Notes under the pieces: model-generated | What the model was told of the DNA's origin: nothing | The model's input: the letters and a program-made list of their open reading frames with translations, nothing else | The model's database searches: none | Program-made: the position numbers and the translations under genes | NCBI RefSeq assembly: GCF_000003815.2 | Contig: NC_049995.1 | Span: forward strand, 6,618,342 to 6,682,341 | Direction: 5' to 3' | Length of the DNA stretch: 64,000 bases | Source of the DNA: Branchiostoma floridae | Taxonomy: Eukaryota; Chordata; Leptocardii; Amphioxiformes; Branchiostomatidae | Shown: piece by piece, positions 1 through 64,000 of the stretch | How the letters are laid out: each line of letters begins with the position of its first letter | Numbering within the stretch: the stretch's first letter is position 1

Positions 1-1890
1 GTTTCAGCTTTTGTCAACTTTGTTGTCATATCTATTGTTGACTCTGGTTCAGTTACCAATGACAATGTTGTCGTAGACACCGCTGTAGGTAGGTCTCTTG
101 TTGATGAAAGCGATGCTGTGTTAGTTATGTCTGTTGTGACATTTGGCATGGTCGTTGTGAGTCTTACCAATGAAGTAGTTGGTTGTGTTGTCTTCCTCCT
201 GGTCGTTGGCGACTCATAGGTTGTTTCAACAGCGAATGTTGATGCCTCAGAGGTGGATTCTATAGTGGTAGTTAATGCCTCANNNNNNNNNNNNNNNNNN
301 NNNNNNNNNNNNNNNNNNNNNNNNNNNNNNNNNNNNNNNNNNNNNNNNNNNNNNNNNNNNNNNNNNNNNNNNNNNNNNNNNNNNNNNNNNNNNNNNNNNN
401 NNNNNNNNNNNNNNNNNNNNNNNNNNNNNNNNNNNNNNNNNNNNNNNNNNNNNNNNNNNNNNNNNNNNNNNNNNNNNNNNNNNNNNNNNNNNNNNNNNNN
501 NNNNNNNNNNNNNNNNNNNNNNNNNNNNNNNNNNNNNNNNNNNNNNNNNNNNNNNNNNNNNNNNNNNNNNNNNNNNNNNNNNNNNNNNNNNNNNNNNNNN
601 NNNNNNNNNNNNNNNNNNNNNNNNNNNNNNNNNNNNNNNNNNNNNNNNNNNNNNNNNNNNNNNNNNNNNNNNNNNNNNNNNNNNNNNNNNNNNNNNNNNN
701 NNNNNNNNNNNNNNNNNNNNNNNNNNNNNNNNNNNNNNNNNNNNNNNNNNNNNNNNNNNNNNNNNNNNNNNNNNNNNNNNNNNNNNNNNNNNNNNNNNNN
801 NNNNNNNNNNNNNNNNNNNNNNNNNNNNNNNNNNNNNNNNNNNNNNNNNNNNNNNNNNNNNNNNNNNNNNNNNNNNNNNNNNNNNNNNNNNNNNNNNNNN
901 NNNNNNNNNNNNNNNNNNNNNNNNNNNNNNNNNNNNNNNNNNNNNNNNNNNNNNNNNNNNNNNNNNNNNNNNNNNNNNNNNNNNNNNNNNNNNNNNNNNN
1001 NNNNNNNNNNNNNNNNNNNNNNNNNNNNNNNNNNNNNNNNNNAATGTATGTAGTCAACGGAGCTGTTGTTTCTTCAGTCGAACCCAATGTTTTCTCTGAA
1101 GAAACAAAGATAGTCTTGTCATCATCGGTTGTGAAAGGCTCTGTTTGTATATTTACTGTTGTTTCAGATGTTTCTGAGTCAACTGTCGTTTCCAGACCAT
1201 CACCAGTGTATGTAGTCAGCGGAGTTGTTGTTTCTAAAGATTCTTTAGTCGGATTCAATGTTCTCTCTGAAGTAACAACGATAGTCCGGGTATCAGCGGT
1301 TGTTGAAGGCTCGGGAGTCATCTCTACCGTTGCAGAAGGTGCTGTGGTCTGTGATGGCGTCTGTTCTATATAGTGCGGTGTGCCTCCATCATGTTCTGTT
1401 GTCGGAAAAATCGTCACCCCTGTTGTGCTATCTCGTGATACCCGAGACACATCATCGATCGTAATTTGAGTATCTGTAACGCCATCTATCCCAGTGCCAC
1501 TCGGCTGTTCCGAAGAATAAACAAGAGTTTGAGTTGCTCCAGTTGTAATATCTGGTGATATCCGTCTTGCATCTAGCAGGGGCAAACCATCAATGGTCGT
1601 TTGAGTATCTGTAACGCCGTCAGTCCCCCAAGTCCAACTTGATTGCTCCGTAGAATATACAAGATCTTGAGTTACTCCAGCAACTTTTACTTCTGAATCA
1701 GTTGAGGTGGGCGTTGCTACAAATGAAAGGACACTCTTACGTTGTATACGACGTTGCGTTGCTTCTTTTGTTGATAGGTCTGTTCTTGTAACAGACAGAT
1801 TTCCTATTATTGTTTCCCATGTAGGAGCAGGCGATGTCACTGTAACCCGTGTGGATGACTGTGATGTAGGTTCCACACCTCCAGAGGGAT
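1..1890 (-). CDS. Thr/Ser-rich mucin-like protein, large internal exon (partial)
   Basis: The minus strand is open from 1890 down to the gap at 1042 and again from 281 to the window edge, so the gene continues off the left side. The product is very rich in Thr, Ser, Glu and Val, like an O-glycosylated extracellular or membrane mucin. Two repeat types are visible. A unit of about 57 residues carries a TI-V-SE-TL core and PLTTY; a unit of about 42-46 residues carries GVTDTQ. The exon starts after a pyrimidine-rich CTAG acceptor (AG at 1892-1891), because an in-frame TAA lies just upstream and no ATG fits. The frame on the left of the gap differs from that on the right, so the gap length is not exact. 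No folded domain, signal peptide or membrane segment is present here, so the family cannot be named. Mucin-like is a composition call. Confidence 0.68.
283..1042. other. Assembly gap (760 N)
   Basis: This run of N lies inside the repetitive mucin-like exon. Both flanks are Thr/Ser-rich coding sequence on the minus strand. Their frames do not agree across 760 bases, so the true length differs. Confidence 0.99.
1052..1375 (-). repeat. Coding tandem repeats of about 171 bp in the mucin-like exon
   Basis: On the minus strand, two successive units of about 57 codons share a TI-V-SE-TL...PLTTY pattern. The second runs into the N gap, so more units probably lie in the missing sequence. Confidence 0.65.
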
Positions 1891-2577
1891 CTAGCAAATA
1901 ACAATATTAATACCTTCATTGCAAGAAGGAAAATGAGATTTACAGATAAATCAAAAGGCAAATAACTATTCTGAATCCAAGTCTACTTAAACTTTTTATG
2001 GGTTCGACTGGAGTTTCTAGATTCTACGAATTACGAATTACACTGAAAACTATATCGTGATGTCTAGGAAATATAAACAACATTATAATATAGGGACATA
2101 TAAGTCAATATGGGTTTTCAGTCAGGCGTTTGTAGTATATCCCGTGGCCGAATAGTTCACTCCTAGGTCAAGTAACTCCTATTAGACCTTTACTCCTAAC
2201 TTGGCCAAATTCCCTTATTACTATTCTGCCAGGCGGGAGTTAGGTACATGGTAGAAACTAATCAAAGAGCCCGACTGATTGAGTAGAAATCTTAAACACC
2301 ACGGATCTCTCGGACGAGAAAAGGAGTGTATTGTCTCTCTGGACTAGGCCTCCGGCTAACTCATCCCGCGTAATTATAGTGCTGAAGCGAGAAAAACAAA
2401 GCACCACTTTCCGAAATGTGCCCCCACCCTTCCGTGACAAATGTTAACGATTCTTCAAACCTTATTGTCACCTTTTGACATGACATGGTTATAGTCAACA
2501 TTTCATCATGCATTACATATACAGAGAAAGAAGGGGGAGAGCGACACAGAGAAAGGGGCATTGAGAGATCTCGATAT

Positions 2578-2620
2578 AGACAGACAGAGACAGAGAGAGA
2601 GGGAGAGAGAGAGAGGAGCT

Positions 2621-2665
<45 letters not shown>
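2578..2665. repeat. GA/CT-rich microsatellite
   Basis: The tract is mostly GA dinucleotides with CAGA interruptions, followed by an uninterrupted GA run near 2630-2660. Confidence 0.9.
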
Positions 2666-2666
<1 letters not shown>

Positions 2667-2926
2667 GCTACAGCCTACGCAGATAGAAATCCAAATATTG
2701 CTGTGAAATGACACTTCACTGATATAACTACACTGATATAATTCCTTTGTTGTACATGTAGAAAGGTTTTCCTTCATAATGAAGGTGCACGCTTTCTAGA
2801 CATGGATATAATACACGCATTTTCTCCATATCTATGTCGGATTAACGAGACTCAGTCTTAAACTATATGTCCTTGGCACATTTTTTCAGATTTCCGTCGA
2901 TCAAAGCTGGCCCTGTTGCATGTAAA

Positions 2927-3031
2927 TGTGTAATCTCCAAGCAGATCTTGCTGTGGCCAATAAGTCCTCTGCCGGCTAAACTCCTTCCCATTTGCCACAG
3001 CAAGATCTGCTTGGAGATTAGTAAATGTGAC
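2927..3031. mobile_element. Fold-back MITE with 9-bp target duplication
   Basis: The ends TAATCTCCAAGCAGATC and its inverse enclose a short core, so most of the element can form a hairpin. It is flanked on both sides by GTAAATGTG, a 9-bp target-site duplication. Related copies lie at 42171-42308, 47497-47914, 53155-53330 and 54868-55012. A 9-bp duplication suggests Mutator-like mobilisation, which is an inference. Confidence 0.8.
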
Positions 3032-6000
3032 CCTTTTAGCCCCAGAGGGGATTCTCGGAAGAGGCCTAAAAATATCGTGGCACACCCTGTACATAATTAT
3101 CCCGGTATCATAGAATGATAGCTTGATGTCACCCGATGATTTTTCGGTTATGATATTTATACGTAGAATATACATATTCGTAGAATTTTCAAGCCTGGCT
3201 ACAGCTAGGGTTAGAGTTGGTGTAAATGTCACCAGACCGTAACTACCCATTTTAACGTCATAGACAGACAACACCTGTGTAACCGGCGGTGCGGAACGGG
3301 ACAGAACCGCGTAACCCGCGTTTCCAAGTTGCTCCACAATTCAACCATTTTCTGGAGCCGGTTTTCCCATCCAAACTCACCACCATTTATCGATTCAGCC
3401 TGCTATCATAACGACGCGGACACTTTCAGAAAATATGTTGCTTTGACAAAAAACTGTTTGAACTTTCTGTGCTTGTGTAAATTGAAAGGTGACAGATGTG
3501 TGTGATTTTGACACACAATTCTCAATAAAGACATATATTCTCGGTGTCTATTATTGCTATTTTTGATGTTTTTTTTATCGTCGTCATTTTCCGCATTCAC
3601 TTGTAGCAATGTGCTGTAAGAATGAAAATACAAATGTATCGAACTTATCTGCGTTGGTAGCAATCATATAGTACAATACTAAAGAAGGTATTGATCCTGA
3701 AGAGGGCGACAGTGGTCGTTGAAAATTTGATCCGTGTACCTTTGCATTGGAAGAAATTTTCATTGTACTATACAATACAAAACTATAAAAACATTGTACT
3801 ATAAAATGTACACATATAAACGGTGCATCATGAAAAGAATAAACGAACAACCAGAAAATCTAGTAACTGGGTAGGAATTCAAACAAAAGATCGCACTTCC
3901 GATAAGGATAGGCGCTCTCATGTGTGGACGATGCCTTCGGCTACTTTCATCGTAATTATATGGCAATACAAAAGCGACAAACAAAGGTCCATTTTTCAAA
4001 TTGTGTCCCCACCTTTCCTTGCAAATGTTTTCACACCTTGTCCTCACTTTTTTGCCATTACAGTCAGCACGTATTGACTTAAGTATGTTTTACCGTTTAG
4101 TTAAAGACCCATGAGATGATATGCTAGCCGTGTTTTGTCACATAAGTCACAAGTAAACGTTTGAAAGAAATCGTAGACAATGTTCCCTAGGGGACTCACT
4201 TAGATCCACTTTTTCTTTCTTATCTAGACAAACATTAGATAACAATACTGTATGAGAAGACCCACGTTCTCTGCTGTTAAATGTATAACCTTTATTCGTT
4301 CACGTCTCAAAACTGACTTCTAAACCTGACGTACATGTATGTTTCTACTCCACATGCATTGCATGTACCTTTTCATGATATTTTAGACAAATGACCAGTA
4401 ATATGGATCCAAGGTAGGTTGAGAACATGTGCCTAGATCTTTATCTCCATTTTCTATCTTTGACTTATTTCTGCGAACGAAGTTTCTGGATATAAGTTTC
4501 TCTAATAAAGCTTGAAAATGAAAATGAACTTTTCCAAAATACTATCAATAAATTCTATTTGGGTCTGCAAATTGTAAATCACATGTGAGACCAGATTAGT
4601 CAAACATAACTTATCAATGATATTTCGTTGTTCTGTATGTAGCTTCTTAGTACTGTTGTCTATATAGCTATTAGTTGTTATTAGTTGCTATACATTGTAT
4701 CTTGTGCGATTGTTGAGCAATAAAATTCATTCATTCATACAAATTTACAAACTTTAGAGTACCCTTTTGCATATAATTTCATATAGTCTGCATTCTCATC
4801 TACATAGACCACTAGTCTACCTTTTTAACTGTGTTGACACACAATATTTAGACTATTCCACATATGCTTGCAATTATAACAAGAATGTGTATAGACAACG
4901 AAGAAAAAACATCTAACAGCTTGTAAATCAAATATGATATGCTTTGGCAAAAGCCTAATAACCAACGATTTATATATATATATATATATACATGTATATG
5001 TGTGCATGCAACTTAAAAGTTAGCAACATGATAAAATGATTATGGTATTAGAACAATGTTAAAGATAAGCACTGTATCCACTCACAAAAACAATCTTACA
5101 TCATGATTGATAACAGGCAGAGTCCATTTACAACTGTCTTAGGATTGCCCATGTCTTGGTAGTCCTTCAATTACCCAAGTATAGTGTGGAAAATGCTATA
5201 CATAAACAAGTTATACACAATTTCTATTCCAAGTGTCACATGTGTTTACCGAAAAGGCACACAAAAGACTTCAATGCAAAAATAGGTCAATTTTAGCCTG
5301 AACTTTCTCGTGGATTTCTTGCCTCAACACTGATTCTCATTAGGTTTAACAGTAACCTGTTAAAAATCTGAGAATAAATTTCCATATGTAGTAAAAACTT
5401 TTAAATGAAATGTGTCGGCTGAAATAAGGGAAAACATAGTTACATACCTGTAGTTCTGGTTGATTGCACTGCATAACAGGTGTGATGAAACAGAACAAAC
5501 TGCAAGAACAAAATTCTCAACGAATACTCAAAAATCCCACTCAACGTTGTCCCGCGCAGCATTTTCCAAGCAGTTGCTATCTCTGGAGTCACCCACACTT
5601 TGGTGAAAACCAGAAAAAGTCTCCACTGAGGTACAGTACCGTCATCATCGAGATAATAATTGAATAGAGATCTGAGAAGAAATGTCGCGAGATTGTTGTT
5701 GAGTGTTAGTCATATCCTGACAGGTTGCAGCTTGGGGTTATATCCAACATGTGTGTCTTAGTAATTTTGTGACCTATATAAGTGCCACGGATAATGTTTC
5801 AACTTTTACACACAAGGAATTCATTATGTTTGCTTACACCAAAGCATCATTAGCAAAACAAAAGCTATTAAAATGGTAATGAAATGGGCTTTTGCTATAT
5901 TTTCTTTTAAACTGAAACTGCGCTGTAAGGAAACTTAGACTCAGACCATTCTATTCAACTGCACAAGGCCGACTGAAAAGGTGATCTCAAATTAAGAACT

Positions 6001-6166
6001 TTTCAACAAAAATGAGCCAGGATATAGAAGTTGACATTTTTTGAATGAATAAATTACCTAAGAGGGCCAATTCCATTAAATAAAACAGGATCTATACATA
6101 ATAGAAAACACAATATATTTGCCTTCAAACATATCTGTTGTAGAAAAATAGAAGCGAGAAGAGTCA

Positions 6167-6266
6167 NNNNNNNNNNNNNNNNNNNNNNNNNNNNNNNNNN
6201 NNNNNNNNNNNNNNNNNNNNNNNNNNNNNNNNNNNNNNNNNNNNNNNNNNNNNNNNNNNNNNNNNN
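6167..6266. other. Assembly gap (100 N)
   Basis: A run of exactly 100 N, typical of a gap of unknown size. Both flanks are non-coding. Confidence 0.99.
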
Positions 6267-7993
6267 ATGTGATCAGTTCTATTGTTAACCCATACTGGGT
6301 TTTTCTGCAATGACTAACACTGGGACTTTGTTTTTCTGACAAATACCCAGTGGCCTATTGCAACAAATGAAACAAGCAGAGTCTGGTGATCACCCAGATA
6401 ATAGTTCTGTTAAAAACTGCCAAGCCCCGATATATCTGGGATAGCGTATTCCCCTGAAGTAGTAGCTTTGTAGCACAAAAACTCCGGAAGTTAGGGACTT
6501 CGGTCTTGTTCGGGGGGTTCTTTTTGGAGGTCAGCGGCCAACCCTGGCACTAATACCATTTTATAGGGCTGAAAAGGGGCAGTTTAAGGGTTATTTATGT
6601 TGATCTCTCGCATTCACTTTAAGCTACCTCAGTTGATTTTTTCAAACTTTTGTTCACAAATTGTAGAATAGTGGTACTGTATATCACTAGTGCCATCTCC
6701 TAATAAAACAAAGAAACAAAACCTGAGTGAAAATGAGTTTTAAGTCTGTTTGTTTGTCTTTGTGTGTGTTTAGGTGGAACACATTGCTTTATTCAAATCA
6801 GACTTTAATTCAGATCCCCATTTTAACAGTTCAGTTAATCATTTCAAAGCTGTAGCCAGAAATCATGTTATTAACAACCTATTACACCCACTTAGTCCTG
6901 TGGTTAAAAGAGGACTTACAATGAGTGGCCAGAACTGTTGGGTAGAAATTTGGGCACAATTTTTTCCAGGTCAATTGTCCACTTTCTACTTTTGTCCTGC
7001 TGTAATTTCTGGTTGACTGCCTTGTACCATGTGACCCCTTCCCCTTCAAACCAATTGTTCCAGTCAGGAGAATAGCAGTACCAGTACTGTAAACTGTTTT
7101 ATGTTTGTGGAGCTTAATTTTGCAGCAGGCCTACGTAAGTTTGGCTGGAGAAAAGGAGGCAGAACTCTGCGATTTAACAAAGCATATCTACAGTAGTAAG
7201 ACAGAGCGATGAGTTGCATTGAGCTCAAACCACAAACATAAATCACTGTAAATATTTCACAATTTACGGTATATTTGAAGGTTTAACCAGTCATTTGACC
7301 ACTTGAGTTCTTGAAATGCACCTAACTTTGACATCTTAAAACATGATGACATGTATCTCTATCACTTACTCAAGAACCTAAATCACTCCAAAAAAAAATT
7401 ACGTTATAAGGTTTTTAGAAAACTTCTTTGCAAACAATCCCTCTATATACAATATCAAACAAGTCTATTATTTTCATCGAAAACTATGTAGGTTTAAAAC
7501 ATTTTCATACCTATTGCGATATAAAATTCTTGACTATTTACATAGTATGCAAGGATGACTTTAAAGCAGTAAAAGAAGAAAAATTTCATTTTACATCTAA
7601 TTGCATTTCTTATCTAAGGTCTTGTTTGTGCAAAGAAGCAAATATGAGTTTCCAGTATCTCAATTGCATGTCTTTATGGTATTAGCACTGCGTCTTTCCA
7701 GTTCTGGTATAGTTGTATGATATTGGCACATATTTTTCTGAGTTAGCTTGAGATGGAGTCAACTTAAGACACATTTTCCCTGAGTGACAAGAACTCTGGG
7801 CTACTTAAATATAGCCAGTCACATTGAGCCACCTCCAGACCTGACTCTAGTCACTTAGTGCATGGGAGGGTCAAGTCATGTTTTTTTACAGTGTAAAACT
7901 GCTGAATTGACTTGGAATTAACGTGTATGGTGCATTTGCTAGCACCATTTTTAGTCAACAACTATCTATTATTTTCTTGCTATTTCAAGTAAA

Positions 7994-7999
7994 TTTATT
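7994..7999 (-). promoter_or_regulatory. Poly(A) signal of the C22orf39-like gene
   Basis: AATAAA on the minus strand, about 190 bases past the stop codon at 8189. It is the first canonical signal downstream. Confidence 0.6.
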
Positions 8000-8188
8000 G
8001 AGCATGTTGGTCTCCTAACTGTTGCATCAATAGTAGCCAAGATATGGCAGAAGGCTGGGGTGGATCCTGAATTACTGTAGTCAGAGTTTGAATATCTGGA
8101 ATACAACAGAAATTCAGAAACCAACTTGAGGTGTCACAGAACAAGAAGGGAACATAACAGAACGAAACTGAACTAGTTGTGGTTGACG

Positions 8189-11100
8189 TTAGCTTTGTTG
8201 TTGTAGTTTTTGTTTTTGTCTCATTTCTTCGACTGGAAGGTACCAATCCTTTGGAGGGGTGACTCGACGCGGCCACACGGGGTTCACGTAGTATTTTTGT
8301 TGCAGATGCCTGTCCTCAACCTTTAACAGTTCTTGCTGTTGAATATAAAAATACACAGCTGTCATTTTTAAGTAAGGAAAGTAAAAAACAACAGCAAATG
8401 ACATCTATATCATTAGACATGTTTGTGTTATTGAAAGAACTAGACATACTCATCACTTTAAACCAGTGGAAATCTATTATGGTGACAAAAATTATCATTA
8501 ATGAAAGCGCACATACACAAAAATTGTGATGAAAGTCATAAGTTTAAAATACACATTCCTTGCCACTATTCATGGTCCATCCTAAGCAATTTTTCTGAAT
8601 CCAAACCATGATGGCTCTGCCTATCTTTTCTCACAAAAAAAAAAAAAGATTTAAAAAACAGTATGAGACAAAAAGTGTAAGGATAAAAATGACTGACTCT
8701 CGGACTCAGAGGTGAGTAAAATAATCAACAGCACATGCCAAGAAAAGTCATTCTCCCCATCAGGCTTTTAGCCAGGCAGGCGTATGACCTGTTAAAAAAA
8801 TAACTCAAATTGTACGCCCTTAGACTGGGGAGCAGATCCCCTGACAAGCATGAAATTCTGATTGACCAAGGATGCTACAGGTCACATGTGACCTGTCTGA
8901 CAGTAAATGTGCTTCATTCCCCCAAATTTGCACCACAAAATATGGGAAATGGTGTTTCAGAGAGTTATAGATTTCAAAATTTTCTGAGTGAGGATGTTCC
9001 CAGACCCCCTACAATACTCATGCCTGCAGTGCTTGCCAAACGGGAAGAAATTTGGACACCCTATGATAAAATCCTAGCTAAAAGCCTGCTCACTATAGCT
9101 CTCCTCTCACCTTTGCTTCTTCTGATTTGGTTTTCATCCAGGCTGTACAGGCTTCATAGTCCTTCTTCCACTGACCACACTCTGGTTTCTCTCCATAGAC
9201 ATAGTAGGAATGGAACCGGTGTCCTACAGCTGGAACAAGGAAATAAAAGAAAAACATATTTTTAGGGCTTTCTGGAAAAGTTAAACTTTAATTTCAAACA
9301 CGAAAATTGGACTGACCCAATGGCATGATGCTGCAGAAGCAGTAGATTTTTTTTTTCATTCCTTGACAGAGACTGGAGCTGTTCAGTCGAAAATTTGGGT
9401 ACAGTTCAACTTTTTCAGAATGTCTTCTACTTACACATATGAACTTTCAAGTTATTTTCAGGGCTACACCAAAAAGTAGTTACTCAAGCAACTGGATATG
9501 GNNNNNNNNNNNNNNNNNNNNNNNNNNNNNNNNNNNNNNNNNNNNNNNNNNNNNNNNNNNNNNNNNNNNNNNNNNNNNNNNNNNNNNNNNNNNNNNNNNN
9601 NNNNNNNNNNNNNNNNNNNNNNNNNNNNNNNNNNNNNNNNNNNNNNNNNNNNNNNNNNNNNNNNNNNNNNNNNNNNNNNNNNNNNNNNNNNNNNNNNNNN
9701 NNNNNNNNNNNNNNNNNNNNNNNNNNNNNNNNNNNNNNNNNNNNNNNNNNNNNNNNNNNNNNNNNNNNNNNNNNNNNNNNNNNNNNNNNNNNNNNNNNNN
9801 NNNNNNNNNNNNNNNNNNNNNNNNNNNNNNNNNNNNNNNNNNNNNNNNNNNNNNNNNNNNNNNNNNNNNNNNNNNNNNNNNNNNNNNNNNNNNNNNNNNN
9901 NNNNNNNNNNNNNNNNNNNNNNNNNNNNNNNNNNNNNNNNNNNNNNNNNNNNNNNNNNNNNNNNNNNNNNNNNNNNNNNNNNNNNNNNNNNNNNNNNNNN
10001 NNNNNNNNNNNNNNNNNNNNNNNNNNNNNNNNNNNNNNNNNNNNNNNNNNNNNNNNNNNNNNNNNNNNNNNNNNNNNNNNNNNNNNNNNNNNNNNNNNNN
10101 NNNNNNNNNNNNNNNNNNNNNNNNNNNNNNNNNNNNNNNNNNNNNNNNNNNNNNNNNNNNNNNNNNNNNNNNNNNNNNNNNNNNNNNNNNNNNNNNNNNN
10201 CACAAGGGTAGTATGGCTGTAATATCAAACATAAATCATGTTACTGAATTATACACATTGCACATTCTAAAACTCACCCGTTGTAAAACTACTAACGGGG
10301 GCCGCCCTAAGATGCCGCCTGTCCTAAGGTGCCCATATTTTTTGCTGATCTTATTATGCATAAGTACGCCGTGTTTGTTGCCACTGACTATGATGATTAG
10401 AAAGGTAAATAAACCAAGTCAAAACAAACAGCTTTTTTTTCTATTAAATTTTTTTTTACACATGTTCACATCCCCTTTTTTTTTGAAGACATAATTTTCA
10501 CAATAATGTTGGTAATGCCGAATCACTGTGGTCACCTGTTACTAGGTATTGGTGGCTCGTGGCCATAAATAAACAACCAATAAAAAACAGCCACACAACT
10601 GTCATACACATAAGGAACAAAGCTTCACAAAACACTACAAATATTGGTCTTCAAATGTTTGTTGAGTAGAAGACCGGCCATAGAAAAAAAAACCATAAGC
10701 ATCATCGCCGTTGTTTTCCCCAGGGAGCGTGGCCCCGCAGGTGGCAGACGAGCGAACGCCCTAAAGATTTGTTACTTTAAAAATGATTCGTACCGTCTAT
10801 AAAAATGAAACTTCACAGAGAGATGTCGAATATGTTTTTTTGTGATTTTGGTGTTGTCGTTTTTCGTAATGATTTTGTTAGTCGGGCCGCCGCATTCAGT
10901 GCATTTCGCCCATTTCCCATGAAAACACGACCTGGATTGTGAATGATTTAGCCCTCCTCGCGGGAGACAAGAAGCACACACAATCACAATTCTACTGTCA
11001 AAAGAAAGCTAATATATCATAAAATTAGAAGTTTTATTTATGTTTGTCTAAATTGGTCACCAGCTTTCGAAGAGAGCAAATTCCAAAAGCGGGGCAAGTT

Positions 11101-11808
11101 AGGACGCACTGTTTAACGCGGCTCAAAATCGGAATTTGTATTCACGATAACGTCCTCTGCGTTTTCCAGTTGTAACGCGGAGGGTGAAGGGTTCATGAAC
11201 AGTATGGATGCCTTCCTTATTCAAGTATGGTCTCTAGATGACAGTTAAAAATTCATTAATCAAAACTTGACCACTCTTTGGCAACTAGTGATGGAGCGCC
11301 GTGAGTTCGAGCGCGTAAAAAAGGGGGGCATCTTAGGGCGGCCCCCGTTACTTCTACTAAAAAGCAAAAGATTGCATAAACTAACAATTTTCAAATCAAT
11401 TTTAGGCTGTCAGTTACTTCTTTATGATTTATTCAACTCCAAACTCAAGGAGTGACAGGCAGAGCAAAAATATATATATTTACAATCATGTCCTCAAAAC
11501 TTTTTTTGTTTTTTTAGTTTTAAAAAGATTCTCTGTGCCCTGCCTCCTAACCTACAGCGAACTATTATTTTTGTCCCCATGCATGTTGCTGCCCATGCCC
11601 CTCCCCATTCGGCCTACTTAACCCGAATTTTGCGGGGCTTTAGACAGTATAGAATGTCAACAACCTGGGATAATGAAAGTATGGTTCATTTTGTACCCAC
11701 AGTCATGATATATCGTTGACTTCTGGCGTAACTATACCGAGAACAGATGAACAACATTTCACATCAAGATCACATCACCTTCCAAATCTGTTCATTGGAC
11801 GCCGCCAT
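8189..11808 (-). CDS. C22orf39: C22orf39 (PANTS)-like small CX9C-type protein, incomplete
   Basis: Two exons are secure: 9229-9111 and 8335-8189. Both have clean acceptors, and the donor after 9111 joins them in phase 0. The first encodes GHRFHSYYVYGEKPEC followed by a second Cys nine residues after the first (CX9C). The second encodes the conserved tail VWPRRVTPPKDWYLP and a stop. Human C22orf39 has the same order: HHYYVHGERPAC, a second Cys, then a WAPRQSPPPDWHLP tail. The exon carrying the first Cys pair (CxxYxxEWxxC in human) is absent and probably lies in the 9502-10200 gap. A candidate first exon is 11808-11779, starting ATGGCGGCG and encoding MAASNEQIWK before GTGATG; it is less certain. 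The human protein is linked to synaptic plasticity; the role here is inferred from homology only. Confidence 0.85.
9472..9501. mobile_element. Fragment of the GCCAAAAAGCAGTTACTCAA MITE family, cut by a gap
   Basis: This piece carries the family terminus (here with AGTAG) and runs into the N gap. Other copies lie at 16779-16812, 18730-19421, 27314-27365, 48085-48130 and 54514-54653. An element at the gap edge suggests repeats caused the break in assembly. Confidence 0.7.
9502..10200. other. Assembly gap (699 N)
   Basis: The gap lies between the CX9C exon and the candidate first exon of the C22orf39-like gene and probably hides its missing exon. A MITE terminus abuts the left side. Confidence 0.99.
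10288..11356. mobile_element. DNA transposon remnant with GGGGGCCGCCCTAAGATGCC ends
   Basis: CGGGGGCCGCCCTAAGATGC at about 10296-10316 is repeated inverted at about 11327-11347, with the similarity extending a few bases outward. The interior of about 1 kb has no recognisable transposase, so this is a non-autonomous or decayed element in the first intron of the C22orf39-like gene. No clear target duplication was found. Confidence 0.65.
11779..11808 (-). CDS. C22orf39: Candidate first coding exon of the C22orf39-like gene
   Basis: ATGGCGGCG lies in a good start context that overlaps a YY1-like ATGGCGGC motif. Ten codons (MAASNEQIWK) end phase 0 at GTGATG. Human C22orf39 likewise opens with a short Trp-containing N-terminus ahead of the Cys motif. 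The next exon falls in an N gap, so the join cannot be tested here. Confidence 0.42.
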
Positions 11809-12878
11809 GATGATGATGATGATTACACAAGAAATTGGGCGATTCCAAACTTGTAGTGAAGGGTGGTCATATCGTTAGAGAGTAAAAGCTACTTGATAAA
11901 ACAAAGTAATATTTCATAAATTTCTCAAATTCATTCATAAAATGAAGTAAATGATACGTTTTCAATATTTCTCTCTTTTCTTCATGTCTTTCCTCTTCAA
12001 TTCATGTTTCACCTACTGCTAACATGGTTTCAACCAAGTTCAGTCCTGGTGACCTCTGACCGAACTTTTATCATTTCCATATTTCTGCAATTTCTGCCTT
12101 TTATTAGTTAGAATATGACAATAGGAAGGTCTCGGTAGTCTTATGATTCCATTATTATAACTACAAGTTTTGTTTTATGTTGAATCAGACGATCACAACA
12201 AGACGCTTGTTGGGACGCTATCGCAAGTAAGCGTCCGAAATAACCTTCCGCCGAGTAAGCGTCATCATATCCTTTCGCGTACAAAACAATAAAATCACTA
12301 TTCTGCAAAATTATACACTATGATGTAGATCAAAATTGTACCAATATGTATACTTTTATCAATTTTTGCAAACAAATGATATTTGATAATTGAAATGTAC
12401 TCTTTTTGCTATTTTATCATGAGAACTACTTTCTTTGTGTGCAGTGGTACGGTCGAATTTAAACTGTGTATTTAGGCGGGAAGCGTAGGACGCCATTTTG
12501 TTGGCGTGTTTTGATGAGGTATAATTGCACCTGAGATTTTCCTGTTTTTGCACGCTAAAACGGGAAAACAAGAACATCATACCTGTTCTGATCTCTTCTT
12601 GGAGCTTTTCAGAAGATATTCTGAGGTGAGTTTTTGTTCAGGCATCATTTTGTAGTGTAGTATTGGGCAGAAAACCCGCATAGATTTGGGCGGGATTTTC
12701 ACGCAGACGAGCGAAAACTCAGGTTGTCTAGCTGTCGAAAAATCGATCTTACGCACTTGATCAACCGTTTCTTTACCATTTTTGTAAAATACTAGAAGAA
12801 GTCTGCGTATCATTATTTTCATAATGTTTTTGCTATATATACGTAGATTGGGTCGTTGAAAACCAAACGTTCTGCGAT

Positions 12879-12978
12879 NNNNNNNNNNNNNNNNNNNNNN
12901 NNNNNNNNNNNNNNNNNNNNNNNNNNNNNNNNNNNNNNNNNNNNNNNNNNNNNNNNNNNNNNNNNNNNNNNNNNNNNN
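12879..12978. other. Assembly gap (100 N)
   Basis: A run of exactly 100 N in the interval upstream of RAD21. Confidence 0.99.
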
Positions 12979-13515
12979 CGTTATTATCATATAGCCTATC
13001 CAACTGACAGTTATTTCACACAAATTCATTTATAACAAATAAACACTTTAATACATTACATAAAAATACATTTGCAATATATATATTGTACAATAGTGTC
13101 TATATATAATACAAACATTAAACTATTTCATCATCATCATTTAAGTAATAATTTTAACTAATCATCTGTTTGTGAGATAGCATATCAGCATCAACATGTG
13201 GCTTATTTGCAATACAAACTACATGTATTAAGTGGAGTCCTGGTACCCCCCATGCAGAGCCTTTTCACTTGGGCACGACAAAGTACGTATATATGAAGTG
13301 ATTTAGGAAGGTACCGGCTTAATCACGTTAGAAAGCCATAATGAAAATGTGTAAAATCAGCATAATTCCTTTTCAAGTATCCCTATATTCCCCATGTGGA
13401 GCCCTAATTAACATAACCAATCAATCATAATATTTTTGACAGTTATGCATGGTTTACACACAAACAACAGTACAAAAAAAATTCATGACTGTCCCCTGTA
13501 TAATGGTGCGGTCCA

Positions 13516-13551
13516 AAAAGTGGTCGGTTATTAGAATAACCGACCACTTTT
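13516..13551. repeat. Perfect 17-bp hairpin with 2-nt loop
   Basis: AAAAGTGGTCGGTTATT at 13516-13532 is followed by AG and then by its exact inverse complement at 13535-13551. It lies about 1.05 kb upstream of the RAD21 start codon. It may be the core of a small fold-back transposon. Confidence 0.85.
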
Positions 13552-14597
13552 GAGGTTACTGCCTGATAACCCATGGGAAATGGGGGCCTCTGATTGGCCA
13601 ACTCCATCTGGCTATATGATAATACGTTTTATCTCAACTCTACATCAATTTTTCATGGGGGTGGGGGGCGTGTTGTCTGGATGTTGTTGTCGTTGAACTA
13701 TAAATACTAGTCCTGTTTCCCTCCGCAATACATAATCTATGCTTCAACTGGTCCCAAAGCATTGTTTGTTTTTCAAAATGTGTATTGACTAGTGACTTCT
13801 GAACGTGCTTTTGGGTGTCACTGTTTTAGTTGAGAGACAAAAAATTTTGGTCTTTTGGTAACTTTCTGATTACAATAATGCTAGTGGGATCATGGCATTC
13901 ATAATTTGTAAGTTGTTCATGTACAGGTATCAAGTTATTAAGAAAAAAGGCGTCGATATATGTTAATAATATGAATAACAAATATGTGTGAAACTCGGCA
14001 TAGTGCGCTCTTACATGACACCACCGCCAAATTTTACTGTCTTGTAAATTTGTATTGTCTGACTGCCTTCTCTACAGCTAACATATGCAAATCTAACTAG
14101 TATTTAAAGAACTACAATGGAATAGGTGTCAGCCTGCTTGAAATACCTTTATAATCATAATGGCCTTATGTTTAATTTCTGTAATTTGTTGTCAAAGTAA
14201 TGTTTACATTGCAACCATCCCACTTGACTGTATGTAACATTCTTAAAGATCATAAATCTGTCTCTGCACCAGGATTTGATATGGATTTTTAAATTCAAGT
14301 GACATGATCAGACCTCTATCACTCTTCTTTATTTTCCCTGGAAGAAAAATTGATGGAGGTAACTTATGTCCAGAAGTTGTCTTGTGAATCTTATCCACAG
14401 AATAAATTGATTTGTCATTATAAGTGAAATAGAATATCGTTAACTTGGATGCATATCTTTGTGTTTAAAGCTAGTTTCACTTTATCCTTTGACAGTGTTA
14501 CTTTTTAGACAAAATTTTGTACTCTGTTTTTTTAATCTGTGGCAAAACGTAAAGTCAATCATAGTTTCTTCTTTCCCAATTCAGTGAGTGAGAGACC

Positions 14598-17500
14598 ATG
14601 TTCTATGCCCATTTCATCTTGAGCAAGAAGGGCCCCCTGGCCAAGGTGTGGCTCGCTGCTCACTGGGACAAGAAGCTGACCAAGCAGCATGTGTTCGAGA
14701 CCAGCATTGAAGGCAGTGTGGAGAGCATTCTTCATCCAAAGGTACTGTGCATTACAAATTTATTTATTGATGAGGGAAGAGTGTTTTTGCCAGGCCTTTA
14801 CAGCTGTGATTTGGCCCCTAGAATGTAATTCAGGCACCTATGCTGTGTTTCAACCAGAGAAAGGTGCCTTTTTGTTTTGTAACAAAGGTAAAAAAAAAAG
14901 TTGTCTTTCTCACTTTTTTCAAAGTTTCTGTCAGTATGTTTGGCCCGCAAAATGCAGGAATTACTAGGGTTACAGATTTTAAAAAAACTTAGGGGGAGGA
15001 TTCCCCCAGACCCCCTACAATTCTAACTCCTGTATGATGTATCGCGCACTTCTTTACCTTTGCTGTACAGGGTTCTAGTGAGGATTTTATTTTAGCGTAG
15101 TGGGAATGGCATGGTAGCAAAGCGACTAATCAGGAGATTGGTGTGGAAGGGGGGGTCTTGGTCCTTCCACAGTGAGATTTGAAGATGTAGAGTTAAAAGT
15201 TAGGATCTTGGGGTCAGTTTTGAGTGGCATATCATCATTTTTCATTGTTCAGACATTTATCAGTCATTGTTGAACAAGCAAATGACAGCAAAGCACCACT
15301 ACACTAGTTAAAAAGTAGCGTAGTGGCCCTTATTTTAGCGTAGGGGTCACAAATTTTAGCGTAGTGGCCCACTACGCTAAAATGCAGTAGCTAGAACCCT
15401 GCTGTAGTTAGATGCTTCTATGCTGTGAAAAAATCCAGGTGAGAACAATAACCGGTTGAAGGGGAATATGCCAGTCAAGGCCTGATCGACTGATCCGAGA
15501 TTCCAACAAGGATATAATGTATCTTTTCAGGTGAAGATGGCTTTACGAACATCAGGCCATCTCCTGCTGGGTGTCGTGCGCATCCACAACCGCAAGGCGA
15601 AGTACCTTCTGGCCGACTGCAACGAGGCCTTCGTCAAGATTAAGATGGCGTTCCGGCCTGGCGTTGTGGACCTCCCAGAGGAAAACCGAGAAGCAGCGGT
15701 GGCGACCATCACCCTTCCCGAGGTGTTCCACGACTTTGACACCACAGTTCCTGACTTGAAGTGAGTTATAAAGATTGTAATATTCTCTTTGTCTTTATGT
15801 ACCCAGGTTTTCTGTTAGATGTATCTGGGTGTGTCTGTTCTTGTGTGTTCGTACTTATTTGAATACGCCATCAGTAGAGTGGAAGGAATTGTCATCGCAA
15901 AGGTCAGACTTGCATTTGTAACAGGTAGTATTTAGTTTAGATGTGTGAAACTTGCAAGGAACTTAACAGTATGTTAGCAATCAGTATGTGGCACTCATAT
16001 ATCATTAGGACCTATTTGCTCTACATTATTATGAGAAATGATTACTAATTAGATCATACAAGCATTTTTTCAATATCATATCTTGCACTTTAGTCGAGGT
16101 ATTCATGTAGTTTTCATTGCTAGCTCAAAACTGCAATGTAATAAAAGTACAGTGAACAATATTGGCTTCTTTTAGACATGATATGATACATTATGTGTTC
16201 TAACTGTTTTGTGTTTCCTGCTGCAGTGACTTTGACATGCAGGCGTTCACCATGAACCAGAGCCGTGTGGAGGAGATCACCATGAGAGAGGATGTGGGGA
16301 ACATCAACATGATGGAGACAGACGCCTTCGGTGAGGGGAATTTTTGAGCTAGATGTTTACCAGGGCTCAAAGTTAGATGCCTTCAGTGAGAGAGATTTGT
16401 TAGCTTAAGGTGTAGCCAAATTTGTAACCGATAGGAAGAAATATCAGCTCTTTCAAAATACTGAATGGTTTTCTCTGGCTGTTAAATGTGATGCAACATG
16501 TGTTTGTATCAATGTATCCGTATTGTCTTTTATCATGATTTAAATCGTCCTTTATCTAAACATGTCACATTCTTGTGAGTAATTCAATACTAATTAAAAT
16601 GTACTGTAAATCGCAGTGCATAAGATGCAAATGCACTTCAAAATACTAGCAACTGATTTTAGTAAAACCTTTTTGTTTGCTCATGTTAAAACGAATGATT
16701 TGAAAGATTTTTTGTGATCATGTATGGTTATAGTCTTGTGGTACATTTAGACTCATTTTGAGGACAATAAAACTAACAAAATCATATCCAGTTGCTTGAG
16801 TAAATGCTTTTTAACTAACAGATACATTATTTTGACCTCAGGTGATCTTCCTTTCGACGACAAGGAAATGTTGCGAGATGCCAGCAACATGGACGAGACC
16901 CTGTACAACACGGCTGACGCCAGCAACCTGCTGCTGGACAGCGATCACAACAAGAAGGACGAGACGGTAGAGAAGCGCCACCCCGAGCTCAGATATGACG
17001 ATCCCATCAAGGATGACTTTGGTGGAGCTCCCGGAGACGGTATCCTCGGTAAGTACTGTAAATTATTAAATATTTGTATTCTTGGTGAGTACATATAGAA
17101 TACAACTTGGGGTGTTCCGTATCGCCCGAGGTACGGCCTGACCTATTTGTATTATACCCTGTAAGTAACTTTTTTTTCTACAAAAAAATTGCAAGGGGAA
17201 GCATTGCAATTGAGCACAGCCACCAAGTGGGAGACATAAGGTTCTCCCTACCATGGTGTGAAGTTTTTGATAAATAAATAAAAATAGCGGATTCTATGGC
17301 TTCCTATGGGCCAAAAATACAATCAGACAGATTACAGTTGAAGACTGTGGCCATATGTGCTCCCTGGTCAATCAGAATTTTATGCTTGCCATAGGATCTG
17401 CTTCCCAGTGTAAATAGATAAATAACATTGTTCAAAATTCCCTACAATATTCTGTGTTCTGGTACAGGTGCTGACTTCCTGGGTGCTACAGCTGGGGACT

Positions 17501-20500
17501 TGTTCGGAGAGGCTCCTGGTGCGACTGGTGACATCTCCATCGGACCTGAGATAGCAGCAACACCCATCCCTGAACAGGCCAATGGTAAGCCTAGGAAAAA
17601 ATTGTTGTGTCCTGTTTCCCTCCCTACCCTAGAAAAACCTGCCAACCCTAGACTTTTTGGGGGGATGGGAAGTGTTGTCACATAGTATGCAAAGCTGGTG
17701 TGTTGTACCCGCTAGGAAATATCAGCTATGTCACTAAAACGTACATTCGTAGCTGATATTGAAAATTGATTGGCCAATACAGTGATGAAAAACACATACA
17801 AATGTTCGATCTGTTTCAAACATTTGTGAAATAGCAGATGACTATAAATGTGCATTTTGCAACTATTTATAAATCATTGACAAGAACTGAAAGATCTGTG
17901 ATAACTGGTTTGATTACAGACAAGGAGCGTGCAGGTCCTAGCGGTGAGTTACAGCCAGACCAGAACGCCACAGCTGTCGCCGATCAAACAACCCTGGTAC
18001 CAAACGAACGAGAGGCGTTCGCGTTAGAGCCACTAGAAGTCACAGGTAAGTTTTATTTTGTTCTGAGCAGTTTTATATTCCTGTGTTTTTAGTATTGTCA
18101 TACCTTGATTTAGCCCCAGTAGGATTAAATATTTCAAGGTTTCAATACGACATTTACCACAAAGAAATACATTGTTGTATTTGACACTACATAAAATTAT
18201 ACAGATTTACTTGGTAATACAAATGTTCTACTGGATTTTTCCAATAAGGCTTACCAAAATGAGTTGTTTTCATTTGCTTAGGCTTTCTGTTTTTTCCTGT
18301 TTTATGTTGGTTTTATTTCGTTATTGTTGAATGCATGAGGAAGTTATTCGTTTCCGTTTTTGTTCAGGTCCTGCGCCAGCCGTGGCAGGTAAAGGATGGT
18401 TTTTCGGACACACTAACCGTAGAGTTTTCACTAGAGTGTGTGCAGTGCCTCTGTTTTTTGACAACTTCTTACACAAGTGTGGTTTTTCTTAGATATAGAG
18501 ACTAAGACTGTGTTTTCTAAAAGAAAAGATTGAAGTTTTGCAGTGCCTGTCACTAATTCTGCTCACTTCTTTTCAGATTTAGGTTGTTTTCTTATTCCTA
18601 GCCATGTTGTGGTGTCTATCCTACTTAAGCTTGAGTTTTCTCCTCTGACTGAGTGTGCATGTGTCTGATTTTTCCAGTCAGGTTGCAAGCAGTCAAGATG
18701 ATGTATCTTGATAAAGAACGTGATAGAGATATGCCAAAAAGCAGTTACACGGGCAACTGGATATGATTTTGGAAATGAGGATGTAGGAGATGAGTATTAT
18801 CGGGCCGATTTACGTATAGATTCGTGTCCCATCCTACGCGCAAAGGCTAGGCAGGCACAGTGTATAGGAACACCGTGTTAGTCTTGGGAACCCGGTGCAT
18901 CATTTCCTTGTCAATCCCAGGGGGAAGGTTTGACCAGGTCGGCGGTCAGGCTAGTCTTTCTATTTTTTTTGTTCTGTTTTTCAATTTTTTTGAAAAATTT
19001 TTTTATTTTTATATTTAAATAAAATTTTATAATATATAATATAAATATAAATTTTTTTTAAATAATAAATATTTTAATATAATTATTAATTATTATTAAA
19101 AATATTTTTTAATAATATATAAATATTATTTTTTATTATAATTTAAATAATAATTTATATAAAAATATAAATTAATATAAATTAATTAAATAATAATTAA
19201 AAATTAATATAAATTAAATTTAATAAAATATAAATTAATTTCAAAATAATAAAAAATTATTTTAATAAAAAATTTTTTTTTTATTATTTTAAAGCTAGTT
19301 ATTTTCTTAATTTTTTATATTTTAATACGGTTGTCTTAAATCTAGCCACAAAGAATAACTGGGGCCCCTAAGAGATTTCCAAAATCATATCCAGTTGCTT
19401 GAGTAACTGCTTTTTGGCGTATCTTATTACCAGGATGTCTCACCCTCATTGACGTATCTTGATAGAGATAGCAGGTTCAATGCTGACTACGAGTCTTGAC
19501 TTGTTAAAACAGGTGTGAAAGAGACCAGAGTGCGTAAGAAGCGGAAGCTGATCGTGGACCCGGTGATCGAGCTCGCCAGCTCAGAGATCCGCGCCCAGCT
19601 GGAGGACACCTCGGACATTGTGACGACCCTTGACCTGGCCCCGCCCACCAAGAAGCTGATGCAATGGAAGGAGATGGGAGGAGTGGACAAGCTGTTCACC
19701 ATGCCGTGCAGGGCTGTAGGGGCCAAAGTCTTGTTAGCTGTAAGTTGGGGTCCTTCTCTTAGTTTGAACAAGACAGTTAACAAGATATCGTCTTTGCAAT
19801 TAGAATAGAAAGGGTGAACAGAAGCTAGAAATTCATTAAGAATGTATATTTTGGTGCTATCCTGCTCTCAAAGAGTGGACAAACTGTTCACCATGCCGTG
19901 CAGGGCTGTAGGGGCCAAAGTCTTGTTAGCTGTAAGTTTGGGATCCTTCTTTAAACAAGACAACATTGAGAGAATTGACAGTGCTTACCACTCCATTCAA
20001 CTACAGTGGACAAAACTGCATCTTTGCCAAAGTCTTGTTAGCTGTAAGTTTGGGTCACAATTCTAAACCAGCGTCCAGCCAGGCTGTATGTGGAAACAAT
20101 CCCATGACTTTTTTCTTTACGTCTTGTCTTACTTTTCGTTCCCGTCTGGGTTGAAAACTTGATGCAGACCTAAACAAGACAGCTGTAGGGGTCAAAGTCT
20201 TGTTAGCTGTAAGGTAGGGTCCTTCTTAAAACATGACATTTGACCTTGCAACTAAAAATGAAATTTGTCATCTAGTGATGATGAAGAGAAGCTAAAAAGT
20301 CATGAAAATTTTATATTTTGAGCTATCCTCCTCTCGAAACGATAAAATACATAACACATTAGAAGATGTTTGTTGAAGGAAAATTTTGTTAAGTGCTTTC
20401 CCTCTGTCTTCAGATTTTCCACAGAAATTTGACGACTGTCATCCCAGAGGACCTGAGAGAAGAGAAAGGATCGACAGTCGATGATGAAGAGAGAATGGAG

Positions 20501-23500
20501 ACTGAGTCCACAGAGATGGGAAGAGATGACATATATGGTGAGTTCTTTTTGTTAGTTTAACCATTTCAATTATGAACAAAATATCTCAGTTAAAAAAAGA
20601 TTTAAGATTGCTTTATCTGAATCATTGATACATCCTCAAAAATTTTAATTCATAGATTTTGTTAGTCTTTTGTTAGACTGTACTCCATCACCACAGAAAA
20701 CGGTCATTAACAGTAGACAAGGGCACTTTGTGTGTATGGTAGGTTGACTAAATTTTAAGTTCCTTTTCATTCATAAATCTTTGTAAGAGTTCTTCTTTCT
20801 TTGGATTTTTTTGGAAATGTTGGTCATTCCCTAACATGTTTTTTTCTGTGACCAATGTTGGAAGCAAGCAAAATTGCAAAATGACATTAAAAATTAAAAA
20901 AAAAAGCACTTTATGTTGAGGTGTTTTTTTTTGCTTTACTAAAAATTCCCTTTTATCCATAAATCTTTGTAAGCATTCATTCTTCCTTTTGTACTTTTTG
21001 GAAATGTTACTCATTCCCAAACATGTTGTTTTCAGTGACTGATGCTCAATACAAGCAAAGTTACCAGTGAAAGGGTATGTCACACCGTAAGGGGTGGTAT
21101 AACCTTGTCGTGTGTAAGCACGTCGAGCGATCATGTTGACAATGCAAGTAAATGTCTGATTCCTTTCCAGACGATGGCCCAATGTCATTCGGCGGTCCCG
21201 CGTCAGTGTCCAGCCTGGGCAGTGTTCCGGAGCCGCTGCCCATGGGAGACGATGATGATGATGATGACCTGCCTCCCAAGTCGGTGGAACCGCCGGAGGT
21301 GCCCGAGAGAAGGCCCTCGCCCGCACCGGAAGAACAGGTAGGAAAAATATCCGGAAACACAAACACACAGACAGACACTCCAAAATCTAGGCAAAGATTG
21401 TGGATAGATTTTTGTCAAGTTGTATTGCTGCATATTTTGTCATTTATGAAATGAAATACAATACACTACAAGTACCTACAGTTAGGGATTTTTTATTTGA
21501 AAGGTCATTTTGTTTTAGCTCAATTTTTGTTGTGCAAGTCTTGAGTCTTGGCCTTATTTGTTAAAATGGCAAAATAAAGACATTCCAACCTTCTGTGAAA
21601 GACATACTTAAAAAAAACACATTTGTTTAACAATTTATTTGACATCAAACATGTTAAATTGTTGAATTTTTCATTTGCAAGTGAACATATTAGATATTTT
21701 GTTTCAGAATTTTTCTAGTGCAAGATATCTTGCACTTAGTTTTTGTTTTTATTCTTATATACACCTTGGAGTTTACATGTAGACAATGTGTTTTCCATGC
21801 TTCTGATTCTGAATATGATTTTACACGTGCTTACGTTATTTCATGCTTTCTGTCTGTCTGCTTATGATTTTGTATGCTCTATGTCCCCAGGCTGTTGTTA
21901 GTAAGAACAGTAGGGCCTCTCCATCAAAGCGCAAGGTAGACAGTGGCTTTGTGTTGGGTGGTTTGCTGTGTGTGAAAAATAACATTAATTTAGTGTAGTA
22001 TAGGCATCCCTAGCCTGCTAAAGGGTAGTAATCTGGATTGTTTGAAACTACAAGAATGGCATGTGAAACTTTTGAATGATAAATGGTTTACTTTAATCTT
22101 ATTTCTGTAATCTAACAAAGTCTTAAAAAAGACTCAGAATGGCAGAGGTACTAGTACTAGTAATAACTAGTATACTAAAATGTGTCATATAATGGCACAA
22201 ACGGTGATCAGTAAGGCTTTGAAAGCATGTGGACAGCATGTTGGACAAACTTTAAAAAAAATCCAGTTGCTCAAGTTATTTGGATTCTTGGGATTGGACT
22301 TCAAACTAACTTATTCATTTGGTGCATCAGTTATCTTTCCCGTTGCTATTTTTGGTGTTCAAGATTTGTAAGAAAAATTGTAATGTTGTCTCATACCTTA
22401 TATAGTAAAAGCACCTTGCTATTGAAAAGATGTAAATTTTGATCCCTTACTTTCTCTTTTAGTAGTATATGTCCATAGAATGCTTGCTGTGTGTTGCTTT
22501 TGTTGTCAAGATTCTTCCATGGTTTTACAGATCTTTTGAGATTTGGAATTATTTTTGCTTGATTCCTGTCAAACTGCACTACGTGTTAACAGGGCAAGCT
22601 ATAAAGAATGTCTATATTTGCATCTACTGTGAATGTGAGTGTGTTGACTAAGACTTCCCTCCCTGTCTGTGTTTCAGAACCAGCTGGGTGGAGTAGAAGA
22701 CTTGTTTGGCGGGGCAGCAGACAGTCCTGCTGTGGACCTTCCCCCAATGTCACCTGTCAAGACACCATCATCATCACCCAGAAAGGTAAACTATTTCATC
22801 TTTCTGCTTACTTACAGCTGTAGAAATTCTTACTCTTCAGTGAGCAGTGGAGAAGAAGAATCCATTGTGACCCGTGATGCCATCACTGTTGTCCATGTTG
22901 AAGGTCTAGAAGCCACTGAGGTCTTCCAGGGTTCTAGCTAGCGCAAAGTTGCGTAGCGGCCCGCTACGTTAAAATTTTGGACCGCTACGCTCATTTTGGG
23001 GCCGCTACGCTTATTTTCAATACAAAGTAGCGGCATTTTGACTGTATTTATTTGTGCAATAATGCCAGATAAAATGTAAAAAAACGTTGGTTTCAGTTGT
23101 TTCAGAGGGAATCGCAATGAGCAAAACACAAATACATGTGACGGCGCTGCCTGGCGTGACTTATCAGGTCCCATGTGCACAGAGCGCACGGCCGAGGCGG
23201 GTCTTCATGTTGCCCTCCCATATGTGGCAAGCCCAGAGCCATATTTGGGCTAGACTGGCTTATTACGACTTGCCGAGGGAGTGTCCTTGTATGACAATCT
23301 TTTTCGTGGAACTTGAACAACTACAACTACAAATACGTTTCCTCCACGTCCTCAACGCTTTTTCCTCGTAACTTGCGCGCCTAACCTCACTAAACTGCAT
23401 TAATAATTTTTAAGGATAGAAAAAATAATAATCAGACACTTGTCCCTCATACACTTGGCACGTCCCGATCAGGCCGTGGGAGGCTGTTGAAAAAGTTCGT

Positions 23501-25432
23501 CACAGTAGCAGATACTTTTGGTCATTTTATCAAAGCAAAAACTAAACTAACACTATATAATGTGAAATATTTTTAAAAAGTTGGAGCACTGTTACCATCA
23601 GATATGCTTTATGAGCATTTGTTTTTGTCATTTAATCATCAGATATTGTCAGTTCAGTCTTTGTTTTGGAAATTCCAAATGCCGTTTGTCCTCCCCAAAA
23701 GTAAACCTGACTTGACAACACCCCCAAAAGGGCGGAGTCTGCACTGCCAGCAGGCTGGTGCCAGAGACTGTCCAGTGCAGTGGGCGGAGTCAAGTCTCTT
23801 TAGCCTCTAAAAAGTTTTGCCGACAGCACGGCCCCAGTGCAGTGGGAGGAGCATTGTGCATACAAACCGTGGGAATGAATTTTCCTGGAGGGACCCGCCT
23901 CTTAGATGAATACATTAAACCATATTTGGTGTGTCTCAAAGGAACGTGTTTTCTTTCTATCTTTTGGTAGTGCCTGCAGAGGAATCAGCAATACGATATG
24001 ACATGTAGGGGGAGGTGTAAAATGTAAAGTGTGTTCTGTGTTCTTTCTCTCACTAAATTTCTGGAATTGATTTACAAGAGAGGTAGAGTGGCTTACATTG
24101 ATAAACATGTTTTGGCAGTGTGATGTAGCCATTCTTTTTTCAAGTAGTGTAAACATTGTTCCCACTGCCATGAAATTGAATACAGTATTCTGAACATTGT
24201 ATGGAAATGGAGGAACATTGAGGAAGTCTAAGCAAATTTGGAAATGTATGCAGAAATGATTACAGACTTTTGAAATTAATTCTTATCTTTGATTTGACTC
24301 TCAAGTAACTTTTAGTAAAATGATGTTACTTACCTGTTTCTAGGTTTACCTGTTAATTTTTTGTTTCTATGTATGAGTTAAGATATCTTGTGACAAGGTC
24401 CTTTGTAAGGGTAACACAGTGACAAGATGCAAAAGTATAAGAATTACCCATCAAGAATACATAGTGAGAAAACAACAATTTTCCTTTTATAGGTCCCTAA
24501 GAATTGCCCATTTCAATTTTATATTTCCAAAAGCTCCATACCGTGGAAGGGGGGGAAACCCCCTTCCACACCATCCCCCCCTCGGTCGCTTCGCGCCCTC
24601 GAGCTTGGTCGCTTCGCTCCCTCGCCTGTACCACTACGCTCAAATTTCATCCTAGCTAGAACCCTGTCTTCCTCCCTTTAACATGTCCACAAACTCTTTA
24701 AAAAACTACTAAGTAGAAGAAACCAGCTTCTGGGGTAGTTTCAGACTTGAAACCTCAAGAAATGCATGTTCAAGAACCCAAAACACTTGGAGAAGAGTGA
24801 GGGTGACAACGGTTGAAAACTCAAGCCATTGCAGAGGCATATTGCAGTAGAATTACACATGCTTATTTCATCATGCTTCCATTGCGAATTACGCCTTTAA
24901 CTTTGACAGAAGTTCAGAAATGTCTATTGTCAAACTAAAATAATGATGTGAAACTGGACTGTAACAAGATTGTATGTAGTGGTTGGAGCATTTGAAACTT
25001 GCGTAATTACTTACTGGTTGTTTGCAATGAAATTCATATCTTTATTAAAAGGAAGCAATTTGACTGTATGTTTTCTTGCTTTGTCCTTAGTACTAAACAA
25101 AATGTTCAACTTCCTTACAGTCGTACCGTCCGCGAGGCGGCGGTGGTGGCGACTCCTCACACACCAACGAGACTGAGGAGGAACAGGAAGAGAGACGGCT
25201 GAACAAGCGCACCACACAGATGCTCCACGTCATGGACCGTACCATGGGCAGCGCTGGGTCCATCACTTTCTTCGAGATGACGAAAAAACACACCCGGAAA
25301 CAGGCCGCGTCCAAATTCTACACTCTGCTGGTCCTGAAGAAACAAACCGCCATCGAAGTCGAACAGAAAGAACATTTCAGCGATATCCTTATCACGAAGG
25401 GACCAAAGTTTAACAGTTTAGTCGGGGCGTAG
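14598..25432 (+). CDS. RAD21: RAD21/SCC1 cohesin kleisin subunit
   Basis: Thirteen coding exons: 14598-14741, 15531-15760, 16227-16330, 16842-17048, 17468-17584, 17920-18045, 18368-18388, 19513-19739, 20414-20537, 21171-21337, 21891-21935, 22678-22785, 25121-25432. All have GT-AG sites and join in phase to 643 residues (human 631). The N-terminal domain opens [20 protein letters not shown] and binds SMC3. The middle carries the STAG-binding [15 protein letters not shown] segment. The C-terminal winged helix (about 570-643, [10 protein letters not shown] to [12 protein letters not shown]) binds SMC1. The protein closes the cohesin ring in sister-chromatid cohesion, DNA repair and loop extrusion. 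EMLR at residue 171 aligns with the human separase site at Arg172; EMGR at 429 is a candidate second site. An acidic run (six Asp) lies in exon 10. Introns contain transposons and copied exon ends. The 5' UTR exon was not identified. Confidence 0.97.
15068..15401. mobile_element. Small transposon with CAGGGTTCTAG ends and 5-bp target duplication
   Basis: The 334-bp element begins CAGGGTTCTAG and ends CTAGAACCCTG. It is flanked by CTGTA at 15063-15067 and 15402-15406. The interior repeats the AGCGTAGTGG motif in both directions and codes for nothing. It shares ends with 22927-24666. CAGGG ends fit the hAT group, some branches of which make 5-bp duplications; the assignment is tentative. Confidence 0.88.
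16779..16812. mobile_element. MITE terminus close to the RAD21 exon 5 acceptor
   Basis: The sequence matches the inverse of the GCCAAAAAGCAGTTACTCAA family terminus. It ends about 30 bases before exon 5, so the branch-point region may derive from transposon sequence. Confidence 0.65.
16842..17048 (+). CDS. RAD21: RAD21 exon 5, with the first candidate separase site
   Basis: This exon (phase 1 in, phase 1 out) encodes [23 protein letters not shown] followed by Asp matches the separase rule of Glu two or three residues before the scissile Arg. It sits at residues 168-171, one position from human Arg172. A MITE fragment ends about 30 bases before its acceptor. Confidence 0.9.
18368..18388 (+). 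CDS. RAD21: RAD21 microexon of 21 nt
   Basis: A TTGTTCAG acceptor and a GTAAAG donor enclose 21 bases that complete a Gly codon and add PAPAVA. It is phase 1 on both sides, so inclusion or skipping keeps the frame. The human protein has no clear counterpart, and the exon may be alternative. Confidence 0.6.
18730..19421. mobile_element. MITE with inverted ends around an A/T-only core, in a RAD21 intron
   Basis: TGCCAAAAAGCAGTTAC at the left is matched inverted by AGTAACTGCTTTTTGGCG at the right, with TA on either side. The core includes the A/T-only stretch 18993-19241. No coding sequence was seen. It belongs to the same family as 54514-54653, which is only 140 bp long. Confidence 0.75.
18993..19241. 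repeat. 249-bp stretch of pure A and T
   Basis: Every base from 18993 to 19241 is A or T, and only one C occurs up to 19293. There is no simple period. It is either an extreme low-complexity core of the surrounding MITE or an artefact of assembly or polishing. Confidence 0.9.
19513..19739 (+). CDS. RAD21: RAD21 exon 8, STAG-binding region
   Basis: The exon enters at phase 1, exits at phase 0 and encodes a basic KKRKL stretch followed by [19 protein letters not shown], the most conserved central part of RAD21. Its last 59 bases plus the donor are copied three more times in the following intron. Confidence 0.95.
19873..20215 (+). repeat. Three intronic copies of the RAD21 exon 8 end and donor
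   Basis: Copy 2 (exonic part 19873-19931) matches the real exon end at 58 of 59 bases and keeps GTAAGT at 19932. Copy 3 has a donor at 20044 and copy 4 at 20209, with shorter exon matches. Flanking intron sequence is also partly repeated after copies 1 and 4, so these are tandem duplications spanning the boundary. No copy has a fitting in-frame acceptor. Confidence 0.9.
20414..20537 (+). CDS. RAD21: RAD21 exon 9, with the second candidate separase site
   Basis: This exon encodes [11 protein letters not shown], which matches human LVPEDLRK, and then [12 protein letters not shown] at residues 426-429 fits an ExxR separase motif and is the ExGR form known from REC8 and fungal kleisins. It occupies roughly the place of human Arg450. 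Confidence 0.85.
20748..21065 (+). repeat. Tandem intronic duplication (two units of about 110 bp)
   Basis: The segments near 20770-20880 and 20960-21065 share a long diverged similarity (AAATCTTTGTAAG, TTTGGAAATGTT, CATTCCC, AACATGTT). It lies in the RAD21 intron before exon 10. Confidence 0.75.
21891..21935 (+). CDS. RAD21: RAD21 45-nt exon (basic linker)
   Basis: CCCCAG and GTAGAC sites enclose 15 codons, [15 protein letters not shown], phase 0 at both ends. The basic, Ser-rich content suggests a disordered linker, and the symmetric phase permits skipping. Confidence 0.7.
22927..24666. mobile_element. Transposon of 1.74 kb with CAGGGTTCTAGCTAG ends and TCTTC target duplication
   Basis: The inverted ends CAGGGTTCTAGCTAG and CTAGCTAGAACCCTG are flanked by TCTTC at 22922-22926 and 24667-24671. 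The interior near both ends carries CGCTACGCT-type motifs like the small relative at 15068-15401. No transposase ORF was recognised, so it is non-autonomous. It lies in the last RAD21 intron. Confidence 0.88.
25121..25432 (+). CDS. RAD21: RAD21 last exon, winged-helix domain
   Basis: TTACAG precedes a phase-0 exon that starts with a Gly-rich [10 protein letters not shown] stretch, continues into [13 protein letters not shown] and ends with the winged-helix fold that contacts SMC1. The stop TAG is at 25430-25432. A weak C-terminal extension FNSLVGA replaces human FHII. Confidence 0.96.
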   Translation, partial: SYRPRGGGGGDSSHTNETEEEQEERRLNKRTTQMLHVMDRTMGSAGSITFFEMTKKHTRKQAASKFYTLLVLKKQTAIEVEQKEHFSDILITKGPKFNSLVGA

Positions 25433-25642
25433 TTATCGTTACAAGAGTTTTAGAGAGTTATCGTGTATGTAGCTGTATTTTATTCAATTCCTTTTGGTTA
25501 CAGTTGTTGGATACGTAAGTAAATGTAGTCATTATTCGTGTCAGTCCCATAGTCTTTCTCTATTTTGTAACTGTGTGACATGTACTTACCTAGATGGGTT
25601 TTTTGTCTTTTTTCAAATCCTGATTTTAATTTTTGGGTAGCT

Positions 25643-25648
25643 AATAAA
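25643..25648 (+). promoter_or_regulatory. Candidate RAD21 poly(A) signal
   Basis: AATAAA, 211 bases after the stop. A second AATAAA at 26763-26768 could serve a longer 3' UTR. Confidence 0.5.
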
Positions 25649-27572
25649 ATGAAAGGGTCCAAAGTTGTTCGAATTGTAGACGTCAAGCAATTTCTGTGTA
25701 CCCGTTTTGTATTGTATAGATAAATATGTAACTTGGTAACATTTATTTAAAAGATATTTTGTCCTAAAAATATCACCAAAAAATATCAGCGCTTTAGTTT
25801 TCTATTGTAGGGCAGTGTATTTGGCACACATCTTAGTTTGTTTAGGACTCCCATGTTATGGTTAGAAAAAGGGGAAAACAATGTTATTTAAGTTCTTCAC
25901 AATAGACTCGTGGGTATAGTGGAGACATGGCAAATGTTCTTCGTTTTTGGCCATCTTTTTTAAGCTTCCTCCAAGGGACTCAACACTTATTAATGTAAAT
26001 TTGCTTATTCTTACTGTGGGTTTTTTTTCTGTAGGGGGAAAAGTAGGTTTTTGCAGTGTTTTTTCAATTCCTGGTTGATACAATTCTGTTGTACACCGTA
26101 GCCATACATTGGAAATACATATCTAGTATCTACAATGTCAGGAAGTCAAACAACTCACTGCAAAAACTACAAAACTAAAACCGGTACCATTGGAAAAGTT
26201 AAGGTTTACCGTATTTGGCAGGGGGAGGAGGTATGCTTCTTACAAAAGAAAAAAAAGACTTAACTCGAGACTTCCTTGTATACTACAATGTCTTAATCAG
26301 CTTAAATTGGGTCTTGTACAGTAAGGATTTGTAGATGCCTATACTAGAATATAAAGGGTAGAAGTAGATATTGTAAATATGTTTCTGGAAACCTCCTATC
26401 TGAGCCTTGTCATAGATTATGTAACCTAGCCCCAGATTTTTTTTGTCTCACCCAGTGTAATTTGACCTATTTTTAATTATTTTCAATTAAAATAAGAGTG
26501 ACATTTATTGCCTGTCAAAATTTTGCATGAGCGACACTAAAGATTTGGTAAAATTACGGTGCTTGGCAAAATCTTGATACATTTGAAGTCAACTTTTTTT
26601 CCTCTTCATTCAAGACTAGTTTGGCTTTTCACAATCCCAGGTATAAATACAGAATACTAGTAAAACAATTCATTATTCAGTGTAAACATCAATACATACT
26701 CAAGGTAGACACATTGTTAGACCCATGTATTCAGTTCTACTATGGAGGTTTTTACATTTTGTAATAAAACAGCTCTTTCTATGTGAATATACTCTTCTGT
26801 TGAGTCATGATTCAACATACTGGCTTAATGCAGTGATGAAGGTTGGTGTGTCTGACTTGATAGTGCTAGTGCTAGCTAATATATAGATGGATGACGCAAG
26901 CCTTCTTCGAGTTCCCACATTTATTAAAATCAGGTATTTGTTGCGAAAACGCTATTCAGCCATATGTCAATTCCCCCAAAAAAGCCATTCAAGGGAGGTG
27001 CTAGTATTGCACATTGCCTTGAATTAATAGTCATGCCTTACCAAATTCTCATAACTTCTACATTTGTACTTCCATTTCACTCGTTCAAAGCAGAAATGCA
27101 GACGGTGGGTAGTTTTGTTTCCATCTATTTATAATTATAGTAGTAATTATATAGATAACAATTGTCATCAAATCTGATAGAAATCGATGAAAAATGTACC
27201 AGTTTGTAAGAGCAGGTAAATCACTTCAGCAACAGCTAGGTTTTAAGTCCACTACCAAACATGCCAGTTGGTGCGGTGATGAAGGTTAGACATCCAGGTA
27301 ATTAAGATACAACAAAAAGCAGTTACTCAAGCAACAGGATATGATTTTGGAAACGGTCAGACATTTCAGACAACCATCTGGTGTCTTCTGTCCAGTGTCA
27401 AACTTTGATGCAGTAACTGGCAAGAGGACAGTACAGACGAGACAGCAGGAATGGGCTATGAATGGTGTTGGCACAACGGTTGGCTACAGACAAATATAAA
27501 GAAAAGCAATGATGGACTGATGTGCAAACAGTACAGATTAGACAGTCCACCACTCAGATAACAGTACTAGTA
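25649..27572. other. Convergent intergenic stretch between RAD21 and KLHDC9-like
   Basis: Mostly 3' UTR and intergenic sequence. It holds a second AATAAA for RAD21 (26763), a minus-strand AATAAA (26920-26925) that could end the KLHDC9-like transcript, and a MITE fragment at about 27314-27365. No other gene was seen. Confidence 0.5.
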
Positions 27573-30333
27573 CTAGTATGAATAAGTTAAGCTTATCTGC
27601 AATGCATAGATATCACCACATGGAGTTTTAGCATCCGGACCTACACCCCCAACCACTAGCATCTGTCCATTCATAATGCAGGTCACATGGCCGGATCGCT
27701 TCAGCGAATTTTTCTCGTTCCATGACTTTAAGTGGTACCAGGCGCCGTGCTTTCCCCCAACGTCAAAAAGGAAGATGTCGTCGCATACGGTATCCCTCGC
27801 ACGAGCGAAGCATTCGCCTCCGTAGAACACGACGTATCGACCAATGGTAGTGGCTGTGTGGTGGTGGATTCCTTTGGGCGCCTGTTTTTTTGCTACGCCC
27901 TGTTCCACCAGTTTGGTGAAGCCGGCCTCCAAATCTGAACATCTGGCCTCTTCAACCTGCAACGATACAAAAAGAGCCAAACTTGGGAACTTATCTATTC
28001 AATGTCCATGGTTACTCAATTGGTGCTATTATTGTCTGGCTGAAAAATAGTAACAAGCAACTAGGGACATTGGAGATATGTTATATATAACCTCCTTGGT
28101 TCAACCAAACATATGTCTGGAGAAAAATGCTTGTGAAATTAAGATAAACTTGTAGCACTCACTTCAATTTTAAAATTGTTTCAATCACTTATTAAGTAAT
28201 GATTATCCACATATAAATCTAGTTTCACAGCATCTGATGTTTTTTTTTTAAATCTTGTAACACAATTTTTCAAGCTTTCAAAACAAGTATCTTTTATATC
28301 ATACGTACAGATACCATGTAGTTTTCAATATTTTACATTTCAGATATGTTTCCTCTTTCATATTGTATGATTGTATTATGACAATAGGAGAAATATTATC
28401 ATATACTTTTCACATCTATTATGATCATACTGTATGCCTACCTGGATTTTGCTGGGTTTCCAAGTTCCAATGATTTCGTAGTCCCCCGAGTCCCTTCCCC
28501 CAAACACCATCAGGGCACAGGTCTTCTCCCCGGGAACCTTGATCACGCTGGCCGTGTGGCCCGATCGTGACGAGGCATGATATGCGGCCTCCCCGTACTC
28601 ATACCGTCCTTTCTCCACATCCACCTGGAGTCAGAAGAGACAGAGTAAGGAGGTCACTGTCGGTTTCAGGACCGGTCGTATGGAACAACATCACAGAGGC
28701 TGCAAGACACGCTTCATCTCTGAGGTCTTTTAGAGATAGCATATGACAGCATATTTGATAGCATATTTCGTCTTTGTATGTGGACTGGTTTGGAGTAGGA
28801 TTGTGATTATGATTTTTTGGATAGTTAGTTAAATGTAAAGTATTTTTTGTTCAATTTTCTATCAATCTACTTATGTTCCCATGACCACCTACCCCCTCTT
28901 GGAAGAGCAGCTTTGGCAGACAAGGCCATCCAGTCAAAGTAAAGGTTATGTATTATGCATTCATGTCATACCTGGGCTGCAATAACATTCGATACTGATG
29001 TCTTGGACTGGGTGATAAAAAGCTGTATCACACAGACTTCGAAGTTTTACAACACAGGCTTCCATCGAATAATTTGAACATAATCTGTGTAAGCCAAGTG
29101 AGGCGCGGTCGAAAATTCAAATACCTGAAACAACTGGAGGTTTGAACATTGCTGTTGTAACAATTTTTGTTGAGGGCACCAACTTTTCTCAACTTCTGGC
29201 GCATCTTGCATCGAGACAGGTGGGTAGGACATAAATGAAACACAACACGGTGTATTCTATATGTATGTAAATGTACCTTTAGGTGGAACACGCTTCCAAA
29301 CCGTCGCTGCATTCTCACGCCCCCCTCCCGACCAACGACGATCATCTCCGTCTCTGACAGTTTGGTGCATGTGTGACTGCTGAGGCCGACTGGCGGGTCG
29401 TTTGCAGGGCCAGGTCGGAGGTCAGACCACGAGAAGGATTCCGTGTCGAGTAGCGACACGGCGGACGTTCGCTGTTTGCCGTCCCAGCCACCGACCACGC
29501 AGACGTAGCGATCCAAGATGGCGACTGCAGTGTGGTGGCTTCTGGCTGGACCTTCAGTTTTACATCTGAGCAACACAAGAATATTTTTAATATCATCAAT
29601 AGATTCAATACAAAATGTTAAGTCTGCTGAATTGTTTATGACAGAAGACAAAAACATAAGGTAAACTTTGTTACCAGGAAATCTGAATTTGCCTTTTCAT
29701 TGCATCATTGAATAGAAGAAATGTTCTATTATCCATTTTGTATTTATGTCTGTATGTTGACATTGTGTTGTTGTAATACAGACCACTTGTCTAAAAAGAC
29801 CACTTTACACTGGTCCCCAGGGTGGTCTTCTTAGACAAGTTTGACTGTACTCTGGTTTTCTCATAGAGTTCGTCAGGCCAGGTAACGTTAGGAACGGTTG
29901 GTTCCATTTTAGGCCAGGACCCCAATTTTACACCACTTCCGAAAGAGGAAAGCAATCCCTTACTTGATCGAACTCAGGCCCACAGATCTGTGAAATTTGA
30001 TCCAGATGGCCAAGCACTGGTAAACGGATCCGCAATGGAGACATGTTGATTTACATCTATGTTTGGAGTAGAAGGCTGCATACATATTGCAATGGGCTCC
30101 TTGCCTAAAATAAAATTAAAAAAAAGTTTTTACCTGACTTTCTCCCAACCTGCTACTGGATCAAAGACCACGACGTCGTTCAGAGGTTCCTTGGACTGCG
30201 CCACTGTAGTGCCGCCAAAAATGACCAGCTTGCCTCGCACCACGCTGCATGTGTGCGACACCCGGGCCGCTAGGGGGCAGCTCGACACCTGCTGCCAACT
30301 CCACGGTAGACTGCTCCCTCGATCTCCGCTCAT
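27573..30333 (-). CDS. KLHDC9: Kelch-domain protein, KLHDC9-like
   Basis: Four exons, 30333-30134, 29565-29277, 28624-28442 and 27956-27573, join in phase to 351 residues (human KLHDC9 349). The start is ATG at 30333; an upstream in-frame GTG is not needed. Kelch-type blades are visible as VSHTCSVVRGKLVIFGG, SHHTAVAILDRYVCVVGGWDG, GLSSHTCTKLSE with VVGREGG, SRSGHTASV with LMVFGG, HHTATT with YVVFYGGECFARARD, and SGHVTCIMNG with MLVVGG. Human KLHDC9 has the same order, including GLSSHTCTRISD, SRSGHCA and FGGETLTRARDTICND. It is predicted to form a six-bladed beta-propeller for protein binding. Function is poorly known; the human protein is reported to bind cyclin A1. The last exon ends in ISLTYSY, unlike human. 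Confidence 0.95.
29777..29849. mobile_element. Tiny Tc1/mariner-like MITE
   Basis: TACAG...CTTGTCTAAAAAGACCAC at the left is inverted as GTGGTCTTCTTAGACAAG...CTGTA at the right, with TA at both outer edges. The whole element is about 73 bp. It lies in the first intron of the KLHDC9-like gene. Confidence 0.65.
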
Positions 30334-31191
30334 TTTCTCACCAAAGAACGTCACAAATACGCCCGAGAATTGGTTCGTAGATCTAGAAGGACGTCATGTA
30401 ACTGACGACGTTTTTGTTTCTTGGAGTGTCGTCCGGCATAGTCCTGTCGTCCGCATCTTCTGGCGGGCATTCACCTGTTTTTACCAACAAACCGACGCCA
30501 TTTTAGAACTTCACAGGACGTGACCGTACAAAAGCGCTCTCTTGCGAGATATAGTAAAACTGCATCAGTATACACTGGAGGAAGACGGCCAGGAAACCAG
30601 TGTTCTGTATATTCTTCTCCCCTTCGCCTTTCCTTTCTTTCTTACTTACGGTACAACTTTACTCCTCCCTTCCATTTTCTTCTTTCTTGCTTGCTGCTGC
30701 CTTAAATTGGTACTTTTTTTTTTTAAGTTCTAACAGAAAGCACCAAGGAGGTTGAAAGGACTGAAAGCACTAACGTTTAATATGACCCACTATCTCGAGC
30801 ACGACTTCTCCGAATATCAAAGAAGCTTATTGTAAAGGAACGAAAACAATTAAACTATAGACATAAGAATGGAAAGAGGAGGGGCACATAAACAAGAAGA
30901 CATACCAAAATACCAGAATTATCTCACGTTGGTTCCTAGAAATGTAAAGAATATCAGATCCAGATGCTACGGAGGAGCGCAGCCTCGTTTTGGTGCACCG
31001 CCAGACGAAAGTCAACACTGCCACGTCGACGTCGCAGACTCCGAAACTAGCCGCTCGTAGAAAATCAAACTGGACCCGCTAGATTCACGGTGAGTTTAAT
31101 CATATACAACGTAGTTTGACTTTTGGACAGCTGATGCAATGTCGGACTTTGTCTGAAACTTGTGTGCTCAAAATATGATGAAGTATTCAGC

Positions 31192-31540
31192 TGTAACAGT
31201 GGGGTTCTAGCGCTGCCAAACTGACCACGCCAACAGCTCTTGAGCTTTTGGTGTTGTGGTTAGCACGTTGGATTTGTGATCCGGCTGCCCGGGTTCGGCG
31301 CGGGTTCGAATCCCGGGAGTCGGGGTGTTGTTTCTTTCTGTTCTTACTCGCCCCTCTGAATTTCTACAATGGTTCCCACGCCGGCCCTGTGAGTAACAGG
31401 CTAGTATGTGCCACACAGGGATGTCGATCTCGGAGATTCGAGGACGAATCTTGAAAAGAAAAGGGGGAGTAGTGTAACAGTGGGGTTCTAGCGCTGCCAA
31501 ACTGACCACGCCAACAGCTCTTGAGCTTTTGGTGTTGTGA
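31192..31540 (+). mobile_element. tRNA-derived SINE followed by a partial second copy
   Basis: An A-box-like TGGTTAGCACGTTGG and a B box GGTTCGAATCC lie at about 31258-31310. The head begins TGTAACAGTGGGGTTC at 31192, and the same head of about 65 bases recurs at 31473-31540. This gives a full monomer plus a truncated one. A related SINE lies at 58303-58661. The acceptor stem does not pair, so it is not a working tRNA. Confidence 0.75.
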
Positions 31541-32849
31541 TTAATTGACAGACTGTCAAGTATGGTATGTGACCATATGTCAACTGACTGACGTGACAGA
31601 ATATCGATGGACTGATAACAGGGATAGGGGGTGGTGGGAAATCCAAACGTTACAAAAGTTATGATAAATTTTAGGGGGGATTTAAGTTGTTAGAGGAAAA
31701 TATTCGAATTATTGGAAATATCAATAAAGTGAATAGGACCCATTGGGAATTAGACACGTCTGGGCGAAATGCATCGTGGGTGTATTTAAAACTCGGAAGG
31801 GAAGGGCATGTATTTGCCTATTGAACTTGGTGAAAGCCCCTTGGTTTTATTTTGTTGACGCTGAAGTAACTGAATATCTCTTGATTCCTAGAAGGGTAGG
31901 CGCTCATGCATACGAGTTCCTAGATTCCAGGACGGCTGCCATGGTAACGTAAAGCGGGGTAGAGGCCACTAGAGGGACATACAGATCCATAATCTAGTTC
32001 AAGGGCACGAAAATACTTCCACGTTCGGGGTTTAAAAAAAATAGGTCAAACCAGCGCCGACTGGCGATTCAGTGCCAGAAAAGCATTTGGCCTGGCCTTT
32101 TCTTCAAATTCTTGGGATATACAAGGTGATCAAAACTATATTTTACCGTAGAATTGTATGCTGTAAAACAAAAAGGAGAATTTTCGCAGTTGCTTTGACA
32201 TTATGTTCGTGGCTCTAGATCTTCCTAAGGCCGGTCGAAAAAAAAATTATGAAAGGAAAAGGTCACCGTGATTTTCCCACCAACCTCTGCTTGGAGAGTA
32301 CGTCCGCCCTACCCTGTAACGTTAGCCCTACTTTCAACCATGAACTGAAAACCATCGCCGAACACTCAATTTTCTTTCTACCACGAGATTTAATTCCCTG
32401 TTCTACGTTTTGGTATTCTTATTCCAGCTGAATACAGACCATACATGATACAAGTCGATGACAATACAAACCCACTGTCTTGACTTACTTGACCCACTGT
32501 CAATCATAATTATTAATCAACCAATCAGAATGACGGCTTTGGATGGAGATACGGTCTCGGTGAAATGACTCGAATATAATCTGTCTACAGTTGACGCTGA
32601 CGCCTTTCTTTTGCCTTGTCTGGGGGCCTGCCTGGGGGGTCCCCGTGACAACGCTTTAAATTTAAACTGGATTCAGAAGAACATCTTGTCTATGTAACGT
32701 TATTACGCTGAAATCAAGGAAAAATGTGGTCGCAGTGTTACGCAATATGTGAACAAGACGGCTTTCTCAACGAATTAAGTATCGGGAAGTCAAAAAATGG
32801 AAAAGAGCATACAGACCCTCCCGTGTCTATTGTTGTAGGCTTTTGTTGC

Positions 32850-33350
32850 AATATTCAACGAAACGTGATACAGGTGGTCTGCTTCCTTCTTTTCTCGTAT
32901 AGTAATGACGTCATGGAAAAGTACAGCCTCCCCAGGCCCCACGTGTACACGTGATGACATCATCACGAACACGAACACGTGCACTTGACTTTGATTGGAC
33001 AAATGCTTTAAGAATGTAGCAAGCCACCCATATCCCCCCTATACTCTTAACAAACTGCCTCGCCAAAGTCTACATTAATACAGGGATGTGTTGAATTTAA
33101 TCAAATTGTATTTGATAAAAGATGTGAAAGATTTTCCAGACATGTGTGTTAATCCAAGGAGGTTGATCCTCGGTTGATCCTCCTTGGTTAATCTTAGCAG
33201 GTATTAGTGTTTCATTGTTCGCCGCCCAAAGTGACATTTGATACAGGTGTCTTTGCGACTTCCCTTGTGCCGTCATGGAAAAATACAGCCTGACCAATTT
33301 TTATGTGTTCACGTGATGACGTCGGACTTGCCCACATGTGCACTCGTCTG
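32850..33350 (+). repeat. Local direct duplication, units about 150 bp
   Basis: The segments near 32865-33010 and 33225-33365 share GATACAGGTG, CGTCATGGAAAA-TACAGCCT, CACGTGATGA and CAAA-CGCTTT in the same order. Between them is a fold-back around AATCCAAGGAGG. Confidence 0.75.
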
Positions 33351-34560
33351 AAACAAAACGCTTTCTTTAGTCTTCGGGTGCGGACTTACCTCGTCTCTCG
33401 GCAGTCACTACTACTAAAAGGTAAAAATGTCCCCGTTTTTTCCTCTTTTCTAGTCCGTTTTGTGTCAAACAATTCTCCTTGGGGAGTCTGGGCGCAATCG
33501 GGACCCAAGGGGGGTCAAAAGCTAATATAAAGATTAAAGAGAACGATTTCTTGAACATACAGCACGTACGTCGCAGACATCTATGTTTTGTGTGGTGACT
33601 TTTCGCTCAAGTACCCAATGTAGAAATACTACTGTGAGCTGTCTTTGGCTGCTATTTATTTTTCCATTCGTTTCCGTAACGAATTTTGCCGCTGCCTGTA
33701 CGAAAGTTCTGTTCTATTAGATATAAGTTGTACATTTAATACAGTATATAACGTTACTGTCCTAGCTAGTACTACTAACCTGGTCGCCGGTCTCGTAGCC
33801 CGGATGCCAGACTGTTTCCAGGGCCTTTGCAGCCCAACTCCTCGGCTCTAGGGCCAACGAGCCTCCTATAAAATCTATGTAGCAAGAGTCTCCTGAGATA
33901 GATCCTGATAAATATCATCAATGTCATATTGAGATCTGACCGGGGTCTGGTATCCCAAACCTGAAAAGCTCTTGGGGCACCCGACAACGGCTCACGGCCT
34001 TTTTCTTCTTTCGTTTGGGCTGCCCGCCCTCATCGTTTTGAGGATCGATGTTTTGTAGGAGCCTTTGTAGGAGCGTACACTCCGCTGCTCTTAAGACCAA
34101 GGAGGTTAAAGACCAAGTTTGTAAAGACTAAACGACAAGCGGTGGAGTCTCCACCAGGCCTTCGTACGGGGGTCGTAGATTTTTTTCTCCAGGGTATAAT
34201 AAAAAAAGCCAGCGTAGAGACCAGGCCTATAAAGCTAGCGTTCTTCAACAGTAGGAAATAGTTCGTTTTTTTCTGTGACCGATTTTCGTTGACAAAAAAT
34301 CTATCAAACGAATATTCAGTCAGACAGCTAGTGTCAATATTGCTTTGCATACATTTGATTTGGCGGTAAAATCTATAGTAACAATACTAACATCGCACCT
34401 ATCATTTTCTATTTGCAAGGCAAGAATTTGTATTTTCCAAGGAATGCTATCGTTATTTGACTAATATAGCATTAGACATGATGGAATGGAAAATTTTATA
34501 GGTGCGGCAGACTTGACCGATATTGAATTAGCAATGAATGAATGTCCCGTTGAAAGAAAA

Positions 34561-34853
34561 CCAATCACCAATGAGATTGCCTTTTACATCGATAGCTCTC
34601 AACTCCACCAATCAGATCCTCGCTTACACAGCCTTAGGTATATCACCTCATCCAGTTCACGAATCACCAGCAACCAATCACATCAAGTCTTAGAAACAGC
34701 GTGGCCAAGTTGCTTGGCAACAGCCAATCGGAGGGCTGGATACGTCAGCGATCACGCAGGCGCTGCATGTTGGGGGTCATGACCCTGCGGTCGTTGCGTC
34801 AGTAATTTTCCACACAAGGAATTTTTTATGTGCCAGTTTGTATAAAACCATTC
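34561..34853 (+). promoter_or_regulatory. Candidate PYCR promoter with five CCAAT motifs
   Basis: CCAAT occurs at 34561, 34568, 34608, 34674 and 34723, followed by a CRE-like TACGTCA at 34741 and a TATAAAA at about 34841. The TATA-like box would place the transcription start near 34870, which favours the ATG at 34920. Confidence 0.5.
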
Positions 34854-37800
34854 ATGCCTTTCAGCCAGCAACCAGTCCAACAACCAGCCGAAGAGAAACC
34901 AGACGCTAGTCCAACTTTGATGGGAGATTACACCGTCAAGAAAGATATTTCCGAGATGTCGCTAGCTTTCGTTGGAGCCGGGAAGATGGCCCAGGCCATG
35001 GCGAAGGGTTTCCTGGCGGCAGGTAAGGCCTTTCCCCCCGCCGACACGTGGCCCGAGCGCCGGTGATGCTTTGTACCGGTCCGGCTAGCGGGATCATTGA
35101 TAAATGTGCCTTAAATTGTTTAAGTCGTATATTTCTCTTCGTATTTTGGTAGAAATAAGGTATTATTCGTTTTCTTTGTTTATTTTTCACCCGTCTGAAG
35201 TCTGGCGGATGGCGGTTTACACATAGACAGCTGATGCAATACCGGTTACGGGACAAACCGTTATATATACGACGTCGTTACCGTTCATCATGACGTGCAC
35301 GCTGTGGCTTTTATATTTCTTACGGCAAAACAAAATGATGATTGATTGATTGATTGATAGCGCAAAATATCAATTTTCATCAAATTGCTGCTGCACTAGA
35401 TAATCTTTTAACTGAGCTTAAATGAATGCACATTGACAAAAATGAATGGATTTACACTGGCTTTGAATTGAAGAAGGGAAAATTCCATAATATTTATAAG
35501 CCTTTTAATAGATTCGTATAGAAATTACATGAATACTTTTACATAATTTCTTTCCGTTAAGGTGTATTGAAAGTGAATTATTTGAAAGCAAGGCAATCTT
35601 TGGGGTGTCCAATTTTTAAGGAGAATTTTGCTGAAATTGAAAAAATATATATATATTATCGGCCACAGGAAGATATAGATTTCCACCTGATTGTTTCTTG
35701 TCTTGGAAGTTGAAGAAAAATAATAATTTGGAACTTGGAACAAAGAAAATCACACATGTTCATCCAACAGGGTAAAAGACGGTGAAATTCTAAGTTTTAA
35801 CATATCTTTTTTCTGTTTTGTCCATCAGGAGTGGTAAAAGCAGATCACATCACAGCTACAGCGCCCTCATGTAGAAGTCAACCCACGCTAGAGGTAGGTC
35901 ATTGTTGCAATAACAACCCTCGATTGATAATCTCTTCACTCTATTAAGATTTTGATTGTGTAAAGTGGCTACTTGAACTTGGAGGGGCAATGAGCACTTT
36001 TAATTTATGGTAGTCAGTGACTCACTGTAATACATGTACCTGTTTGATGATGTGTATTTTGGGTCGTTGAGGATCCATTTTATTGCTGTCTCTTGTTTTT
36101 ATGCTGGAGATTTTCATATCAACTACAATTGTGCATATGGTTATAATAGGATCAATGTTTTCAGCTTGAATAGATTGTAAAAACCTCCCCTCCATTTTTG
36201 GATCAGTTCAAAAATGTGATGTACATGTACAGTACCTGTTGTTACCTGGATGATACCATTTCCACGCGGGGTGATTGGGATATTTTACATACTTTTTAAG
36301 TGTGACTTCATACATTCTAAAAGTTCCTTTATATTTTAAGTAGATGAGACTTTTCTCTTTTGTGCAGAAATTTACGATGCAGTAACAGTAGTATTGTCAC
36401 GCACAGTACTACGAAAAAGCAATCCAAAAATTTCCAGCAGAATATCTGATTATAGATAAATCACTACTCGCAACTTTGCAAGCTAAGACAAATACAGGCT
36501 AAATTTATTTAGCTGAGTACAAAGTTTCGAGCCCTGGCCTAGCTATGTTTCTGACGCAATCATACAGGATACGTTTGGTTTAGGTCAGAGGTATGTTGCC
36601 ATATGCAATAGTGTAATGTACACACAAATAACAGCGCTGTATATCCGGCTTAATGATTGGACAAAATGGGGGTGTCAAATCACAAAAGGCCCAAGCACGT
36701 AATGGTTTATTATAATTTTATATTTATATCAATGCCATCTTTTACAATAGAGATTTTAATTTTTCATTACACTGCAAGGTTTGATATGCCCAGTTGCCCT
36801 GCACAACCATACATTGTTTGGCACAAGTTAGTTTCAAACTCAAGTAACGCAGCATGCTAGCTTATTTCGGGGCATAGACTGCAAGTGTCATGCAAGCGTT
36901 GTGTGTACCAAGCCTCAAAATGAATGAATGCCAATTCAGGGCTCAATATAACTTATAATAAGAAGGGGATATTGAGCTATCATACTGATTATAGTGACTT
37001 TCAAATTGAAGATTGTTCCTTTTCTGTTTTCTTCCATGATTTCATCAAATTTGTCCTTAAGTATTATGAACATGGTCAATTGTTCTCTTATTAAAACCGT
37101 ATAATAACACTTTAACAGTTATGTAGATCTTTGGACAACATCCTAAGTTTGATGTACTCATCCCTTAAATATGTGCCTTCAGTGGAAGCAATTTTAAGAC
37201 TGGCGCATAGTGGAATTTTCCACTGGTACCTTTCAGGTGGTCCGTTCGCAGGTAGATCAAAGCAGGTGTGAGAGTCCTTGACCAGTTGACAGACATGTCT
37301 GCAAGCCATGCCACGAGGCAGTGTTCTCCATTGTCCTCTTGTCCATAGCAATTAAGCCAAAAGGTAGTTATACAGATAACGGCCATTTTTCTAATGCCTT
37401 GTTGAGCTAAGAGGATGAAAGATGCGCTGCAACTATAGTAGACATGGATACCAGTCTGTATTGTAGTATATACTGTATGCATATTATTATAATGTTCTGG
37501 GTATGGCTACTATAGAAAAGGGGATTATACACAGACAAAAGTAATTCTGAGCGCCAACAGTTACAAGTACAGCACTAATAAAATGAACATAGTTCCGAAC
37601 TTTGATCTCAGACGACACAAAACCAAGAAAATTAGAAAGTCCTTGACTACACAAGTAGCTAAGCTACACTTAACCAAAGTAACTAGTGTAGTTTACGACC
37701 AAAACGAGGTTGGTTTAGTGAGACGAGTCTTAATTTTCAACGACAGAAAAGTGAGCATTGTCCGCAGACAAAGAGCTAAAGGTTTAAGTCAGATAAACAC

Positions 37801-40250
37801 AGTTTTAAGGACATAGAACAAGTAGGTCATTTTATCATCTGAAATAACGGGTGTCCCAAATTGAGGTCATTAGACAGCTGGGGTAGCTGTCTATGGAGTG
37901 TACTACACTATTTCAAAAAGGCGGTGTCGGATTTCAATGCTGCAGTACAGGAAAATACTGCCAGGAGGCCCAACATGGCAATGTTTCCCTGTAGCTAGCC
38001 ACACACTAAGATCACACAGTTCAATCAATAATGTATCTTGAGTTATACATGTAGTTGCAAATGCACAAACGCAACTAAAAAACAGTGCCTCCGTTGTAGG
38101 CAAGCCTCCTTCCCAGTAACAGTAACAGAGATTTATTGAAATGGGTCATTTTTGTGTGTGTAATGTTTTGACAAATTGTTTGAATAGAAATTATTTCCTT
38201 CATTCCAGGATATCGGTTGTCAATTCACACACAACAACAAGGAAGCAGTAGAGAATAGCGACATCATCTTCCTATCGGTGAAACCACACATTCTACCAGG
38301 GGTGCTACAAGAGATCGCTCCTGTGGTCACCAAGAGACACCTCATGGTTTCTGTTGCAGCAGGTGTCCCACTGCAGTTCCTAGAAGAGGTAAGAAAACAC
38401 TGGTGTGAGGCCTAACAAACTTGATTTAATGGGAGATGATTTTGGCATGTTTTCGAGTTAAGATAATGTGATGGACTATGATACAGCTGGAGAAAGCTGT
38501 CGTGTTTGAATCAAGAACTTTTCTTGATAGCATTAGTAGCTTCTAGGGTTTGCAAGGGTGGTGTTTTGTACATGACTGAAGATAGTGTGTTCAAGAAGAA
38601 GTGCAAATTGACTTTAAGAAATATAGCAATTAGTGTCTACTTATTGCTTATCAATTTTGCTTTTTTTGTGCCAAAAAAATACTTTTATTGCCACCAGCCT
38701 TGTCAAAGAAAGGTGCTCAAAGCATGAAGCAGTTTGGAAACCACATTCAGCGATCCAAAACCCTCCCATAATTACAACATATTTCTAGCCTGGATACGGG
38801 CTACCATTGATGTAAATTACGTCATTAGGAAATGATGTCATGTGAACAGAAAGATTTCACCAATATCATCACTTAGTCTCGCCAGCGATTTTTTATGCAT
38901 TCAGTTGATACACACAGATATTGACGTTGAGTGTTGAAGACTCGAATGCTGTTGCTTAGCAACAGATAATCGTACCCTGTTATTTTTACAAATTGGCTGC
39001 TATGTTTACTGTAACATGCGTGATGTTCAACAGTTGGATTATCAGAGACTTGGAGACCTGTAAGCTGTCATGATGCTAGTATATACATGTTGCAGTAAAT
39101 GTTTGGTTGTGAAAATGAGGAAAATCTCAGAATGATGAAGAAAATGACATAAAAAAAAGACAGTAGTACTATAGTTACCGGAAAGGAAAAAAATCAACAT
39201 ACTGTGAAGTGTGAAATATTTACTTAGTGGTTTTATTCTAGTGGTTTACACCAAGCTTTCAATATCAACATGTGGTCAGTTCTACATACTGTATCATTCC
39301 AATTGTGGGCAACAAAAATCATGGTGGCACAACCTGGCTTTTGACTTAGGTTGCTGCCTATGCAACCTGGCTGAAAAAAGGATTTCGAGCTCAACTTTTA
39401 CTGTGCAAACTTTACAATTACAGTCCAACCAACGTGTTTAGTATCCAGAAGGTCATTGAACAGCCATTTTCTTCCCGTTTTCCAGAAACTTCCCCATAGG
39501 TCTTCAACACTGAAAACCCTTTATTGTGCAAACTTTACCATCACAGTTCAACCAATGTGTGTAGTATCCTGGCAGGTCATTAAAACAACCCTTTTCTTCC
39601 CGTTTTCCAGAAACTTCCCCCTAAGTCTTCAACACTCAATACCTTTTGTTGTGCAAACTTTACCACAGTCTACCAGTCTCACCATTTAAACAACCGTTTT
39701 TTTCCCGTTTTCCAGAAACTTCCCCCGAAGAGCCGTGTGATGAGAGTAATGCCGAACACCCCCTGCGTGGTCCGACAGGGCGCGTCCGTCTACGTTCCCG
39801 GTAGCCACGTGGAGAAGGAAGACTCGGAGATCATCAAGTCGCTCCTCTCGAGTCTGGGGTACTGCAGCGAGAGTAACGAGGGGATGATATCCGCTGTTAC
39901 CGGTCTGGCCGGCAGTGGGCCTGCGTATGTAAGTATACTGTAAATGCATTTAAGTTTGTAGGGAGTTGATTTCATGGTAGCGGGAAAAAGGGACTGTTTG
40001 CGGTGGTGTTAATTTCGTGGTAGCACCATGCACTGTGGTCTCTTACTGCCATGGATAAATGTTCGCGGTGGTTTTAAGTTCGCGGTGAAGTAGCCACTGC
40101 GAACATAAAACCATCGCGAACATTTCTGCATTTATAGTACCTGCTAAATCGCCGGGATTCATTGATTGCTGACTTCTGTGGCCGTGAAATTGATTGATTA
40201 CTCTAAGTGAACTTGAAAACGTGAAAATTTTTGGGAATCATGAAAACGCA

Positions 40251-40297
<47 letters not shown>

Positions 40298-43200
40298 CTC
40301 TTTCTTTCTTTCTCTCTTTCTTTCTCTCTCTGAGTCTCTCTTTCTTTCGACACAGCTATTGGTTTTGCCACCAAGGGGCACGTGGCTAGGGATGTGAGAA
40401 AGTGCAGTCAGCAAATTTTAAATATCCATCACCAGTGTTTTTTGATTACCCTTTCAGTTTGAGAAGACCAACGGCCTTCAGACCCTTTTCCGGCCTGTAA
40501 TAAGAAAAAAATGCAATAAGAAAACCGTAACGTAAAAAAACTATATCCAGTTGTAAAATGCAACCAATGCGACAAAACAGACACCCTAGTTACCAAACAG
40601 CCAATTAGATTTAGCCTTGGCCCTTTAAAAAAAGTTAAACGTGTGTTTCTAAACCCATTCCCTACTTGTTCACTGTCTCTTTAACTGTGTTTATTTGATT
40701 CAACCTTTAGTCCATTGTTTTCTGACAATGCCCCCTTTTCTTTCCTTAAAAATTAATACTACAAATGTACACCCAACAAGGTCGTAACATCCTTGGTTTT
40801 TGTAGATGCCGAAGGACGTAAGGCAAACAATGCAACCGTTGTTCCACCGTTGTTTGTCTTACACAAACATCCTTACCTTATAAGTTGAATACTGTTCCAT
40901 TTTTTTCTTCCCTTTCACTCTCTGCCACCCTTCAGTTTTCTGGATCAACTTAAATTTTAAAAGTAGTCACCCTGGGCTCTAGACTCTACATATAGTGTTC
41001 TAAACTACTTGTATCACTACAATTATCACTTTTCTTATCAATAAAGAATTTTAAGTTATCACTCTTCACATTTCATTTGCAAAAACAGCAGAATACTTAT
41101 ATTTGTCCATTCACGGGTGTTGAGTTTACTAAAAGTGGTCAGTTGCACAGCCATGGCAGAGGCGACGGCAGCAAATTTCTTTTGTGGGGGCAAAATATTG
41201 GTGATAGATTTGTGAGCATGTTGTCCGGTGTTCTGCCTGGCTATGCCGAGTGGAGTTCATGTCGTGACATCACAGACCGCCTACCGTGACGACGGACCCT
41301 TTCACTAATTCTCATAAGCCATGCCCCTTCTGTAGCATTCGTTGTATACTAATGTTGAAGATATAACTTACAAGTTACATCTATTGCTTGACCTAGAATT
41401 TCAAAAGACAGAAAGGTCATTCCTTTGACAGAACGTGACCTTGAAGCTGCCATATTTATTTATTTATCCCCGTTTTCGCACAGATGATACAGAAACGTGG
41501 GTTTTGCTCGGACACCTACAAAGATCCTGTATATGTGGCCATAGGTTTAGGTGGGATGGGGCAGGCATATGTAAGTACACTATGTGGGGTGGGGGTGGTA
41601 GCGTGGTGGTCTCAATTCACAATCACATACTTGGTCTTGGGTCAAAATGTCTGTGCTGGTTATGGAAAGGCTGTTCACCTGTGCGTTTTCAGATTAACAA
41701 GTCAATGTCTTAAAACTTGTCTCGTCTTAATGTCTTAACCTTCATGTAATGTCATGTGAACCATGCAATAAAGAGGGTTGGGTGACCCTAACTGAAGACA
41801 TATAATTGTTTGTGGTGGTGACATTGAGAAAAAAACTTATCAAACTAGATCTGGAACTATATATAGGGAAGGAAATAAAGGTGGTGAGATGGAGGTGTGG
41901 TTAGGTTTGTTGGCCCAGAATCTGAAGGTTGTAAAAGAACCTACAACAGTGGACAGCTTAAAAAGGGAATAGCAGTGCTTATTTGTCGTGACTTACATAT
42001 ATCCATGAAATCTTTCCTAAAAAAATCTTTGTCCAATTTGTAGACATTTCATGTTAAAAAGAACAGGCAGGGTTTTAAAGCTTTTTTCAGTTTGGTAAAT
42101 ATCTGTTTAGTTCACCAGTTGTTAGTTTTTCTGCTTTGGCTGACCGACTGTGCCCTCATGGAACAAAATGTCCTAATCTTGAACCAGATCCACGGTGTGT
42201 AATGTATAGTACATACTTCCCGTGCCCATTTGACTCCCTTAGCCGGCTACACTCCTTGGCCAGCTTTGATACTATCTTATGGCACCGTAGGATCTGCTTT
42301 GAGATTAAAAATGTTCCACATAACTGCCCCAACCAGTTGTAACTGCCCACTGCCCTGCCCCCTTTATTGACCAATCAGCATCAGTGTCTCTCAAAAGGGC
42401 GGGAATGGGATATCCCCAAGAAAGAATGAGGTCACGCACAGGGCACAGTTCAAAAGTTTAACTCCTTGTACGAGGGTAAAAGGCAAGCAACAGCCTTTCT
42501 TTTTACTGAAAACTCGGATTTTGAGGGAAAATCACATGTAGATATGGTGTACATGTAGGTTATTTGGCTTGTATGTTTGAGCGCATGCTCTGCTTTGTAG
42601 TCATTGAAGTTGAAAGAAAGAAAACATTGTTATGTAATGGAGGTAACACAGACACATTGATTGTTTTCTGTCAGTTTCATGGTGTTTGATAAAACTAATT
42701 TACATCAGTCGCTCCGACGGTTACATGTAGGTTAATGGCTGTTACAAAGTGTATCTATTGTTTTTTTTGGACATGATGAAATGACCATAACATGGCAAAA
42801 AGGGACAGGCACCACACCCTATCTGGGTTATGGCTGGATCTCCCCTTTGGGCAGATGTTACCATACATCACAGAATAGAGGGGTGTCCTGAAGTGGAGAA
42901 CAGGGATAAATATTGGTACAAACTGGTTCGGACTGGTTTGCCCCCCTCCCTTCTCAAAAGAAAGAAAACTTTGTAATCTTTCCCAATCAAGAAGGTATTC
43001 AACTGTAATGTTTCATTTGAATAAAGCTTATTCTCAAAACCAGTCGAAACGAACAACAGTTAAACTAAAGTCCTTAACATTAATTAAGTGCAAATCCGAC
43101 CAGCTGTCGAATTTTGGTTTGCTGTTATACATTCATGTTCCATTTAGTGTCTTTTTTTTGTCACAAGCTGAAGACGCCCACAAAATTTGAGAAAGTTATG

Positions 43201-44699
43201 AAATCATGTAGAGCTTTCTAAATGACCAAAATTGTAAAGAAACACCTGCAGTCTGAAATCCTAAGATATGAATCATAAATATGAGAACCCAACCAAGAGA
43301 GAGAAATGAACAAAATTCTGCTGGATCAGCCCGTGTTTACACAATGACAATCTCTCGTTAATGTGGTGGCAACTCGCTAGGAGCGCGATTTTAGTCAGGC
43401 TACGTGATCAGTAGTCGCACACGCAACCTCTAACTTTCAGGGGCTGGTGTGCCCCCCTCCCCCTCGACAGGAACACAATTTCAGCCAGGCCACTGCATGA
43501 CTGACATATGGTTGCAAGATTGCTTATGGCCACCACAAGTCAAACATGGTACATTAACAGTTACATAAGGCTGTATTTTAACCAGTATTTCTGTCTCATT
43601 TCAGGCCTTCACAGCCATCGATGCCTTAGCGGACGGAGGGGTGAAGATGGGGTTGCCACGGGAACTGTCCATCAAGCTGGCGGCCCAAACATTACTGGTA
43701 TGTAGGAAGCCTCTACGAACACTGCTCACTTAGAGCTCAGAATGTCAGTGGCCATTTTTCACAGTATGGTAGGAAGCCTCTACGAACATGGAATATTGGT
43801 TGCCATTTTTCATAGGGAACATGTTGTAGTTGATTTCAATAGGATGCCATAACAGCACCACATGGAAAAGAATACATGAATGAGATGTACAAAAATGTTT
43901 TTTGTCTTCATTTGTGTTTTCAAACTTATAATGTTATCTGTTCTATATAAGCCAACCTCTCAGAAAAGTTTGATTGGAAAACTACAGTCCAGTCTAGAAT
44001 TACTGGTATGTAGAAAGCCTCTACCAACACTGCTCACTTAGAACGTGGAATGTTGAGTACCATTTTTTATAGGGAACATGTTATAGTTAAGTTTTAGAGT
44101 AATTGGTTGAAAAAACATACTCTAATGTACTGTGGTATAAACTCTTTTTTTCTGTTGGAACAATGTTTCAGAATGTGTTTTGTCTTACATTTGTGTTTTC
44201 AAACTTTTAAGTGTTAACTCATCTGCATTATGATCCAGCCTTCCAGAAAAGTGCGATTGGGGAGTTATATTATAATCTAGAATTTGAGTTTGAGAAAAAG
44301 AGAAATTTTGACATTTTGACTCCTTTAAACCAACAACCCGCCACGGTATTCTCTGAAAATGATTTCTCTTGGATTCAGAGAAAACGCTAAATGCAAAATA
44401 GTACCACTATGAATTGTAAAAATTTCCCCTTAACCTCACAATAATGATAAGTATCATTGATAGTCATATGAACATATCAATTTTAAAAGTCTTTGTTCTT
44501 TTTCTTGCAGGGAGCATCCAAGATGGTGCTAGAAACAGGGAAACACCCCATGCAGTTGAAGGACGATGTCTGCTCCCCCGGCGGGACCACGATATACGCC
44601 ATCCACAAGCTCGAGTCCGGCGGTTTCCGCAACTTGCTCATCGACGCGGTGGAAGGGGCGTGCCTTCGTGCAGAAGCCATCGCCAAGAAGGCAAAATAA
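34854..44699 (+). CDS. PYCR3: Pyrroline-5-carboxylate reductase, PYCR3-like
   Basis: Six exons, 34854-35022, 35829-35893, 38209-38388, 39716-39928, 43605-43697 and 44511-44699, join in phase. The enzyme reduces pyrroline-5-carboxylate to proline with NAD(P)H. The N-terminal Rossmann motif is [15 protein letters not shown]. The substrate and dimer region carries [26 protein letters not shown], and the family signature [20 protein letters not shown]. Residue choices ([24 protein letters not shown]) and the short tail ending IAKKAK fit human PYCR3 better than PYCR1 or PYCR2, which have longer tails. The start is open: ATG at 34854 gives 302 residues, 34920 gives 280, 34956 gives 268; human PYCR3 has 274. 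I prefer 34920 because of the TATA-like box. No mitochondrial targeting sequence is obvious. Introns carry duplicated splice sites and an extra exon-like block. Confidence 0.93.
37112..37370 (-). pseudogene. Unrecognised coding-like fragment inside a PYCR intron
   Basis: The minus strand reads [18 protein letters not shown] and then [17 protein letters not shown] before a stop. This looks more protein-like than random sequence. No start, splice sites or family could be identified. It may be a transposon or retrocopy remnant. Confidence 0.22.
39471..39715 (+). repeat. Tandem copies of the PYCR exon 4 acceptor
   Basis: The string CCCGTTTTCCAGAAACTTCC occurs three times, with AG ending at 39485, 39610 and 39715. 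The last is the real acceptor. Units are about 125 and 105 bp and include intron sequence and the first exon bases. The middle copy is 105 bases upstream and open in the exon frame. Confidence 0.92.
39716..39928 (+). CDS. PYCR3: PYCR exon 4 (catalytic and dimer interface region)
   Basis: A phase 0/0 exon of 71 codons from [19 protein letters not shown] to [12 protein letters not shown]. It has unusually high GC for the region. A TA-flanked MITE starts seven bases after its end, just past the GTAAGT donor. Confidence 0.95.
39936..40139. mobile_element. TA-flanked MITE directly after the PYCR exon 4 donor
   Basis: CTGTAAATGCA at the left and TGCATTTATAG at the right are inverted ends flanked by TA. 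The interior has a palindromic pair (AAATGTTCGCGGTGGTTTTA and its inverse). The insertion leaves only the GTAAGTA of the donor intact. Confidence 0.8.
40254..40349. repeat. TC microsatellite
   Basis: About 20 uninterrupted CT/TC dinucleotides followed by an imperfect TTTC and TCTC tract. Confidence 0.92.
41484..41570 (+). pseudogene. PYCR exon 4-like block (extra or decayed exon)
   Basis: TTTTCGCACAG and GTAAGT enclose 29 codons, phase 0 at both ends, with no stop. The residues [11 protein letters not shown] then [10 protein letters not shown] align without gaps to [11 protein letters not shown] then [10 protein letters not shown] at the end of exon 4. The downstream intron start (GTAAGTACACT against GTAAGTATACT) also matches. 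It is a partial duplicate of exon 4 in the next intron. The catalytic-site SGSGPAY-type motif is altered, so a working substitute is doubtful; it may be a cassette or a relic. Confidence 0.7.
42171..42308. mobile_element. Fold-back MITE in a PYCR intron
   Basis: TAATCTTGAACCAGATCC and GGATCTGCTTTGAGATTA are inverted ends. The flanks AAAATGTCC and AAAATGTTC are a slightly diverged 9-bp target duplication. Same family as 2936-3021. Confidence 0.8.
43690..44290 (+). repeat. Duplicated PYCR exon 5 donor and downstream intron (two units of about 308 bp)
   Basis: ATTACTGGTATGTAG-AAGCCT occurs at the real donor (43698) and again at 44006. The following intron sequence, including CACTGCTCACTTAGA and AGGGAACATGTT, is repeated through about 290 bases. 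A third short copy of the donor-proximal part (GGTAGGAAGCCTCTACGAAC) lies near 43769. Confidence 0.9.
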
Positions 44700-47496
44700 G
44701 AAACCAAAACCCTTTGGTAACACAATAAGACAAATGAATATCTTCTCTGTTCTATGAATAGTTGAGTATGTCATTCTAGGGTTTGTCGCATAGTGTGTTC
44801 TAATATGTTACACCAAAGTAAGCTCACTAGAGAGTTAACTCTATATTCCAAGGTTCTGCAGTACCTGTGTTATGTGCACGGTGGCGCTTTTGCACAACAG
44901 CAGTAACCCTACATTCCAGAGTTGGTACATGTGACATGAGCACACTTGGTCAGACTGTTTTTGTAGAGTTTTCGTCTTACAGAATTTATAGTTAAAAAGA
45001 TGTTTATATCTATATGTATAGCACTGTATGTTATATAAGGGTTTGTTTTGAAACAGGAAATTATCTGGTTAATGCGCTTAATTTCTCTGAGATGATTTAA
45101 GATCAAGTTCATTATCAAATTATGTGACGCTTTGCATCATAAATATCTGTTGATGAAGCCTAAAATATGGTATGTTTTCATACCACATTTGGCACATGCC
45201 ACAAAAGTTTTAGTGGCAGACATACTGACAGGGATGTTAACTTGTCCCAATTCATTTCAACTACTTAACATATTCTGTGATGGAATTTTCGATACTTATC
45301 ATATATGATTTGTGAAAAAAAAAATTAGATGTTCCTGCCAAAATTATCGATGGAAAATCTGTGACCAAAACATCCCTGTTGTTTTTTGTCATGAGTTTTT
45401 GTGGAACTTAGCTTGGTAAGGAATTATGAAGAAATTTTCTCGCCAGTCCACACATTTGTTGAAAAGGATTGGATGAGGTCTGTGGTGTTGGATGTTATAA
45501 GGATTTAAGAATGTATCTGTTTGATATGTTTAAGCAGAAAAGGGGAAGGTGTTAAGTTTGGGAGTTAAGTAGGGTAACCCTGTTCTTTGTCTGGAAAATT
45601 TGCGGAACTAGAAAGGAATAAGGCAGCATTCAGAAGTTTTAACTCAGAAAAGTGTCAAAATCTTTTGGGCTTTGAGTTGCGGTTTTCATTTACCAAAATA
45701 AACACGCTAAAGCAAGTAGCTGTATAACTTATGACCAACTGGACCTAAGACCAAAGAAACATTTGAAGATATTACGCTAAAAAAAAAGTAGTTAACTGAA
45801 TTTTGTCTACATTTCTTTTTACATTTGCATTATACCAAAACTAGCAAAAGCCCATTGTCAAGATGCCTCTTAAGTACATTGTCCAAAAATAGAACCTGAA
45901 CATAGTCAAAAGTTTTGTACCGCAATTTCACTGTTCTGACATTAGTGAATGTTGCCAAATCCAGACTTGACAACCCTACCTAATTTTACTATTTTAGACC
46001 ATATTGTATTGTTTGGGGAAGGGACTTGTACATTTTTGAAAAACTTCTAGTTTCAGTTGTCAGAGTTTATCTCCTTGATTGGGTGGGGAGGGGGGCACTA
46101 TCACTTGGCAAATAGAAGACGTTAAAACGATTAAAACTACTTCATGTAAGTTTTTTCTAATTTTTCCTAAGTCTAAATTGATGTATGTTTTGGTACAATG
46201 GGGGGAGGGACAAAAAAAGCTGCATATAGTACATTTGAGGGAAAATGTTTTGGGGCTTTTGTAGTTTATTTATTTATTTATTGTTGCGCTAGATTTGTCT
46301 GTAGTTATGTTGGGGAAGGGGGAGGGGGTGCAGGTCTACAGCCTAGTTATAGTAGCCAGCTTTACAAAAAGTCATCTCATACTGTACTACCATGTTTACC
46401 ATGAGTGTATCCATGTTCCTTATTTGCATTGGTTGCAGTAGAAATCAGCTTCAATCAGATTTGTAATTTTTCAATGCTGCAATTTCATATCCTTGTTGCC
46501 ATATTAAGTTGTTTTCGATTACTTTGCAATGCATGATAAGTTTGTAAAAACTTGGATGATACTAGTGTTTAAGCTTTAAGAAATTGTCTAGAACATTCTT
46601 CCACAGTTTGCAGTATGCAAGTACCATCAGAAAGGATATTTTGACTCTCTATAGTTCTTTGGAAATGATATTGGCAATTCAAGAGCACTTACTCAGACAC
46701 CTAGGACCAAATGTCAGCAGGAAAACTCTAAACAGAAACTCGAGGGAAAAGATGATTGTAATGGTTTATGGTGAAAATGCTTATTATGTACATATTGTTT
46801 AGTGGGGAAAGTTAAGTTTGTTTAAATATTGTAATAATGTTAGGATAAGGATTTACATAGCACAAGGGGGAGGGATCAGTACTTCATGCAAGCCTGTACT
46901 TACAGAAATGTTTACCCAACAATTCATCGTAAATCAGTGCTTAAACCTCAAGATTTTGGTACTACACGTTTACTAAGATCAAGGTGAAGTTTGCATTTTG
47001 AGCAATGGATGAAAGCATCCTGTAGAATTTGTGTTTAATTTGCAATTGAACCACAATTCATATCTCAAGTAACATTACAAAAGTTTTCTATTCAAGAGAT
47101 TGAAGAACGTTTGTATGTGAGGTACATTTGTACCAATATTTTTGTAGTTGGGTACTGATTGCACATAGTACTTTTTTTTATGAATTGATAAATGTTGGTA
47201 CAAGTTTGAATGAATCATGTTGATGGTTAGTGGAAAGATTATTGAAGAGGATGTGAGATTGTGGAGACGTTATGGGGGAGAAAGTATTTGTTCGACTTAA
47301 TGTTAAGTTCTTGGAAATTTTCTTCCAAGACATTCACAAAATAAATGGTCCACTTGACACTTGGAACCTGAATCTTGTGTTGATCGTGTTATTGTCAGAC
47401 GAGATTTTCTAAGTTAACAGTACAAATGTATCTTTAACAAACATTAACATAAGGCCTTGGTAATCAGGCAAATAGAAGTGCACAACATCATCAAGC

Positions 47497-47914
47497 CTAA
47501 TCTCCAAGCAGATCCACAGTGGCATAATGAAGTATCAAACCCACCGTAGGATCTGCATTCATTCGGCTTCACAAAAGGCTACAAACATCCAATTGTTGCC
47601 TAATCAAACTGTGCTTGCTGTGTATGTGTTAATTGCCCTCCTTCCTGTTTGGCGCAGATCTCCTACAGGGATGTGTGCGGGTCAATGAACTTGTCCCAAT
47701 AAAGATGTAAATTGCTTGTAAAATCATTAGCACCTCAGATATTCGAGCTGTTGATATGGCACAGGGAGGGGCAGAGACACCTTTATTCAATAGAAATGCT
47801 CCTCCCAGTTCCAGTGAAGGCAGATCTCCGGTGCCAGTTTGACTCCCTTTGGCCCGCTTTACTCCTTGGCCAGCTTTGATACTATCTTATGACACCATAG
47901 GATCTGCTTGGAGA
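47497..47914. mobile_element. Longer fold-back element with 9-bp target duplication
   Basis: It begins TAATCTCCAAGCAGATCC and ends GGATCTGCTTGGAGAT. CATCAAGCC precedes and follows it, a 9-bp duplication. At about 418 bp it is the longest family member here, with an interior unrelated to the short copies. Confidence 0.78.
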
Positions 47915-48084
47915 TCACATCAAGCCGCACACACATCTTTAGAAATGACATAGCCGCATACGTCTATCACCTGTAACGAAAGAGCTTGAGGAATGAGTTT
48001 AGCAAGAAAAAGACTTGCCTTCTTATGAAATGCAAGTGGCCAGGCACGTTCAACAAATGAAACACACAAGATTATTACACCAAA

Positions 48085-48130
48085 AAGTAGTTACTCAAGC
48101 AACTGGATATGGTTTTGAAACGGTCAGACG
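48085..48130. mobile_element. MITE fragment (AGTTACTCAAGCAACTGGAT family)
   Basis: The sequence carries the family terminus followed by GAAACGGTCAGACGTTTC, as in the copy at 27314-27365. Confidence 0.65.
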
Positions 48131-49764
48131 TTTCGGATAGAATTCACTATCCTTCGTCAGTGACACAAGATTCTTATTTGTTTTCTCTCATACCGGTACC
48201 TTTGAATTTGGGGTCACATCTTCTTTTACGTATTCATTCTCAGATATCTTTTAGGCAGCTAAAACATGTTTGGATACGAGGCTAAAATACTAGTATACCG
48301 GTTCACGTGTAACGTTACATACTTAGTAGATTTTGTCAGCCATTGGGAATACTGAATAAAGGTAATGAAGCTAGGCTGTTTTTACAGCAATAATACTTTA
48401 GTACAATGTACTTCAAGGTTCTGTTGGACACCAAGCTACAATACTATCAACTGGTTCATGTGTCCATGGATTAGCAGCGACCTCTATCAGCCATGGGGAG
48501 TACTACAAGGAGATAATGTTGATGGGCTGTTCCGTGAACTTTAAAAAAATACTGAAAATCGTACAAAGCAGTCGCAAAATTAGCAAACATATGCCGTACT
48601 GCCAAAGCATATCGAAAACGGATACATAATTTTTGCCTGAAAAAGAATTTTTTTTCTTCTGCAGGGATGGTCAACATGACGATAAAGTACCAAAATGAGC
48701 AATTATGTTGTGTTGTAGCCTAATAATTGCACTGTACCCAGGACTGTAGTTGTAGAAATGAAACTTATTGGATAGTTGTAAAAGTGACACCAATATGGAA
48801 GCCATGAGTGTGGTTGCCAAGTTTGATGGTGATGCCAGTCTACCACACTAGTGTCACTTTTACCACACCAGTACATGTCTTGAATACAGGAATGATTGCC
48901 TTGTTGGCTCTGATACCATGTTTTGTCTCTTTAATTCTTGTTACAACATTCATCACAACATTATGGTGCCTATTTTTGAAATGTAGCCATCTTGTTGTTT
49001 TTTTCACCCATCTTTTTTTACGCCCTATCGCACTACTTTGCAGTCTGCAGAGGATGTCATCCATAAAATGTACTTGCTGTGGCCTTAGCCTTCATTAAAT
49101 TTCAGAATAAAGGAAACCTTCTTTTGGCAAAGCATTCTTAGTTCCAAGTATACGTTCACATCAGTTCGGGGTTCCCAGAAGATATTGATAATCGAAGCAC
49201 GGTGGCCTTAGTAAAACGTACAAGTCTGTACCAGTACTACTGCGCTCAATTTTTGGCAACGCCTCAGGGGCGTAGTATCAGAGTATCCGATTTGTTGTGC
49301 ACGTACAGTCGTACATACATTCTAAAGTACATTCCATAGACAGCATTAAGTCGTTAAGATGTGGAAAGATCTGTATAATACTGAGTGTGTGCCATTGTGC
49401 ATGTAGGGAATGCCAAGAAACGTTTTCTTGCTTATCCATGGAGAAATCAGATTTGCCCTGCCAAGTACGGTAGGATATGCGCTTACCCAATCGCAAAAAT
49501 GGACTAAATCCCAAGCAGCACTTCCCATTTTGACATGTTCTGGACATGTCCATGATAATTAAAGCATAGATTCAAGATTGCAAATGGGTTGTTTGTGAAG
49601 AATTCAAAAACGTATAGGTTAGGACCAGTTTGAGAATTTTATTATTCTTATCTTTTAAACAACAAGAACGACCCCCTCCTCCATTCAACACACTGCAATG
49701 TATACGTAGCCATTGTGCGTTTTCAAAATGAAAGAAATCATCGGGCAAATGTCAAGAAATAGAC

Positions 49765-49770
49765 TTTATT
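49765..49770 (-). promoter_or_regulatory. Candidate SLC30A poly(A) signal
   Basis: AATAAA on the minus strand, about 1.5 kb past the stop at 51264. The long interval between them contains no other gene and reads as 3' UTR. Confidence 0.45.
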
Positions 49771-51263
49771 ACGACTTCAAACAATAGCATTACAAAGTAT
49801 ACCTACAGCGAAGAATATTGCTTTCGAGTTGAAATTCACAACAACAAAAAACATAAATATCAAGCCTAAAAAAACACATCTAAAACAAATGCAAACATTC
49901 TCACGTCACCATCGATGGAAGGAAGCGTTATTGATTTATATTTATCATTTGGCACTAAAGATTGAAATTCCATTTTTTCAGCACATCCGGCCTGATATAT
50001 ATACACAAAATTATAACAATCTCATACACACGTCTTTGGCTTGAAAACAGCACATATCACGATCTCTTAAGCATGATTTGAGAACAGTGACTAACTAGGG
50101 ATGGTATTGAAAGTGTCCATCTCTACATGATTGAGAAGTTTATTGTATAACTGTACATCGTCGTAAGATCTGCTTTTCCTATGGCCTTAAAAATCCCCTA
50201 TAGTAATTATATGCGCTTAGTCGCCTTCGAATTCCACTATAGTTTCAACGTCTTTAACTTAACTATACCAACTGTGCATGTATATATTTGTTATTTAACA
50301 TTTTTAATCAATACAAAATCTTCAAACTGGACAAGGATATATCACTTGGCTGTGTAAGTAGAACTCATCCTCCCACTTGACTTACACTTATTTTTGTGCC
50401 CATAAACATCTGTACTTTTTTAAGAGTTAATCAGTAGATGTCTCTTGTTCAGCAATGTATGTCATTGTAATTAAAAATGTCTAAAATATATACTCTGCTC
50501 TAGGTTCCCAATATAATACAGCCCACGTGTCAGATCACGCACACACAAAAATCCGTTTCAGAAGAGTACTGGAGAGCTCATAACAATCCACCTAAAACAT
50601 CAGGTCGGTTTTTAAGCTTAAAAAGAAACGAAACAATTAAAATGTAAATATTTTGTCATCCCTAGAATTGTTTGAACCTACGCTCTTTCTAGTCTTATTA
50701 TCAGTTTGAGTCAATATTTGTTATGCTGGAATAGATTGGCATTATCATTTTTCCACTATTTACACGTTTCAAGTTCGATGACATCGCTGTTACCTTTAAT
50801 CATAGACCCATTCTTGACTTAATTGTCCATGAATCACAGTGACTGCTGTTGGTATGAGACACTTCGATGTCTAAAATAAAAAAAAATCAACCCAAGCCAA
50901 TTGTATTGACCGATTTTTCAGTCACTCTATCAAATTTGGTCCATCTATTCAACACACACAAGCGCACACACACACATTTTTCAAATCAGTCTTTAACGCC
51001 CTCCGGTTATTGTAGGGAGTTAGGAGTTTATGTATTTTTCAATCCTAGAGTGATATAATTGCTATACATGTACCTAGTATATGCTCTCCAAACAGATGTG
51101 TGGATTCAACGCGTTATGTATATCTCTTTAAGTGAGTTGTGGTCAGTCTTGTAGAAAATGACTGCTTCACTTGAAAACCCCCAACAAAAAACGCGAACCT
51201 ATTTTGACAAGTAAAAAGTTGAAACCACACGTCTGCTTGGAGATTGAACCCGCGCATGCGCTC

Positions 51264-54200
51264 TCAGTCGGAGGGGTCCCGACAGTGAGAACAGTCGCGC
51301 ATTTCCTCCTGGAACAGCTCGATCTGAATCGTCGAGGAGTGCACGACGAATCTGCTGCGCACCAAACGGGAGGCTATGTCCAGCACCTCTTGGGGGTCCG
51401 CGTCGACGTCTGGATGAGATATATCGTAATAATAGAAGTTGGTAATTTTCAAGCAGATATCATAGTAGGAAATGAAAAAAACTCAACATTTTCCCGGTGA
51501 AATTTTGCTGTTTTCCTCTCAGTGATATAGGAAACGCTAATTCACAAAAATACATATCTTGTACCTTAACGCTTTTTTGGAAAATGGTTAAGAATAGCCT
51601 GATTAAATCTGGCTTATAGCAGCCCGACAAACATCCGCCGGCCCCATACCGGGGAGGGGCCAGTTACAGCCCTGGACAGCGGAGTTTGTGTTACACAGAC
51701 TAGGTTAAGAAAAGTGGAATTCTAACTGAAGGTGGTGAAGTTTACCGAACGTACGCGTGTTGCGAAGAGGCCGTCTTTTTACTCGGGTAATGTTGCTTGA
51801 AAAAAAAAAGTATTTTGAATTCTTAAGATTGAATTTGATTTGTGGATTCAATCGCTATCCTTTGATTTTGGTTTTTGGTTTAATTCGGATCTCCATTAGT
51901 GACTAGACTGGTATATCACTATTCCTCCAGGTGAAGGATAAAATCACCGTGTGGCTGATACTAGACGGAGCGGCACTGCACCATTGGCGTTGCCAAAACC
52001 TAGCGCACTTACCGACGGCGATGTGGACGGCCAGCGCGTTCTTGCCGACCGTCAGAGACCAGATGTGCAGCCCGTGGACGGCGTGTACTCCCGGGATCGC
52101 CTTCAGACTCTCCTTCACGGAGTTAAAATCCAACCCACGAGGGGTGCCTGCAAACAGACAAAAGATAGCAAGTAGAAGTGGGTACGATTTCAGTACAAAA
52201 TTTACGTTACTCGTACAAAACCGTTTTTTCCTGTTGAATCGGTCCAGAAAAACCGGACCAAAAAAATTAGTGGACCGTGTTTTGGACCGATTCGAAAATT
52301 GATACATTATACCGGCAGGTGTTCATGTGTTTGGGGGCTTACCGGCCCAAGAAAATAACAGAGTTGTTTTGAGTATCGCTCTTTCACAAGTTTTCAAATA
52401 CAGGTCTAGGTTTATGTCCAGATCTGGACCTGGACTGGATATATATAAATACGTATACCTGAATTTTCTGTACCGGTACATGATTGTATTGAATCACTCG
52501 TGGATGAAACAACATGAGCTTCAACACGGTCTTAGAAAATGAAGTTTTAAAAACAACTCGCAAAAATGCCAAAGTTTTAGCAAGGATTCACTAAAATGCA
52601 AATAGGGACACCAAGATGGCGCCGGACACAACTATGACGTCACGTCATGACGTACCTTCCATGAGCACGTTGACGGTGTCCCGCAGGATGCTGAGGGTGG
52701 TGATCAGCACCAGCACAGAGAACATGAAGGTGCAGATGGGGTCTGCTATGGCCCAGTCAGGCTAGGGAGTATAAACATGGTAAATTGGCAATTCTCAAAC
52801 TTACAATTTGGTAATAATGTGTTCGAACAACAGACTTTAAAAAATATTCAGAGGTGTAGACAAGTAAGGAATTGCACTGATTTATACCTGTCTGAACTAG
52901 CGAAAGGCATGCCAAGCTTGAGCCCTCCTTCTATTTTTTTTAAACCCCTGTTATGAACTTTATTAAGAGTAGCAGGAAACCAGCATTGAAGCTCGTGTGA
53001 ATCAAACATAGATCTAGCAAATCTAAGACAAAGTAAACTCCCTTCTAGCTTTCAGAGCTTTTAGTACAGAGGTTTAACATAGACATCAATTAGTGCTGCC
53101 AACTATTCACGAACCCACAGCACAAAACCGCAAGGCTTAAAGGTCCTGTGTCTCTAGTCTCAAAGCAGACCCAACGGTGCCTTAGAGATAGTATCAAAGC
53201 TGGCAAAGGAGTATAGCCGGCCAAAGGGAGATAGCCGGCTAAGGGAGTCAAACGGGCACCTGGTGCCGCTATACTAAGTCCCTGGCCAGCTTTGATACTA
53301 TTTCTAAGGCACCGTAGGGTCTGCTTGGAGACTACTGTGTCTCTTGGTTAACCCCACGGTTACACCGTAATCACTTACCCTGAAGTAAATGATGATAGCG
53401 GCGACCAGCACCCCCAGGCTCTGTACGAAATCCCCGACCACGTGGATGAACGCCGCCCGGACGTTCACGTTTTCTTTCCGGTTCTGCTCGCCTCCGTCCT
53501 CCCCCTTCTCCAGTAACTCCGCCTGCGGATCTCCCATCTGGTAACCCTGACTCTCGATATCAGTCCTCACGATTCCTTCCTCACACGACCTAATGCCGCC
53601 GTAATTATGAGGAATGCCGTTACTTTGGCAGCTTTTTGTCAACTTCTGACTCTCGTCGCATTGCTCGTTAGTACATGGACCGTCCGGTGTGTGACCTTTC
53701 CCAGATTGGTCCTGACCTTCGTGACCTGTTGGCATTTGACCCCCATTGCTCTGACCGTGACCTGTTGACACTTGACCCCCATTGATGTGACCGTGACCTG
53801 TTGACACTTGACCCCCATTGATGTGACCGTGACCTGTTGACATTTGGCCCCCATTGCTCTGACCGTGACCTGTTGACACTTGACCCCCATGGCTGTGACC
53901 GTGACCTGTTGGTATTTGACCCCCATTGCTGTGACTGTGATCCGTTGACATTTGACCTCCGTGGCTGTGTCCGTGACCTGTTGACGTTTGACCTCCGTGG
54001 CTGTGCCCGTGACCTTTGTCCCCGTGACCTTTACCCCCGTGGCTGTGTCCATGTCCGCTGAACCCGTGACTGTGACCGTGACCCCACTGATGGAGGATGA
54101 AACCCATTCTGTAGTGGACGAACAAAATGCTATTTAGCATCAACAACCTTAATATCAATATATTTTCAGATGCGTGCAGTAATATTATATGTACTCTAAA

Positions 54201-57105
54201 AAGCTATAACAAAAGTATTTTTGTGATCAGTTTCTTGACTCCCGTAAAGCATACAAAGTCAATCGGCATCGTTCATATTTCGTGGTGCGAAAAGCTTCAT
54301 GGAGGTAGTGATTCAGGCCAAAGGGTGATCGGAAGTCTAAACCGAGACGGGTGTTGCTACAGGCTCCCCTCGTCTTTGACTTCTGACGAACGACTATCTT
54401 TTGCAAAACTTTTGGCAAACATGATTTGTTCACCATTCTATAGATATGATAAAATTTAAACTACGTGTAGTGTATCCTTACGCCGATGAAGATTAAACAT
54501 CCAGGTAATAAGATACGCCAAATAGCAATTACTCAAGCAACAGGAAATGGCTTTGGAAACGGAGTCAGAGCATTTCAGGCAGAATCCACTACCTTTTGTC
54601 TACTGTCACTAACAAAAGCCGTATCCAGTTGCTTGAGTAACTGCTATGGCGTACGTGTACCTTTAGGCCTTCTCTATAATATCGTTGAAGAGGTTCATCA
54701 GTCACGTATGCAAACAGTTACAACAATTTTCATCAATCAATGACTGTTTTTTGTAAAGGAACAGTACATACCTCCCAAATTTTCGATGTCTACCAGTACA
54801 TCATCGTCAGGGGAATGACCTAGTCTCATTCTCGCGAGAGAACACGAGAGAACACTTCTCTATAATAATCTTCAAGCAGATTCCCGGTGGCATAAGCTGG
54901 CAAAGGAGGTCATCCACCTCCCGGTGCCCGTATGACTCACTTAGGCCGGCTATACTCATTGGCCAGCTTTGACACTGTCTTATGACACCGGAGGATCTGC
55001 TTGGAGATTACTCTAGTCTAGAAGAGCAATAATTTTTGGAAGCTCTTACACCAAATTGACAGCCACCCCACAGGAAGCTGTGATGAGCATGATCTTGGCG
55101 TCGATGTCCATGTCTCTGTGGATGACCCTCATCACGGCGTTATACACCAGGATCCCGGTCACCACCCAGATCAACAACACGGACACCAGGGCACCCATCA
55201 CCTCTGCAGCAGGCAAACATAAACATAAACAATAGAATATATGTGTATCAACAAGAACTGACGTCAACAATAGCGTAACATCATTTCCGCAACAGGTAAA
55301 CAACACACTGGCCAAAGTGATCTTGGACTTTATGTCAAGGGATCAAAGAAGCCTTTACAGCCATCCATAAACATAAACGGTGGGCGCCATAGCTTTCCTG
55401 CAACTTATGATCCACTGCTCTCCGAGTCACGTGTGCTATTTACATAGCGTGACATCACAGCAGCAGTGGATTGTTCATTCCTTACCAAGTAGTAAGTCCA
55501 TTTTTTTGTGTTGGAAATTACAGTTCAACTTTTTCCAGGAGTATTCAAATGAGGATTCGGTATATGATCAGCAATGATATTACGATTTCCAAGCAGATGT
55601 GACGTGTGAACTTACCTGCTCGGTAGTAGCCGAAGTTCATACTCTTGGTGGCGGGCCTTGTCGCGACCCAGATGGCGAACAGACTGATCATGAAGCTGGC
55701 GAAGTCCGTCATCATGTGGGCGGCGTCTGTCATGATGGCCAGGCTCCCGGCAAGGTAGCCGCCTGTCAATCACACATGCAAATTAGTGATGTCACTACAT
55801 GGACGACTTTTGTCACAGTGGTCAGATCGCTGTCAATCACACATGCAAATTAATGACGTCACCACATGGACGAATTTATCACAGTAGCCATGATGGAGAT
55901 AAGACAAAGGACACACACATACATCACGTGAATTTTTGTGATACCACGTGCCCATAACGTTATCGACAATCTCGGCCACCAAGATGACGCAGAGGTTGCA
56001 CATATATATCACGTGACGTATTGTGATATCACGTGACTATCACGTGACTTGCCGACCACCTCGGCCACTATGAAGATGAGGCACAGGATGCAATCGTGAG
56101 ATGACGTGAAATCACGTGACTTAGCGATCACCAGAATACACATATATCACGTGATCTACTGTGATTTCACGTGACTATCACGTGACTTACCGATGACCTC
56201 GGCCACCATGAAGATGAGGCAGAGGATGCTGGCCATGATGAGTTTCTTCCTGGCCGTGGGATCCACGGGTCGGCTCTCCCCCGTGTCATGGCAGTGCGAC
56301 CGGTAGTTCCTACCCAGCAAGTAATGTTCCTGCGAAATGTGTTGGCAATCATCAATATGATATCTTAAACGTCTTTCTTGTGGGTTATGATTAGTTAGAA
56401 CTGTTTTTGTCAATTATAGGTGGTTAATACCCAGCAAGTACTGTTCCTGGTAAACACGTTGATAGACATCACTTTTAATCGTCAAATGTCAATCTTATGG
56501 GTTACTTAGAACTGTTTTCATCAAGTATAAACGTGGAAAGGGTCAGTATTTATGTAGATCCTGGGTACTGTTCATGGGAAATACGTTAACAGGCATCACT
56601 ATGAAACGTTAAACGTCATTTTTGTGGGCTAGTTAGAACTGTTATCATCAATTATACAAATAAAACGGGCCGGTATTTATGTAGTTCCTACCCAGAAAGT
56701 ACTGTTCCTTGGAAATGTGTTAGTAGGCGTCATTATGAGATCTTAAATGTCTTTCTTGTAGGTTAGTTAGAACTTTTTTCTTTAATTACACAAATCGAAA
56801 GGGCTTGTATCAAAATGGCAATTGTTTGATATTCACTCCTTTAGAATCAGGAAAAAAAGCCTTGATTTATGATAAATGCCGAAATTGTCCTTCGGAGTAA
56901 ACAACAATAGAATTCGTTCCTAACAGGGCCATTATCCACATTGAGGGACATGGAGTTTCATTCAAGATGCCCGCTAGTTGCCATTCTCTCCACATACCCT
57001 CCCCGCATGTATAATGGTCCGTCCCTGATACGTACCTCGTCATCATCATTAGTGGACGTGTCCGTGATGAACGGCGTGCATCCACCTGGTCTTACGTCAC
57101 CGCCC
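51264..57105 (-). CDS. SLC30A: SLC30A zinc transporter (ZnT2/3/8-like), N-terminus missing
   Basis: Eight exons, 57105-57036, 56329-56191, 55762-55616, 55203-55050, 54108-53379, 52761-52656, 52147-52013 and 51409-51264, join in phase to about 541 residues after an unidentified first exon. It is a cation-diffusion-facilitator that moves zinc out of the cytosol into vesicles in exchange for protons. TM1 is [15 protein letters not shown]2 has [17 protein letters not shown] and TM5 has [20 protein letters not shown]; the His and Asp of each HxxxD form the transport zinc site. The C-terminal domain has [20 protein letters not shown] and ends [12 protein letters not shown], as in ZnT2/3/8. Between TM4 and TM5 the usual short His loop is expanded to about 195 residues by 12-residue repeats. 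Which ZnT paralogue it matches is open, because lancelets diverged before the vertebrate duplicates. Confidence 0.94.
51599..51711. mobile_element. Dispersed repeat, copy 1 (AGCCTGATTAAATCT family)
   Basis: The sequence from AGCCTGATTAAATCT through CTTATAGCAGCCCG, GGGGCCAGTTACAGCC and GGACAGC-GAGTTTGTGTT is repeated at about 61760-61850. No ends or target duplication could be set. Confidence 0.65.
53155..53330. mobile_element. Fold-back MITE with long arms, in an SLC30A intron
   Basis: AGTCTCAAAGCAGACCC with its inverse, continuing through CACCG...TAGTATCAAAGCTGGC, give arms of about 60 bp. CTGTGTCTCT flanks both sides, a target duplication of 9-10 bp. Confidence 0.82.
53379..54108 (-). CDS. 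SLC30A: SLC30A exon with expanded His-rich loop and TM5
   Basis: The 730-nt exon enters with one base completing Val and continues [15 protein letters not shown]. It then carries eight 12-residue units of the form [11 protein letters not shown], an acidic and polar linker with several Cys (CTNEQC, KSCQSN, RSCEEG), and finally the TM5 block [14 protein letters not shown]. Human ZnT2/3/8 loops are much shorter. The loop is cytosolic in known family members. Confidence 0.93.
53727..54014 (-). repeat. Coding 36-bp minisatellite (8 units) in SLC30A
   Basis: Eight consecutive 12-codon units, each near [12 protein letters not shown], with His replaced by Gln, Ile or Asn in some. On the plus strand the DNA is a repeat of GTGACCTGTTGAC and TTGACCCCCATTG. 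Confidence 0.93.
54514..54653. mobile_element. Complete 140-bp MITE with TACGCCA ends
   Basis: TACGCCAAATAGCAATTACT at the left and AGTAACTGCTATGGCGTA at the right are inverted ends that include TA. This is the most compact complete copy of the family in the window. Confidence 0.78.
54868..55012. mobile_element. Fold-back MITE in an SLC30A intron
   Basis: TAATCTTCAAGCAGATTCC and GGATCTGCTTGGAGATTA are inverted ends. The core holds GGCCGGCTATACTC, as in other copies. Target duplication is weak. It ends about 38 bases from exon 55050-55203. Confidence 0.78.
55763..55852 (-). repeat. Tandem copy of an SLC30A acceptor region (2 units, 67 bp)
   Basis: CTGTCAATCACACATGCAAA occurs directly at the acceptor (55763) and again at 55830, each followed by related sequence (ATGACGTCAC or ATGTCAC, ACATGGACGA, TCACAGT). 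Confidence 0.88.
55952..56092 (-). repeat. Two intronic copies of the SLC30A TM1 exon end and donor
   Basis: On the minus strand the real exon ends [13 protein letters not shown] plus donor. A copy at 56092-56041 reads [13 protein letters not shown] followed by a GC-type donor GCAAGT. A third at about 56000-55952 reads [12 protein letters not shown] and has lost the donor. TATCACGTGA-rich spacers separate the copies. Confidence 0.9.
56309..56790 (-). repeat. Four tandem copies of the SLC30A TM1-exon acceptor and exon start
   Basis: The real boundary is at 56329. Copies have boundaries at about 56446, 56573 and 56707 (units of 117-134 bp). Each carries a version of GAACAGTACTTGCTGGGTA after the acceptor. 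Copies 2 and 4 keep AG; copy 3 has lost it. Downstream TTAGAACTGTT and TCAATTATA also repeat. Confidence 0.92.
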
Positions 57106-57238
57106 CTGTAACACAAGAAACATAGTCTCAGTACACCTCCTATACTACTCATTAAGGATTGGCCGCTAGAGATGGTGTAGCCTCCTTCGCAGACTTTGGG
57201 AGCGGCGTTCGCTATTCACGGCTTTCAACATGGGCTGA

Positions 57239-57917
57239 TAATGATACGATTTTTAAGACTTTATATCCGTACACAAAAATAAAGCGCTTACCAACAAGCT
57301 TTGTCATACTCCCGTACGTAAAAGACCTCTCAGAGGCCCTCAGGAGAATCTTTGACACGCACGGAGTCAAAACGTGCTTCAAATCCACAAAGACCCTGAG
57401 ACAGTATTTGGTTGCACCTAAGGATAAAACTCCAAAGGCTGATAAGTGTGGTGTCATTTACCACATTCCTTGCCAAGGCCAAAACATCCGTGGCCCTTGT
57501 CAGGAGTCCTACGTAGGTGAAACTAGCCGCGCTCTCAGAACCAGGTTTCTAGAGCATAGACGGCCCAGCTCAGTCAAAACATCGGAGGTGGCACAACACA
57601 TCCACATAGAATCTCCGGGACACTCTGTGGATTTCGAAAAGGTGGAGATACTTGATTCCGAACAGGATTACTTTCTCAGGGGAGTGAAAGAGGCCATTTA
57701 CATCAGAGCCCATCAACCTTCCCTCAACCGAGACGGGGGCCGATACCGACTGTCAAGCACCTTTGACCCTTTACTGACGTCACACTTCCGTTCCGGAAGT
57801 GCGACTTAGGTCTTGGGTCATTACAACTTGAGAAGGATCAGAGGACTGATCGAAAGCTTGTTGGTAAGCGCTTTATTTTCCTGTCCGCATATAAAGTCTT
57901 AAAAATCGTATCATTAT
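57239..57917 (+). mobile_element. Truncated Penelope-like retroelement with inverted ends
   Basis: The ends 57239-57303 and 57853-57917 are inverted copies of about 65 bases, sharing TAAAGCGCTTACCAACAAGC and ATGATACGATTTTTAAGACT. The interior codes for a GIY-YIG endonuclease domain but no reverse transcriptase, so it is heavily 5'-truncated. It lies just upstream of the first recognised SLC30A exon. Confidence 0.78.
57240..57809 (+). pseudogene. GIY-YIG endonuclease C-terminus of a Penelope-like element
   Basis: The frame is open to TGA-free end TAG at 57807. The product has a Cys pair around the GIY-like stretch CGVIYHIPC, then YVGETSRALRTRFLEHR (YIG part with its Arg), HI-SPGH, and a final LDSEQDYFLRGVKEAIYI helix with NRDGGRYRL. 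This order is typical of the endonuclease at the C-terminus of Penelope-like elements. The reverse transcriptase and the start are missing. Confidence 0.8.
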
Positions 57918-58302
57918 GTTAACTACCGTCACAGATGAACTTACATTCAAACATGGGCTGATGTTAGCCTCCATAGCAGGCTCTCTGGGCCCTTTTCGTC
58001 TTTGTTGTCATACTTTTGCTACCTACTTGGGGAAGGTTAGAATTACATCAAAAAGGGGATCATGACGATGAAAAGTACAAACCTGCACACCCCTCTGGAA
58101 TGCGATAAATGGAACATTCTTATACAGTATATAAACCTCAGTACGGAAGCCATGGGAATGTAACATTTGGGTGGCACTTCGGGGGTCAATAAATGCTACT
58201 AGTTCTAATATAGTACAAGTGGTTTTACAATACTCGGATATTTTATCATGGGAGAGAACAACTTTACGTTGAAGTGGTAGCACACCTCGTGCGTAGAGGT
58301 CC

Positions 58303-58661
58303 TGTAACAGCGGGGTTCAAGGACTGCTAAACTGAAGACGCCAAACGGCTTAGGCCTTTTGGCCGAACGGTTTGCACGTCTGGGTTTGTGCGATTGGCTG
58401 CCCGGGTTTGGACGAATCCCGGAGCGAGCTTGGAGTAAAAACTGTTCTACTCGCCTCTAGTGTTTCAGTCCTTCCCGGTGTGAATAGATCAAATAAATAT
58501 TCAGATATATCCAGCTTGTCTCTTCAGTACGAGCTGAGGTGCTACACCATAGGGCGGTTTACCGGGTATGCAATACAAAGACCTCAATGAAAAGTGGCCT
58601 GCAGGCCGATTTGAGCTTTCATGAATAAATAAAGGTTCAAACAAACAAACAAACAAACAAA
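58303..58661 (+). mobile_element. tRNA-headed SINE with CAAA tail
   Basis: It begins TGTAACAGCGGGGTTC, like 31192. It has degenerate A and B boxes (GGTTTGCACGTCTGGG and GACGAATCCCGG) and ends in repeated CAAA units. The middle contains a stretch ending ATGAATAAATAAAGGTTC, possibly derived from the 3' end of a partner LINE. Confidence 0.75.
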
Positions 58662-58671
58662 AGATGACACC

Positions 58672-58840
58672 CCACCGGGGGCCAATGACTGAGTTGTGCA
58701 CACGACTGTGTAACAACAGTTTGAGTCTATATGCCATAGTTCGCTGAAATCCATGCATAGACTTCAATGACCATGACAATTCTAAAGGTGGGGTCGCGAC
58801 AAAGCTTTTTGTTTCCCCACGAATTGGCGTTTAGAAAACA
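58672..58840. repeat. Diverged repeat, copy 1 (GAGTTGTGCACACGAC family)
   Basis: GAGTTGTGCACACGAC, GAAATC-AT and GGTGGGG-CGCGACAAAGC occur in this order here and again at about 61930-62040. Confidence 0.65.
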
Positions 58841-58930
58841 AAAACCGTAATGGCTGATTGCGTAACGACAATTTTGTTGACAAGTAGTTGTCTCTTCTTG
58901 CCTACCGAATCCGCTAATCTGAAAAATAAC

Positions 58931-58955
58931 ATATATATATATATATATATATATA
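58931..58955. repeat. TA microsatellite
   Basis: About 12 TA units. Confidence 0.85.
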
Positions 58956-60157
58956 AAGCTCTCCGTTTTAAGCATTAGAAGCCATCGCGTACAAATATTC
59001 ATTTTTAAGTAGTTTCTATCAAAATAGAAATAGATATTTTGGTCTTTTTAACGAATGGGTAACAATGCTCTCATCTGAAAATTGCTATGTTAGGACAGAA
59101 TGTGCCTGAATAGGGATACGATATTCAATCTCCTGTGTAGATGATACGAATCTAAGGCCAGGTTTAGTCCAAATTTATCTTTTATACCATCCCCTTATAA
59201 AAACACTGAAATCATCTCTGGCAACTCGAAGCAAGCACTTTTAAGTAGCCATTTTTTGGTCAGTATAAATCAAAAACACTGCGCCTATTTCTAAGCAAAA
59301 CATCGACAGAGGATAGCACACACACGCAACTGTCCAGACAAACAGATCGCTTACACACACAACCGCTAGGGCACGTCGAAGACATTCCGGACATGCGCAT
59401 TTTGTAGCAACAATGCTCATCCTCTGCATCTGATAGCATGCTTTAGTTTTTCATTGATAGCTATCTTTGTGTAAACAAGTATTTGACGCCACTAGCCGGG
59501 CCTGGTCTGGTCTGTACAAGGAGGTCAAAGACCTCTTTGGTCTGTGTTTGTGTTCCGTTGTAGTCTCCACCAGACTCCCATCTGGCAAAAAAGTAAGAGG
59601 GGACTTTTGCCTAGTTGGGAAGAAAAGCCTATTAGGAGTTAATTGGCCTAGTAGTGTTGGCCGGCCTAGTGGTGAGGAAATAACTCATCTGGTCGGCTGA
59701 CTCCCCTAGCATACTATTTATCTGTCTAGTTTCTACTATTTGAGTTTTTAGACTACCCATCTGCGGAGCCTGGTAGAGGCTAGTTTTCATGGGTTCGCTT
59801 CTACAAATGCTTCTCTTCCCGGGATTAGAAATAAATATAAAACGACAAGACGTCATCGCAACTTGTTTCATTCATGTCGTGCAAAATCAATTTCTTTGAT
59901 ACCCTGGAAGGCCGTAAAATAGAATTAATCGGGCCACTGATTATGCAAATGACATTCACATCTGCATAATTTATGTTAGGATGTAAAGCTCCAATACACA
60001 CTTAATGACACAGAAAAAAGACAAAGTCTATCCTAGATGTCTATTTTTGGATGAGTTTTGCAGGGTAGAATAAACAAGAAGTTGTGTGGGAAGTGACTCA
60101 ATTCCGTCAACACAGGTGGATCATATGGATGATTCAGTGATACAAAAACAGTATTGA

Positions 60158-60300
60158 AATGGTGACGATTGTCTCTTACAGTCGTGTCGGGGGTGAACAC
60201 AAGACAAACCAAGCCTGGGAAAGAACGGACTGTATGTTAAGTCATGTGATTTTGTCGGAGTTTTCTCTTTTTTTTTGCCGTCACGCATTAGTTTTGGGAT
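60158..60300 (+). repeat. Diverged repeat, copy 1 (GACGATTGTCTCTTACAGTC family)
   Basis: The block shares GACGATTGTCTCTTACAGTC, GGTGAACA-AAGAC, AGCCTGGGAAAGAA and TTAGTTTTGGG with 63538-63680. Confidence 0.75.
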
Positions 60301-60338
60301 CTACAGGGGATGTCATTTATAAAACTAGAAAGGTAATA

Positions 60339-61460
60339 TTTGCAAGCAAATACAGAATGTTACCTTCACATGTTGTAGTCTAACACTGGCAACTGTTTTG
60401 TTCATTCTTATTTGAACACTTTTCTAAATGTAGTGACCCGAGCCCCTCTAGATCTGACATTTGCTACATTATGTAACCGAACACCACATGGTGCCTGCTA
60501 CTTTACCGGTTACCATGGTGACAGCCGTCTGGTCCAGGTCGTTGACCTTATTTGTGCGGAGAAGAAGAAGAAACAAAGCAAAAGCAAACTTCTGTGAAGG
60601 TAACATAATTAAGTCAGTGTGGCCTTGCACTTTGTTGGTTAGTAGGTAGAATCGATTTATTTTGTATTTCTATTTTGATGTTTTTGAAAGTCACTGCGCT
60701 TTTTTTGCGTCAGTAAAGCTGATACGTATACGTCAGGTACACCGATAACCAGATCGTGTTTCAAAAACAAACCATGACGTCAGCTCGCTATGACGCGAGC
60801 ATTGTCAACAATCAATATGTGACATCTCGATCTCTTTGTTTGGGTTGGCAAGCTCTCAAAATAAACATCAACCGACATATTTCCGTTAGCAGTTACGTCA
60901 TTGATATATCTAGAATAATGATACAGAACTAGAAAGATAACAGTCTGGGTACCATCCGGATAGCAGTTCGCTCTTGACTTTCTGCTACTTTCTGCTTCGG
61001 AACAGCAGAGAAGCGACTGTATATAATGTGTAATAAAAGTCGAAGCGAGAAGCGATTGTATATAGTGTATAATAAAAGCAGGAGCGAGAAGCGACTGTAT
61101 ATAATGTATACGTATAATAAACGTCGGAGCTAACTACTATCTGGATGGTACCCAGGCTAGAACAGTAACACATGCAAGCAAATACATGATGTTTACAGTT
61201 ACATGGTGTAACCTAACAACTTCCGCTCTTTTTTATTCATACTCAAACAAATGACTATATATGGTGGCCAGCCCCTCCGGCTCAAGCTGTCCTGCCACTT
61301 ACTACATTACGTAATCGAACACTACAGGGTATCATCTGTTTCATTACTAGTGACCATGGTAACTGTCTGGACCAGGTTATTGACCTTAATTGTTTGTAGA
61401 AGAAGAAGAAAGGGAGCAAAAATCTGTTTCTACTTCTGTGAGGGTAAATATGAAAATGGA
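60339..61460 (+). repeat. Direct duplication of about 280 bp, 832 bp apart
   Basis: 60339-60610 and 61171-61460 share GCAAGCAAATACA, CTACATTA-GTAA-CGAACAC, ACCATGGT, TCTGG-CCAGGT and GAAGAAGAAGAAA in order. A TIR element with internal repeats lies between the two copies. Confidence 0.75.
60945..61160. mobile_element. TIR element carrying a three-unit minisatellite
   Basis: CTGGGTACCATCCGGATAG at the left and CTATCTGGATGGTACCCAG at the right are inverted ends, with the similarity extending inward. Between them are three units of 39-45 bp, each with GAGAAGCGA, TGTATATA and AATAAA. No coding sequence. Confidence 0.75.
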
Positions 61461-61759
61461 CTAATGTATAAACCAGCATTATGCAAAAATAATAATGTTT
61501 ATATTATATAGCAACGATAGTCGTGGAGCCATGCTTAAAATGGTAATTAAAAAAAAGAAAATTACAGCTTTACATTTCACTCTATGCAATACAGTTTTAA
61601 ACGTCAACTAACACAATTTTCCCTTCATGGTACTAGTATGTTATGTCTACTTCTATAATATTATTTGTGGTATTCATAGTGATTTTTGTAATATTTTTGG
61701 CAGAAATTGGAGACTAGCACATTCTCCATTGTATTCCCAGATCCTTGGTGTAGTTCTAG

Positions 61760-61850
61760 CCTGATTAAATCTCACTTATAGCAGCCCGCCCAGCATCCAC
61801 CGCTGCCGGAAGGGGCCAGTTACAGCCACGGACAGCAGAGTTTGTGTTTA
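61760..61850. mobile_element. Dispersed repeat, copy 2 (AGCCTGATTAAATCT family)
   Basis: Matches 51599-51711 over the same ordered blocks. Confidence 0.65.
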
Positions 61851-63537
61851 ATACACATATTAGTGTAGTTCCATATTTGACAAGTACTGGTGTTACCTTG
61901 TTTTTACTTGTGCACACGACTGCGTTTTGGAGTTGTGCACACGACACAATTGTTTAAGTCTCCGCCACAGTTCTCTGAAATCTATTGACGAGCTGAACAA
62001 CAGCATGGAAATTCTCAGGGTGGGGCCGCGACAAAGCCTTAGTATCAACCGAGTATTTGCGTAAAGAAGACCAAATTGCGCGTGACAACGCTGTCTTTTC
62101 CGGTGTACCACGGCAAATCGCACAGAAAACATTTCCGTTCCAAATCCCCCTAACAATGGTCTTGACTGGAGTCATTCTAGTAACCAAAGATATCGATGCC
62201 TGGTAGCTGCTACAGAGCCCATTTCAGCAACCTAAGAAGTACAGAGGCCAGGCAGGGATTCTCTTCATGCAGAGGTCTTCATTATGATACTTTCCAAGCA
62301 GAGGTTTTGTTTATGATACTCTTCAAGCAGAGGTCTTCTTTATGATACTTTCCAAGCAGAGGTTTTGTTTATGAGACATAAAGAAAATGTTACAAAATTG
62401 AAAGCCCGTTAAAACGCCTAAAAACGTCAACAAACAGTCGGAGCCGAACCGTCTTTTGAAACAGTCGTCACTTCTTTACCTGTATTAGCACGCTCAGTTA
62501 CTTTATGTGTACTAGACAACACTTAAGTCTTAAGGATAACCCTTTTGCTTTTAAAGTTTTGTTTGTTTCTTTTTTTCTTTGTCTGCCTTTTAATGTGGCA
62601 GAATTATGAGATATTGCGCTTCTCTAAGAATGCACTCGAGATCTTTACTTTAAAAAGAGAAACGCACCTAATTGTATCTAAAGTCTTGCTAACTCTCCAG
62701 TATGCCCCCTTGACATTTTTATCCCTACGCTTACGGAAATGCAAATATTAGTTGGGCTTTCTTATTATTTCAACCATGTAAACACTAAGAAATGCCAAGA
62801 CGTCACAAAGGCTACACGGTGACAACTTACTTGAAGACTTGCAGACCTGCCAAATCGTTTTTACGTTCCATTTAATGTTGCGTGTGAACAGATTCATGTT
62901 TCTTTAGAAAATTTTCATTCAAGGTGACAAGAAGTTAAAATACGACATAAAAGAATGAAAAAAGTGTAGATCAGATTTTAAACAGTCCTTTCAAATGACG
63001 AGAAAACTGTTGACAAAAATAAACATTAAAACGCCCATTTTCTTCAAAAGTTGGCCGTATAACGCTACCATCGTTACAGTGGGTGGGATCGTTCTGGTAT
63101 GCTATGACGTGTTGTGGTAAAAAGGGACATGACAAACAGCTGAGTAATACAATACAAAACGTTTACATGGACCAAAACGTGCGCTCACGGAATGCTGAAA
63201 GCTGTTATCGTAGTGACACGAGACACATAAATTTGGTTTCAGAGGGATAAAACATTTGGTCATTCCGCGCTCAAAAGGACGCATGGAATTCTGACTTCTG
63301 ACATCTTATTGATGACATCCACGGGCGCATTGGTTTTCGCCTGTCCCAAAAAATACTGTGGCCACATATTGCCCAATAGCATCCCTGGTAAATCATGATT
63401 TTTATGCTTGACAAATATTGAAGATTTGCTCTCCATGGACATGGTAAAGGGGCACATGGTCCACGGGCATGGTCAGAGCATGGGGCCATAGCCCCCTTTT
63501 AAACAAGAATGCATGGCAGTAAAAATATTATTGAAAT

Positions 63538-63690
63538 GGCGACGATTGTCTCTTACAGTCTTACTGGAGGTGAACATAAGACCAAGCCTGGGAAAGAATG
63601 GTCTGGATGTTAAGTATTGTGTAGCAATTTGTAGCTGGATGTTTCCTTTTTTCGCCCTCGCCGCTTAGTTTTGGGGTCTCCATGACTTTG
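63538..63690 (+). repeat. Diverged repeat, copy 2 (GACGATTGTCTCTTACAGTC family)
   Basis: Matches 60158-60300 in the same orientation. Confidence 0.72.
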
Positions 63691-64000
63691 CTGTAAACGT
63701 TAACTTTGAAACGTCTGATTCTCCAACGACAATATGCAAGATTAAAAAAATAAATATATATCTCAAATATGGATATCTACAACTTGCTTGGGCTTTGAAA
63801 GGTCTTTTAAAGTGTTTCTGCAAATCTAAAGTGGTTTGTTTGTCAAGTCATTTCGAGTTACAGATCTTAACCTGTTTGGGGCAGAGGCAATATTTTTCTC
63901 AGCAAAAGACAAGTAACGTTAAGTACTGTAAGTACTCTGAATTCTGTCCGCCTACCGCCTTGTTTCAACCGCGAATGATCCATTCTCTCTACAGCGAAAT

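Follow-up and report, generated by a model that had tools for sequence, protein, structure and literature searches.

Why should the ends of exons recur inside the introns that they border? The window analysed here is a stretch of 64,000 nucleotides from Branchiostoma floridae (positions below count from its first letter), and a first-pass annotation of it proposed that segments spanning seven splice sites of three genes, RAD21, PYCR and SLC30A, are copied in tandem into the neighbouring introns. Tandem repeats of exon-intron boundaries in amphioxus Adh3 have been given the name "mirages" (Canestro et al. 2002, as related in an excerpt of PMC3087553). The locus raises the questions of whether the copies are real, whether the decoy splice sites that they carry are under selection, and whether duplication favours exon boundaries.

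Results

Gene models and other features of the window

RAD21 (forward strand, 14598-25432, 11 introns), PYCR (forward strand, from about 34,900 to 44698, 3 introns) and the zinc transporter gene SLC30A (reverse strand, 51264 to above 56329, 6 introns) were given exon-level models. The 20 introns in these models all have GT-AG ends, and the joined frames are open in RAD21, in SLC30A and, from 38209 onward, in PYCR. The best PDB match of the spliced RAD21 protein is a chain named rad21 homolog (E 1.1e-160); spliced PYCR matches pyrroline-5-carboxylate reductase 1 (E 1.3e-82), and SLC30A, queried without most of its histidine loop, matches zinc transporter 8 (E 2.9e-107). Since the spliced models are open and homologous across the affected boundaries, the functional exons are intact and the extra copies are intronic. 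The PYCR exons upstream of 38209 are partly placed: the one near 34,965 is a placeholder without splice sites, and there is probably one more. Among the upstream PYCR boundaries, the acceptor at 38209 alone entered the probe test described below.

A 36-bp coding minisatellite of about eight units expands the histidine-rich loop of SLC30A (53720-54015, reverse strand). The window also holds a kelch-repeat gene (27590-30303, reverse strand) in which three or more stretches bear domains; self-BLAST and tandem-repeat finding detected no tandem copies in its region, 27,000-31,000. An open frame at 57156-57806 on the forward strand contains a GIY-YIG-like stretch, YVGETSRALRTRFLEH, and presumably resembles the endonuclease of Penelope-like retroelements; it had no Pfam match. 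A dispersed repeat family, with pairs 83-88% alike, occurs in introns and intergenic DNA (42218-42305, 47827-47915, 53279-53336 and 54960-55012) and is probably a mobile element.

Copies of seven exon-intron boundaries

By self-BLAST and tandem-repeat finding, six of the seven named boundaries have head-to-tail copies, and in the alignments each real splice site and its copies are in register. The features are listed by gene.

RAD21, forward strand
16227..16330, +, coding exon 3 (exon 4 in the earlier numbering), donor GTGAGG at 16331
16375..16405, +, marginal copy of the 16330 donor, 31 bp, GTGAGA at 16386 (P uncorrected)
19513..19739, +, coding exon 7 (exon 8 in the earlier numbering), donor GTAAGT at 19740
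19873..20025 (outer limits approximate), +, copy 1 of the exon-8 donor, exon bases identical 57/58, GTAAGT kept
20026..20181 (outer limits approximate), +, copy 2 of the exon-8 donor, exon bases identical 17/17, GTAAGT kept
20182..20338, +, copy 3 of the exon-8 donor, exon bases identical 26/27, GTAAGG kept
20757..20875 and 20943..21062, +, purely intronic tandem pair, 79% identity by self-BLAST

PYCR, forward strand
39397..39519, +, unit 1 copied from the 39716 acceptor, AG preserved ahead of 39486
39520..39639, +, unit 2 copied from the 39716 acceptor, AG preserved ahead of 39611
39716..39928, +, exon with the copied acceptor (exon 4 in the earlier numbering), from the gene model
43605..43697, +, exon with the copied donor (exon 5 in the earlier numbering), GTATGT at 43698
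43999..44284, +, tandem copy (about 300 bp) of 43691-44001, 8 exon bases and GTATGT kept

SLC30A, reverse strand
55827..55896, -, next-exon acceptor (55762) copied with 0-3 exon bases and an intact AG
55905..55999, -, TM1-exon donor, copy 2, its splice site having decayed to AT
56000..56091, -, TM1-exon donor, copy 1, GC replacing GT
56191..56329, -, TM1 exon, both boundaries copied, from the gene model
56419..56810, -, three 127-bp-type units derived from the TM1-exon acceptor; the middle one has lost its AG, the other two retain it

As in a mirage, the unit spans the exon-intron boundary at five sites, with 8-58 exon bases; at site 55762 it does so only loosely, and site 16330 is marginal. 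The exon share is about 58 bp in copy 1 of the RAD21 exon-8 donor, 36-39 bp at the SLC30A TM1 donor, 27 bp at the TM1 acceptor and 15 bp at the PYCR 39716 acceptor. A purely intronic tandem copy had also been claimed at 20748-21065, and the RAD21 pair listed above corresponds to it.

At least four introns of RAD21, PYCR and SLC30A contain growth of this kind. With array limits set by hand, the arrays account for 599 of the 674 bp in RAD21 intron 7 and for 587 of 813 bp in the PYCR intron that follows 43697; they fill the 428-bp SLC30A TM1 intron entirely and occupy 321 of 1327 bp in the PYCR intron that precedes 39716. The proposal that the copies have enlarged introns is therefore sound as a statement of anatomy: arrays form 72-100% of the length in three introns and 24% in a fourth. 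A whole intron made of boundary copies, even with hand-set limits, is also what might suggest that the copies are relics of mobile elements, or that tandem duplication created introns rather than enlarged old ones; however, the blocks at these sites match nearby sequence alone, the dispersed family described above is separate from them, and we consider such an origin extremely unlikely.

Probe test of the copied sites

The BLAST blocks were a blunt instrument in RAD21, where AT-rich stretches forced a shuffle threshold of 86 raw that dropped copies 2 and 3, the 16330 copy and an AT-rich array. A more permissive self-alignment merged the SLC30A arrays into one block and was left out of the counts. 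A probe test was therefore added. For every one of 42 splice sites, a 60-bp probe with the site at its centre was compared with up to 800 bp of adjoining intron, and 400 block-wise dinucleotide shuffles per site served as the null. The strongest result was at the SLC30A TM1-exon donor (P about 0), followed by the RAD21 19739 donor (P 2e-16), the PYCR 43697 donor (P 3e-14), the SLC30A TM1-exon acceptor (P 7e-14), the PYCR 39716 acceptor (P 2e-12) and the acceptor of the next SLC30A exon (P 8.6e-9). The RAD21 16330 donor gave P 7.6e-4, a value reached by 1 of 400 shuffles and marginal for 42 tests. All seven copied sites named by the first-pass annotation were thus located, six firmly (P 8.6e-9 or lower) and the RAD21 exon-4 donor marginally. 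The SLC30A acceptor at 55204 (P 4.8e-4) was not counted, its match being a GTTTATG-type motif that ends short of the splice site. At the other 34 of the 42 splice sites, with P of 0.12 or more, the probe test found no copy in the adjoining intron.

An assembly that placed allelic copies side by side could produce head-to-tail repeats. Heterozygosity in lancelets may be high, one globin mirage was misassembled in a draft genome (according to the portion of PMC3087553 consulted), and the window contains four N gaps, all of them before position 13,000. Against this, the arrays and their surroundings are free of N, the aligned blocks mostly differ by 10-33% with indels, and several ages are represented within one array. 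The copies were said to differ in age and unit length in a way that argues against a single assembly error, and they do: spacing ranges from about 55 to 310 bp, and identity from 98%, a figure over one exon end, to under 70% in the lowest copies. An artefact is accordingly highly improbable.

Decay of the copies and their decoy potential

If the real exon is frozen and the copy is free to change, mismatches near the splice site should record one lineage and those in the remaining unit two. Nine of 11 copy-real comparisons fit this one-lineage decay, as judged by mismatches in the exon and first 10 intron bases predicted from the rest of the unit. The two comparisons too conserved for neutral decay are both at the RAD21 exon-8 donor, where copy 1 shows 1 mismatch in 68 close to the splice site when 11.3 would be expected (P 6e-5), and copy 2 shows 1 in 27 when 6.3 would be expected (P 0.007). 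In both copies the exon end is almost unchanged and the remaining unit is 61-71% identical (forced global alignment). Such excess conservation points to younger nested duplication, conversion or constraint near this splice site; on the sequence, the simplest reading is that these would be shorter duplications that arose later within an older array, or products of conversion from the exon, and constraint may be an alternative cause.

The GT or AG is retained in 10 of 13 copies and lost in three. Among the 11 copies with a divergence estimate the dinucleotide is kept in 9, against 8.4 ± 1.4 expected, so decoys show no clear sign of being purged or protected; the two copies outside that estimate are RAD21 16385 (kept) and the middle SLC30A acceptor unit (lost). 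If used, 9 of the 10 copied sites that were translated (3 of the 13 copies were untranslated) would bring in a premature stop within the inserted sequence. The sole exception is the PYCR acceptor at 39611, use of which would add 35 residues in frame. The expectation that the copies supply decoy splice sites therefore stands as far as their presence is concerned, and selection for or against them is not clearly seen.

The copies might be functional decoys kept by selection, acting through poison splicing, regulated retention of introns or binding of U1 or U2 snRNP. In favour of this are the RAD21 copies, which keep GTAAGT, GTAAGT and GTAAGG together with near-perfect exon ends, and the premature stops that use of nine of the ten translated sites would bring. 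However, premature stops are the usual result of retaining any intron sequence, plain decay suffices for nine of the 11 comparisons, and the dinucleotide is gone from three of the 13 copies. In addition, the available parts of PMC3087553 and PMC3902484 describe published mirages that leave splicing undisturbed in Adh3 and globins, and no aberrant mRNAs in Adh or TnC. We regard selected decoys as very unlikely; most copies look like inert, decaying repeats.

Placement of duplications relative to exon boundaries

Whether boundaries attract duplication was addressed with several nulls. Copied blocks contain 5 of the 42 splice sites, where circular shifting of the sites leads to an expectation of 3.5 (P 0.26), with the SLC30A coding 36-bp array left out and the AT-rich array below threshold. 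By event placement on a hand-made list, five of seven strong tandem events cross a boundary where 1.67 would be expected (P 0.009), and counting the abutting SLC30A acceptor gives 6/7 (P 0.0007). The seven strong events leave out the coding 36-bp array, the AT-rich array at 18961-19415, the 16330 copy and a pair at 39995/40060. Adding weak events gave 6/9 (P 0.002), and adding weak events, the AT-rich array and the abutting acceptor gave 7/10 (P 0.0004).

A boundary copy is also easier to see. In a simulation of decaying duplications (n = 5,927, after 73 of 6000 events with an exon or intron overlap below 5 bases were dropped), the detection rate of boundary copies was about 1.6 times that of intronic copies. 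This bias raises the expected boundary share from 0.24 to 0.33-0.34, against which 5/7 has P of about 0.045 and 6/7 P of about 0.007. With five of seven events spanning a boundary (six if the abutting one is included) against this simulated share of about 0.33, placement by pure chance is somewhat strained. Probes gave a further comparison: a nearby copy at P<1e-4 was found for 6/42 splice-site probes and 10/215 intronic probes (one-sided Fisher 0.030), and at P<1e-3 for 8/42 and 15/215 (Fisher 0.019), or 7/42 and 15/215 without the simple-motif match (Fisher 0.047). The 215 intronic controls remained after 25 of 240 draws were dropped (target below 120 bases, or N), and 6 of the 10 control matches at P<1e-4 fall inside boundary arrays.

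Beyond the three genes, self-BLAST also showed pairs in tandem or nearly so, at 1045/1207, 1453/1588, 31192/31473, 32906/33268, 61008/61086 and 62257/62315; local duplication is therefore general in this DNA. The pair 31192-31262 and 31473-31543 consists of 71-bp units 281 bp apart that are 98.6% identical and, by identity, younger than the boundary copies as whole units.

Since the window was chosen because the pattern had been noticed in it, the boundary excess is to be read as suggestive only. An excess of copies at boundaries is weakly supported. Duplications might be targeted there, for example by DNA breaks arising through R-loops, paused transcription or the sharp change in base composition where exons end, as the event-placement values before and after correction for detection bias and the probe comparison would favour; the circular-shift result, the after-the-fact choice of window, the small number of events and the possible non-independence of the neighbouring SLC30A events count against it. 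Such targeting is possible, and we hold it to be doubtful. Across the nulls P runs from 0.0004 to 0.26, depending on the test and on the events included, and the recurrent targeting of boundaries raised earlier is not established.

Discussion

Taken together, these data indicate that the arrays are very probably mirages, that is, minisatellite-like tandem duplications, spaced about 55-310 bp apart, that cross or adjoin a splice site and are tolerated and decaying. The copies stand head to tail in the adjoining intron and vary in length and age. A tandem duplication would arise by replication slippage or unequal exchange and would be tolerated since neither the exon nor its original splice site is damaged; the extra copy would become intron, leaving the mRNA unchanged, and later rounds would lengthen the array. 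A stronger version, in which exon boundaries are true hotspots of tandem duplication, introns of housekeeping genes grow steadily and some arrays, such as that of RAD21 exon 8, are still renewed by the exon, seems to us unlikely.

With six or seven of 42 sites affected in three genes of one window, mirages may be common in this genome. They offer a plain route by which introns lengthen and acquire spare splice sites, and a genome-wide count of boundary duplications would be worthwhile. The hotspot question can now be better posed, because the detection bias has been estimated (about 1.6-fold under the decay model). Among the matches listed in open-licence literature on mirages, amphioxus minisatellites and splice-site duplication, no title or abstract opening announces a genome-wide mirage count.

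Tandem duplication has reportedly made a new intron, both in the potato RdRp study and in the work of Gao and Lynch 2009. Unlike in those cases, the copies described here were added to introns of genes with an otherwise ordinary exon-intron layout. The portion of the potato study consulted links tandem duplication within the RdRp gene to intron evolution (PMC4974935).

In lancelets the phenomenon has already been described, and RAD21, PYCR and SLC30A would be further mirage genes. Those named in the consulted parts of PMC3087553 and PMC3902484 are Adh3, two globins, troponin C and PGBD5, with other loci cited. The excerpt of PMC3087553 reports mirages in the globins BflGb6 and BflGb9 and describes minisatellite-like intronic tandem copies of 5′ or 3′ exon boundaries in units of 10-160 bp, with splice signals surviving in many copies, though not in all, and BflGb6 units 81-100% identical. 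That of PMC3902484 describes, in lancelet PGBD5, imperfect 60-bp and 108-bp tandem repeats that overlap splice sites, are supported by resequencing and differ in copy number between two genome versions. The arrays reported here resemble PGBD5 in overlapping splice sites, in another gene, and share with the Adh3 and globin mirages the tandem boundary copies within the intron and the splice signals kept in many copies. They differ from the Adh3 and globin mirages in lying in RAD21, PYCR and SLC30A, in including one unit of about 308 bp, in being more diverged and in affecting both boundaries of one exon.
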